Source: Bidens hawaiensis
Lineage: Eukaryota; Streptophyta; Magnoliopsida; Asterales; Asteraceae
Length of the DNA: 64,000 nucleotides
Assembly (NCBI GenBank): GCA_021521415.1
Contig: JAIQDT010001953.1
Coordinates: 248,001-312,000, forward strand
Direction of reading: 5' to 3'
The translations under genes were made by a program, and so were the position numbers. Under the pieces are notes generated by a model. The model saw nothing but the letters and a program-made list of their open reading frames with translations, was not told the origin of the DNA and did no database searches. Shown here in pieces: positions 1-64,000 of this stretch; the stretch's first letter is position 1, and every line of letters starts with the position of its first letter.

Positions 1-3000
1 GAAACCTTCATAGTAGAAACCGCTAGCGACACCTCGGTCAAAATAATGAAAATGGTTACGAACTATAAAATAGAGTTAGAGGGACATGAGATCCATGTTA
101 CTTTGAATGTTATGACCTTACGAGGGTTTGATGTGGTTTTAGGAATGGATTGGTTGTCCGGGTATGAAGCTCAGATAGTGTGTAAGAGTAGGTTAATAAA
201 GCTAAAGTCCTTCGATGGTGGTGCGGTGACGGTGTGCGATGATAAGGAAAGTTCACGGCTTAACGTCATTTCGATGATAAAAGCCGAAAGTTTATTAAGA
301 CGATGGTGCGGTGCCTACCTGGCATATGTTGTTAACCCTACGTGCGAGTCGAAAGAAATGAAAGACGTTACTGTTGTGCGCGACTACCCAAAAGTATTTT
401 CTGAGGATCTTCCGGGGTTGCCACCGGAGAGAGAGATAGAATTCCAGATAGATTTAATACCAGGAGCCCAGCCCATCGCGAAAGCACCTTACCGTCTAGC
501 GCCGTCTGAGATGAAATAATTGATGTCCAAAATACAAGAACTCCTTGACAAAGGTTTCATAAGACCAAGTGTTTCCCCTTGGGGCGCGCCAGTGTTGTTC
601 GTGAAGAAGAAGGATGGAAGTATGAGTATGTGCATAGACTATCGCGAGTTGAACAAGCTTACGGTAAAGAATACATATCCTTTGCCAAGGATTGATGATC
701 TGTTTGACCAACTGCAAGGTTCAAGTTGGTTCTCACGAATAGATCTCAGATCAGGTTATCATCAGCTGAAGTTGAAAGAGGCAGACATCCCTAAGACAGC
801 GTTCCGAACGTGGTATGGACACTACAAGTTTCTCGTGATGTCATTCGGTCTAATGAATGCTCCTGCAGCATTTATGGACATGATGAATAGGGTATGTCGG
901 CCGATGTTGGATAAGTCAGTTATCGTCTTCATCGATGATATATTGATTTATTCCATAAGCAAGTCTGATTATGCCGAGCATCTGAGAGAGGTATTGGAGA
1001 CTCTGAAGAAAGAGAAGTTGTACGCTAAGTTTTCAAAATGTGCGCTCTGGTTATGAGAAGAGCAATTTCTAGGTCACGTGATTAATCTTGAAGGGATTTC
1101 AGTGGACCAAGCTAAGATTGAGGCAATAAAAAATTGGAAGACTCCGCAGAATCCGACTGATATACGAAGCTTCTTAGGGTTAGCTGGCTACTATAGGAGA
1201 TTCATCGAAGGTTTCTCCAAGATAGCTGCACCGTTGACCGGTATGACCCGAAAGTCGATAGTATTCAGTTGGGGTAAGTTTCAAGAAGAAGCTTTTGAGG
1301 AATTAAAGAAAAGACCCACGCAAGCTCCAATCCTTGCTTTACCCGATGGTAACGAGGATCTGGTTGTTTGTACTGATGCTTCGTATCATGGGTTAGGTTG
1401 CGTGCTAATGCAACGAGGGAAAGTGATAGCATACGCGTCTAGACAGTTGAAAGTCCATGAGAGTACTTATCCGACACATGATTTAGACCTAGAAGCAATA
1501 GTGCATGCTCTCAAGATATGGAGACATTATCTGTATGGTACTAAGTGTACTATTTACACAGATCATAAAAGTTTAAAGCACTTCTTCGAGCAGAAAGAGC
1601 TAAACATGAGGCAGAGAATATGATTAGAGTTGATAAAGGATTACGACTGCTACATTAAGTACTATCTGAGTAAAGCTAATGTGGTCGCCGACGCGCTAAG
1701 CCGTAAGAATGAGGAAGTCCTTGCAACAGTGAAGTCATACCAGTTGATTATGAATTCAAGTCTTTTTGAGGAAATTATCAAAGTGTAGTCAGAGGTGCTG
1801 GTAGATGACGGGCTAGTGAAGAAAGAAAGGATTTACGGTAAGCAAGATGAGTTGATGGAAAACACGCATGGTGTGAAGTCTAGGTTTGACCGTACGTGGA
1901 TCCCACGTCATGGAGATCTTAAAGGTCGAATCTTAGATGAAGTTCATAAGTCAAGATACTCAATTCATCCAGGAACTACAAAGACGTACCAAGATTTGAA
2001 AAGAGATTATTGGTGGCCAAGAATGAAAAACGATGTGGTGGATTATGTTAGTAAGTGCTTAACTTGTTTACAAGTCAAAGCCGAACATCAGAAGCCTTAT
2101 GGAAAAATGCAACCGCTTGAGATACCTGAATGTAAATGGGAACACATCACCATGGATTTCATAACCAAGCTACCTCGTACAGCTAAGCATCATGATACCA
2201 TCTGGGTGATTGTGGACCGTTTGACCAAGAGCGCTCACTTTCTGCCTCTACGAGAGGCTATCTCATCAGAAACGTTAGCAAGCTTGTTCATTAAAGAGGT
2301 TGTATCTAAGCATGGAGTACCATTATCGATCGTGTCAGATAGAGATACTCGCTTTACTTCGAGGTTTTGGAAGAAGTTCCATGAAGCCATGGGAACAAGA
2401 CTGAACATCAGTACGGCGTATCATCCTCAAACAGATGGACAATCTGAAAGGACGATCCAAACCCTTGAGGATATGCTACGTGCTTGTGTTTTAGACTTTG
2501 GAGGAAGTTGGGATGACCATTTGCATCTAGCAGAGTTCTCTTATAACAACAGCTACCATTCAAGTATTGGTATGCCCCCTTTTGAGATGCTTTACGGTAG
2601 ACGATGTAGAACCCCAGTATGTTGTGGAGAGTTTGGTCAGAAAGAGATGGGAAGTTTAGAAGTTGTGAAAGAAACTTCTTCAAAGTTCGATCAGATCAAG
2701 GCAAGGATGAAAGCTGCTCAAGACAAACAGAAGTCGTATGCTTAAAAGCGGCGACGACCGATTGAGTTTAACGTTGGTGACAATGTGATGCTCAAGGTCT
2801 CGCTTTGGAAAGGAATTATCCGTTTCAGGAAGAGAGGGAAGTTGAGTCCGAGGTACATTGGACCGTTTAAGATTATTGATTGTGTAGATGAAGTGGCTTA
2901 TAAGCTGGATTTGCCCGAAGAGTTAGAAGAAATTCATTCGACCTTCCATGTTTCTCATCTGAGAAAATTTCTGGCTGATGACACGTCGCACGTGCCATTA

Positions 3001-3192
3001 ATGGACATTGAGGTTGATGAACAATTGAACTACATTGATCAACCAATCTAGATAGTTGACCGCAAGGAAAATGAACTCCGACACAAGGCTATACCCATAG
3101 TGAAAGTGATATGGAAGCATCACAAAGGATCGGACGCTACATAGGAAGCCGAGGAAGAGATGCGCAAGTTTTATCCAGATTTGTTCATGTAA
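1..3192 (+). pseudogene. Tekay-type Ty3/gypsy pol, 5'-truncated by the window edge and broken
   Basis: This encoded protease, reverse transcriptase, RNase H, integrase and a C-terminal chromodomain, which copy the element RNA and insert the cDNA in the nucleus. Reading from base 1: the protease C-terminal part (VVLGMDWLSG), RT (520-1056; active site FIDD near 940), RNase H (about 1360-1720; TDAS, TDHKS), integrase zinc finger (KCLTC near 2055) and catalytic core (MDFITK, SDRDTRF, then the Glu of the QSER motif), and a chromodomain-like tail at about 3052-3192. In-frame stops interrupt it at about 517-519, 1054-1056, 1621-1623, near 1786, 2743-2745 and 3049-3051, and one lies in the tail near 3142. 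The reading order and the tail fit the Tekay/Del clade of chromoviruses. It ends 43 bp before its 3' LTR. The start is outside the window, so the gag and the protease active site are not seen. Confidence 0.9.
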
Positions 3193-3221
3193 TAGTTAAG
3201 TTTCAGGGACGAAACCTATTT

Positions 3222-3235
3222 AAGGAGGGAAGACT
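3222..3235 (+). promoter_or_regulatory. Polypurine tract of the first Tekay element
   Basis: A purine-rich run (AAGGAGGGAAGACT) lies immediately before the TGTAAC start of the LTR. It would prime plus-strand DNA synthesis. A TTTCAGGGACGAAA block just upstream matches the TTTCGGGACGAAA block before the 3' LTR of the intact element at 52268-52301, which supports the family assignment. Confidence 0.8.
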
Positions 3236-5427
3236 TGTAACATCCCGTTTTCTCGTTCGGTTAAAAATATGAGTTATGTTGAGTCGGGCTAGTGTTCGGC
3301 TAAATGGATATGGGTTATGCACTTGGGTTAAGAAGGAAAGAAGAAAAGACCATGGGCTTAAGCCCATGATCCATAATTATATAAACCTTAATTACCCATT
3401 TAAATCTCATTTACACATATTCCATACACCACCAAAACACACACCTAAGCTCTCTCTCTAATTTCTCTCCTTTCTCTAGCCGAACCAAGACAGAAAACCG
3501 ATCCCGATCCAAGGTAATGATAATATGATATTGTATGAACTCAAATCTGTTAGATGTAGTCACGAAACGACGAGCCGGCACCTCTAAACCCTTAAAGTCA
3601 TGACATCCGGGTGGAATCGGGTATAAACCGAACCTAAGATGAGCTTAGGGGTCACCCTAGCTCAGATCTGGATCGAACGGGATGAAAAACGGTGAAAACG
3701 GTGAAAAACGAGCGAGATCTCGTTTTTTCGGCGAAGTCACGGTTTTTCGGCGGCGGCTCGGGAAAACGGCGTACGAGGATAATGAAGATGTCAGATAATG
3801 TCTGACATTCTCTAACCTAACCCTAATTCGTTAACGGAGAGTTAAGGAACTAGGGGTAATTCCTTATGTGAATCGTTAGTGAAAGCTTAACGAACTTGTG
3901 TTCAAGTTCATTAAGGAAAAGATAACGAACTAAACCCCAATTCGCTATGACCATTTGTTAAAGAGATAACGAATTAGAAGGTCTAATTCATTACCTGGAC
4001 TGACTCGTTATATGGACTGATTCGTTCTATGGACTGATTCGTTATATGGACTGGTTCGTTTTATGGACTAGAAGTTTAACAGAATGACAGAATAGTCCCC
4101 GGACTTAGATAAGAATGATTTAATTACAAAGAAGCCCTTGAACTTTTAAGTTTGCAAATTAATTAATGATTCAAAATTCTAATGGAAAATGTGTTAAGAC
4201 AATTAATGGAAAAAAAAATTTTCCAAGCTGACCTAGCAGCTCGACCCCAGCCAGGGTCTCTGCCCCTTGGACCCTGCTAGGTGCTGCCGCCCTTAGACCC
4301 CGCTTCCATGGGCGCTGCCCCTCGGACCCCCGTTCGTTAAGGGTAATAATTACATTAGAAACGTGATATGGGTAGTGATAGTTAAACTGATATGTGTAAT
4401 TGTTATACAGTTAGTCGTGCACAGCTCAAGAAAGGAGTAACCATAAACGTGAACGTAACCGCGTTAAAGTGAGTTTCTAGCCCCACTTCCTTGTTATGTT
4501 TTCGAGGCTTTGTGCATACTCGATGTGATAGTTAATACACTTACCTTAAGTGGTAAGTGTACTCTTGGTATGATTTATGTATGATGATTGCTTGACGGTG
4601 CGTGAACGAACTTCGGATATTGCATGTACCGTCAGATGGTAATTAAAGATATGATTGATATGATTGATGTATATAATGTATGAATGAAGTATGTATGTTA
4701 TGTATGATATGTATGTTAGGTATATTATGAGATAGTACGTGAACGATCTTCGGATACTGCACGTACTATTAAGGAAGGTATGTAAAGACATGTATGTTAC
4801 AGTTGTACGAAACAAAGGGACCATACCCTAACAATATCTGTGAGGATAGGGACCAGACCCTAATAATATCTTTGAGGATAGAGACCAGACACTAATAATA
4901 TCTGTGAGGATAGGGACCAGACCCTAATAATATCTGCTAGGATAGGGACTAGACCCTAATAATATCTGTGATGTTGGGGACCAGACCCTTATAATATATG
5001 TGAGGTAATAGAGAGGAAGGCTCTTTAAATAGTATGGATAGATATGCATGTAAAAGTAAAGTATGAATAATGTACACCCCTACGGGCATGTGTGCAAGAA
5101 TGTGAACTGATTGTATGTTGTATGATTAACTAGAACTCACTCAGCGTAGCTGACTTTTAGTATGCACGCAGGTGAGTAGGATGAGACACCTGGCTTGATG
5201 GGAGAAACATGGCAAATGATTAAAGAAGCTGGCATATAATATTTATTTGTTAATGTTTGAACTGAAAGACATGTTTCAAGTTATGTTTTAAGACAACTTA
5301 TGAATTATTTTGTAATATTTTTGAAAGTTTTATATTCTGCATAAAGTTTTATTTAACTCTGATATTTAGAACTGTTTTTATGAGTAAATTCAACGTTAAG
5401 GTGAGGCACCGGTAACGGGGCATTACA
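3236..5427 (+). repeat. 3' LTR of the first Tekay-type element (about 2.2 kb)
   Basis: It begins TGTAACATCCCG after the PPT and ends GGGGCATTACA, so the ends form the inverted pair TGTAA/TTACA. Inside are a likely TATA box (TTATATAAACC near 3376), a GC-rich stretch at about 4235-4340 with repeated CCCC-GGACCC words, and short tandem repeats at about 4815-5010. There are many TTCGTTA and TAACGAA words between 3820 and 4080. Parts of a related LTR recur at 36073-39629, some inverted. The partner 5' LTR lies outside the window, so the target duplication cannot be checked. Confidence 0.82.
4815..5010 (+). repeat. About 32-bp tandem repeats inside the LTR
   Basis: About six imperfect units of the form GGGACCAGACCCTAATAATA followed by TCTGTGAGGATA. 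The reverse complement of the same array is at about 38600-38765, inside the rearranged LTR cluster. Confidence 0.85.
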
Positions 5428-5432
5428 ACATA

Positions 5433-7117
5433 TTGTTGAATTGTGGATTTGATAATGAGATCATAAAACAAGGTTGAACATGGTATGTATGCCACCCCCC
5501 AAAAGTATAAAAGCGTAAAAAGGGGGAGTGTGATTACTCACTTGAAATAAATAACTTGAAGGGTTGTTTGTGATACACTAGGATAATAAGTTCAACGAGT
5601 GAGGTCTAGGTTAAAAGGGTTTCGGTTTAAAAGATGGTCTTAGAAGACTTTAAAGTAAAATTAAATGACAAGTTAAATAAGGAATCAAAGTTTGAGGTTT
5701 AAAAATGTAAATACTTGAGAAATTAGAGTAACGGTTTTTAAAAAGTAAATTTTCTCGGAATCAGGTCTCGGTATTCTATTCATTAGTTTTACTTAACCTT
5801 TGTTAAGTAAATATATAAGGTATAGTTGCAATAATGCAAGACCCTTTGTTAAATAGATACAAAAAGGAGATTTTTACGAGTGTTCGGTTTAGTTGGTTCG
5901 GGTCTTGATAAATTGTCAAACCCGAACCCGACATTTCCAAAGTGATACATGTCATGAGATAAATCAATAAATTCAAAAGTAAACTTAACCAAGTTTGTAG
6001 TTCTATTGAGAAGACCCTTAACGTCCGTTAGGCGAGTGTTTGGCTTTGTCAGTCCAACCTTGTTATAAGATCAAGTTGGATCCAACATACCAAGTATTTT
6101 GAGAAAACAATTAAAATTAGTTTTATAATATAGTTTTATAGAAAAATGAAATTCGGTGGCCCAAAACACATTTAGTGTGTCTTAAGCGGATGAACCCGAT
6201 TTAGTTCGGTCTTGGTTCAGTCCTTGACTCGGTATAAGACCGAGGATGGTTGCCACATACCCAAATACCATTGAACTATTTAAAATAATTTGGAAATTAA
6301 ATTGGTTAGGAACTAAGCAATAATAATAAACTTAAACATAATTTAAAGTGTTAACAAAGACATAATAAAGTGTTTAAAAACGAGTTCGGTTTGGTTCGGT
6401 TATCAACTCGGAATAAGACCGAAGATGGTTACCACATACCAAATTACCATAGAACTATAAAAACGATTTTAGAAATTATAATATTCAAATCTTTTATTTA
6501 ACTATTTAAATAAAACTTGTAAACAAGAGTTCGGTTTCGTTTCGGTTCTCAACTCGAGATAAAACCGAGGCTATTCACCACATACCCAATACCATGGAAC
6601 TCATTTAACATGAATTAGAAACTAAACTACTTATAATTTAAACAATACTAGTAAGCATTAAATGAAATATAGTATAATCAAGGACTTTAATGAGTCCTCC
6701 ATGTAGCTTTTCCTTGTTGCGTATCACCTCAACCGACCATGGCCGGAGAAGGTGAAAGCCGAAGGAAAACAAGGGGTGCATATTATATATATGTTGTACA
6801 ACAAGCTTTAGTTACTATGCAACAAATTAAAGTTAAAGAATGGTTCTTGTTTGACTTCAAAGAGTCAAACTAGTAAGAACCTTGAAGAGGTGAAGTTATG
6901 ATCTTTGTTTGAGAGAGATAGAAAATGAATGAACAAGTTGAAATGAAGGAGATGAGCTTTTTTATATAGGGTAATGGTCAAAGTTTATTTCTATGTTTTA
7001 TTTCAAGGCTTCCATGTGTTTTGATTGGTTAAACAAGTCAAATAATGCAACATGAAAACCACTATCTTTATTAATAACAAAGAATCTGATTTATAAAACG
7101 GGTCGGGTTATCGCACA
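5433..7117 (-). repeat. Inverted LTR of a second Tekay-like element (repeat X, minus copy)
   Basis: Read on the minus strand, 7117 starts TGTGCGATAACCCGACCC directly after a PPT-like AAAGTAGGGAAGAC, closely resembling the PPT and LTR start of the intact element at 52288-52330. Going left there is a TATA box (CCCTATATAA, about 6965-6975), a TCTCTCAAAC leader and, from about 6610 down to 5870, degenerate repeats. A plus-strand relative is at 24180-24640 and 35066-36072. The outer LTR end was not found; the copy meets the first Tekay LTR at 5427. No gene is seen in this stretch. Confidence 0.6.
5870..6610 (-). repeat. Degenerate 145-180-bp tandem repeats within repeat X
   Basis: The block with TTCGGTTT, a GACCGAGG-like word and CCACATACC-AATACCATGGAACT recurs with spacings of about 180, 180 and 143 bp (anchors near 6090, 6271, 6451 and 6594). 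The same block is inverted twice at 35085-35340. Confidence 0.65.
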
Positions 7118-7695
7118 GTCTTCCCTACTTTAGAAATTTTCGTCCTGAAATTAAAATAAACTTAAAGAAAAGAGGTAATTACTAACGAAAGTCGTTTTTA
7201 GTAGAGCAATTGTAAGAAAAATTATAAGCAAAAAGAATAGCATCAGATCCTTGCATGGCTCGAAAAAAATGCCACAATGAGAAACATAATAAAGGCACTT
7301 ATATATAGGATGTACCCGCGGCGTATCCACCATGCTTTATCATCTTGCATTTATACTGTTTTTCTGCTATCATTCTCGGGTCCGAATTATCGCACACAAA
7401 CGTACTTACTATGGCTTCCATGTGAGGATTTCAATAATTAAGTGTGCACCCATAATTATTTAGACCGTCTTATGGTCCACATGTTTCGTTCCATTGTGTG
7501 GTTTAAAAGACATATTTATTTTGAAATCTTTAATTATTATAAACGTAAATAAAATCTATTGAACATTTTACCAATATTGACAACCCAGTACTAGCGGTTG
7601 AAAATTTTTGAGGTTGGCTTTTAAATAAGTAGGAAAAATGGAATAAATAATTGAAACAACTAGAATCTTAAGATATAAACCAAGGTGAAAATTAT
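7118..7695 (-). other. PPT and non-coding 3' internal end of the inverted Tekay-like element
   Basis: On the minus strand 7133-7118 is a polypurine tract, preceded by TTTCAGGACGAAAATTTC as in other Tekay elements of this window. Farther right (7150-7695) the sequence is AT-rich, with no convincing coding region. It is interrupted at 7696 by the copia LTR. Confidence 0.5.
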
Positions 7696-8220
7696 TGTTA
7701 GTGTACGGTTTTGCATCTCGAGTCTTTGTATTTAACGGTAATGTAACTGTCGTTTTATTTAGGTAATAAATTATTAAAGTATTAAGTTAGTTCGTTAAAT
7801 GTAAGGTCTAGTTCGCTAAGGATGTTTAGCGAACTAAAACTTAAGTTGTTATCCCTCCTGATTCGTTAAGGATGTTTAACGAATCAGGGAGTGATTCGTT
7901 AAGCTATTATCTATTTAATGTATGTAACGAATTGGATGTTAGTTCGTTAGGGGATGTTAACAAACTAACTCCATCGTCTATTTATAGTGAACACTATTCA
8001 CTCATTAAAGAAAGTTTTTGAGAGTTAATTAACGAACCTCTGTCCGAATTTCTCTCGATCTTCATCTTAATATTATACATACATACACATACTACTACTG
8101 ATAATCTATATATAACATACAATCAAACGTAACTATGAGCTAGATTCGTATTTAGGATTAATCGTATTCATACAGATCTGAGATATGTTTGTAGTTTAAG
8201 GATTGATCCAGGTTCTAACA
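7696..8220 (+). repeat. 5' LTR of the outer gag-only copia element
   Basis: A 525-bp LTR starting TGTTAGTGTACGG and ending GGTTCTAACA, so the ends are the inverted pair TGTTAG/CTAACA. A likely TATA box (CTATTTATAGTG) lies near 7977. Many TTCGTTA, TTCGCTA and TAACGAA words occur at 7790-8035. It is followed 2 bp later by a tRNA-Met type primer-binding site. The preceding 5 bp (ATTAT, 7691-7695) resemble ATAAT after a candidate LTR end at 23260. Confidence 0.8.
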
Positions 8221-8222
8221 AG

Positions 8223-8234
8223 TGGTATCAGAGC
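8223..8234 (+). promoter_or_regulatory. Primer-binding site of the outer copia element
   Basis: TGGTATCAGAGC is complementary to the 3' end of initiator tRNA-Met, the usual minus-strand primer of plant copia elements. It lies two bases after the LTR end. Confidence 0.9.
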
Positions 8235-8940
8235 TTTCGGTGCTCAAATTACGCTTGATTTTCCTATTAATTGATGTTATTTAATTGAAAATTGATCCAG
8301 TTGTTGTTCGATTTGGTTTTGAATCAAATTGAGTCTAAATTGGTTTGATTATGGAAGGTTTGGATTAGATTTGGATTTGGTAAGGTTATTGTTATTTGTG
8401 GTTGACTGGAATTGAAGTTTGGATTGAGTTTGGATCGAAATTGGTTTGGATCTGTTTTGGCCGTAAACAGGGGTTTGGTTTTGATCAAATTGTTTACGAG
8501 TTAAGTGTTAATTGGTTTTCTAGTTGATGTGAATGGATTCGCGTGGTGATTCCGAGTGTTGTGATCGGTTATTTGTGCGATTTTGTTGAGATTAGAGTTT
8601 GTATTACAAATTTTCTTTTCTGGGTTTCTGGGTTTGTGTATTATTCATAGTTGGTTCGTTATAGGTTTTTAACACATTTACTCTGATTCGTTAACAAAAT
8701 TAGCCAATTCGCTATATGTTTTGGTTGATTCGTTATATCTTCTGATACGTGTAAACTGATTCGTGTGACAAGTGTCTTGTCTTGGGATTTGTGTTATAAC
8801 AACCGTTGCCACGTGTCATTCTGTGTCAGAGTTTGTTACAAACGGTTATAACAAACTGATTCGCTATACGTTGATTCATTAATCAACTGTAGCTTGTTCG
8901 TTATCTAATTCGCTAAGTATTTCTTAGTGATTCATTACAG
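8235..8940 (+). other. 5' leader of the outer copia element, left half
   Basis: Untranslated leader, T-rich, with repeated TTGGTTTGGAT-like words and many TTCGTTA/TTCGCTA words. No coding region is seen. It is cut by the insertion at 8946 and resumes at 20492, where the same TAATTCGCTAAG style continues up to the gag start at 20697. Confidence 0.6.
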
Positions 8941-8945
8941 GAAAC

Positions 8946-9578
8946 TGTTGGTGCATGTCGTGTAACAGATGATCTTTTGTGTTTATTAGAATTGAGAGCA
9001 ACGGTCAAAGGGGAGACTGTTGGTGCATTTTGTGACCGTCGCTATGCAATTCTGATCAACGGAAACGAAGTACGAAGTTAGAACAACTTCGCCATAGGCG
9101 AAGTTATAACAACTTCGCCGTAGGCGAAGTTGTAACAACTTCTGCCATAGGCGAAGTTATAACAACTTCGCCTACTGAAGCCCAGGCCCGAGAATGTTTT
9201 ATATATATATATACGTGTGTCTTGTTTAGGTTAAGTTATCCAGAAATTAGTGTGTGTTTTGAGCAGTTTGTTTGTTTAGAGAGAGTAAGAGACAAGGAGA
9301 GTCGTGTGAGACGACCCGAGGTAGAGCTCACCTCGGGTCAGTCGTGTTTTCTGTTTGGTTACGGTATGTAACGTGTTTGTTTGATTATTATATAAGAATC
9401 TGCAGATTTGATTATCCCGTTCTTGTATTTGTTCGTGTATTTGTTCGTGTATGTGTTTATGTACGTGTATAATCGTGTTCTTCGTCTTTTACACCAATAA
9501 ACGAGTCTAGGAGGATTCCGCACTCCAAGACATCGTGCGGATCTCGTATCGATCGGCGACACCCCGGGGGGACCTACA
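8946..9578 (+). repeat. LTR type A, copy 1
   Basis: 633 bp, TGTTGGTGCATGTCG to GGGGGACCTACA, followed by a primer-binding site. It contains a run of GGCGAAGTT/AACTTCGCC inverted words (9085-9180), a TATA-like TTTTATATATATAT (near 9198) and a CACCAATAAAC poly(A)-type signal (near 9492). An internal AAAGGGGAGAC-TGTTGGTGCATTTTG word (about 9007-9032) repeats the PPT-plus-LTR-start pattern inside the LTR. A near-identical copy lies at 10623-11232. Confidence 0.85.
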
Positions 9579-10622
9579 TGTGGTATCAGAGCCTTAGGAT
9601 CTTATGCTATGGTTCGAGATCTGCGTTTTGGTGTTTCTGGCACGTTTCTATGCGTTTCTGGCCGAATAGCGCCGCAGGCGAAGTTATTGTTCATCAGGCG
9701 AAGTTGCCATCACTGTTCGTAGGGTTTCAGCGAAGATATAAGGTCTGGCGAAGTTATGAACAGGCAAAGTTGACTTTAGGCGAAGTTGACTTCTCGGCGA
9801 AGTTAAAAAAAAAAAAGAGTATTTGGAGTTTTCGTCTGTATGGCCAGGTGTACACGATTATTGTGAGACCGGAGATGTTGTTCCGTCAACGAGTGAAACT
9901 TGTTATCTCTGGGTCTTACGTGTGAACAAATACGTGTCAACTCTGGATACGGAGTTGAGTTTGTGAATGGGATATTGATTGAAACTAGATATTGACACAT
10001 ATTTGGGTGTTTGTGGGCAATGAAATTGTTGTTGTTCGAGGTTGACCAACTAAAGAAAGTCAAATTGAACTGAAGGTTTTTGTCATTACTGGATTGCGGT
10101 CAGAGCATATTATTTATGTTATTTTCAAGGCGTTCGAGAATTGGATTCTGAAACGTGATGCTTATTTATTAGAGTGAAAATTCTGGAACAAGTTGGATTT
10201 AATCGGGAACTAAAGTGTTTATGTTCTTGATCGTTATCCCGGGTGATTGAAGATGCTTCGGATTAATTAATGGTCATGTGTTAGATTCTGTCAAGGTGGT
10301 TTTGTGATGAAATTGATCACTTGATGTTGAGTAGTTGAAGATTAAACCTTATCGTATGCCGACGAGTTGGTGAAGTTGTGGAGGAAGCCCAACTTCACGT
10401 GTTGGTGAAGTCAGATGGACTCACGTGATTGGTTGAGATGATCTATTGGCACGAGGATACATGCATTTCAAATACCTCAATCGTTATAGTCGGAGAAGCT
10501 TACACTGGAGGGAAGATCTGATATGGAAGACGCTGGGTGATTGGTAGATTTGTGAAGCTACATGACAGATTCAGACACGGCTGGTTGACTGCAAACAGAA
10601 GAGCATCAGTTAAGAGGGGGAC
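9579..10622 (+). other. Non-coding internal region between two type A LTRs, with PBS and PPT
   Basis: It begins with the primer-binding site TGGTATCAGAGC (9581-9592) and ends with a purine-rich tract (AGAGGGGGAC, to 10622) directly before the next LTR. The 1044 bp between have no gag or pol similarity and only short chance reading frames. GGCGAAGTT-type words occur at 9670-9800. PBS, PPT and paired LTRs make it look like a small nonautonomous element, about 2.3 kb in all, of the LARD or TRIM kind. It would rely on proteins made by related elements. Confidence 0.65.
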
Positions 10623-11232
10623 TGTTGGTGCATGTCGTGTAACAGATGATCTTTTGTGTTTGTTAGAATTGAGAGCAACGGTCAAAGGGGAGACTGTTGG
10701 TGCATTTTGTGACCGTCGCTATGCAATTCTGATCAGCGGAAACGAAGTACGAAGTTAGAACAACTTCGCCATAGGCGAAGTTATAACAACTTCGCTGTAG
10801 GCGAAGTTGTAACAACTTCTGCCATAGGCGAAGTAAGAATAACTTCGCCATAGGAGAAGTTATAACAACTTCGCCTACTGAAGCCCAGGCCCGAGAATGT
10901 TTTATATATATATACGTGTGTCTTGTTTAGGTTTAGTTATCCAGAAATTAGTGTGTGTTTTGAGCAGTTTGTTTGTTTAGAGAGAGTAAGAGACAAGGAG
11001 AGTCGTGTAAGACGACCCGAGGTAGAGCTCACCTCGGGTCAGTCGTGTTTTCTGTTTGGTTACGGTATGTAACGTGTTTGTTTGATTATTATATAAGAAT
11101 CTGCAGATTTGATTATCCCGTTCTTGTATTTGTCCGTGTATTTGTTCGTGTATGTGTTTATGTACGTGTATAATCGTGTTCTTCGTCTTTTACACCAATA
11201 AACGAGTCTAGGAGGATTCCGCACTCCAAGAC
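10623..11232 (+). repeat. LTR type A, copy 2, truncated at its 3' end
   Basis: It matches 8946-9578 closely, with one extra GGCGAAGT-type unit at about 10825-10860. Identity stops at CACTCCAAGAC (11232), about 45 bp short of the expected CCTACA end. The sequence then passes straight into copia gag. Confidence 0.8.
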
Positions 11233-11244
11233 CACGTGAGAAAA

Positions 11245-12467
11245 TGAAGAAAGTGAGAAAGCTACTGGAGAAGAAAAAGCTTTCATGGCTGATGCTAAAG
11301 ACCAGCTCTCCGAGGTATGTTCTAAACCTACTTGTTCTAAATGTGAAAACTTATCTAAGCAATTAGCAACTATGACTGATCAGTATGTTAGTTTGGATGC
11401 TGAGTTTAAAACTCTAAAAGAAGATCATCATTTTACAAAAGCAAGAGAAAATAGCTATAAAGTTAAAATAAAAGCTTGTGAAAAAGATATTAAAAGTCTA
11501 AAAGCAAAACTTGCTGAAAAATTTCAAGTGATTGATCTAAGCTATGAAGTTTTGGAAGAAAAAACCAAACTAATAGCTGAAAGAGAAAAACAGATTGCTG
11601 ATCACCAGGTGAAAGTGGTGGAACTGAATAGAAAACTTGAGCAGTTCAGAAATTCCTCTGCTATTCTTGATCACCTTGTTAGTGATCAAGGTTCCTCAGT
11701 TAAGAGGGGAGGAATTGGTTATCATGAGGTTCCACCACCTTATAATCACAATTACACTTTTAATCCTAGTAATCAGAAATCTGTTGACTTTGAGGTTGTT
11801 CAGACAGTTCCAATTAAGGTAACTAGTAAAGAACCAGATGTTAGTAGAGGCGAAACAAGTCCTCCTATGTCAAGTGTTAAAATTTCTGTTCCGAGTCCGG
11901 TCTCATCAGATTCGGATAAGTCATTCGAGTCGGGTAAGACAAAGGAGGAGGTTGTATTACCAAATAGTGGAGAGAAAGATAAAACAACTAAAAAGAGTTC
12001 TCCGCTAAACCCTTATGTCCCACCATATGTGAGACGAACGGGCGGTAGTACAGCCTCGACATCCAAAACAACTGTTGAAAAGAAAGTTGAGCATAGGTGT
12101 TGTTTTAGGTGTAATAAATTAGGGCACCTAGTTGCAGATTGCCCTCTGAAGCAGCGATTCAGAGGTGTGAGGCATACCAAAACTGAGACTAAGCCTAAAT
12201 GTAATTATAATACTGGTAAAAGTGAAAACCATTCAAAATTCAGAAATCAGACTAATTCAGGTTTTCAAAGAAACCAATCTCAGTTTCACACTGCTGATAA
12301 TAAGTTATAATTCTTTCAATTCACAAAGGTTTGGAAGGCCTCACAATCAATCTACAAGGAGATATACTAATAGGACTTACAGGAATTATACAGAGACTAA
12401 CTTTGGAAAGCCAAAGTTCGGGATTTATAGATCCAAGACCAATTGGTCTTGGGTCCCTAGATTCTAA
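11245..12467 (+). pseudogene. Copia gag remnant (C-terminal two thirds), insertion 1
   Basis: Gag forms the virus-like particle and binds the element RNA. This remnant starts downstream of the LTR junction; the longest open stretch runs 11285-12310. It has a long charged helical segment (about 11340-11640), likely coiled coil, then a Pro/Ser-rich linker and one CCHC knuckle (CFRCNKLGHLVADC, near 12098-12140). Compared with the sister copy at 24669-26246 it lacks the first knuckle and has a frameshift near 12300. The tail then continues in another frame to a TAA at 12465-12467. The GAG|GTATGT sequence at 11312-11320 looks like a splice donor. Pol follows in the frame of this tail, 21 nt after the stop. 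Confidence 0.8.
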
Positions 12468-12482
12468 TCTTTTGCTTTAATC

Positions 12483-15400
12483 GTGCAGGAACAGTTGAAC
12501 AGGGCTGCCAATAATCTTTGGGTTGTGGATAGCGGCTGTTCCCGGCACATGACGGGTAACAAAATCTTGTTACACGATTTGAAACCTGTTCAGGGAGGGA
12601 GAGTGAGCTTTGCTGGAGAAAGTGGAGGCAAGATTACAGGAATGAGAACGGTGTCTAATGGAAAGATGACTCTAGAGAAAGTAAACTTTGTCGAAGAATT
12701 GAAGCACAATCTGCTGAGTGTGTCGCAGATCTGTGATAAAGAGTACACCGTACATTTTACAAAGAATGAGGCGATTGTGTTGCATCCTGGTTTTCAGATA
12801 CCAGAGGAGTGGATTGTGATGAAGGCTCCATGTGAGAGGAATACGTATATTATGGATATGAGGTCGACTGAAATGGCCACAGAAGAATCATGCCTTATGA
12901 CAAAAGCGAGCGAATCGGAGTCCGAATTGTGGCATAGGAGAATGGGGCACATTCATCTTCGGAAGATGAACCACATTGTCAAGAATGGACTTGTGCTGGG
13001 CGTTCCCTTGAAAAGTTTCAACTTTGAAGACAAATGTCTAGCGTGCAAGAAGGGAAAGCAGCACAAGAAATCCCATCACACCAAGAAGGTCAATTCTATT
13101 GTCAGTACTCTAGAATTGCTTCACATGGATCTCTTCGGTCCCGTGAATGCAAAAAGTCTAGGAGGTACTTCTTATTGCTTGGTGATCACTGATGATTACT
13201 CACGATATTCGTGGGTATATTTCCTGAAATCAAAAGATGAAACGGCTCAGATGGTGAAGAATTTGATTACCAAAATTGAGAACGTTATGGATAAAAGGGT
13301 TAAGTTCATCAGGAGTGACAATGGAACAGAGTTCAAGAATTTTGAAATGGAGATCTTCTGCCTTCAGAAAGGGATTGAGCACCAGTACAGCGCTCCGTAT
13401 ACTCCGCAACAGAATGGAGTGGCTGAGAGGAAGAATAGAACGTTAATTGAAGGAGCCAGAACTTTGCTGGCTGATTCGAAGCTTCCTGTGGTGTTCTGGG
13501 CTGAAGCTGTTGCTACAGCCTGTTATATCCTGAATAGAGTCTTGACTGTTAAAAGACTTAATAAAACGTGTTATGAGCTTATGCATGGGAGGAAGCCCAA
13601 CTTGAGTGGTCTTGAACCATTCGGGTTCCCTTGTTCGATTTTAAAGACAAATTCTAAATTTGGTGAAGTAGCCGATGAAGGAATCTTAGTCGGTTATGTT
13701 GTTGGAACTCCCAACAGACGTGTCTTTAATACATCGACCGGCAAGGTTGAGGTGGTGTGTAACACCGATATCACAAGTTACAAACCGCCAAAACCAAGCA
13801 ACGGACCTACTGAGTTTTTCGACTATGATAGACTTTTTAACTCTTTTAACATACCTTATTTGGATAGTGCAGAACTAGAAGAAAGAGTTGCTACGAAGAT
13901 GATCCTTGATGAGGAAGAAAATCTAGTGCAAAGACAGCTGTTTGATAAACGTCAACCTTCCTCATCAAATGCTATCGATACCCCTGCTGCCTCTCCTGAA
14001 GAAGAATTTTTCAATCCGTTTCACTCTCAGCAAGGAACAACCATTGACGAGCTCTCTTCTAACTTGGAAGACAATTTGCATGTCGGTTCGGTTCCGACCA
14101 TGAGAATTCATAAAGATCACCTTTTGGAGAATGTGATTGGTGATGTGTCCTCTGGTGTACAAACAAGACGTAGCTTGAATGAGCACACCTGTGTTTACAC
14201 AAGCATTAAGGAGACAGACATAATCAACGAATGCTTGTACACCTGCTTTATTAGCCAGATTGAACCAAAGAATTATCAAATGGCTCTAAAGGACAGCTCG
14301 TGGGTCGAAGCCATGCAAGAAGAGCTGGCTCAATTCAAGAAAATGGAAGTTTGGACTTTGGTTGAAAAACCAAAGAATGTGCATGCGATAGGCACAAAAT
14401 GGGTTTTTAAGTGCAAGAGAGATGAGAAAGGGATTATTATAAGAAACAAGGCGAGGCTAGTCGTTAAAGGTTTTAATCAACAAGAGGGGATTGATTATAA
14501 TGAAGTGTTCGCTCTTGTGGCAAGATTGGAAGCCATTAGATTGTTTTTGCCATTTGCTGCTTATAAGAAGATGAAGGTATTTCAGTTAGACGTGAAAAGT
14601 GCGTTCCTAAATGGGAAAGTTGATGAGGTTGTGTACGTTGAGCAACCTCCGGGTTTTCCTGACCCAGACTTTCCAGACCACGTGTACAAGTTAAGCAAGG
14701 CGTTGTATGGACTACATCAGGCACCTCGTGCCTGGTACTCAACCTTATCAGATTACTTGCTTGAAAATGGGTTTGAAAGAGGGAAGATAGATAGCACGTT
14801 GTTCTTCAAGAGAGAAGGAAGCGACTTCCTGCTGGTGCAAGTCTACGTGGATGACATTATCTTTGCTGCATCAAAAGTCTCCATGTGTCAGGAGTTTGAG
14901 GCCGTCATGAAGAAAAGGTTTGAAATGAGTGCTATGGGTGAACTAACTTTCTTTTTAGGATTGCAGGTTGATCAGAAGAAGGATGCGATGTTCATTCATC
15001 AGACCAAGTATGTCCATGATGTGCTCAAATGCTTCAAGATGGAGGACAGCACTCCATTCGATACTCCAATCTGCGTCAACCATAAATTGGGTGCTGAGAC
15101 AGACAATGACGCAGATGTGGACCAAACTCAGTATCGGGCTATTATAGGTTCTTTAATGTACTTAACTGCTTCTAGGCCTGATATTATGTCTGCAGTTTGT
15201 CTTTGTGCTCGTTTTCAGGCAAACCCAAAGGAATCTCACATGAAGGGTGTGAAGAGGATCTTGCGATATCTCAAAGGCAAACCTAAGCTGGGGTTGTGGT
15301 ACGCGAAGGGAGGAGACTTGGAGTTGGTAGCTTACACAGATTCTGATTATGGAGGGTGCAATCAGAGTCGGAAGTCAACTACTGGAGGATGTCAGTTTCT

Positions 15401-15791
15401 AGGAGGCAGATTAGTGTCCTGGCAATGCAAGAAGCAGACATCAGTCGCCATTTCAACATGTGAGGCAGAATACATGGCAGCATCCAACTGCTGCTCCCAG
15501 GTTCTGTGGATTCAACAACAGTTACGCGACTATGGTCTGAATTTCTCACTTACTCATATTTGCATTGATAACACAGCTGCTATCTCAGTAACTAACAATC
15601 CCGTGAAGCACAGTAAAACTAAACATATTGATATACGTCATCATTTTATACGGGATTGTGCTGAGAAGAAGCTGATTGAGCTCGAAAAGGTTGATACGCT
15701 TGATAATTTCGCTGATTCATATACTTAAGCATTTGACAAATCAAGATTTCAAAACCTTGTTGAGTTGAATGGGATGATCAATCCCGAGTAA
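12483..15791 (+). pseudogene. Copia pol (PR-IN-RT-RNase H), nearly intact, insertion 1
   Basis: A polyprotein of about 1100 codons that processes gag, inserts the cDNA and copies the RNA. In order: aspartic protease (DSGCSRHMTG, residues about 16-25), integrase zinc region (HRRMGH ... CLACKKGK, about 150-195), integrase core (MDLFGP, SDNGTEF, then the Glu of PYTPQQNGVAER), reverse transcriptase (KARLVVKGF, LDVKSAFLNG, YVDD near residue 788) and RNase H (YTDSDYGG, STCEAEYMA, DNTAA). The domain order IN before RT defines copia. A TAA at 15726-15728 cuts off the last 21 codons, which remain recognisable to the TAA at 15789-15791. No ATG lies at the start: the frame opens after the gag stop, so expression would need readthrough or splicing (acceptor-like GTGCAG, 12483-12488). 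Confidence 0.92.
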
Positions 15792-15821
15792 CCATGCTTT
15801 TTGTGCATATATAAAAAAAAT

Positions 15822-16101
15822 GTCACTATCGCTTAAAATTATGTCGGTTACCTCAGTTTGAAGGACATATCCTCGGATATGTTTGGTCCTCATTTTCTAC
15901 TTGTAGAGTATGAGGGTTGCCATTAACCAGATGACTGAAAGTGACCGGGGCGGTTTATGATGAGTTTTTTATTCTTTCGCTGAAAATTAGTCGATCATAC
16001 TTAGTTAGAAGGACACATACTTGTATGTGGTCGGTCCAGCTAATCCATTGGATTCGCAGGATAACCGTTTACCTGAAGACTTTGAACTGATCGGGGCGAT
16101 T
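15822..16101 (+). ncRNA. Tandem pair of tetraloop hairpin modules after pol, insertion 1
   Basis: Two related units of about 135 bp each contain a CGCT-GAAAATTA-GTCG-like word, a hairpin and a GAYCGGGGCG word. Hairpin 1 at 15865-15882 pairs ACATATC with GATATGT around a CTCG loop. Hairpin 2 at 16014-16029 pairs CACATA with TATGTG around a CTTG loop. Both hairpins sit inside GGAC...GGTCC. The same arrangement is at 29604-29881. It is a predicted cis RNA element of unknown function, not a separate transcript. Confidence 0.5.
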
Positions 16102-16543
16102 GAAGTCAAAAAAAAATTTTTTTAGGGAAATGAAATTATTTTTCAAGTCTACTACTTCGTAAGAAGTTCTGTTACTATGTTTTAACAGAAAATTGATCCA
16201 ACCTTGGAAAATGATAGATTTACTGATTCTGTGTGCTTAACTAGTGAAGTTATTAGGCTTAAAAGGCTTTAGAACAGTCATTGTATGTCATGGTAGCTTT
16301 TTATGGTGCGTAAAAGTAGAAGTGATACTAACTAAATCTACTCGATTTTATGTGGAAACTTCTTAAGAGTTCTGCATGTCTTCATATATATCTTTGCGAA
16401 TGATAGGCAGAAAAGCGATTACCCAGTCATACACGAGCCTGTTAGTGTTCTGATTCCCGTAAAGATAGTTTGTGAAGAAACTGCAGTGATCCAGATTCGG
16501 GACTTGCAGTTGTTTACTACTCTGAAGTCTATGTAAAGATTCG

Positions 16544-16576
<33 letters not shown>
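16544..16576 (+). repeat. Poly(A) run of 33 bases in the spacer
   Basis: An uninterrupted A33 lies between pol and the extra ORF. The sister element has only about A11 at the matching place (near 30319), so the run has expanded, probably by slippage. The reverse strand encodes only a poly-Phe artefact. Confidence 0.9.
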
Positions 16577-16581
<5 letters not shown>

Positions 16582-17139
16582 TGAGTTATTGAAACATTCT
16601 AGAGCTGACAATGTCAAGACTTCTCAATCATGGAGTAAGAAAGAGAACGAGAAGCAGATGAAGAGTACTTAGAAACTTAATCAGACACTATGGGTTGAAG
16701 TCAATTCGGGGTGACTTGGGGAAAACCAAATACGCTTTGAGAATAGATAGGAGGCATCATAATCTCTGAGTTGTTGCCCACTTAATTTTTGAGCTTAATT
16801 GAACTTAACTCGTATCACAGAAACAATGAAAACCATCTTAAGTTATTTACCTGCCTACGACCTGTTTCTTTATGTCATAATACAGCTAAACACGGATCTA
16901 TGTGACAGTCACGTAGTTAGTATGATTCCTGTTCGGATCTTTTCTAAAACATGGTAGTCCCTGTCTAGACTGAAATTTGATCCCTTGTACTTTAATTTTT
17001 AAAAGTTTTTCCTATTTATGTAGTTGTTGATTTTATAATTGGTTACTTAGTCTTGATCGTGTCATGTAACTCTTTAAGGAAGTTTTAAAACTTAATTGCA
17101 AATTGTTCAAATTATAGGGGTTGATTTTGTAAAATTTGA

Positions 17140-17860
17140 TATATCGGCGAACTTGTGAATAACTTCGCCCTAGGCGAAGTTATCCACAACTTCGCCTGTA
17201 TAACTCCGCTCTTATATAAAGGAATTTTTAAGGTCAAACATTTCATTATTTCAAAATATCAGCGAACTTACTATCTGTCAACCAGAGCGAAGTTATCGAT
17301 CTGTTCTTATCGATCTTCTGTTGTTTTTGTTACCTCGATTCAAATCCGATTCAAGGTGTGTAAGGTTCCATATTCGTATAATCATTGTCGTTAATGTTAA
17401 TCACAGGTCGATACGACCCGTTTCGTGACCTCGATTATTTGAAACCTAAACACCCGATTTTCAAACTTGTTTTACGTGATAGTAAACCACTTGAACGTAT
17501 AAAACTTCATAAAATCATGTATTTCGGAGTCCTTGATCTCCGAAATCATCATCTGCACGTCGTTCGAATCGCCTTACTGTCGCCGATTCAGATTCAGGCG
17601 AACTTACAGTTTGGGCGAAGTTATCCGTAACTTCGCCTGAGGTTTAACTTCGCCTGAGGCGATGTTGTGGTGAGGCGAAGTTATCATTAACTTCGCCTGG
17701 ACCTTTTTACTTATTAATTATTAGACGAACTTAATGATGAAGCGAATTTGTTCCCAACTTCGCCCCACCTTTAACATCGCCTATACAGATTTTATCACAA
17801 CTTCGCTCATGGTAACAAGCGAACTTGTGTTATGCTTTAACGTTTATCTAACTTGGTTCG
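17140..17860 (+). repeat. Cluster of GGCGAAGTT/AACTTCGCC inverted words, insertion 1
   Basis: At least a dozen copies or one-base variants of GGCGAAGTT or AACTTCGCC occur in about 700 bp, in both orientations, often as facing pairs 5-10 bp apart. The same words fill LTR types A and B and the matching spacer at 30895-31620. Confidence 0.85.
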
Positions 17861-17872
17861 TTTGTTGCAGAT
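17848..17872 (+). promoter_or_regulatory. Predicted branch point and 3' splice site before the extra ORF, insertion 1
   Basis: CTAAC (17848-17852) is followed by a T-rich run and TTTGTTGCAG ending at 17870, two bases before the ATG. The sister copy keeps CTAAC, T-rich run, TTGCAG and the same 2-nt distance (31623-31650). This fits plant 3' splice-site rules and would produce a spliced mRNA for the extra ORF. Confidence 0.55.
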
Positions 17873-19990
17873 ATGGCTGCTGTTGCTGGTGCTGGAGGTA
17901 CTGGTGGCGATGATGGAGGAGATCAACAAAGACAGTTCTTCCCGGGTCACAACATGTATATCACCTTAGACCCGGAAGCGAGCGGAGTTGATGATTTCCG
18001 CGAAATCATCACCTTCCTTTTACGCTCGAGGATATTCCACGCCATTACGACAACTCTGCCGATTTCCTTGCCCAACATTGAGGATTTCTGGCAGACGGTG
18101 GCTGACACAGATTTTGATGATGTAATGGATGAGGCAAGACGTATGATGGTGACTCAAGAGAGGACGTATGGGAAGAGAAAGAGGATAGATGACGACAGTG
18201 AGTCAGAAGAAGAAGAAGACATTCATAAGTTGATCAGACGTTCAAGAAGGGACAGGACAGGTGCAAGTAGGGGAGCCGGTGAGAGCTCTAGGGTGGTACG
18301 TTTCGCTCCGCCCGCACTGTCCGGTATGTCAATTGTCCCTACACCATTCCAGGTCACAAGGCCAAGCGCCACGGACGTTCCCGTGGTGGCTACATCATCA
18401 TCTGCTGGCCTCCCATCCATCACACTCCAGCTGACGACTCCAGATATTGTATCGTTGCCGCCTCCAACGCTTACTCCGTCGGAGGTTGTTGCACAGGTTA
18501 TTGAGTCGACAGTGGTTCACACTGCAGGGTTGTCGGTCACGATACCACCTGCGGTTACGTCCACAGCTACTTCTGATGTCCCGGTTTAATTCGAAATCCC
18601 TCCTCAGTATACTCAAGCCATATCTCACATGAGGTTTGATTTCGATGCAACCCTATCAGACTCGGAAAGAATAGCTGCACTTGAACGGGTCGTGGCAGAA
18701 CAATCAAGGGTGAATCTTATCCAGACCCAGGCTATTCAACGCCTAGTAGCAGAAAATCAACTACAGTCGTCCCTCCTGGTTGAACATGGAAAAATTATAG
18801 ATGCTATGAAGGAGTTCTTGGCATCTCAGAGGGAGACGAGCTGTAAAGGCGACGAGCTCAGGACAAAGAAGAAGAATGACAGAGACGATGATCCCAATGC
18901 ATCGAAAGGTGCAGGTGGTGAGTTGCCAAGAACTACTCAAGCTCTTGGGACAACCACAGCTCAGGGGGAGTCTGCAGGTGCAGCTGGCGGTTCTGGTGGT
19001 GATGAGGTGGTGATGGTAGATGACGAGGAGATGGGAGATGATGTGATCGATGCCTTGAAGGAGTTGGATGATGATATGTTAGATGATGATGATGTGTGTG
19101 ATGATGATGTGCTGCCATTAGAAGAAATTAAGAAGATTGGTGCACAGATAGTGATAGAAGATGATGTTGAAGAAGGTGAAATTGTAGAGGAGAATGTTGA
19201 ACACGAGCTTCCAACCGTTGAGAAGTCGAATGTATGTGAAGATACAGTAGTTGATGATACAGAATGGGAGGAGCAGCCTAGATGGAAGGAAGGCTATGCT
19301 CATTGGTTTATCAAAACGAAGAAGCCAGTGGTACCTACAATGTTCAAGAAAAGTTATAATATTAAAGGGTACGCTGAGTCAAAGAAAGGCATTATCTGTT
19401 GGTTATATGATGAACAGCTAAAAGTGCTCGTGGTGAAAAGATATGATGGGATCCAATACTTTAAGAGGACTTTGAGATCTCTAAATACCTTACCTGAGTG
19501 TGAGGTAAAGGATTTGGCCAGACTGGGGTTGATCAATCGAAGTGACGATAATATGGCCAGAGTTATTGGGAAGATAGTATGGAAAGAAAGTATTAAAGAG
19601 AAAAAGTTTGAGTTGTTAAAACCACAGAAAGGGAAATTAGTTGAAGATACTGAAAGAGGAATGAGAGCAGATGGCAAACCTTGGATGGTGATGAAATATA
19701 AGCCGATTCGGTGTTTGAAAGAGGTTCCAATGAAGACTATGCCTCAAGATGTGCTGAAAGATCTGAAATGGTGGTATGTGGATTGCCAGACTGCTGAAGC
19801 CGTGATGGAAGACGAAGACGAATAAGAAGTGCTAAGAGTGTATGATCCGATGCATCTTGTTAATTTATCTAAAGCTGATCTGCAGGTGTTAAATGAGAAG
19901 AAGATATTTTATATTCCTGCTTGGAAAGGCGAAGCGAGGAAATATCAGCGAGTAGTCACGGTCTGTGTAAGAGAGGGAGTGCATGCATGA
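17873..19990 (+). pseudogene. Extra ORF after pol (env-like position), internally deleted copy
   Basis: Function unknown. It occupies the place where Sireviruses carry an envelope-like gene. The start ATG lies 2 nt after a splice-acceptor sequence. The protein has a Gly/Ala-rich start (residues 1-17), a conserved DDFREIITFLL...FWQTV segment, a KRKR basic patch, a Pro/Ser/Thr-rich region, a likely coiled coil (about 18650-18830; ERIAALERVVAEQ), a strongly acidic region (Asp runs near 19020-19110) and a conserved C-terminal block (WEEQPRWKEGYAHWF to VREGVHA). Compared with 31651-34574 it lacks about 280 codons right after FWQTV, in frame. In-frame stops lie at 18587-18589 and 19823-19825; the frame resumes after each. 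No transmembrane segment is obvious. Confidence 0.75.
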
Positions 19991-20035
19991 AGATTACAAG
20001 ACAAGTGCTTAAAGATAAAGATATGAAGCTACTGC

Positions 20036-20047
20036 CAAGGGGGAGTC
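20036..20047 (+). promoter_or_regulatory. Polypurine tract before LTR type B, insertion 1
   Basis: CAAGGGGGAGTC lies directly before TGTTGG and would prime plus-strand synthesis. The same tract precedes the LTR at 34655. Confidence 0.85.
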
Positions 20048-20486
20048 TGTTGGTGCATAATGTCAGTAGTTCATAGTCTAGTGTCTGTAATCCAGTCTGT
20101 AATGTTAATTGTGTTTTGTTTATGTTTAAGCGAAGTTACTGACAAGTTCGCTTATCAGGCGAACTTGTTAGTCAAGCGAAGTTAGCAACAACTTCGCCTG
20201 AACATATCAGGCGAAGTTGTCGTGTATTTATACACTAGGTTATGGCTTGTTTAGTTTTTGAGAAGAAAATCGTATACAGACGTATGTGAGTCGAGAGACG
20301 TGAGAACCAGAGAGTATTGAGTCTGTATTCAGTGATTATATCACGTGTTTCGGTTATAATATAACGTGTGTTTATTCGTATCGTGTGTTTGTTTGATTCG
20401 TGTTCTACGCTTGTAACGACCTACGCAGGGATTCCGCACCTGTGTAGATCGAGATATCCCGTGCATATCCATCCAGGGAACCTACA
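20048..20486 (+). repeat. LTR type B, copy 1 (3' LTR of insertion 1)
   Basis: 439 bp, TGTTGGTGCATAATGTCAG to CAGGGAACCTACA. It has GGCGAAGTT-type words (20128-20220), a TATA-like GTATTTATACAC (20223) and GGGATTCCGCACC near the end. It is closely related to 34655-35065 but unlike type A except for its two ends and the GATTCCGCAC word. It is followed by the target duplication GAAAC. Confidence 0.85.
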
Positions 20487-20696
20487 GAAACTTTCTAATT
20501 CGCTAAGCTTGTACTTCATGATTTGCTTAGTCAATTCGTTAGTTGACTAGTTCGTTGGCCATCGAATTCGTTACTTAATCACACTTTACATCGTTAAATT
20601 TTGATTCACTAATAACTGTTCACAGTTCGTTACACTGTTTACAGTTCGTTAAAAAATTTAAATTTTAAATCCTCAAAGTTTGAATTTTTTTCAAAA

Positions 20697-22988
20697 ATGG
20701 CTGGTATGTATGCACTAGCATCTCAAAACATGTTGATGCAACAAATGCTACAACTGGACACCGAGATTGGTTCACATTCAAAATGTCCACGTTTGATGAA
20801 ATTTAGCGATTTTGCTAAATGGGAACCCCTTTTTCGTGCTCACTTGGGTTCTTTTCATCCTGATTGCTCTTATTGCCTAGATGAGGTATATATTGCACCA
20901 ATGATTGGTGATGACACTATTGGTTTTACTCCCAAAGCTATTTCTCAATATTCACAAGAAGAGAAGAAAGCATTAGAGATCGAGATAAAGGCTTATTCTA
21001 CTCTTACTATGGCTTTACCCGAAAATATCTTTCGCCAATTGGGTAGTATAAAGAGATGTGCTTCTTTATTCCAACATCTTTGTATGCGAAGTATGGGAAA
21101 TACAGTTGAAGAGATGATTACCAGATTTAATCATTTAATTGTTGAGATGGATAAGATGAAACTGGAAGTTTCTGAGATGGATAAGATTGACACTATTAAG
21201 AGTGTACTACCAAGTTCTTAGTCCACATTTTTAATGGTTCCGAAAGAAAATAACTATTTCTTGAATGAAGATTTGACTGCAATTTAATTCTTGCAAAAGA
21301 TTGAAGCAAGAGAATATGATCTTAAGTGTCAGAAATCTTCCAAGGAAAGTCAAGATCCTGCTTTCTATGGTGGAAGTATGCCTCTAAGTTCAACTATTTC
21401 TCCGATAACTGCCTTCCTTACCCAAGCTGCAAGTGAAAAAGATTCAGCTATCTTTAATGATCCAAGAGCATGTTTTTACACTGCTGGTAATTCTGGAACA
21501 TCTGGTGGTTCTTGAAGTTCAACTACTACTAATCCATTTGCTTCATCACTTAGTGTTAACATGAAGGAAGTTGAACAAAATTTTGCTTTTCTAACAACCT
21601 TCATGTCTTCATATGAAAACTTGGTGAGTAGTAAGATAGCCACAAGTTATCTAACTGATGAGGATTATGATCAGATTGACCCAGATGATTTAGAGATTAT
21701 GGATTTAAAGTGGAACATGACTATGATCGTCCGTAAGGTTAAAAGATTCATGCAAAGGACTGGTAAAGGTCTTCCCGCCTTGAATAAGAAATTGGGATTT
21801 GACAAGTTAAAAGTGAAATGTTATAACTGTCAAGAGTTTGGGAATTTTGCTAAGGAATGTGACAAACCGAAAAAGGAGTATACCGGTCCTCGTGGTCAAC
21901 ATCAAAGTTCTTCTACACCACGAGGTAGTGATGCTGAAAAGAAACCTTCTACTCCTGGGTCACAGGCAATGTTAGCTGATGGAAATGATTGGTCACAACG
22001 ACTGTTGTGTAATGATACTCAAGCTAATTTGGCAATGTTTGGGCTGACAAAAGACTTTCAAGATGCAAGTGGAAGTGAGATGTCCTCTGACAACGATTCT
22101 GGATCTGATTCTGACGATTCTTGTGACAAGCCTCCAACGGTGTTTTCTTGCATGGCAAAGATCAATGAGGTTAGTCATTCTATCTCTGCTACTTCATCTG
22201 TTAAGGTAACATGTTGAATGTGAATCTAACAAATCTAAGTTAGAATCTTTAAAGAATCATAATGATAATCTAGTAAGAGAAATTGCTTCTCTGAAGGATA
22301 CTTATCGACAATCCGTTGAATCTCAAATGAGATCTCGAGAAAAGATTGAAGCATTGTCGACAAGTAACCATGATCTCAAAGCTGAGTTATCTGTGAAAAT
22401 GACGATTAATGACCAAAAGTTTCAAGAAATCCTGAATCATCGTTCAAAGATAACCGAGCTTGAGAATGAGGTTCTTGAATTGAAGAACAAATTGGGTAAA
22501 TTTCGAAACTCTTTGTTCTTGTTGAATGAAATTATTGAAGTATCTGGAAAACAAAAGGATTCTAAGAAAGGGATAGGTTTGTTGAAATTCCTCCACCATT
22601 TCACAATGATTATAAAATTAACCCTTTTGCTAAAAAGGAAGAAGAGGTAATTGTGAAAGAACCTATAATTTCAGAAAACCCCATACCTGTTAAATCTGAA
22701 ACTGTTAAAACCCAATTTCCTCCTCCAAAACCTCATGTTGAAAGCAACGGAGTCTTTGTTAAGAATGTTGACAAAGTAATTATTGAGGATGTGTTTGAAC
22801 CAGAGGTTATACACAAGAATAAGAACATTCCTAGTTCTAATCATATTCTTTGTAAGCCTCATGAATTTGAGGAAGCTGTATATGGTTCACATAAGCCTCA
22901 TGTGACAAAGTCAGAACAAGTGAAAGTTAAACCTGTGAAGGCAAAGAAATCAGAGAAACCAAAAATTTCTGATGAGGGAGTCTATTAG
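20697..22988 (+). pseudogene. Gag of the outer copia element, broken; no pol follows
   Basis: A structural protein for particle assembly. The ATG follows the leader. It begins with a typical copia gag N-terminal domain (KWEPLFRAHL, about residues 40-170), then an RRVKRF-like basic helix, a CCHC-like knuckle whose His is replaced by Asn (CYNCQEFGNFAKEC, near 21820), an acidic Ser/Asp stretch, a coiled-coil segment (about 22230-22520) and a Lys/Pro-rich tail. In-frame stops lie at 21219-21221, near 21285 and at 21513-21515, with frameshifts near 22210 and 22590. Protease, integrase and RT are absent: the frame stops at an LTR-like boundary. It is related to the gags at 11245 and 24669 but more distant than those two are from each other. 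Confidence 0.82.
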
Positions 22989-23260
22989 TTCATAGTTTCG
23001 GTGTCCGTAGCGATCGAATAAGTTATAGGTTGACTAGTATGTGTATTTAATGTATATTATAAAATAGCCTATAAATAGGGAGCTCATGCTCATAATTTAG
23101 TAGAGTACTTGTACATAAATCAAAATTATCCTCTCCATAACTTATTATTCTCTCTAATGTATTCATCCATATTTATCAATAAAGTATATATTTAAAGTAT
23201 CGATTCCGTGTTGATGTATCGTAGTAGCGGCTAGATCTTGGTCTCTATGACGTTCTCTCA
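22983..23260 (+). repeat. Candidate 3' LTR of the outer copia element
   Basis: A PPT-like TGATGAGGGAGTC (22970-22982) is followed by TATTAG, a TATA box (CCTATAAATAGG, near 23071), a poly(A)-type CAATAAAG (near 23180) and an end at CTCTCA. ATAAT follows, close to ATTAT before the 5' LTR at 7696. However, the sequence does not look like the 7696-8220 LTR, so it may belong to another element joined here. Confidence 0.4.
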
Positions 23261-24179
23261 ATAATAATTCGGTTTAAATAAGTAAATACAATCGAATAAA
23301 TAAAAAATTTAGGGTAAACAATATGAAATGTGATTTGAAGTCAAACGTCATCAAGATAAATGTCAATGTCTATAAACGAGGTTCTAAATAAAATCGATAA
23401 ATGAAACATGATAATGAGGACTCCGATAAGTGAAAAAGATAAATCCACTAAGTGAAAATGAGAAAATCCACTAAGTGAAAATGAGAAATCCGATAAGTGA
23501 AAATGAGAAAATCCAATAAGTGAAAATGAGAAATCCAATAAGTGAAAATGAGAAAATCCAATAAGTGAAAATGAGATATCCGATAATTGAAAATGAGAAA
23601 ATCCAATAAGTGAGTACATGAGGTTGGGATAAACAACGATACCATTAACAATAATATCGTACGATGAGTTTCATACATGAATAATCTTGAGGTTATAAGT
23701 ATTGATGATATGATTGCGTAAAATACAATTAAAAATCATGAGGGTGGGGTTGGTTTTATGGGGTAGAGTAACCATATATCAAACATGAAATATCAATACA
23801 AGTTTTTGGTTAATGTGACATTCATCAATTTCGGGTCTCGATTTGTATTCGTTTTGTAATCTTTTATTATGTAAACCGACCCATTTTGTAAACCGAAACT
23901 TATGATATAATCAAAATGATGGATTTATGTTACAATATTGTTTTACACTTGTTGGATCTTGAAAACATCCTTTACGGTCCTTAAATAGCGTTAAAATCAC
24001 TTCAAACGAACTTCAGAGGCCAAAACTGTCATTTTTGAAAATTGGATATCATCATCCATCTCCCCATCGTGATACGCGATGGGGGAGACCTCCTTCGGTC
24101 GCGTATAGCGACACCCACCAGGTGCAGGCTGCCCGAATTTTGTTGTTTTGTGTCTTGTCTTGATCCATTTTGCATGCAA
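23261..24179. other. AT-rich intergenic sequence with a short tandem repeat
   Basis: No coding region is supported. The only structured part is the tandem array at 23405-23615. The part after about 23860 may belong to repeat X (CCGACCCATTTTGTAA near 23878 resembles its LTR start), but similarity is weak. Confidence 0.5.
23405..23615 (+). repeat. 22-24-bp tandem repeat
   Basis: About eight imperfect units of GAAAATGAGAAAATCCAATAAGT-type sequence, ending near 23615. The antisense frame reads as a repetitive Ser/Phe/His peptide, which is a by-product of the repeat. Confidence 0.9.
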
Positions 24180-24404
24180 AATCTTGTAACACACACTCAT
24201 ATTTAACCCTTATCATTACCCTATATAAACACCACCATTTCCCTTCATTTTCCCCTGCCACATCTTCAAATTATCTCTCAAACTTCAAAGATTCAAGGTT
24301 GTTATTTTAGTGTTCTTGAATGTCTGACTTTCAAAAGTCAAACTGAGTTAAATCTTTCATTCTAATTAGCTTATGTAGTCTTATTAATACTTAAATATGG
24401 TGGT

Positions 24405-24463
<59 letters not shown>

Positions 24464-24557
24464 CACCCCTTGTTATCTTTGGTGGTTACTTCTCCGGTCT
24501 CGATCGGTGAGGTTTTGGGCCTCATTAGGCAAGGCTTCATTGAGGACTTCGTGTACT

Positions 24558-24608
<51 letters not shown>

Positions 24609-24640
24609 AGTTGTTTACATATTAATCATGCTTAACTTCT
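24180..24640 (+). repeat. Repeat X, plus-strand copy, left part
   Basis: CATTACCCTATATAAA, a TCTCAAACTTCAAAG leader, ACAACATATATATA and ACACCCCTTGTT match, in reverse complement, the inverted LTR at about 6730-6980. It carries a promoter-like TATA box (24220-24230). It is split at 24641 by copia insertion 2 and resumes at 35071. Two TA microsatellites lie inside. Confidence 0.6.
24409..24459. repeat. (TA)n microsatellite
   Basis: About 25 uninterrupted TA units; a second (TA)n tract lies at 24560-24606. The inverted relative near 6782 has only a few TA units, so both expanded later. Confidence 0.95.
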
Positions 24641-24668
24641 TGTTGGTGCATGTTTTGTAACAGATGAC
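24641..24668 (+). repeat. Type A LTR tip, truncated to about 27 bp
   Basis: TGTTGGTGCATG followed by TTTTGTAACAGATGA matches the first 27 bases of the LTRs at 8946 and 10623 with two mismatches. Type B diverges after about 11 bases. It then joins gag sequence directly. Confidence 0.65.
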
Positions 24669-26246
24669 TTCTATGACTGCAGGAAGTGATTGTAAGAAGA
24701 GATGGATCTGCAGTGGCAGATGGCGATGATTGTAAGAAGGGTTAAAAGGTTTATGAAGAAGACTGGTAGAAAGTTTGTTGGTGAAAGACCAGGTTTTGAT
24801 AAGTCAAAGGTTCGGTGTTACAACTGTCAACAGAATGGCCACTTTGCTAAAGAATGCACAAATGACAGAGTTGAACGTAGTCAGAACAGGTCTACACAAC
24901 AGAGTGGTGGAAGTAGTGAGAATAGGGCGATGATATCCAGACAGAACGGGGAATACAATTGGAATCTTCATGTTGAGGAAGTGTTCGAACAGGCCAATTT
25001 GGCGAACATAGAAACTGCAGGAAGTGAGAAACTAACTGGAGAAAATCAAGCTTACATGGCAGAAGTGACAGATCAGCTCTCCGAGGTAAGTACTAAACTC
25101 CCTTGTACGAAATGTGAAAATCTGTCTGAACAATTGAAAACAATAACTGATCAGTTTGTTAGTTTAGATGCTCAATTTAAAACATTAAAAGAAGATCATC
25201 ATTACACTAAAGCTAGAGAAAATAGTTACAAGGTAAAAATAAAAGCTAGTGAGAAAGATATCAGAAGTCTTAAAGCCAGTCTAGCTGAAAAAATACAAGT
25301 AATTGATCTTAGCTATGAAGTGTTAGAAGAGAAAACCAAACTAATAGCTGAAAGGGATAAACAGATAGCTGATCACCAGGTGAAAGTGGTGGAACTTAAC
25401 AGATAGCTTGAGCAATTTAGAAATTCCTCTGCTATACTTGATAACCTTGTAAGTGATCAACGTTCCCCAGTTAAAAGGGGAGGAATTGGATATAATGAAG
25501 TTCCACCACCTTATAATCATAACTATACTTATGATCCTAGTAATCAGAAATCTGTTGATGTTGAAATTGGTCAGACAGTTCCAGTTAAGGTTACGATTAA
25601 AGATCCAGAAGTTAGTAAAGGCGAAACGAGTAAGCCTGTTTCTAATGTTAAGATTTCTGTTCCTAGTCCTGTCTCATCAAATTCGGACAAGTCATCCGAG
25701 TCGGGTGAGACAAAAGAAGAGGCAGTGTTACCAAAACGTGGAGAGGAACATAAACCAACTGAAAAGAATTCTCCACTAAACCCGTATGTCCCACCATATG
25801 TTAGACAAACGGGCAGTAATGCAGCCTCAACATCTAAAACAACTATTGATACGAAAGTTGAACACAGGAGTTGTTTTAGATGCAATCAATTAGCACACTT
25901 GATTGCTGATTGCCCTCTGAAGCAGAGATTCAGAGGTATGAGGCCTTCGAAAACTGAGAACATAGCTAACAGTAATCACTATAATGGTAAAAATGAAAAC
26001 TCATCAAAGTTCAAACATTGGACTAATCCAGGTTTTCAAAGAAATCAATCTCAGTTTTTCCCTGTTAACAACCAAACCATTAGTAATAATTCATTTAATT
26101 CACGAAGGTTTGGATGGCCTCATAGTCAATCTACAAGAAGGTATCCTTTTAGGACTTACAGAAATCATACTAATACTAACTTTGGACAGCCAAAGTACGG
26201 GATGTATCGACCCAAGACCAATAGGTCTTGGGTCCCCAGATTTTAA
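24669..26246 (+). pseudogene. Copia gag lacking its N-terminus, insertion 2
   Basis: The particle protein of this element. The longest open stretch starts at the ATG at 24702. A basic helix ([11 protein letters not shown]) is followed by CCHC knuckle 1 ([14 protein letters not shown], near 24820), a long coiled-coil segment (about 25120-25400), a Pro/Ser linker and CCHC knuckle 2 (CFRCNQLAHLIADC, near 25870). An in-frame TAG lies at 25404-25406, and the natural end is the TAA at 26244-26246. The N-terminal gag domain present at 20697 is missing. GAG|GTAAGT at 25083-25091 is a near-ideal splice donor inside the coding frame. Pol follows in the same frame, 21 nt after the stop. Confidence 0.85.
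25083..25091 (+). promoter_or_regulatory. Donor-like GAG|GTAAGT inside gag
   Basis: It matches the plant 5' splice-site consensus and has a counterpart (GAG|GTATGT) at 11312-11320. In both copies the break falls between codons, and joining to the GTGCAG|GAA site before pol keeps the frame. It may simply be coding sequence for Glu-Val. Confidence 0.3.
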
Positions 26247-26261
26247 TCTTCTGCTTTAATC

Positions 26262-29200
26262 GTGCAGGAACAGTTGAACAGGGCTGCAAACAATCTATGG
26301 GTTGTGGATAGCGGCTGTTCCCGGCACATGACGGGTAACAAGAATTTGTTACACGAATGGAAACCTGTTCAGGGAGGAAGAGTGAGTTTTGCTGGAGAGA
26401 GTGGTGGAAGGATTACTGGAATTGGGACGGTGACTAATGGTAAAATGACGTTAGAGAAAGTGAATTTCGTTGAAGAACTGAAGCATAATCTGCTGAGTGT
26501 ATCGCAGATCTGTGACAAAGATTACACTGTGCACTTTACCAAGAATGAAGCGATCGTACCGTATCCTGGTTTCAAGATACCAGAGGATTGGATAGTAATG
26601 AAGGCTCCAAGGGAAAAGAATACGTAGGTTATGGACATGAGGTCGACTGAGATGGCAACAGAAGAATCGTGTCTTCTGTCAAAAGCAACTGAATCGGAGT
26701 CCGAGTTATGGCATCGAAGAATGGGGCATATTCATCTTCGGAAAATGAACTACATTGTCAAGAATGGGCTGGTGCTGGGTGTTCCCTTGAAAAATTTCAA
26801 CTTTGAAGACCAATGCTTATCGTGCAAAAAGGGAAAGCAACACAAGAAGTCCCATCACACCAAGAAGGTTAATTTAATAGTCAGTACCCTAGACCTACTT
26901 CACATGGATCTCTTCGGTCCCGTGAATGTAAAAAGCCTAGGTGGAACATCATACTGTTTGGTGATCACTGATGATTTCTCTCGATATTCTTGGGTATATT
27001 TCCTGAAGACAAAGGATGAAACGGTTCAGATGGTAATAAATTTGATTACCAAGGTTGAGAATATTATGGGGAAAAAGGTTAAATACATCAGGAGTGACAA
27101 TGGGACAGAGTTCAAAAACTATCAGATGGAGATCTTCTGCTTACAGAAAGGGATAGACCACCAGTACAGCGCCCCGTATACTCCGCAACAAAATGGGGTG
27201 GCTGAGAGGAAGAACAGAACGCTAATTGTAGGAGCCCAAACCATGCTGGCTGATTCTAAACTTCATGTGGTGTTCTGGGCTGAAGCTGTTGCAACAGCCT
27301 GTTATATCCTTAATAGAGTTTTAACTGTTAAAAGATTGAATAAAACATGTTATGAACTTATGCATGGGAGAAAGCCTAACTTGAGTGGTCTCGAACCATT
27401 CGGGTCCACGTGTTCGATATTAAAGACGAACTCAAAATTTGGTGAAATAGCCGACGAAGGTATTCTAGTCGGATATGTTGTTGGGACTCCCAACAGACGA
27501 GTCTTTAATCTATCAACCAGCAAGGTTGAGGTGGTGTGTAACACTGACATCACAAGTTACAAATCACCAATACCAAGCACGGGACCCGCTGGGGCTTTCG
27601 ACTATGATAGGCTTTTTAAATCTTTTAACATGCCTTACTTGGATTGTGCAGAAGTTGATGAGAGAATAGCTACGAAGATGCTTTACGATGAGGAGGACAA
27701 TTTTGTGCAAAGACCGTTGTATGATGAATGTCAACCTTCCTCGTCAAATGCTGTCGATACCCCTGCTGCCTCTACTGAAGAGGAATTCTTCAATCCGTTT
27801 TACTCTCAACAGCAATCACCCATTGATGAGCTACCTTCGAACCAGGAAGACAATCTGCAAGTCAGTTCGGTTCCGACTACGAGAGTTCACAAAAATCACC
27901 CTTTGGAGAACGTGATAGGTGATCTGTCCGACGGTGTACAAACAAGACAAAGCTTGAATGAGCACACCTGTGTTTACACAAGCATTAAAGATACAGGCAT
28001 CATTAACGAATGCTTGTACACCTGCTTCATCAGCCAGATTGAACCAAAGAACTATCAAATGGCTCTCAAGGACAGCTCGTGGGTTGAAGCCATGCAAGAA
28101 GAGTTAGCCCAGTTCAAGAAGATGGAGGTATGGAATTTGGTTGCAAAACCGAAAAATGTGCATGCGATTGGCACAAAATGGGTTTACAAATGCAAGAGAG
28201 ATGAAAAAGGGATAATTATCAGGAACAAGGCGAGGCTGGTTGTAAAGGGTTTTAATCAGCAAGACGGGATCGACTACAATGAAGTGTTTGCTCCTGTGGC
28301 GAGATTGGAAGCGATTCGACTGTTTTTGGCATTTGCTGCACACAAGGAGATGAAAGTGTTCCAGTTAGACGTGAAGAGTGCGTTTCTTAACGGTAAAGTC
28401 GATGAGGTTGTGTACGTTGAGCAACCTTCGGGTTTTCCTGACCCAGACTTTCCTAACCACGTGTACAAGCTAAGTAAAGCGCTTTATGGGCGACATCAGG
28501 CCCCTCGTGCTTGGTACGCAACTCTATCCGATTACTTGCTTGAGAATGAATTTGAAAGGGGAAAGATCGATAGCACACTGTTCTTTAAGAGAAAAGGAAG
28601 CGACTTTCTTCTGGTGCAAGTCTACGTGGACGACATCATCTTTGCTGCATCAAAAGTCGCCATGTGTCAGGAATTTGAAGCCGTCATGAAAAAGAGGTTT
28701 GAAATGAGTGCTATGGGTGAACTAACTTTCTTTTTAGGACTGCAGGTTGATCAGAAGAAAGATGGGATGTTCATTCATCAGACTAAGTATGTCCATGACG
28801 TTCTCAAACGCTTCAAGATGGAGGACAGCACTCCATTTGATACTCCAGTTTGCGTCAACCATAAATTGGGTGCTGATTCAGACAGTGATGCAGACGTGGA
28901 CCCCACCCAATATCGGGCAATCATAGGTTTTTTAATGTACTTAACTGCATCAAGACCTGATATTATGTTTGCAGTTTGTCTTTGTGCTCGCTTTCAGGCA
29001 AACCCAAAGGAATCTCACTTGAAGGGTGTGAAGAGGATATTGCGATATCTCAAAGGCAAGCCTAAGCTAGGGTTGTGGTACACGAAAGGAGGAGACTTGG
29101 AGTTAGTCGCCTACACAGATTCTGATTATGGAGGATGCAATCAGAATCGGAAGTCAACAACAGGTGGATGTCAATTTCTTGGAGGAAGATTAGTGTCATG

Positions 29201-29570
29201 GCAGTGCAAGAAGCAGACCTCAGTTGCCATTTCTACCAGTGAAGCAGAATACATGGCAGCATCAAACTGCTGCTCCCAGGTTCTTTGGATACAACAGCAA
29301 TTGCGCGATTATGGTCTGAATTTCACTCATACTCTTATTTGCATAGATAACACTGCTGCTATCTCAGTAACTAACAATCCCGTAAAGCATAGCAAAACTA
29401 AACACATTGACATCCGTCATCATTTTATACGGGATTGTGCTGAGAAAAAATTGATTGTGCTCGAAAAGGTTGATACGTTAGATAATTTCGCTGATTTGTT
29501 TACTAAAGCGTTTGACAAAACTCGTTTTCAAAACCTTGCTGAGCTGAATGGGATGATCAATCCCGAGTAA
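26262..29570 (+). pseudogene. Copia pol (PR-IN-RT-RNase H), one internal stop, insertion 2
   Basis: The same polyprotein and functions as at 12483. Protease (DSGCSRHMTG, near 26307), integrase zinc region (HRRMGH ... CLSCKKGK), integrase core (MDLFGP, SDNGTEF, QQNGVAER), reverse transcriptase (KARLVVKGF, YVDD near 28622) and RNase H (YTDSDYGG, STSEAEYMA, DNTAA, KHIDIRHHFIRD) are all visible. The C-terminus is complete, ending LNGMINPE before the TAA at 29568-29570. The single break is a TAG at 26625-26627, between protease and integrase. The frame opens without an ATG after GTGCAG (26262-26267), as in insertion 1. Spacing to the hairpin module downstream is the same in both elements. Confidence 0.92.
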
Positions 29571-29603
29571 CCGTGTTTTTTTGTCTTTGTTTTAAAAAAA
29601 AAC

Positions 29604-29881
29604 GTCACTATCGCTTAGAATTACGTCGGTTGCCTCAGTTTGAAGGACATATCTTCGGATATGTTTGGTCCTCATTTCTACTTGTAGAATATAAGGATAG
29701 CCATTAACCAGATGACTGAAAGTGACCGGGGCGGTTTATGATGTGTTTTTAATTCTTTCGCTGAAAATAAGTCGTTCATACTTAGTTAGAGGGACACATA
29801 CTTGTATGTGGTCGGTCCAGCTGATCCATTGGATCTTCAGGATAGCCGTTTACTAGAAAACTTCGACTTGATCGGGGCGAT
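29604..29881 (+). ncRNA. Tandem pair of tetraloop hairpin modules after pol, insertion 2
   Basis: Hairpin 1 at 29647-29664 pairs ACATATC with GATATGT around TTCG, forming a C(UUCG)G tetraloop in RNA. Hairpin 2 at 29795-29810 pairs CACATA with TATGTG around CTTG. Stems are unchanged from insertion 1; the loop of hairpin 1 differs (CTCG there). A predicted cis RNA structure of unknown role. Confidence 0.5.
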
Positions 29882-30894
29882 AGAAGTTAAAATTTTTTTA
29901 TGGGAGATGAAATTATTTTTCAAGTCTACTACTTCGTAAGAAGTTCCTTTACTATGTTTAACAGAAAATTGATCCAACCTTGGAAAGTGATAGATATACT
30001 GATTCTGTGTGCTTAACTAGTGAAGTTACTAGGCCTAAAAGACTTTAGAACAGTCATTGTATGTCATGGTAGCTTTTATTGGTGCGTAAAAGTAGAAGTG
30101 ATACTAACTAAATCTCCTCGAATTTACGTGGAAACTCCTTAAGAGTTGTGCATGTCTCCATATATATCTTTCCGAATGATAGGCAGAAAAGCGATTACCC
30201 AGTCATACACGAGCCCGTGAGTGTTCTGATTCCCGTGAAGATAGCGTGTCAAGAAACTGCAGTGATCCAGATTCGGGACTTGCAGTTGTTTACTACTCTG
30301 AAGTTGTGTAAATACTTAAAAAAAAAAATTTTTGTTATTGAGACATTCTAGAGTTCATAATGTTAATACTTCTCAATCAAGATGTAAGAAAGAGAACGGG
30401 AAGAAGAGTCTAAAGATCGAAGAGTACTTACTATTTAATCAGACACTACGGGTCGAGGTCAACTCGGGGTGACTTGGGGGAAGCCAAATACGCTTTGAGA
30501 ATAGATAAGAGACATCATAATCTCTGAGATGTTGCCCATTTAAGTTTTGAGCTTAATTGAACCTAACCCGTATCACAGAAGCGATGAAAACCATTTTAAG
30601 TTATTTACCTGCTTAAACCCTGTTTCTTTATGTCATAATACAGCTAAACATGGATCTGTGTGACAGTCACGTAATTAGTATGATTCTTGTTCGGATCTTT
30701 TCTAAAACGTGGTAGTCACTGTCAAGACTGAAATTTGATCCCGTGTACTTTATTTTTAAAATTTTTTCTACTTATGTAGTTGTATGATTTAATACCTGGT
30801 TACTTGGTCTTGATCGTATCATTTAACGCTTTAAAGGATGTTTTAAAACTTAATTGCAAATTGTTCAAATTATAGGGGTTTGTTTTGTAAAGTT

Positions 30895-31620
30895 TAATAC
30901 TGGCGAACTTATCCATAACTTCGCCTGCAATAGGCGAAGTTATCCATAACTTCGCCTGTATAACTTTGACCCTATATAAAGGAAATTTTAGGTCAGACTT
31001 GTTATTATTTTCAAAATCCGGCGAACTTATCTTCCTGTAACCCTAAGCGAACTTATTGCATCGAATCATCTGTGTTATTTTTCCTCAGTTCTAATCCGAT
31101 TTAAAGATGTGTAGGGTTGTTGTATCGTATAATCACTGTCATTGATGTAAATCAAACGTCGTTTCGACCCGTTTCATGCCCTCGGTCTTTCGAAACCTCA
31201 ACACCCGATTTTCAAACCTGTTATTACGTGGTCGTAATCAACTTGATCGTCTAGATCGTCTTAAAAACATGTTTTACGAGATCCGCAATCTCCAAATTGA
31301 CCGAAATCACTTCGTATTGAACGTCTAACTGTTGTCGCTTCATATTCAGGCGAACTTACGGTTTAAGCGAAGTTATTCTTAACTTCGCCTGAGGTTTAAC
31401 TTCGCCTGATAATTAATTATGTAACAGTATATGAGGCGAAGTTGTGGTTAGGCGAAGTTATCATTAACTTCGCCTTGCCCTTTTTATTTAACATTTATTA
31501 CGCGAAGTTCAAGTTGAGGCGAAGTTGTTCCCAACTTCGCCCACCTCTAACTTCACCTATACAGAATAAATCATAACTTCGCTCATGGTAACAGGCGAAC
31601 TTGTGATTTGCCTTGACGAT
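30895..31620 (+). repeat. Cluster of GGCGAAGTT/AACTTCGCC inverted words, insertion 2
   Basis: More than a dozen copies and near copies in both orientations, for example facing pairs at 30919-30960 and 31360-31480. The order resembles 17140-17860 but is not identical, so words have been gained or lost. Confidence 0.85.
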
Positions 31621-31622
31621 TC

Positions 31623-31650
31623 TCTAACTTAGACTGTTTTGGTTGCAGAA
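31623..31650 (+). promoter_or_regulatory. Predicted branch point and 3' splice site before the extra ORF, insertion 2
   Basis: CTAAC at 31623-31627, a T-rich run and GGTTGCAG ending at 31648, two bases before ATG. The arrangement matches 17848-17872. Confidence 0.55.
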
Positions 31651-34574
31651 ATGGCTGCTGTAGCTGGAGCAGGTGGTGCAGGTGGTGATGAAGGTGGAGA
31701 CAACAACCGACAGTTTTTCCTGGGGCATAACATGTAAATCACTTTGGACCCGGATGTGAGCGGTGTAGATGATTTCCGCGAGATCATCACGTTTCTACTC
31801 CGCTCGCGTATATTCCACGAGATTACCACAACACTGCCGATATCTTTGCCAAACATTGACGATTTCTGGCAGACAGTGGAATATAACTGTCGAGTCAAGC
31901 CCCCGGTTATGCGTGCAACGGTTAACAATCAGATAGTTCAGTTCTCGTCTGAACAGATCAAGGTGGCTTTACAGTTTGGGGATGAAACGCGAGACGATCC
32001 TACAGACTTTGTAGCTCCATTCCGAGATGGTGCGTTTCTGAGGATAGGATATCCTGGTCCTTTGGGGGATACTCAGAGACGCAAGGGGTTCTTGCTAGAC
32101 CAGTGGCGCTTTCTCATGCACGTGATGATCGTGTGTATGTCAGGGAGAAAGGCTGGTACAGATGGAATGGGTGGGACCATGCAGTCGGCGATGACTGCAC
32201 TGACTTACAATAAGCGTTACATCTTTAGTCAGATGGTATTTTACGAGATAGATTGTCAAAGACGAGCGGTGGCGCGTGAGAGATTTCTGATGTATCCAAG
32301 ATTCCTACAAATGATCTTGAATCACGTCGCTCCCACGTTACCTCAGCGCCGCCCAATTAGATATGTGGAAAGTGTCAGCAAGAGAATCTTCGCTCAGTGC
32401 AGATCATCGAGTGCAAGAAGCAAACCTGAGCTTCGTCCTCGACATACTCCATTATTCGGGTACTTGATCAACCCAGAGTATGTTCCAGCTCATGGGGACG
32501 AGTTTAGGGATCCTCAACCACAACAGGCTGGAGCACCTCAACCACCACCTGAGGTACAACAAGCTTTACCTGCTGCTCCTGTTGTGGCACCGGAGGAAAA
32601 TGTAGACCTTGAAGCTGCGTTTGGCGGTCAAGGATTTTTTGATATGGATCGTGTTGACCCTGAGGAAGAGGTACAGGTCTCGGTAGCCCGGGTTACTAGT
32701 GTGGATGTTGCTAGGGTAGCTACGACTGAGGCTGATTCTGATTCTTCAGATGATGATGTGGCAGAAGCGAGACGGATTTTGGTTACACAAGAAAGGATTC
32801 ATGGGAAGAGGAAGAGACACAATGATGACAATGAGTCAGATTTTGAGGAAGATTTACATCAGTTGGTCCATAGATCGAGAAGGGAACGGGCAGGTGCAGG
32901 TTCGGGAGCTGGTGACAGCTCAAGGGTGGTTCGTTTCACTCCACCCGCACTGTCTGGTATGACTATAGTCCCTACACCATTGCAAGTTACAGGGCCAATC
33001 GCCACGGATGTTCCCGTGGTGACTACCTCATCTTCCTTCGGCATCCCACCCACTACATTCCAACTCTCGACTCCGGAGATTGTATCTTTGCCACCTCCAA
33101 CTCTTACTCCAACGGAGGTCGTGGCAAGATTTATTGAGTCGACAGTTGTAGCTACTGCAGGGTTGTCAGTTACGATACCACCTGCGGTTAAGTTTACGCC
33201 TACTTCTGAGGTCCCGGTTACATTGGAAATCCCTCCTCAGTACACTCAAGATATATCACATCTGAGGTTTGATTTCGATGCAACCTTATCCGACTCGGAA
33301 CGAATAGCAGCGCTTGAAAGGGTCGTGGCAGAACAATCAAGGGTAAATCTTATCCAGACCCATGCTATTCAGCGCCTCGTTGCAGAGAATCAGATACAGT
33401 CGTCCCTGCTGATCGAACATGGAAAAATAATTGATGCTTTGAAACAGTTCTTGGCATCTCAGGGGGAGACGGGCTGTAAGAGTGATGAGCTGAGGACGAA
33501 GAAGCGTAATGATCGAGACGATGATCCCAATGCATCGAAAGGTGTAGGTGGAGAGTTTCCAAGAACTGAACAAGCTCTTGGGACTTCCACATTTCAGGGG
33601 GAGTCAACGAGTGCAGCTGGCTGTTCAGGGGGTGATGTTGTGGTGGTTGTGGATGCTGAGGAGGTGTTAGATGATGTTATAGGTGATGAGGATATGTTAC
33701 CGATGGAGGAGATAGAGAAGATAGGGGCTGAGATTGTCATTGATAGTGAGATTGAAGAGGGAGAGATTGTAGAGGAGAACATTGAGCACGAGATTCCGGA
33801 AGTTGATAAGGCAGATATAGGTCAAGATATGGGAAGCGATGAGACAGAATGGGAGGAGCAGCCAAGATGGAAAGAAGGCTACGCTCAGTGGTTCGTAAAG
33901 ACTAAGAAACCAGCGGTCCCTACTATGTTCAAGAAAAGTTACAACATCAGGGGTTATGCTGAATCGAAAAAGGGGATTATATGCTGGTTATATGATGAGC
34001 AGTTGAGGCTCTTTGTGATTAAAAGGTATGATGGGGTTCAGTACTTCAAGAGACTGTTGAGATCGTTGAATACGTTGCCTGAGTGTGAAGTGAAGGACTT
34101 AGCCAGGTTGGGGTTGATAAACAGGAGTGATGATAACATGGCTAGGGTCATTGGAAAGATAGTCTGGAAGGAAAGTATAAACGAGAAAAAGTTCGAGCTG
34201 TTGAAACCACAGAAAGTAAAACTTATTGAAGATAAAGATAGAGGAATGAGAGCAGATGGCAAGCCTTGGATGATCATGAAGTATAAGCCGATCCGGTGTC
34301 TAAAAGAAGTACCGATGAAACAAAGCCCAAGGATGTGCTCAAGGATTTGAAGTGGTGGTACGTTGATTGTGAAACAGCTGAAGCAGTAATGGAGGATGAA
34401 GATGAACAAGAGCTGATGAGAGTTTATGATCCTATGCATCTAGTGAATCTGTCTCAAGCTGATCTGCAGGTGCTGAACGAGAAAAAGATATTTTATATTC
34501 CTGCTTGGAAAGAAGAATCAAAGAAGTATCAAAGAGTTGTTTCGGTTTGTGTACGAGAAGGCGTTCATGCTTGA
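31651..34574 (+). pseudogene. Extra ORF after pol (env-like position), fuller copy
   Basis: About 970 codons of unknown function. Order: Gly/Ala-rich start; a conserved N-terminal block (codons about 45-230) with FWQTV, QWRFLMHVMIVCMS, MQSAMTAL, FSQMVFYE and RFLMYPRFLQ; Pro/Gln-rich linker (about 285-320); acidic Ser/Asp stretch; basic KRKRH; Pro/Thr/Ser-rich region; likely coiled coil (about 546-605); acidic region; C-terminal block (from about 733) with EEQPRWKEGYAQWF and ending VREGVHA. Similar post-pol reading frames with the FW...MYPRF pattern occur in Asteraceae copia elements (general knowledge, not searched). Breaks: a TAA at 31736-31738 (codon 29) and a 1-nt loss near 34320, after which the frame continues to 34574. 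No signal peptide or membrane helix is evident, so an envelope function is doubtful. Confidence 0.78.
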
Positions 34575-34642
34575 AGATGAAAGATACAAGATTTTTGGGA
34601 TTACAAGACACGTGTTTGAAGATAGAAAGATGAAGCTACTGC

Positions 34643-34654
34643 CAAGGGGGAGTC
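34643..34654 (+). promoter_or_regulatory. Polypurine tract before LTR type B, insertion 2
   Basis: CAAGGGGGAGTC, identical to the tract at 20036-20047, directly before TGTTGG. Confidence 0.85.
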
Positions 34655-35065
34655 TGTTGGTACATGATGTCAGTAGTTCAGTGTCTAGTGTCTGTAATCG
34701 AGTTAGTTGGATTTGTATTTTGTATTAAGCGAAGTTAGCTCACAAGTTCGCTGATATAGGCGAACTTGTGGAATAAGCGAAGTTAGGGACAACTTCGCCT
34801 AAACATGTTAGGCGAAGTTGTCGACTGTTAAATAGCCTAGGATACGACATAGTTTTAAGTTTTCAGTTTACGAGTTATTCAGTTTGTGTAATCGGTGATC
34901 AGTGAATCACGTGTTTCCAGTTGCAATACAACATGTCTTTGTTTATTGTAACGTGTGTTTGATCGTGTTAACGTGTATCGTCTTCAACGCTCGTAACGTC
35001 TTACGTAGGGATTCCGCACCTACGTAGAACGAGATATTCCGTGTAGATCCGGCTGGGAACCTACA
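34655..35065 (+). repeat. LTR type B, copy 2 (3' LTR of insertion 2)
   Basis: 411 bp, TGTTGGTACATGATGTCAG to CTGGGAACCTACA. It shares GGCGAAGTT-type words (34730-34815), GGGATTCCGCACC and AGAACGAGATATTCCGTG with 20048-20486. It is followed by the target duplication CTTCT. Confidence 0.85.
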
Positions 35066-36072
35066 CTTCTGCTCTTTTTAGTTTGTCATATTTACAAGTT
35101 CCATGGATATGGGTTCTAAGAGTTTATCCTCGGTTTAACCGTAAATAGCTCTAAACCGTAAACCGAACTTTGTTTACTAGTTTTTGTTAAATAATTGTTT
35201 AAACATGTTAAGTGTTAGATTTAAGTTTTTTAAATCATTTTTATAAGTTCTATGGTTATGGGTTTGTAGAATCTTACCTCGGTCTTAACCCGAACCAAGA
35301 TCCGAACCGAAAACCGAACTTTCGTTTAAAGACCTTATTATTAACTTTTTGGTTGTAAAACTTAAGTATTTTCATTTGTACATTATTATACGAGAAAGCT
35401 TGAAATAAATCAACCCGCGTAACTTAAATCGTACTTGAATGCTTAAAATTAAGTAGTGGAAAATATCATGGGAAATTAAGATAATAAGGTTTGTATTTTG
35501 AAGTTTATTATAAAAATAAAAGTCGTTTCTAAAGAGGAAGCAAAATAATTTTTTATAAAGATAAAATTTTGCTTATGAGGAAATTAAAATAAGTTAATTG
35601 AATGTCGAAATTTGTTATGAGGTAACAATATGGATGATGAAAATTGTTTTACGAATAAAAATTTGCGTAATGAAAATTTTTATTATGTTCGTTATTTAAT
35701 ATTGTGTAACGAAAATATCATGATAAGTTAAAATGACCGGCATTGTGAATCGGGAAATCGAAATAAAGGATTTTTGTCTTTAAAAGATAGAATTTTTATG
35801 AGGTTTTGCATGAGGATTTCAAGACAATTACAAACTATAAAGCTGTGGATTTCTTGAAAAATCAAGGCAAAACTATCATAAGAAATTTAAAATGAGTTGA
35901 ATTGTATAATGCAAATTTTATTTATGAAAAGTTATAATGAACCAAAAGTTTCATAATGAAAGTTTTTATGAGAATAAATTTGGGTAATAAAAATTCTACT
36001 ATGTGTATTATATAATATAGTGTAATTAAAATGTCATCAGAAATTTTAAATAATCAATATTGTGAAATGTTA
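35066..36072 (+). repeat. Repeat X, plus-strand copy, right part
   Basis: After the duplicated CTTCT, two about 150-bp units (anchors AGTTCCATGGATATGGGT near 35098 and AGTTCTATGGTTATGGGT near 35248) match the inverted array at 5870-6610. From about 35380 to 36072 the DNA is AT-rich with repeated AATGAAAATTTTTAT-like words and no gene. Confidence 0.6.
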
Positions 36073-36289
36073 TGTAACATCCTGTTTCCTGATTTGGTTA
36101 ATAAAATAATAATATTTATCTTTATGAGTTGGGCTTGTGTTGTGGTTAATTAGACATGGGAATGGACTTGGATTAATAGGATGGAGAAAGACCATGGGCT
36201 TAGGCCCATGACCCATGACCCATCATATATAAACCATATTCCTTCTTTAATTCATTCATTCACTCATTCCATACACCATCCAAAACACA

Positions 36290-36323
<34 letters not shown>

Positions 36324-37139
36324 AACCGAAACCAAGAAGAAGGTCCGATTCTGACCCGAGGTAATGATAGTATGATCTCTTATGGATCCAAACCCGCTAG
36401 ATGTAGTTATGTAACGATGAACCGACACCCTCAACCGTTAAAGTCACAAGATCCTAATGGAATCGGGTATAAACCGATTGAAAGACGAGCTTAGGGGTCA
36501 CCCTAGCTCAGATCCGGATCTAACGGGATGAATATCAGTGGAAAAACAACCGAGATCTCGCTTTTCTGGCGAGATCCCGGTTTTCTGGTGATGACGGCGC
36601 CGGAGGTAGGGGAATGTCAGAGAATGTTCTGACATTCTCTGACCTAACCCTAGACGCGTGTAACGAATTCGTAAATCAATACGTTACGGAGAACTAACGA
36701 ATTAGCCCTCATTCGTTAGGCTCATTCGCTATGTGTAAGGCCCCATTCATGGTGCCTCGCTTTGGATGTTGGATTTACTCATAAACACAGTTCTAAACAT
36801 CAGAGTTAATTAAAACTTTCGCGGAAAAGTTTAATTTAAATCATTCATTACAAAACATTTAATCTTTTCTTTGAAACCATAACATAAAGCATCATATTTA
36901 AAACATCATTTCTTCCATCTTCAGATGCCAGCCGTTCAATCCATACCATGTGCCCTCCTCATGCTAGCTCATTAAACATATTCACATGCGTGCATACTAA
37001 AACTCAACTACGCTGAGTGAGTTCTAGTTAATCAAGCGACATACACATATATCGTACATACATATATATCTTAACCTTGTATAAATATCCATAAGAAGAA
37101 TGTCACGTAATATCTATTAAAAGAACTATTACTATTGCT

Positions 37140-37420
37140 CATGCTATATATTCTCCATAGAAGGAACACTCAATATATATTATCCATAAAAGGAACACTC
37201 TATATATATTACCCATAGAAGGAACTCTATATATATTATCCATAGAAGGAACACTCTATATACTTCTCATAGAAGGAACACCTATATACTTTCCATAGAA
37301 GGAACGTTATACTATCCATAGAAGGAACACTATGCAATCCATAGAAGGAACAATATACATTATCCATAGAAGGAACTCTATATATTATCCATAGGAGGAA
37401 CACTGTATATAAGTTATTAT
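37140..37420 (-). repeat. 25-28-bp tandem repeats (CATAGAAGGAAC units)
   Basis: About ten units of ATCCATAGAAGGAACACT with a TATATATT tail of variable length, inside the first minus LTR block. An unrelated array sits at the matching place in the third block. Confidence 0.9.
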
Positions 37421-38599
37421 TTAATATCCATGTAAGGAGCTAATCACTCCCCTCGGCAATACGTGCAATATCCGAAGATCGTTCACGTATCGACAAGCCT
37501 TCATCCTTACATTACATACAATATTCGTATCTTTATTTATAACCTGACAGTACGTGCCATATCCTAAGATCGTTCACGTATCGACAAGCCTTCATCCTTA
37601 CATTACATATAATATCCATATCTTTATTTATAACCTGACAGTACGTGCAATATCCGAAGATCGTTCACGTACCGACAAGCAATCATTCATATCTATCACA
37701 TATATCATATATATCATACACTTACCACTTAAGGTAAATGTATTAACTAATCACCTCGAGTATGCACATAGCCCCGAAAACATGACAAGGAAGTGGGGCT
37801 AGAAACTCACCTGGATGAAGTTACCTTCACTGTTAACGGTTATTCATTTCTTTAGCTATCTAACTGTATAACAATTACACGTATCAATTAACTATCACTA
37901 CCCATATAATTTTTAGCATTCAAAACATCATGACAAATCTTCGAATGCCAGCCTCCTTAATTCTTCCATGTGTCCCTCTCAAACCAGTTGTCTCAATCTG
38001 TTAACCTGCGTTCATAATAAAAGTCAGCTACGCTGATTGAGTTCTAGTTAATCAGGCAACATACATTGCATTCACATACTTACGTAAATACATATCCGAA
38101 GATACATACCTTCATCTTTCCTTACATACATTCATTCTTTCTTCCATACTTACATGCATACATACTTTCGTGTAAGGCCCCGTTACTGGTGCCTCACTTT
38201 AACGTTGGATTTACTCATTAACATAGTTCTAATAATCAGAGTTAATAAAAACATTCGCGGAATATTAAAAACGTTCAAACATTACATTACATAACCATTA
38301 ATTATTGTCTCAACGAGCATTCAAATCATTTATACATAAAACATTGTCTTTTAAGATAACATAACATTTCCTTAAGATGTCAGCTTCATCAAGTCCATGC
38401 CATGTGCTTCCCCTCATGCGAGCTGCCTCAGTCTACTCACCTGTGTGCATACTAAAAGTCAGCTACGCTGAATGAGTTCTAGTTAATCATACAACATACA
38501 ATCTGTTCTCATACTTGCACACATACCCGAAGGTGAGTACATCATTCATACTTTACTTTACATACATAACTATCCATACTACGTAAAGAGCCTTCCGCC

Positions 38600-38765
38600 C
38601 TATAATCTCATAGATATTATAAGGGTCTGGTCCCCAACATCACAGATATTATTAGGGTCTGGCCCCTATCCTCACAGATATTATTAGGGTCTGGTCTCTA
38701 TCCTCACAGATATTATTAGGGTCTGGTCCCTATCCTCACATATATTATTAGGGTCTGGTCCCTTT
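38600..38765 (-). repeat. About 32-bp tandem repeats, inverse of those at 4815-5010
   Basis: Five units of CAGATATTATTAGGGTCTGG with TCCCTATCCTCA, the reverse complement of the LTR array at 4815-5010. A (TA)n run follows at 38886-38938. Confidence 0.9.
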
Positions 38766-38883
38766 GTTTCGTGCAACTGTAACATACCTGTCTTTACATA
38801 CCTTCCTTAATAATACGTGCAATATCCAAAGATCGTTTGCGTACTATCAACATAACATACATAACCTACATATATCATTCATA

Positions 38884-38939
<56 letters not shown>

Positions 38940-39634
38940 TATCTTTAACTACCACTTAACGGTACATGCAATATCCGAAGATCGTTCACGCACCGTCAAG
39001 CAATCATCATACATAAATCATACCAAGCATACACTTACCACTTAAGGTAAGTGTATTATCTGTCACATCGAGTATGCACACAACCCCGAAAACATAACAA
39101 GGAAGTGGGGCTAGAAACTCACCTGAATTCGGTTACGTTCACCGTTAATGGTTATCCCTTTCTTGAGCTGTGCACGACTAACTGTATAACAATTACACGT
39201 ATCAATTTAACTATCACTACCCATATCGTGTTTCTAGTTTAATTATTACCCTCAATGAACGGGGGTCCGGGGGCAGCGCCCCTAGCAGCGGGGTTCTAGG
39301 TGCGGCAGCCCCTAGCGGGGTCCAAGTGGCAGAGCCTCTTAACTAGAACTCACTCAACGTAGCTGACTTTTAATATGCACGCAGGTTAACAGACCGAGGC
39401 AACTGGTTTGAGAGGGACACGTGGCAGAATTGAGGAGGCTAGCATCCGAAGATTTGTCATGATGTTTTGAATGCTAAAATTTATGTTATGTTTTAAAAGA
39501 CAAGGATGTTTGTAATGAATGATTGAAGTTTTATTTATTCCGCGAAAGTTTTAATTAACTCTGATATTTAAAACTGTGTTTATGAGTAAATCCAACGCCA
39601 AAGTAGGGCACCGGGACCGGGGCCTTACATATTA

Positions 39635-40807
39635 GTTCGAAGTAAACGGGATTGTAAAAAAAATAATAATAAAATAATAAAAAAATAAAACTTTAATGAA
39701 ATCTTGTATGAGGACTTTAAAGACTATTTAAAATTTGTATAATGGGACTTTACCAAGGTAAAATTTATCATAAAACCTTTAATACAATGAAATCCATATG
39801 ATAAAAATTTTGTTTATAAAAAGTCTTAATGCACAAAGATGGTATATTGAAAGTCATTAGGAGTAATTCGAAATATATTAACTTAAATTGAAAAAAAATC
39901 ATCATAGACGAAATCTTATAATGAATATAGTGGCGTGTAATAAAAAAATAACTTTACTATGTGAAATCAAAACATAGTAGAATTAATTATAACAGAAAAA
40001 AATAAAATTATATAAATGAGAATTTTGTGATTGAGGATTAATATGATTAAATAGAAGGAAAATTTATTTAAATTCTTGAAACATGTAAATAATATCTTAA
40101 GATTTAAAAATCGGAAAGGTCATGCATGACTTGACATCCTGACGATAAATCTTAAATAAAAATGAGATAAAATGTGGAGTAGAACATATGCACGTATCAC
40201 CGCGTCTTTCATGTTTGCGACTCAAATCACGATAATAACAACCAATAAAATTTGAGATACAACGAGATGTTAAAAACACTAGTCCACGTATCACCGTGGC
40301 TTTTATGTCTTAACATCGAAATATAAGGAGGCAACCGTAACGCTTGCACTCAACAACTTAAAGTGGTCGTCTCATATGAGACAATCTTTAAGGAGATTAG
40401 AAACAACGGGATCCAAATTATGCTCGTGATCCATAAAACATCATAAAAACCAACTTTTTGTGGTAAGGTAAGGATACCTTAGTATATCATGAGAGTGTGT
40501 GCATGTGTATATATGAGATTAAATAAAAGTAGGGTAAGGGTACCTTAGAATGTTTTGAGTGTTTGTGTATATGTATATATGAGATTAAATAAAAGTAGGG
40601 TAAGGGTACCTTAGAATGTTTTGAGTGTTTGTGTATATGTATATATGAGATTAAATAAAGTACACAAGTAGATAAGTAAATAAGCGCAATGAACAATCAA
40701 GTACGGAAATCACGTATAAGCAACACGTATAAGGACCCTAAAGCAAAACCTATACTAAGCCGTTACGTCTAACAGCCTATCTTAAAGTCATGGCTCTAAT
40801 AACAATC
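39635..40807 (-). other. Non-coding leader and PBS of a minus-strand Tekay-like element
   Basis: On the minus strand, 40805-40740 reads TTGTTATTAGAGCC then GACTTTAAGATAGGCTGTTAGACGTAACGGC, matching the PBS and first leader bases of the intact Tekay element (47002-47055). The primer-binding site is mutated. Farther left the DNA is AT-rich, with a 66-bp tandem repeat and no gag. Confidence 0.65.
40465..40658 (-). repeat. 66-bp tandem repeat, about three copies
   Basis: The word GAGATTAAATAAA recurs at 40515, 40581 and 40647; the last two units are virtually identical. It lies in the inverted Tekay-like leader, where the intact element at 47240-47515 also has tandem repeats, of different sequence. 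Confidence 0.9.
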
Positions 40808-41068
40808 TGTCACACCCCGACCAAAGGCGACGGAACATTCCGGGGCACAACGGATTGCTCAAGAACGCGATGACACTATTAAAGTGACAATATTTACTCA
40901 ACTTGTTTATTTCATTCAATAATCACAAATACAACTTGTTCACAATAAAATACAAACAGTTACGTCAACATAGCATTCATTAAAGTATCCTATAGATATG
41001 ATCTAAGTGATGATGTCTTCAATCTTCACAAGCAATCAAATAGTAAACCTTTAACATGCATAAAATAG
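40808..41068 (-). repeat. LTR end of the minus-strand Tekay-like element, cut by the Athila element
   Basis: On the minus strand the LTR ends CGCCTTTGGTCGGGGTG followed by TGACA, close to the end of the 45095 element's LTR (GCCTTTGGTCGGGGTGTTACA type). Only 261 bp remain before the Athila-type LTR starts at 41069. Confidence 0.65.
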
Positions 41069-41561
41069 TGATATGGTTTTATTATACATATTTTTATATT
41101 AGTATTTCTTACACTTTGAGTAGCTTTAGGGCGTTTTTTATTCAAATATATTCGTTGGTGGCTCATATTTTGAATTTTAAAGAGTTCATAAGACAACAAG
41201 CTAAAAGAGACATTTTTACTAACTTTGAGTCCGACGAACGAATATTATTACTTTTAATATATAAATTGATTCACGTTCATTTTGATTTGATAGTTTATTT
41301 TAATCCAAATTTGGATCATACTAATTGAATTATTATTTAATACACCTTTGATGTAGGTGACGGATTCATGGACTTGAGCTACAAAAGAAACGATCAACTT
41401 TTTATTGTGTTGAGGGCCCACAAAATCAAGGAAGGTTGGGCTTATGTTTGGTCACATGGACTTTCAAAGTAAAGAGAAATATCGATTCGGGCCAAGAGAT
41501 AAATGATGGGAGTCCGTTGCTGTGAGGCTATTACTTGGATAGAAAAAAAACCCTACAACAT

Positions 41562-41647
<86 letters not shown>

Positions 41648-42810
41648 ATTATAAGATGGTTGGGTGTTTTTTGTTTACTTTTGGGTCGAGAGATCAAAAC
41701 AAAAAAAAGAGCAGAATATATATACTAATTTGGTGGGAGTGTGCGGCTCTAGGAAGAACAAGGCAGACGAAAAAAAAAAGAAAGAAGAATAGATATTAAC
41801 GTTGGTGTGTGCTGCTGTATGAATCAAATCAAGAAAGCAGTCTATATTAATGTTATTTTAGTGAGGGAGCTGCAGGTCTATATCAATTCAAGAAGTCAAC
41901 AGGTTTTCGAATAAGTGAATTATTATTATTTTTTTTATGTCTTTTAAATGAACTTTAATACCTTATTAATTTTTGTTTCATACTTTATTATGAGTAGCTA
42001 AATACTTTATACTACCTAGGTTTTGGTTGAGTACTATGTTAGATTAATGGTTTGACAAACTACTATTGATGTTGGTTAATTTAGTATTATGGTAAAAGTT
42101 TTTAATTTGTTTGGTCATGATATGGTTGAGTAATTAAATCTAGATTATTGCTTTAATAATTATTTCACTTGTGTTTAATAGTTTTTGGTGATTGTTAGAC
42201 GCATGATTAGGTTGTCTACTTTGTGTTTTCAACTTTTGCGGTTTATGGTCGAAATAACCGTAGGAATAATTTATAAAAGTTTATTAGATTTTATTGTTCT
42301 TTCACAAGAGAGGCCGGGAGGCAATTTAGTGTTGTGTCATCTTTGTCTTTTGCCGGTTTGGGTAATAATTGCACGGGAGTGAGTTATCCTAGGTCCCTTA
42401 GATTATTGTGATACAAGTTGTGTTCAAGTTAATTAAAAATACCCTCTTATATTAATATATATTGAATTCGAAAAGACCGGGAGGTGATTTGGGTTTTGGG
42501 GTACCATAGTATTAGGTAAGGTGAGACCGGAGGTGATCCAAACCTTTAACAATTGAGCTTCACATGTCATTAGAGTTCTAGGGTGTCGTTGGTGAGGCCG
42601 GGAGGCGATCTAGCGTATTTTTAGTGGTCTCTAGTGTCATATTTTTGAAGATATCTTTTTTCAACCAAGTCAAGTTCGTCAACTATTAATTTAACTAGTA
42701 TGATTCCATTACCTAGGTAGTCGTTTCTCATATTTGTTTTAAAATCCAATTTTTATAAAGTTTTATTTTTAGTTAATTTTTAATTAGTTAAGTATTTCTA
42801 GTTTAAGTAG

Positions 42811-42852
<42 letters not shown>

Positions 42853-42924
42853 ATTGTGTGTTTTTTAGGTGAATTCGGTAAAACTTGGTTATTAATAATA
42901 TATATATACGTTTTTCAAACATCA
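41069..42924 (+). repeat. Athila-type LTR, copy 1
   Basis: 1856 bp, TGATATGG to AAACATCA. It is highly similar to the two halves of 59707-62853. It contains long (TA)n runs (41566-41644 and about 42823-42848) and four GGCCGGGAGG/GACCGGGAGG words between 42310 and 42605. Confidence 0.85.
41566..41644. repeat. (TA)n microsatellite in the Athila LTR
   Basis: About 39 TA units; the second LTR has only about 16 at the matching place (61543-61575). Confidence 0.95.
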
Positions 42925-42930
42925 AGTTTT

Positions 42931-42948
42931 TGGCGTCGTTGCCGGGGA
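42931..42948 (+). promoter_or_regulatory. Primer-binding site of the Athila-type element
   Basis: TGGCGTCGTTGCCGGGGA, one base from the TGGCGCCGTTGCC form usual in Athila elements (tRNA-Asp type). It starts 6 bp after the LTR end. Confidence 0.8.
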
Positions 42949-43140
42949 CACTGGCAAATTCTTTGTTTATATCGAGTTGATTATCTGATCTATTTATTTT
43001 TTTATTTGTTTTTTATTTAGTTGTCATTTTTCCTTTAAGTGCCTTTACTTGCTATTTGTGCCTTTAGGTTTAGTTTTTCGTTAATAAAATTAAAAATAAA
43101 AATAAAATTAATTAAATAAATTTTTTTTTGTTTTAGTTTA

Positions 43141-45094
43141 TGCATAATACTCGTTCTCAAGGCCCACATTTATTCTCTACATCAAAAGAGCCTGAGAGAG
43201 AGAGTTTCATGAGTGACTTAAAGAGCTTACAGATAGCGAGAACGATTCACCCAACATCCAGGTACATGTCTCTACTCCTAGAATAGATATGGGCGACGCC
43301 GTTCCACCGCCGAGACAAACCGTTCATGCTAGAGCCAACGATGGCATCGTAGGAGCCCGATCTGCAATTGTCCGACCTGCTGCGACTAATAATAAAAACT
43401 GGCAAATTCCATCTCACGTCATGAATTCTATCACCAATTCTGCTCAGTTCCACGGCTTGGATGACGAAGATGCTCCGGGACACCTATCCCGATTCGTGCG
43501 GATCTGTGAAACTTTTAATATTAATAATATCTCGTCTGACGTCATTCATTTTAAGTTATTCTCATTCTCACTTTCCGGTCGTGCTGCTACATGGTTTGAC
43601 TCTCTTCCAAATGCCTCAATCGCCACTTGGGCTGACTTGCAATCCAAGTTCCTTAGGAAGTATTTCCCTCCATCAAAGGTCGGGCGTCTACGGGAGCAAA
43701 TTCGTTCTTTTCATATGGACCCCAATGAGTCCTATTATTCCGCGTGGGAACGTGTCCAAACTATTATAATCCGTTGTCCTCAGCATGGCCTAAATGATTA
43801 GGCTGTGATTGAAAATTCTATAACGGTCTTACTCCCGAAACCCAACAACGGTTCAATACCGCCGCTGGATGAAACATGCTCGGTAAACTCACCATAGAGA
43901 AGGCTGAAGAAATGTTCGAGAGCATTGCATTAGGGGATCAGGATACACCATGTAGAAGGTCCGTCTCGGCTGCCAAGGCCGCAGCCATCTCAGCATCACG
44001 TGGAGTGCATCATGTTGATCAGAATACGAGTGTTTTGGCAGATGTGGAGGCACTAAAGAGGGAGATCAAAGAGCTTAAGTTGCAAGCTCGTAGATGCGAG
44101 ATATGTCGTGGAAATCACTAGACAGCCGATTGCCCCGTTGATTCTCAGGAGGAGGTAGATTTTCTTGCTAATCAAAACCGTACCTTCAATTCAGGGTGGC
44201 GAAACAGAAATTCTAACTCTAATTGGCAGGTAGGTAACTCCGGTTATCAGCAACGCCAGAATCTGTTCCAAGAACCCACCCCCGAACCTGCTCCTGTACC
44301 AAATAGTACTTCCAAGATCGAGGAGATGTTGGCTAACCAATCTCAATTGTTAAATCAGCTCTTAAAAAATGATGCTAACACCAAATCCACTCTTTTGCAG
44401 CATGAGACGTTTATGAAGGGATAACAGGACACATTTCAGAATCTCGAGGCTAAGTTTGGTGAGTTGTCCGCAAAGATTGATCAAAGACCCTCTGGGAGTC
44501 TTCCAAGTAACACCGTCCCTAATCCTGGTCCCACCTATTCCAAATCATTTCAAAATGCTCAGGCCAAGGCAGTGACCACCCGAAGTGGGAGAGGTGTCAT
44601 TAGAGATACACCAAGTGAGGAGGAAGTTGACGAGGAGTTAGAGTTAGAGACACCGCCTGACAAGGTGAACCAGAGGCGACATCCAGCAAGTACCTCACGG
44701 TCAGGCGGTGCGTCAGTTGAGAAGGAGAAGCAAGTTGAGAAGGAGCCGGTGCACATCTATAAGCCAAAACCGCCATATCCCGGTCGTCTGGTGAAGAAGA
44801 ATGATTCAGAGCAGTACTCTAGGTTTCTCTTCATGCTTAAGAAGCTCCATGTGAACATTCCATTTATTGAAGCTCTTGCGAACATGCCAAAACACGCCAA
44901 GTTTCTTAAAGATTTGCTCATTAATAAAAAGAAACTTGAGGAGCTTTCGACTATTACTCTTAGTGAGGAGTGTTCTGTCGCCGTACAGAACAAGCTTCCT
45001 AGGAAGATGACAGATCCAGGCAGCTTTACCATTCCTTGCTTGATTGGTAATCTTCATTTTAGCATTGCTTTGGCCGACCTCGGTGCAAGCATTA
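43141..45094 (+). pseudogene. Athila gag and start of protease, broken and interrupted
   Basis: Gag builds the particle. Translation probably began at the ATG at 43141 (MHNTRSQGPH). A frameshift near 43230 moves the reading to the frame open at 43289-43801, which holds the retrotransposon gag domain (ATWFDSLP ... FLRKYFPPSK, about 43590-43680). A TAG follows at 43799-43801, another shift near 43870, a knuckle-like CEICRGNH with a TAG (44119-44121) inside it, and a stop near 44423. The rest is open from 44464 to the protease motif LADLGASI, where the Tekay element is inserted after 45094. Protease resumes at 54212. The downstream tandem copy (63067-64000) carries the same first frameshift and first TAG. 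Confidence 0.85.
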
Positions 45095-46999
45095 TGTGAC
45101 ATCTGCCCGATCCGACCCGACCCAGGTACCCGTTTCTCTGACCCGATCTCTTTCTTTTATGATTTAATATTTATTTATACTTATATTTTACTTTTAATAA
45201 TAATATATATATTTTCCTTCCCGCCTCTCTCTCTCTTTCTTTCCACCGTCCCATCCCTCTTCTCTCTTTCCGCCTTCTGTCCCCTCTTGTCGCTGTCCCG
45301 CCCTTAAGCCTTGTTTCCCTCTTTTTCTTCTAACTCTTTGCTTGTCCTTTGGTTCCTCCCGCCTAAGGATGTCTGCAGCTCCACGCGCCAGACTCCTTAC
45401 ATGGAAGCCTGCGTGAAGACATCTTGTTCCTGCGATGCGTGAAGAGAACTCTTCTCGCAGCGCGCTAAGAATGCATGTTCTTCCCGCAATGCGCTAAGAA
45501 TGTATGTTCTTCCCGCGATGCGCTTAGAATTCTTGTTCTTCACGCAGCACGCTAAGGATTTGTGATTCTTCCCGCAGTGCGCTAAGGATTGTTGTGCCAG
45601 CCTTCGCGCTCGCGCACTCAGCCTTCCCGCGCTTAACCCTTTTATTCCAGCCTGTATGCTTTGTGTTGTCTTATCTTCTGTGCTGTTGACCTAACCTATC
45701 TAATGTCTGAATAGTTACTTTCGGCGCAGCATGCGTACCAACTCCATTGGTTGGTAGAAAAAGTGACTGACATTATCTTTTGAGATCTGCTTTTGCCATG
45801 CTTGACCAGTACCTTTATCTGACCTGCCCATGCTTTTTTTTTACTGTTCGCTGTCAGCTTTATCTTGCCTCTGCAGCTGCCATATCTTTCCATATCTTTT
45901 GCTTTTGTTTTCTTATGCTTTTGATATCTTTTGCTTGATCCTGTTAAAGACCTTTTCCCCTTTTTCTGGATTTATGTCTCCTAGGGTTTCTCTATAAATA
46001 ATAATAATATTTTCATAACACTACACACACAAAACACTTAATCTCTCTTATTTTCTTTTGCTCCTTGCTCTCTCTGTCGCCTCCTCTCTGCCTCCGTTCT
46101 GCCTTGCCTTTCCGGTAATATATATATATAATAATAATGTTTAAGTTACTTATTAATTATGTTAACTTATAATCGAGACTTAAAACAGATCATTAAAACA
46201 ATAATCTTTAATTATAGGTTAACTTGTGCTTGTTTAAAGTTGATTCTTGCTTTATCTTACACCGCATCGTTTATCAAGTGAGTTATCTCGTACCTAATCC
46301 CTTTTTATTTTAAATGCTTTGGGATGTTCATGTGTTCATACAAAACTTGAGTCTTAAACTGTTTATGAACTTTAGTCGCGCAGTATCCCATGTGTTGAGG
46401 ACGTAGACTTGGCTGTTTATTTGTATGTGTGGATCATTAACCGTATGGACGGTCTATTCCGCAGTTTTCATGGTACCATTAGATGAACACGGGAGAACTA
46501 TCGTTTATGATTTTCTCTTTTGTATACACATGCACAGTTAGTCTTGTTTGTGAGCTCAATTGTGAGCACTGGCAGTCTTGTCTCTTAGAGTTGGTCCCGA
46601 TCAGATTACACCCTTGTTGAAAACCAGACATACACATGTTGCGCGCAGATTTATTGTTATCTATGTATTGTATTAAACTTGATTTCTCACCAACACGCAA
46701 GTGTTTGACGTTTATTTTAACGCATGTTCAGGTTTGCAGTAGCCGTTTTTGGGAGCTTAAGGACACGTAGGAAGTTCTTTATTTTGGACCTAGATTAAAA
46801 TGTATCAAGACAAGTTATTGCTGTTCAAATATTATGATTTACAATATATTGATTTATGTTGGTTTATTTATATCTTATGTATACGTTGCGCATGCGTGAA
46901 TGAATATATTTATTAAATATTGACACCCAATAGTGTCACGAGTAATGAAACAATATGTGGCGCCCCGATGTATAATCCGCCTTTGGTCGGGGTGTTACA
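45095..46999 (+). repeat. 5' LTR of the young Tekay element
   Basis: 1905 bp, TGTGACATCTGCC to CGGGGTGTTACA. It contains five about 29-30-bp tandem units (about 45440-45595; TTCTTCCCGC-ATGCGCTAAG), a CTATAAATAATAA TATA-type word near 45992, a CT-rich stretch near 46035-46095 and (TA)n near 46120. It is followed by a PBS. Confidence 0.95.
45440..45595 (+). repeat. 29-30-bp tandem repeats in the LTR
   Basis: Five units with TTCTTCCCGC and ATGCGCTAAGAAT-like halves; repeated identically in the 3' LTR at about 52647-52800. Confidence 0.9.
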
Positions 47000-47002
47000 G
47001 AT

Positions 47003-47014
47003 TGGTATCAGAGC
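47003..47014 (+). promoter_or_regulatory. Primer-binding site of the young Tekay element
   Basis: TGGTATCAGAGC, complementary to the 3' end of tRNA-Met, three bases after the LTR. Confidence 0.92.
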
Positions 47015-47239
47015 TCGTTGACTTTAGGATAGGTGGTTAGACGTAACGGCCTAGAATACCTAAGAGTCCCTTCTCGCGCATGAGAAAAATCTCATGTTTG
47101 CGCACTTATTGTTAATTACTCGTTATTTATGAATATGCTCGCGCTTGTGCAGTATATGATTTTATGTTTTATTTCGCGATATTTCGATTTTTGTTAAATT
47201 TCGATTTTTATTGATTTTACTTACATATTCGTTTGTTGG

Positions 47240-47515
47240 ATTTGAAAATCCGAAAAGTCATGGTGATACATGAATAGTTGATTTTCAATTTCCATTTACG
47301 ATTATGTTCTGAGGTTGGAAACTTGAAAAGTCATGGTGATACATGAATTGTCAACCTCCAATACTCGTTTTCTTGTATATTTTATATTGAAGATTGAAAA
47401 GTCATGGTGATACATGAATCGTCAATCTCCAATACTCGTTTGCTCGTATATTTTAAATTGGGAATTCGGAAAGTCATGGTGATACATGAATTGTCGATTC
47501 TTGATTCAAATTTGT
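47240..47515 (+). repeat. About 72-bp tandem repeats in the Tekay leader
   Basis: Four units, each with AAAGTCATGGTGATACATGA, at spacings of 73, 71 and 72 bp (anchors 47257, 47330, 47401 and 47473). They lie between PBS and gag, in the untranslated leader, where packaging or translation signals are usual. Confidence 0.92.
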
Positions 47516-47650
47516 TACCTTTATTAAGTCTGCATTTAGGGTCATTCATTTTACATTTTGATGGTAACTGACTCCGTGAAACCAAGCTTTATAAGATTAA
47601 AACTTTGCGATAAAAACCAAGATATTAACTAAAATTAAAATTTTTATAGA

Positions 47651-50600
47651 ATGCCTCCGCTATCTCGCCGATTTCAGAGAAGAGAAGCCTCGCGCATGCG
47701 TAGACAGCAACGTTCCCAGGAAATGGCCGCCGCAATAGCCCAAGCCTTGAGCCAAAACAATACCAATACCTCCAGTTATAACATTAAATCCTTCAACGCG
47801 GGTAACCCTCCAAAGTTCACAGGTCTTGAAGGAGCCACCGTGATGCTCCAGTGGCTTGAGAAGATTGAAAACACTTTCCTCCACACCCAATGCCCCTCAG
47901 ACAGACGAACCCTGTATGCTTCCAGTGTCCTGGAATCCAGAGCGCTTACATGGTGGAATGGAGTAGCTCATGCGCGTGGCGCAGAGGCTGCTTCTAGCAT
48001 GACATGGGAGGAATTCAAGGAAATTCTTACGCGAGAATTCTGCCCTCCCAACGAAGTTAAGCGCCTGGAGGAGGAATTCTGGAACTTGAAGCAATACAGC
48101 GGTGAAGCGCGCGAGTACGCGACGCGCTTCCACGAGCTAAGCTTACTGGTCCCTCACCTTGTTACCCCTTCCCGCCGAGCCATAGAGAAATTTCTTGGGG
48201 GTCTTCCCATGGAAATTCAAGATTCTGTATGGGCCAGAAACCCAGTAACCCTCTCCGACGCCATCGAGTTGGCCGCTGTGCTCAGCGACAACCATGTCAG
48301 AGCAGGAACCCTGTTCCTGCGGGGAGCTGAGAAGACCAAACCCACCAAAACTGCCCCTGAACCCGCAGAAACCAAACCTGAACCCTCAAACCATAACCAG
48401 AAACGTAGGCGCAGACAAGCTTACGCGCTTACCAACCCGCCCATAGTCCAGCAACCCGCTTACCAGCCTCTAGCATACGCCCCTCAACCTCTGTCAGCCT
48501 ACCCAACACCTCCTATAGGCCACAACTATGCCTTAACCAATCCCGCACTCCCTGCCCCGCCTCCTAAGAAACCTTACACAGGAAACCATCCCTTTTGCCC
48601 AACCTGTAGATTTCACCACCCAACCCAGACCCCGTGTCGACTTTGTACCCGATGTGGCCGCACTGGTCACCTTGTAGAAAACTGTAGAGTCCCTCTCGCC
48701 AATCCAATTGCGCCAACACCACCAGTCTACCCGCAGAACCCACAACCAACCTACCAAAACCCACGACCCAGGTCGTGCTATAACTGTGGTGATCCCAGTC
48801 ATTTCCGGAACGCGTGCCCGAGACTACAAGTTCAGATTACACAAGCGAATCCGGTAAACCAGATTTCAAACCAAGTGACGCGTGGACGAGCTTTTAACAT
48901 AACCGCGCACCAAGCGCAAGCGAATAATGATGTAGTTAATGGTACATTTTTGCTTAACGGATTTTATGCTTCTATACTTTTTGATACTGGCGCCGATCGA
49001 AGTTTTATCTCTCGCGCCTTCGAGCAGAAGCTTGCGCGACCGCGCAGCGATTTAAAAGAGGATTTTTCAGTTGAATTGGCTAACGGTGAAACTATATTAA
49101 TTAACTCAGTGATTAAAGATTGCACGCTTAACCTTAACGAAAACGATTTTCTGATCGACCTCATCCCCATGCCTCTTGGAAGCTTTGATGTTATCATTGG
49201 TATGGACTGGCTCTCGAAGAATCGCGCCGAAGTTATTTGCGCCAAGAAATTGATTCGCATACCTCGAGAGAATGGTGATCTTCACATCTACGGCGAAAAA
49301 CCCTCCAGTGGTCTTAAGCTTATGTCTTGCGCCGAAGCCCAAAGACTCATGCGGAAGAAGTGTATTGCATTTCTAGCCCATGTGGTTAAACCTGCTGAAG
49401 AAAAGAAGCTTCGCGATATCCCTGTCGTGCGTGATTTCCCTGAAGTTTTTCCTGATGATCTTCCTGGTATCCCTCCCGCTCGTGAAGTCGAGTTTCGTAT
49501 TGATCTTGTCCCTGGTGCTTCCCCCGTTGCTAAATCTCCTTATCGTCTTGCACCCGCTGAGATGCAAGAATTGGCAAGCCAACTTCAAGAGTTGACAGCT
49601 AAAGGATTCATTCGCCCTAGCTCTTCGCCCTGGGGTGCTCCGGTGTTGTTCGTTAAAAAGAAAGATGGATCGTTTCGCATGTGTATTGATTACCGCGAGT
49701 TGAACAAACTCACCATTAAAAACCGGTATCCCCTACCGCGTATTGACGACCTCTTCGATCAACTCCAAGGTGCCTCTTGTTTTTCCAAGATCGATCTCCG
49801 CTCTGGCTATCACCAGTTGCGCATCCGCGATGAAGATGTTCCGAAGACTGCTTTTCGAACTCGTTATGGCCATTTTGAATTCTTGGTCATGTCCTTCGGT
49901 TTGACCAACGCACCCGCCGTTTTCATGGATCTAATGAATCGGGTGTGAAGGCCTTTCTTGGATAAATTCGTGATTGTGTTTATCGATGATGTTCTGGTGT
50001 ATTCTAAGACCAAGGCCGAGCACGAGCAACATCTCCGATTGGTATTGCAAAAGCTTAAAGCTGAGCAACTCTATGCTAAGCTTTCCAAGTGTGAATTCTG
50101 GTCTGATGAAGTACAGTTTCTTGGTCATGTTGTAAACAAGATGGGTATTCATGTCGACCCATCCAAGATTGAAGCAATCAAGAACTGGATTACGCCATCC
50201 TCTCCTTCTGAGATCCGTTCCTTTCTGGGCTTAGCTGGTTATTACCGGCGTTTCATTTCGAACTTCTCAAAAATCGCTTTGCCTTTAACAGCTCTAACGC
50301 ACAAAGGTAAACCGTATATTTGGGGCTCGAAGCAAGAAGAAGCCTTTCTGACGCTCAAGCGTTTGTTGTGTGAAGCTCCTGTTCTTGCGCTACCTGAGGG
50401 TAATGATGATTTTGTCGTGTACTGCGATGCCTCCAACCAAGGTCTCGGTTGTGTTCTTATGCAACGAGGCAAGGTTATCGCTTACGCATCAAGGCAACTC
50501 AAGGTTCACGAAAAGAATTATACAACTCATGACCTCGAACTTGGTGCAGTTGTTTTTGCCTTGAAGATCTGGAGACACTACCTTTATGGTACTAAGTGTA

Positions 50601-52267
50601 TCCTCTACACTGACCATAAAAGCCTTCAGCATATTTTTGATCAAAAGGAACTTAACATGAGACAACGCCGATGGAACGAACTCATCAGCGATTACGATTG
50701 TGAGATCCGGTATCATCCTGGTAAGGCTAATGTGGTAGCCGACGCGCTCAGCCGAAAACCCTGCCAGCTTAACTGTATCTTGCCGCGCACCCAGCTTCAC
50801 TTCGCACCGATTCAAAGCAACCTTGAATCGCGCATTCGTGACGCGCAGCGCGCATCCATCAGTAATGGTAACCTTCGCGCCGAGTTAGCGTGTGGCGCGG
50901 AAGCACATTTTGTGCCTAATCCGAGTGGAATTCTCTGCTATCTCAATCGCATCTGGATTCCCTTTGATGAGAATCTTCGCGCTGATATCCTGTGTGAAGC
51001 GCATAAATCTCGGTATTCTATTCATCCTGGCGCTGATAAGATGTACAAGGATTTGCGCATTACTTATTGGTGGCCCGGTATGAAGAAGGATATTGCTGTG
51101 TTCGTAGCTAAATGCCTGACTTGTTCTAAAGTAAAAGCTGAACACCAACGCCCGTCTGGTTTGCTCGAACAACCAGAAATTCCTACGTGGAAATGGGAAT
51201 GTGTAGCGATGGACTTTATTACCAAGTTACCTTTGACAGCAAGCAAACATGATAGCATTTGGGTAATAGTGGATCGATTGACTAAGTCTGCTCACTTTCT
51301 GCCCATTCGTGAAAACTACCGTGTTGAGCAGCTCGCGCAGCTTTATGTCAAGGAAATTGTCTGCCGCCATGGTACTCCTTTGAGCATCATATCCGATCGT
51401 GATGGCCGTTTTATATCTCGCTTTTGGAAATCTCTCCAATCTGCGCTAGGAACTCGCTTGGACATGAGTACGGCATATCATCCTCAGACTGACGGTCAGT
51501 CTGAGCGAACTATTCAAACTCTTGAGGATATGCTCCGATCTTGTGTTCTTGATTTTGGAGGTAATTGGGATTCACACCTGCCTTTGATCGAGTTCTCTTA
51601 TAACAACAGCTATCATTCCAGTATCGGTATGGCCCCATTTGAAGCACTTTACGGTCGTAAGTGCCGCTCCCCGATCTGTTGGAGCGAAGTGGGTGAAACT
51701 CAAATCACAGGACCCGAACTTGTTCAAGAGACAACCGATAAAATCGCCAAGATCCGTGATCATCTGCTGACTGCCAGAAGCCGACAGAAGAGTTACGCAG
51801 ATCGCAGGCGAAAGCCTCTCGAATTTCAAGTTGGTGATCTTGTTCTCCTCAAAGTGTCGCCTTGGAAAGGTGTTGTCCGCTTTGGGAAGAAAGGTAAGCT
51901 TGCTCCTCGTTATGTTGGACCATTCAAGATTCTCGCGCGTGTGGGAAAAGTTGCCTACAGACTTGACCTGCCGCCCGCGCTCAGTAATGTGCATCCAACG
52001 TTCCATGTATCCAATCTCAAGAAGTGTTTAGCTGACGAGAACCTTCACATTCCACTTGATGAAGTTCAAGTTGATGAAACTATGCATTTCGTTGAGAAGC
52101 CTGTTGAGATTATGGATCGCGAGGTAAAGCAAACCAAGCGCAGTCGTATCCCTATCGTGAAAGTTCGCTGGGAGTCCAAGCGCGGAGCCGAGTTTACATG
52201 GGAAAGGGAAGATCAAATGAAGATCAAGTACCCGCACCTGTTCTCTGCGCAACCTACTTCGAGATAA
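47651..52267 (+). pseudogene. Tekay gag-pol, intact except for one internal stop
   Basis: A polyprotein of about 1540 codons. The start is the first ATG after the leader ([12 protein letters not shown]). Gag domain residues about 50-215; basic/Pro-rich linker; CCHC knuckles [14 protein letters not shown] (about 332) and [14 protein letters not shown] (about 376); protease DTGAD (about 445); reverse transcriptase (about 640-860; FIDD); RNase H (YCDAS, TDHKS); integrase zinc finger (KCLTC), core (MDFITK, SDRDGRF, QSER) and C-terminal [15 protein letters not shown] region; terminal chromodomain-like segment (IPIVKVRWE ... FTWERE). The only break is a TGA at 49946-49948 within RT, just before the FIDD active site; the same frame continues to 52267. 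The chromodomain would steer integration to heterochromatin. Confidence 0.95.
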
Positions 52268-52287
52268 ATTTCGGGACGAAATTTCTT

Positions 52288-52301
52288 AAAGTAGGGGAGA
52301 C
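52288..52301 (+). promoter_or_regulatory. Polypurine tract of the young Tekay element
   Basis: AAAGTAGGGGAGAC directly before the 3' LTR start TGTGACATC. Confidence 0.9.
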
Positions 52302-54206
52302 TGTGACATCTGCCCGATCCGACCCGACCCAGGTACCCGTTTCTCTGACCCGATCTCTTTCTTTTATGATTTAATATTTATTTATACTTATATTTTACTT
52401 TTAATAATAATATATATATTTTCCTTCCCGCCTCTCTCTCTCTTTCTTTCCGCCGTCCCATCCCTCTTCTCTCTTTCCGCCTTCTGTCCCCTCTTGTCGC
52501 TGTCCCGCCCTTAAGCCTTGTTTCCCTCTTTTTCTTCTAACTCTTTGCTTGTCCTTTGGTTCCTCCCGCCTAAGGATGTCTGCAGCTCCACGCGCCAGAC
52601 TCCTTACATGGAAGCCTGCGTGAAGACATCTTGTTCCTGCGATGCGTGAAGAGAACTCTTCTCGCAGCGCGCTAAGAATGCATGTTCTTCCCGCAATGCG
52701 CTAAGAATGTATGTTCTTCCCGCGATGCGCTTAGAATTCTTGTTCTTCACGCAGCACGCTAAGGATTTGTGATTCTTCCCGCAGTGCGCTAAGGATTGTT
52801 GTGCCAGCCTTCGCGCTCGCGCACTCAGCCTTCCCGCGCTTAACCCTTTTATTCCAGCCTGTATGCTTTGTGTTGTCTTATCTTCTGTGCTGTTGACCTA
52901 ACCTATCTAATGTCTGAATAGTTACTTTCGGCGCAGCATGCGTACCAACTCCATTGGTTGGTAGAAAAAGTGACTGACATTATCTTTTGAGATCTGCTTT
53001 TGCCATGCTTGACCAGTACCTTTATCTGACCTGCCCATGCTTTTTTTTTACTGTTCGCTGTCAGCTTTATCTTGCCTCTGCAGCTGCCATATCTTTCCAT
53101 ATCTTTTGCTTTTGTTTTCTTATGCTTTTGATATCTTTTGCTTGATCCTGTTAAAGACCTTTTCCCCTTTTTCTGGATTTATGTCTCCTAGGGTTTCTCT
53201 ATAAATAATAATAATATTTTCATAACACTACACACACAAAACACTTAATCTCTCTTATTTTCTTTTGCTCCTTGCTCTCTCTGTCGCCTCCTCTCTGCCT
53301 CCGTTCTGCCTTGCCTTTCCGGTAATATATATATATAATAATAATGTTTAAGTTACTTATTAATTATGTTAACTTATAATCGAGACTTAAAACAGATCAT
53401 TAAAACAATAATCTTTAATTATAGGTTAACTTGTGCTTGTTTAAAGTTGATTCTTGCTTTATCTTACACCGCATCGTTTATCAAGTGAGTTATCTCGTAC
53501 CTAATCCCTTTTTATTTTAAATGCTTTGGGATGTTCATGTGTTCATACAAAACTTGAGTCTTAAACTGTTTATGAACTTTAGTCGCGCAGTATCCCATGT
53601 GTTGAGGACGTAGACTTGGCTGTTTATTTGTATGTGTGGATCATTAACCGTATGGACGGTCTATTCCGCAGTTTTCATGGTACCATTAGATGAACACGGG
53701 AGAACTATCGTTTATGATTTTCTCTTTTGTATACACATGCACAGTTAGTCTTGTTTGTGAGCTCAATTGTGAGCACTGGCAGTCTTGTCTCTTAGAGTTG
53801 GTCCCGATCAGATTACACCCTTGTTGAAAACCAGACATACACATGTTGCGCGCAGATTTATTGTTATCTATGTATTGTATTAAACTTGATTTCTCACCAA
53901 CACGCAAGTGTTTGACGTTTATTTTAACGCATGTTCAGGTTTGCAGTAGCCGTTTTTGGGAGCTTAAGGACACGTAGGAAGTTCTTTATTTTGGACCTAG
54001 ATTAAAATGTATCAAGACAAGTTATTGCTGTTCAAATATTATGATTTACAATATATTGATTTATGTTGGTTTATTTATATCTTATGTATACGTTGCGCAT
54101 GCGTGAATGAATATATTTATTAAATATTGACACCCAATAGTGTCACGAGTAATGAAACAATATGTGGCGCCCCGATGTATAATCCGCCTTTGGTCGGGGT
54201 GTTACA
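52302..54206 (+). repeat. 3' LTR of the young Tekay element
   Basis: 1905 bp, the same length as the 5' LTR and the same sequence apart from one base that I could find. It ends at TTACA, followed by the duplicated CATTA. Confidence 0.95.
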
Positions 54207-54211
54207 CATTA

Positions 54212-57200
54212 ACCTCATGCCCTATTTTGTGCTTGCCAAACTTAACATGGGAGAGCTACTTCCTACCCGAATGAGTATCCAGCTGGCAAACCGATCTGTG
54301 AAGTTCCCAAGGGGCATTGTGGAGAACATGTTGGTGCATGTGGACAAATTCATCTTTCTAGTTAACCTTGTCATTCTCGATATGGATGAGGACTCGAACG
54401 TTCCGCTCATCCTCGGCCGTTCTTTCTTGGCCACCGCACGCGCTCTCATCGATGTTGCCGATGGAAAATTGACTCTTTGAGTTCATGATGACACGGTCAC
54501 ATTCGACATGCAGAAATCCATGAGGCATACTCAGCAGCATGATGACACTCTCTACTTCATCGACACTTTCATGATGCATGTAGGCGACTATCTCATGAAG
54601 GTCTGCAAGAGAGATACGTCCGACACTCATATCATCGATGTGAAGAATCAGTCATTCAAGATGACAGAATTTGATTTTGAGTTGAAGAATAAGGATAAGC
54701 AGCAGTTACCTGAGGCAAAAGGACACGAGCCGATCATGAGTTCCCAAATCTTTTCTAATGTCATTGAGATTGAAGATCGAGAGTTTCCGATCGAAAACCA
54801 TCAGTTGAGAACCCCCAATCTTTAGAGCTGAAATATTTACCATCTCACCTCGAGTATGTTTTTTTAGGGGTGGGGTCTCAGCTTCCCGTTATCATATCTT
54901 CGAGTTTGGAGACGGAGGAGAAGGAGAAGTTTATGGTTATTCTAAAATCTCATAAGCATGCCATCGCATGGAAGCTTATGGATATCAAAGGTATAAACCC
55001 GTCATTCTGCACACATAAAATCTTTATGGAAGACGAGTTTAAACATGTGGTGCAGCCGCAAAGGAGGCTTAACCCAAACATGCAGGAGGTTGTCAAAAAG
55101 GAGGTTATTAAGTTGCTCGATGCTGGTTTGATATTTCCGATCTCCGACTCCGCGTAGGTTAGCCCAGTCCAGGTGGACCCTAAAAAGGGCGGTATGACAG
55201 TTATCACGAATAAAAAGAATGAGCTCATACCGACACGGACTGTAACAGGGTGGCAAGTTTGCATCGACTACCGCAGACTTAACGAGGCCACACGAAAGGA
55301 CCACTTCCCGCTTCCGTTCATCGATCAGATGCTTGAGTGTTTGTCGGGACAACAGTTCTACTGTTTCCTTGATGGCTTTTCTGGTTATTTCCATATCCCC
55401 ATCGCCCCGGGTGATCAGGAGAAGACCACATTTACATGTCCTTTTGGCATATTCGTGTACCGAAGCATGCCATTTGTATTATGTAACGCTCCAGCCACAT
55501 TTTAGCGGTGCATGGTGGCCATTTTCCATGAGTTAATCGAGGATTCCATGGAAGTCTTTATGGATGATTTTTTGGTCTTTGGGAATTTCTTCGATGATTA
55601 TCTGCGTAACTTAGATCGAGTGCTCGCTAGATGTGAAGAAACGAACCTTGTGCTTAATTGGGAGAAATGTCATTTTATGGTTCGTGAGGGTATTGTTTTA
55701 GGTCATAAGATTTCTAGTGCGGGGATTGAGGTAGATAGAGCTAAGGTAGACACCATTTCAAAACTTCCACCGCCCACGTCTGTGAAGTCTATTCGTAGTT
55801 TTGTAGGTCATGCGGGATTCTACCGTCGATTTATTAAAGATTTCTCGAAAATATCCTGTCCGATGACCCAGCTTCTAGAGAAAGATAGGACGTTCGATTT
55901 TATTGAGGAGTGTTTGACGGCCTTTGAGTTGATTAAGGAGAGGTTAGTGAGTGCTCCTATTCTTATTGCTCCCGATTGGACTCTTCCGTTTGAGATCATG
56001 TGTTATGCGAGCGATTTTGCTGTTGGAGCGGTGTTAGGCAGCGTCGAGAGAAACATTTTCATCCCATCTATTACGCTAGCAAAACCCTTAACGATGCTCA
56101 GGAGAATTACACCACGACAGAAAAGGAGCTTCTTGCGGTTGTTTTCGTGTGCGATAAATTCCGTTCCTATCTCGTGCTTTCTAAGACTATCATTCTCTCT
56201 TATCATGCGGCTCTGCGTTACTTATTCGCTAAGAAAGATGTGAAGCCTCGACTCCTTCGTTGGATTCTTTTGCTTCAGGAGTTCGATTTAGAAATTAAAA
56301 GTAAGAGATGAGCTGAAAATGTCGTCTCCGACCACTTATCGCGGCTATAAAATTCCGACATGGACAAGACCCGGGAACAAGGAATTGATGATGATTTCCC
56401 GTGTGAGACTCTACTGTATGTAAAGGCGAGTGATGAGGGGTTTCCATGGTTTGCTGATCTTGCTAATTATCTATCCACTGGTGAGTTAGTTCCCGGACTG
56501 ACATATCAGCAAAAGAAGAAGTTCTTTGAATATATCAAGTTCTACATTTGGGAGGATCTGTACTTATTCCATATTGGTGCAGATCAGGTGATTCGACGAT
56601 GTGTTTTTGGTGATGAAGCTCGTAGTATTCTTCGACATTGTCATGAGGGCCCGACTGGTGGTCATTTTGGTGCGACTTATACTGTCACACGCGTGTTTGA
56701 TGCGGGATTCTATTGGCCGACTATTTTTCGTGATGCACATGAGTTTGTTCGTTCGTGTGACGCATGTCAGAGAGCTGGTAACATCTCATCCCGAAATGAG
56801 ATGCCCCAAAACCCCATCCAGGTAGTTGAAATCTTTAATATATAGGGCATTGATTTTATGGGTCCGTTTCCTATGTCTATAGGGAACAGATACATACTCG
56901 TTGTTGTCAACTACGTGTCCAAATGGGTAGAGGCTCAAGCCTTACCTAGAAATGACGCGTGAGTTGTAGTGGGATTCCTCTGAAAACTCTTTGCTCGATT
57001 CGGTACTGTTAAGGCCCTGATCAGTGATCGGGGTACCCACTTTTGTAATGCTCAGATGGATAAGGTTCTGAAACGTTATGGGGTCACCCATCGGCTTTCT
57101 ACGACCTACCATCCTCAGACTAGCGGTCAAGTGGAAAACACCAATCATGGAATTAAGAGGATCTTAGAGAAAACAGTTGGGAACAGTCGCGGGGACTGGG

Positions 57201-57735
57201 CTGAAAAGCTAGATGATGCACTCTAGGCCTTTCGTACTGCATTCAAAACGCCTATCGGGACCACTCCTATTAGGCTAGTTTATGGAAAGGCGTGCATACT
57301 TCCCGTTGATTTAGAACATCATGCTTATTGGGCTTTAAGAGCCATAAGTCTTGATTTATCTGCGGCGGGAAAAAGTCGTTTTCTTCAAATTCATGAGGTT
57401 GTGGAGCTACAGAGCAAGGCATATGAAAGAAGTTGGGGTATAAGGAGCAGACAAAGGAACGTCATGATAAACATATTAAGGGGTCCTAAGAGTTTAAGTG
57501 TGAGGATAAGGTTCTTCTATATAATTCCCAGTTGAAGTTGTTTCCGGGTAAACTGAAATCCCGATGGGCTGGTCCGTTCGTTGTAAAGGAGGCATTTCCG
57601 TTTGGAGCGGTTGAGATAGAGGCTGATGATGGACATTCTTGGCAAGTGAATGGGCATAGACTGAAGAATTATGTTGGAGGTCCACTGGGTGATCGCGAGG
57701 AGGAGGCGATCTACCTTGATCTGCCTGGAGAGTAG
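54212..57735 (+). pseudogene. Athila protease-RT-RNase H-integrase, heavily broken
   Basis: It continues the interrupted protease: MPYFVLAKLNMGELLPTRMS and LILGRSFLATARAL at 54217-54450. RT spans about 54950-55700 (CIDYRRLNEATRKDHFPLPF, FMDD near 55560). In RNase H (about 55990-56310) Tyr replaces the expected catalytic Asp in CYASDF. The integrase zinc finger ([15 protein letters not shown], about 56635-56770) and core (about 56850-57200; [18 protein letters not shown]) follow, and the C-terminal part (RWAGPFVV ... DLPGE) ends at 57735. Stops occur at 54478, 54823, 55155, 55503, 56309, near 56348, 56843, near 56958, 56980 and 57223. Frameshifts lie near 54830, 56036 and 57430. It cannot encode a working enzyme. 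Confidence 0.88.
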
Positions 57736-59706
57736 AGGAGGAGAGCATACTCGGGACCTTGCCCGAGTTGTAGAGTTTGTATAAAACTTTAGTTGCATTA
57801 TTTTCTTTTATATTTATTCTGCTTTATTTTATTTTTCTTTGAGTCTTTTTAGTCCTTAGAGTCTGTTTGATGTCTACTTTGGGTTGTTTTGAATTTCATT
57901 TTGCAGGATTGGATTTTCTCGTTGTACTCACTCTCCATTCGGATGAGGATTTTTCTAAGCCTATCATATTGTAGAGGACACCCAAAAGCTGCGACCGCGA
58001 ATGAAATGATATACGGTCACCTTGGAACGAGACTTGTGAAGATAGCAACATTATTACCAAGGGAGTCTGTTCCACTTTATCGTTTTATCTGCTTTAATTT
58101 TTTATTCTGCTTTATTTTCTGTCTTTTTTATTCTTACATTGGGGACAATGTAGATTTTAAGTGTGGGGATGGGAACTGATGTTTTCTTTTGGTAAAAAAA
58201 AAGTTTCAAAATTTTCAAAAAAATAAAAAAATAGATAAAAATAATATTATAAAAAAGAGGAAAAAATAAAAATCCCAAAAAATATTTACAAAAAAAAAAT
58301 CTAAAAAAATGCCCATTGAAATTGTTTTTCTGCTTTAATCAGGAGATGATATTATTACCGATGATTTTGAAAACACTCTTGAAAGTTTTTAGAAATTTTA
58401 AAAGAAAAAAAGCGTTTTTTAATCAACACATATAATGGGATGTGACTGAACGGGTAGACTCCGTAATTTATGTGTCAGTAGGCTCAGCCCATTAAGAATG
58501 AAAGGACAGTATGCTTGCAGACTTAATTGAACTTAAATTGCTTGATTTTAGTGGGATATACGTTAAAAAATGGGATGAAAGGTCGGGTCATACTCAAGCC
58601 TTATGTTTAGTTTGACCATAAAATTATAATTTTGTAGAAATCAGAATAGATTAATCATACAATGCTTGGGAAGGTTTAATGTTAGGGTATGCCTACGTAG
58701 CCTGTGATATAAACATAAATTTCATACTTCAAGTTTTAGTGGTTAACACTTCATAGGCGTATGGTTTTATAACCTTAAATCCTGTATTGATGGGATGCCT
58801 CAGGGTTCAGAGACCATGGGTCTATATGCGGTATATCATCTGGGTATTCATATCTCTTAAGTGGATTTATGAATATTTAAAAAGAGCTCAAAGAGCAAAC
58901 CCACAGTTTTTCTGCTAAACATAAGTCATTAAACTTGATCATCTAGTACTTCAAAGTACAAAATACACTACTGACTTGATCATCCACGCTTTTAGTCATA
59001 TGGGGTCCCCTTGCTCGCTTCTCATTACCATTAAGAAACGAACCACAAGGGAACGCCATATGTAAGCCTACAGATGAATTCGTGCATATTCACCTATGGT
59101 GATGGACTTTGGGGTATTGCTTGATAACGGGAGTATGTCATGTAGTGGGGAACACTTACTAGTTAGTTACTTAATACATACTTTAATCATATCTAATGGC
59201 TGCCTGGTAGACCTTGATGCTTAAGCTTAGGTGGATAAACAATATCCTTGATCGTCTTTAGCTATTCTTAAAAAAATGGTATAACATGTTTTGATCAACT
59301 AGATATAAGATTTAAGTCAAGTTGGGGTGTCTCGGTTCCGGTAAAACCATATAAAAAATTGTTTCAGTTGTGGGTCCCACTAGATCATATAAACTAATAA
59401 ACTTGTCGCATCTTACTTGTCTCGGTAAGTATTAAAGGGCATGGGCTTATGTGGACAACAATACTGGCAATCAACCGGATTTATCTTATTAGGCGAATTT
59501 GCATAAAGGGACAACTATTTGGTTGTCAGGTTTAAAGTGGATAAATGTTCGGTAATCATGATTAATGTGTTTGATGGTTTTTGAATATTGAATATAAAAA
59601 AGTAAATAAAAAATTCAAGAGTTGTGGGTTTATATTTTGTATCTCGATTATGATCTCGTGCAGATTACTTTTTCAGGGACGAAAAAGATTTAAGTGTGGG
59701 GATATT
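57736..59706 (+). other. Non-coding spacer and PPT of the Athila-type element
   Basis: About 2 kb between integrase and the right LTR, where Athila elements can carry an env-like gene. No such frame is seen. A PPT-like TTTTAAGTGTGGGGAT lies at 58155-58170 after ACATTGGGGACAATGT, and a second TTTAAGTGTGGGGATATT directly precedes the LTR (59689-59706). An A-rich stretch (58195-58310) lies between them. Confidence 0.65.
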
Positions 59707-59812
59707 TGATATGGTTTTATTATACATATTTTTATATTAATATTTCTTACACTTTGAGTAGCTTTTGGGTGTTTTTTATTCAAATATATACGTTGGTGGC
59801 TCATATTTTGAA

Positions 59813-61136
59813 GACAGAATTATAGAAATTGTCCTTTATGTTTACACCAGATTTCACTCATTATCCTTTATCTTTAAAATTAACATGTATTATCCTTTAC
59901 GTTTACAAATCTCACGGTGTTTGTCCTATAGCCCTAACTCAGTTAAATTTTCCCGTTAAGTCAAGCCATGTGCTTTGCACATGAGGGCAAAATGGTCAAT
60001 TTAACTATTTAATTAAAAATGTTTTGATAAATAATAAAAATAATAGATAATAAAAAACTCAATTTTTAAATGTGTGTATATACACATCTCGTTCTCTCTC
60101 ACATCTTCTTTCTTTTCTTCCACATTCAACCACCAACCCATCACCACCGCCTATCACCACCACCGCCTATCACCATCACCACATTGTCGTAAGCCATCAA
60201 ATCTAGTGACCAGAAAACCCCCATATCCGCTAAGACACTAAATCCAAAAAAAAAGGCATCGATAAGACACTAATTCCGGCGACCCTAAGACCACCACCAT
60301 CACCACTGACTATGACTACACCACCACCATAACAACGGCAATTTAGGTTGTAGGGTTTTGACTTTTGATATGGGTCCGAAGCTGTGACCCGGATGTGCGT
60401 TTGGATATGGGACCGGAGCCGGAATTTGGGTTTCAGATGATGCACAGTGGGGCTTTTGGGTGGTCGGACACCCATCACCGCCTGTAGTTAGGGTTTCAGA
60501 TCGGACAGCCACCACTACCTGAAACTAACACCATCTCGATTAGAAGAAAGAGAGGCAGGTGATGGGAAAAATGATTTACAGGTTTGTGATTTAACTTCTC
60601 TCACCTGATATATGTGGATTTGTAGATCTATGGTTCAATGATGGTGGGGTTAAGGAGTTCATCCTATTTGCAGGTTTGTGATGACAGGGAGAATGAAGAG
60701 ATACTGTGGATTGTTGGTGAGAGAATTAAAGGATGGTCTTCAATAAGGCTTTTTGAAGTTCAACAACAGTTATATTTTAGGGTGTGGTGGGTGTTAGCTG
60801 ATGGTGATGCTGGTGACGAACAGGGTGGTGGTGGTAAGTGGGAGAGAGAGGGGAAGAGGGAGGAGAGAAAGAGAGAGATGTATATCATATTATAAAATAA
60901 TTTAATTAGTTTTATTATTTATCAAAACCTTTTTAATTAAATACTTAAATTGACCATTTTGCCCTCGTGTGCAAAGCACATGGCTTGACTTAACGGGAAA
61001 ATTTAACTTAGTTAGGGCCAAAGGACAAATACTGTGAGATTTGTAAACGTAAAGGATAATACATGTTAATTTTAAAGATAAAGGACAATGAGTGAAATCT
61101 GGTGTAAACATAAAGGACAATTTCTGTAATTCTGTC
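59813..61136 (+). mobile_element. Nonautonomous Mutator-like element (1324 bp)
   Basis: Terminal inverted repeats of about 290 bp begin GACAGAATTATAGAAATTGT on the left; the right end is the inverse with one mismatch in the first 20. The flanks TATTTTGAA (59804-59812) and TATTGTGAA (61137-61145) are a 9-bp target duplication with one mismatch. The uninterrupted LTR copy at 41173 shows the empty site. No transposase is present. The centre (about 60120-60850) has ACC/CACCAC-rich and GGTGGTG-rich segments and may hold captured host DNA. Strand is arbitrary. Confidence 0.85.
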
Positions 61137-61537
61137 TATTGTGAATTTTAAAGAGTTCAAGAGACAACAAGCTAACAGAGACATTTTTATTAACTTTGAG
61201 TTCGATGAACGAATATTATTACTTTTAATATATAAATTGTCACGTTCATTTTGATTTAATAGTTTATTCTAATCCAAATTTAGATCATACTAATTGAATT
61301 ATTATTTAATACACCTTTGATGTAGGTGACGGATTCATGGACTTGAGCTACAAAAGAAACGATCAACTTTTTATTGTGTTGAGGACCCACAAAATCAAGG
61401 AAGGTTTGGCTTATGTTTCGTCACATGGACATTTAAAGTAAAGAGAAATACCGATTCGGGCCAAGAGATTAATGGTGAGAGTCCGTTGCTGTGAGGCTAT
61501 TACTTGGATAGAAAGAAAAAAAAACCTACAACATTAA

Positions 61538-61580
<43 letters not shown>

Positions 61581-62737
61581 GATGGTTGGGTGTTTTTGTT
61601 TTACTTTTGGTTCGAGAGATCAAAACAAAAAAAAGAGCAGAATATATATATTAATTTGGTGGGAGTGTGCGGCTCTAGGAAGAACAAGGCAGACGAAGCA
61701 AAAAGAAAGAAGAATAAATATTAACGTTGGTGCGTGCTGCTGTGTGAATCAAATCAAGAAAGCAAAGTCTATATTAATATTATTTTAGTGAGGGAGCTGC
61801 AGGTCTATATCAATTCAAGAAGTCAACAGGTTTTCGAATAAGTGAATTATTATTATTTTTTTTATGTCTTTTAAATGAACTTTAATACCTTATTAATTTT
61901 TGTTTCATACTTTATTATGAGTAGCTAAATACTTTATACTACCTAGGTTTTGGTTGAGTACTATGTTAGATTAATGTTTTGACAAACTACTATTGATGTT
62001 GGTTAATTTAGTATTATGGTAAAAGTTTTTAATTTGTTTTGTCATGATATGGTTGAGTAATTAAATCTAGATTATTGCTTTAATAATTATTTCACTTGTG
62101 TTTAATAGTTTTTGGTGATTGTTAGACGCATGATTAGGTTGTCTACTTTGTGTTTTCAACTTTTGCGGTTTATGGTCGAAATAACCGTAGGAATAATTTA
62201 TAAAAGTTTATTAGATTTTATTGTTCTTTCACAAGAGAGGCCGGGAGGCAATTTAGTGTTGTGTCATCTTTGTCTTTTGCCGGTTTGGGTAATAATTGCA
62301 CGGGAGTGAGTTATCCTAGGTCCCTTAGATTATTGTGATACAAGTTGTGTTCAAGTTAATTAAAAATACCCTCTTATATTAATATATATTGAATTCGAAA
62401 AGACCGGGAGGTGATTTGGGTTTTGGGGTACCATAGTATTAGGTAAGGTGAGACCGGAGGTGATCCAAACCTTTAACAATTGAGCTTCACATGTCATTAG
62501 AGTTCTAGGGTGTCGTTGGTGAGGCCGGGAGGCGATCTAGCGTATTTTTAGTGGTATCTAGTGTCATATTTTTGAAGATATCGTTTTTCAACCAAGTCAA
62601 GTTCGTCAACTATTAATTTAACCAGTATGATTCCATTACCTAGGTAGTCGTTTCTCATATTTGTTTTAAAACCCAATTTTTATAAAGTTTTATTTTTAGT
62701 TAATTTTTAATTAGTTAAGTATTTCTAGTTTAAGTAG

Positions 62738-62741
<4 letters not shown>

Positions 62742-62769
<28 letters not shown>
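62742..62769. repeat. (TA)n microsatellite near the LTR end
   Basis: A run of about 14 TA units, followed by another (TA)n at about 62819-62836 that is longer than in LTR copy 1. Confidence 0.9.
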
Positions 62770-62773
<4 letters not shown>

Positions 62774-62859
62774 ATTGTGTGTTTTTTAGGTGAATTCGGT
62801 AAAACTTGGTTATTAATAATATATATATATATATATACGTTTTTCAAACATCAAGTTTT

Positions 62860-62877
62860 TGGCGCCCTTGCCGGGGA
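62860..62877 (+). promoter_or_regulatory. Primer-binding site of the second Athila unit
   Basis: TGGCGCCCTTGCCGGGGA. It differs from the usual form at a different base than the site at 42931, so the two mutated independently. Confidence 0.8.
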
Positions 62878-63066
62878 CACTGGCAAATTCTTTGTTTATA
62901 TCGAGTTGATTATCTGATCTATTTATTTTTTTATTTGTTTTTTATTTAGTTGTCATTTTTCCTTTAAGTGCTTTTACTTGCTATTTGTGCCTTTAGGTTT
63001 AGTTTTTCGTTAAAAAAATTAAAAAAAATAAAAATTAATTAAATAATTTTTTTTTTGTTTTAGTTT

Positions 63067-64000
63067 ATGCATAATACTCGTTCTCAAGGCCCACATTTAT
63101 TCTCTACATCAAAAGAGCCTGAGAGAGAGAGTTTCATGAGTGACTTAAAGAGCTTACAGATAGCGAGAACGATTCACCCAACATCCAGGTACATGTCTCT
63201 ACTCCTAGAATAGATATGGGCGACGCCGTTCCACCGCCGAGACAAACCGTTCATGCTAGAGCCAACGATGGCATCGTAGGAGCCCGATCTGCAATTGTCC
63301 GACCTGCTGCGACTAATAATAAAAACTGGCAAATTCCATCTCACGTCATGAATTCTATCACCAATTCTGCTCAGTTCCACGGCTTGGATGACGAAGATGC
63401 TCCGGGACACCTATCCCGATTCGTGCGGATCTGTGAAACTTTTAATATTAATAATATCTCGTCTGACGTCATTCATTTTAAGTTATTCTCATTCTCACTT
63501 TCCGGTCGTGCTGCTACATGGTTTGACTCTCTTCCAAATGCCTCAATCGCCACTTGGGCTGACTTGCAATCCAAGTTCCTTAGGAAGTATTTCCCTCCAT
63601 CAAAGGTCGGGCGTCTACGGGAGCAAATTCGTTCTTTTCATATGGACCCCAATGAGTCCTATTATTCCGCGTGGGAACGTGTCCAAACTATTATAATCCG
63701 TTGTCCTCAGCATGGCCTAAATGATTAGGCTGTGATTGAAAATTCTATAACGGTCTTACTCCCGAAACCCAACAACGGTTCAATACCGCCGCTGGATGAA
63801 ACATGCTCGGTAAACTCACCATAGAGAAGGCTGAAGAAATGTTCGAGAGCATTGTATTAGGGGATCAGGATACACCATGTAGAAGGTCCGTCTCGGCTGC
63901 CAAGGCCGCAGCCATCTCAGCATCACGTGGAGTGCATCATGTTGATCAGAATACGAGTGTTTTGGCAGATATGGAGGCACTAAAGAGGGAGATCAAAGAG
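63067..64000 (+). pseudogene. Athila gag, second tandem unit, cut by the window end
   Basis: Nearly identical to 43141-44076. It starts at the ATG at 63067, has the same early frameshift, the same 170-codon open stretch (63216-63728) with the gag domain, the same TAG at 63726-63728 and the same shift before MLGKLTIEKAEEMF. Differences seen are single bases, for example near 63855 and 63969. Sharing exact breaks means both units were copied from an already broken gag. The rest lies beyond the window. Confidence 0.88.

What the first reader, a model, noticed from the sequence alone, without database searches (positions are those of the whole stretch)
8941..35070. Two copia insertions each carry unlike LTRs at their two ends yet perfect target-site duplications
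Insertion 1 (8946-20486) is flanked by GAAAC/GAAAC and insertion 2 (24641-35065) by CTTCT/CTTCT. In both, the left end is LTR type A (TGTTGGTGCATG then ...TGTAACAGATGA) and the right end is type B (TGTTGGTGCATAATGTCAG or TGTTGGTACATGATGTCAG). Normal reverse transcription makes both LTRs identical. In both cases a type A piece (a whole LTR-spacer-LTR, or only 27 bp) joins directly to a 5'-truncated gag. One explanation is that 5'-truncated cDNAs of the B element were joined to A-type ends inside the particle before integration, since A and B share the terminal words an integrase would recognise. Later deletion or recombination is the alternative.
Basis: partly seen in the sequence, partly recalled or inferred. 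Interest (0 to 1): 0.75.

Follow-up and report, generated by a model that had tools for sequence, protein, structure and literature searches.

The report
Retrotransposons stitched together before insertion
In a large plant genome, pieces of two different jumping genes appear to be joined into one DNA molecule before it is inserted, so the two ends of an insertion do not match as they normally should.

Summary
Both insertions start with an A-type LTR end, finish with a B-type LTR, and have exact 5-bp target-site duplications (TSDs; GAAAC, CTTCT). The window's own 3.47-Gb assembly allowed part of the proposed check. A and B are ordinary separate families: 11 B/B copies and 3 A/A copies have like LTRs and exact TSDs. 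Each window junction had one spanning hit, the window itself. A/B fusions occur elsewhere: 5 of 28 A-LTR copies read carry one, at different breakpoints. I followed three to both outer ends; all three have exact TSDs: C15 (CTTCT) and C3 (TGTTA) are A-left/B-right, while C8 (GTTAT) has A U3 ends on both sides, inverted. Empty-site evidence exists for insertion 1 and C8. C8 also holds a B-LTR|PBS|A-leader crossover. Best reading: A and B cDNAs were joined by strand transfer and end joining before integration, and integrase used whichever LTR-type ends the chain had. This extends template-switch complexes (Sabot & Schulman 2007), whose outer LTRs matched. Insertion 2's left end may have been trimmed later, and a post-integration origin for the window pair alone is not excluded.

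The parts
8941..8945 (+). left target-site duplication of insertion 1 (GAAAC)
   Evidence: sequence; empty-site paralogue in L018
8946..9578 (+). 5' A-type LTR, long form (633 bp); the short form would start at 9018
   Evidence: alignment of the two A LTRs; short form at the outer left end of other copies
9579..10622 (+). A internal spacer: PBS TGGTATCAGAGC at 9581, ends in PPT ..AGTTAAGAGGGGGAC; 9688-9757 shares 70 bp (mostly 90-93%) with the B leader
10623..11232 (+). second A LTR, lacking its last 47 bp; it stops 30 nt after AATAAA
11233..11239 (+). 7 nt at the A|B junction (CACGTGA), partly A-like; spanning hit found only here
11240..15728 (+). 5'-truncated B element: gag C-terminal part (zinc knuckle) and pol (integrase, RVT_2)
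   Evidence: ORFs, Pfam; pol ~98% identical to B/B copies such as C7, C618 and C3047
15729..20047 (+). B linker, env-position ORF region and PPT CAAGGGGGAGTC
20048..20486 (+). 3' B-type LTR (439 bp)
20487..20491 (+). right target-site duplication of insertion 1 (GAAAC)
24636..24640 (+). left target-site duplication of insertion 2 (CTTCT)
24641..24667 (+). 27-bp A-type LTR terminus, one of 2,896 exact genomic copies
24668..24695 (+). filler: CTTCT, later 14 nt identical to B sequence ~340 bp downstream; its last 8 nt with the following GAAG repeat a stretch 40 bp downstream
   Evidence: 0 of 3000 shuffles reach the 14-nt match; spanning hit found only here
24696..29570 (+). 5'-truncated B element (second subfamily): gag from EMDLQW onward, and pol, with in-frame stops
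   Evidence: ORFs, Pfam
29571..34654 (+). B linker, env-position ORF (870-aa open frame 31738-34350) and PPT
34655..35065 (+). 3' B-type LTR (411 bp)
35066..35070 (+). right target-site duplication of insertion 2 (CTTCT)

Best explanation
A is a small LTR element with a spacer in place of genes and B is a Sirevirus-type copia; their DNA copies met before integration. 5'-truncated B cDNA was fused to A cDNA, whose 3' LTR was incomplete, partly by strand transfer during reverse transcription at shared words (PBS, PPT/U3 start) and partly by end joining with filler and inversions. Integrase then inserted the finished chain, taking whatever LTR-type terminus was at each end, which gives one clean 5-bp duplication around a molecule with unlike ends. 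Shown: unlike ends, exact TSDs at five loci, empty-site evidence for insertion 1 and C8, ordinary parents, several different fusions, inverted pieces, a PBS crossover. Inferred: co-packaging in one particle, timing of each join, the joining enzymes. In insertion 2 the left part may have shrunk to 27 bp after integration.
For: Exact TSDs at the two window loci and at 3 of 3 further fusions followed to both ends, out of 5 found; ~0.0015-0.002 chance each. Parents ordinary: 11 B/B copies with exact TSD, 3 of 3 A/A copies with exact TSD, ten B2 LTR pairs by coordinates. One spanning hit only for each window junction among the scored hits, so no sign that they are amplified. C8: both outer ends are A U3 starts in inverted orientation, TSD GTTAT; the joined host flanks give an open frame whose Proton_antipo_M match (7e-48) runs across the junction. 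C8 contains B LTR|PBS|A leader and L026 the reciprocal A LTR|PBS|B leader. The A-type left ends of the five loci sit exactly at one of the two PPT-defined U3 starts (long: insertion 1, insertion 2, C8; short: C15, C3). Insertion 1's A pair (K2P 0.010) falls in the range of six B/B copies (0-0.0115), so both were active together. A 5'-truncated B with no left LTR (C422) also has an exact TSD, and its joined host flanks give an open frame.
Against: No extrachromosomal molecule was seen. A and B share their terminal words (TGTTGGTGCAT at the left end, ACCTACA at the right), so at the window loci a post-integration patch or a capture event ending in those words leaves the same sequence. The third CTTCT in insertion 2 looks like filler copied from the target flank, which would date that junction after integration. 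Filler and inversions are also usual in chromosomal break repair (recalled). The A sample (28, picked by me from the first 100 listed of 2,896) is neither random nor large; two of the five fusions were not followed to their ends; no empty site was shown for insertion 2, C15 or C3. Whether the C15, C3 and C8 junctions are single-copy is untested: a search for C15 did not complete, and none was made for C3 and C8. Repeat searches score only the best 40 candidates.
Confidence: 0.74

Rival explanations
1. DNA capture after integration: an A element sat at the target with its own TSD; a break in its 3' LTR was repaired by capturing a 5'-truncated B cDNA, the right side joining through the 7-bp word ACCTACA that ends both LTRs.
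For: Explains the TSD, the filler at the left join and the exact right end with one 7-bp microhomology; A is very abundant; ACCTACA ends both LTR types in the window.
Against: Needs the right joint to fall in the terminal 7 bp each time (insertions 1 and 2; C15 and C3 have variant B ends). It does not give C8, where an inverted A U3 start abuts the right TSD.
Confidence: 0.13
2. Repair patch or gene conversion after integration: an ordinary B insertion broke inside its 5' LTR, repair copied A sequence from elsewhere starting in the shared first 11-12 bp, then rejoined in gag.
For: The first 11-12 bp are common to A and B, so the original B terminus and TSD would be kept; filler at junction 2.
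Against: Needs a break within 12 bp of the terminus at each locus. At C15 a short-form A LTR with PBS and spacer follows the TSD, and C3 also starts with the short A form. Does not explain C8.
Confidence: 0.08
3. Nested insertion plus deletions: B inserted into an A copy (or A into B) and two deletions removed exactly the unwanted ends.
For: A nested in a B leader probably exists at C10575; deletions are common in plant LTR elements (recalled).
Against: Each locus needs two deletions, one of them exact to the base at the TSD; five loci agree.
Confidence: 0.04
4. Two unrelated neighbours with coincidental 5-bp matches, or an assembly artefact.
For: None found beyond the shortness of a 5-bp match; assembly reads were not available.
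Against: Per-locus chance ~0.002 at five loci; empty-site paralogue and restored host frame.
Confidence: 0.01

Closest known systems
Template-switching complex LTR retrotransposons of Triticeae, rice and maize (Sabot & Schulman 2007, PMC1950507; main text read in full)
   Same: Two elements fused in one insertion with an internal LTR and exact 5-bp copia TSDs, attributed to strand transfer between co-packaged RNAs.
   Different: There the two outer LTRs are highly similar and both units complete. Here the outer LTRs belong to different families, B is 5'-truncated, the internal LTR is cut, and inverted pieces and filler occur.
Recombinant Onsen copies in Arabidopsis (Sanchez et al. 2017, PMC5668417; abstract and section list seen)
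   Same: High-rate recombination between members of an LTR family during a burst.
   Different: Exchange within one family by pairwise recombination; here two families with largely unrelated LTRs.
Truncated and chimeric EVD insertions and eccDNA in Arabidopsis mutants (PMC10462705; passages seen)
   Same: Truncated copia insertions, two with clear TSDs; the authors leave open how and when they form.
   Different: All truncated insertions there had two LTRs; here one end is another family's LTR, and in C422 the left end has no LTR.
Autonomous/non-autonomous partner families of wheat, e.g. Wilma/Sabrina/WHAM (PMC9744471; passages seen)
   Same: [quoted passage not shown] gene conversion or template switching proposed for host switches.
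   Different: No mixed-end TSD-flanked insertions were described in the passages seen.
Tandem arrays of Cassandra (PMC7215508; passages seen)
   Same: Small non-autonomous LTR elements in tandem arrays, as A does here; template switching suggested as one route.
   Different: Arrays of one family only in the passages seen.

Membership tests
Sirevirus (Ty1/copia) for B | PBS containing TATCAGAGC directly downstream of the 5' LTR | tested here: met
   ATTGGTATCAGAGC after the 5' LTR in B copies, e.g. L007, L008, L025; motif from PMC2829016 (passages). The window copies have lost this part
Sirevirus (Ty1/copia) for B | PPT octamer AGGGGGAG starting 10 bp upstream of the 3' LTR | tested here: met
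   CAAGGGGGAGTC|TGTTGG at 20036-20053 and at 34643-34660
Sirevirus (Ty1/copia) for B | gag zinc knuckle and copia-type integrase/RT (RVT_2) | tested here: met
   Pfam
Sirevirus (Ty1/copia) for B | placement in the Sirevirus clade by RT phylogeny | not tested
   no tree built
Sirevirus (Ty1/copia) for B | envelope-like gene between pol and 3' LTR (in some members) | tested here: inconclusive
   long ORF in that position without a Pfam match; three Asteraceae relatives
template-switching complex element (Sabot & Schulman) | flanking 5-bp TSD around two fused elements with an internal LTR | tested here: met
   insertion 1, C15, C3; the internal LTR is truncated. Insertion 2 has no internal LTR
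template-switching complex element (Sabot & Schulman) | outer LTRs alike | tested here: not met
   A left, B right in insertions 1 and 2, C15 and C3; A and B LTRs align only over short words and GCGAAGTT repeats
template-switching complex element (Sabot & Schulman) | two complete core sequences | tested here: not met
   B lacks 5' LTR, PBS, leader and gag start in both window insertions
small non-autonomous LTR element (TRIM/LARD-like) for A | LTR-PBS-spacer-PPT-LTR with TSD | tested here: met
   outer ends of C5018, C15610, C3310 with exact TSDs
small non-autonomous LTR element (TRIM/LARD-like) for A | no coding capacity | tested here: inconclusive
   (frames of 110 aa or more) lists only two frames, 111 and 150 aa, in the A unit; they were not searched

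The most novel reading that the evidence does not exclude
In this plant, copia cDNAs of an autonomous and a non-autonomous family are repeatedly assembled, in either orientation and with truncations, into chains before integration, and integrase accepts any two terminal words (A U3 with B U5, even two inverted A U3 ends), so the rule that one insertion carries two identical LTRs fails at many loci and truncated insertions need no internal deletion after landing.
Probability: 0.5. Interest if true: 0.75.

Novelty: new variant of a known kind. Interest (0 to 1): 0.62.

Why it matters
LTR identity is used to date insertions and to annotate full-length elements. Mixed-end insertions should be hard for LTR-pair software to find and may be filed as nested or broken copies. 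They give a genomic record of which families share particles, and a handle on a question left open in PMC10462705: when and how truncated plant LTR insertions are made.

Tried and rejected
Chance TSDs: rejected. A propagating hybrid family behind the two loci: not supported, one spanning hit each among 40 scored. Looking for the family in viral contigs: nothing confirmed. A packaging structure in the 70-bp segment shared by A spacer and B leader: single-sequence folds of one A and one B copy differ, no conclusion. C10575 first looked like another mixed-end insertion; its inner A LTR end lies next to the B leader and its left end runs off the contig, so it is more simply A nested in a B leader followed by an inversion, and it is not counted. 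C4 (A LTR 8.6 kb downstream of a B gag) was an A end with a flank that matched none of my element pieces, not counted. C14545 (flanks ATTAC / AACAT do not match) and C883 (5' end not found in the stretches fetched) stay unresolved. C231 is B/B with a 4/5 TSD match.

Genome-wide counts of PBS crossovers (two patterns, asked) and a uniqueness search for the C15 junction did not complete: the tool was busy. Literature: nine full-text searches listed no paper whose title or the shown start of its abstract reports TSD-flanked insertions with LTRs of two families; the soybean LTR-swapping work (Du et al. 2010) is recalled only, not seen. A claim that this is unpublished is limited to those searches.
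Full report
What is there. Insertion 1 reads GAAAC | A LTR (8946-9578) - PBS - spacer - PPT - A LTR cut at 11232 | 7 nt | B gag from 11240, pol, linker, env-position ORF, PPT, B LTR (20048-20486) | GAAAC. Insertion 2 reads CTTCT | 27 bp of an A LTR end | 28-nt filler | B gag from 24696 to B LTR (34655-35065) | CTTCT. The two B bodies are ~85% identical over 6.9 kb and ~76% over the last 2.4 kb, so they are different subfamilies and the two events are independent. The three protein relatives of the env-position ORF come from Helianthus, Mikania and Tanacetum, so the host is probably in the Asteraceae; its name was not given.

The TSDs are real. A 5-mer drawn from each flank matches by chance about 0.2% of the time at each locus. 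Insertion 1 lies in the leader of an older copia (PBS at 8223, gag from about 20697). A paralogue of that copia in L018 aligns across the joined flanks without a gap at the junction, with AAAAC where the window has GAAAC.

The parents are ordinary. Searching the window's own 3.47-Gb assembly with the insertion-1 B LTR scored 40 of 2,112 candidates. These 40 hits fall into 33 copies: 11 with B LTRs at both ends and exact TSDs (C8790, C308, C618, C3047, C7, C15217, C254, C141, C37, C2728, C6372; the two LTRs of C15217 are ~23 kb apart with another element between); C231 with B at both ends and 4/5 TSD; the window copy (A/B, exact); C422 (truncated, no left LTR, AAGCG/AAGCG); one solo LTR (C14461, AGTAA/AGTAA); C10575 (A and B with an inversion, left end off the contig); two complexes (C12 with PPT-LTR-PBS, C2520); C14545 and C883 unresolved; 12 read at the 5' end only, all LTR_B-PBS; and C370, not fetched. 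The insertion-2 B LTR gives ten further LTR pairs 7.3-12.3 kb apart, judged by coordinates only, TSDs not read. For A, the three other copies with LTRs ~1.7 kb apart have A at both ends and exact TSDs AGCAT, TTATC, TCCCG.

The two junctions look private. A 129-bp query across junction 1 has one spanning hit, the window; the other 39 scored of 1,526 candidates match only the A side or only the B side. A 105-bp query across junction 2 likewise has one spanning hit; the other 39 scored of 1,173 match only the B side. The 27-bp A piece of insertion 2 is letter for letter the start of a terminus found 2,896 times, control 0. The ten native copies printed continue GATGATC, so the A part stops at 24667.

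Fusions are not confined to the window. I read 28 A-LTR copies, picked by me from the first 100 listed of the 2,896 (10 for about 230-260 bp, 18 for about 690-700 bp). Five carry an A|B fusion: C15 (110 bp of A, then pol), C3:6643258 (86 bp, then inverted pol), C8 (465 bp, then linker), C3:6145213 (512 bp, then inverted A R-U5, then env region), C6 (A LTR and PBS start, then linker). Breakpoints all differ. I followed three of the five to both outer ends. C15 (1975295-1983052): CTTCT | short-form A LTR - PBS - spacer - A LTR' | pol fragments ... B LTR | CTTCT. C3 (6143574-6147081): TGTTA | short-form A LTR ... A LTR' | inverted A piece | env ... B-like LTR | TGTTA. C8 (4210212 down to 4202853, minus strand): GTTAT | long-form A LTR ... 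A LTR' | linker ... env - LTR_B lacking much of its U3 - PBS - 34 bp of A leader | inverted A LTR ending in its U3 start | GTTAT. The interiors of C15, C3 and C8 were read only in the stretches fetched. At C8 the joined host flanks read through in one frame of 196 residues; the Proton_antipo_M match (7e-48, residues 3-157 of the 166 typed) spans the junction at residue 127: the target was a plastid-type gene copy on an 8-Mb contig (ndhF by my reading).

Mechanism. Three observations place the joining before integration. First, one TSD surrounds the whole chain at five loci. Second, C8 has the same LTR end at both sides, inverted; on the strand that integrase would join, a U3 end reads ..CCAACA and a U5 end ..CCTACA, so both carry nearly the same terminal word (my inference from the sequences). 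Third, C8 contains LTR_B, then the PBS, then A leader, and L026 the reciprocal LTR_A, PBS, B leader: crossovers at a 12-nt word that reverse transcription uses for strand transfer. The A-type left ends of all five lie at one of two U3 starts, each preceded in native A by a polypurine tract (as in GTTAAGAGGGAGTC before TGTTGGTGCATG; TCAAAGGGGAGTC before TGTTGGTGCATTTTG), as plus-strand priming predicts. In insertion 1 the A LTR stops 30 nt after AATAAA, near where an A transcript might end; that would fit an RNA jump but is one case only. Inverted pieces and filler fit double-strand end joining better. I therefore propose a mixture, with order and place unresolved.

Co-activity. The A pair in insertion 1 has K2P 0.010; six B/B pairs range 0-0.0115. 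A and B are thus of one age class. They share PBS, terminal words and a 70-bp leader segment, a possible packaging signal (inference).

Results against this reading. At the window loci alone the shared terminal words make a post-integration patch or a capture event possible. In insertion 2 the filler begins with CTTCT, the TSD word, 27 bp from the TSD itself, and continues with 14 nt identical to B 340 bp away (0 of 3,000 shuffles). That pattern suits break repair in the chromosome, so insertion 2 may once have had a longer A part. The sample of fusions is small and was not random; 3 of 5 were followed. C422 shows that a truncated B can have an exact TSD with no left LTR at all: its left end is TAAAG.., and the joined host flanks give an open frame of over 300 residues across the junction, with a Retrotrans_gag match that lies downstream of the junction, not across it. 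This supports integration of truncated molecules but also shows that A is not required.

Known systems. Sabot & Schulman (PMC1950507, main text read in full) described TSD-flanked complexes from template switching, with similar outer LTRs and two complete cores; these cases share the TSD and internal LTR but fail those two features. PMC10462705 (passages) reports truncated copia insertions in Arabidopsis, all with two LTRs, and leaves open how and when they form. PMC9744471 (passages) describes partners sharing only a few motifs. I rate this a new variant of a known kind.

Corrected: the missing A LTR end is 47 bp; the gag match at C422 does not span its junction; the nine A copies first read for 130 bp were annotated over their full length, with no further fusion.

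Noticed in passing
G000 C12:2741288-2786850 and C7:1684384-1693087: The A terminus recurs in long same-strand series: 23 hits in ~45 kb on C12, mostly ~1.8 kb apart, and 6 hits ~1.7 kb apart on C7, i.e. probable tandem arrays of A.
   Followed up: no
G000 C28:4573108-4584709: Seven hits to the B gag start at an even 1,925-1,926-bp spacing: a gag-bearing unit has become a tandem array.
   Followed up: no
window 9688-9757: 70 bp of the A spacer, ~110 nt after its start, match the B leader at 86-93% in many B copies although the LTRs are largely unrelated; a candidate packaging or dimer signal.
   Followed up: partly
L015/L004, G000 C422: 5'-truncated B insertion with exact TSD AAGCG and no LTR at its left end; joined host flanks give a long open frame.
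   Followed up: partly
window 9005-9029 and 10609-10705: The A element has two polypurine tracts 72 bp apart, each followed by TGTTGGTGCAT, giving long and short LTR forms at integrated ends.
   Followed up: partly
L050-L052, G000 C10575: A block of pol-gag-leader-LTR_A is inverted inside a B copy, with breakpoints in the A LTR and in pol.
   Followed up: partly
window 8223-8940 and 20492-22988: The older copia that holds insertion 1 passes from gag into an LTR-like stretch with no pol seen between.
   Followed up: no
window 45095-54210: Direct repeats 45095-47003 / 52302-54210, 99.9% identical over 1,909 bp, with a PBS word at 47003: probably a very young LTR insertion.
   Followed up: no
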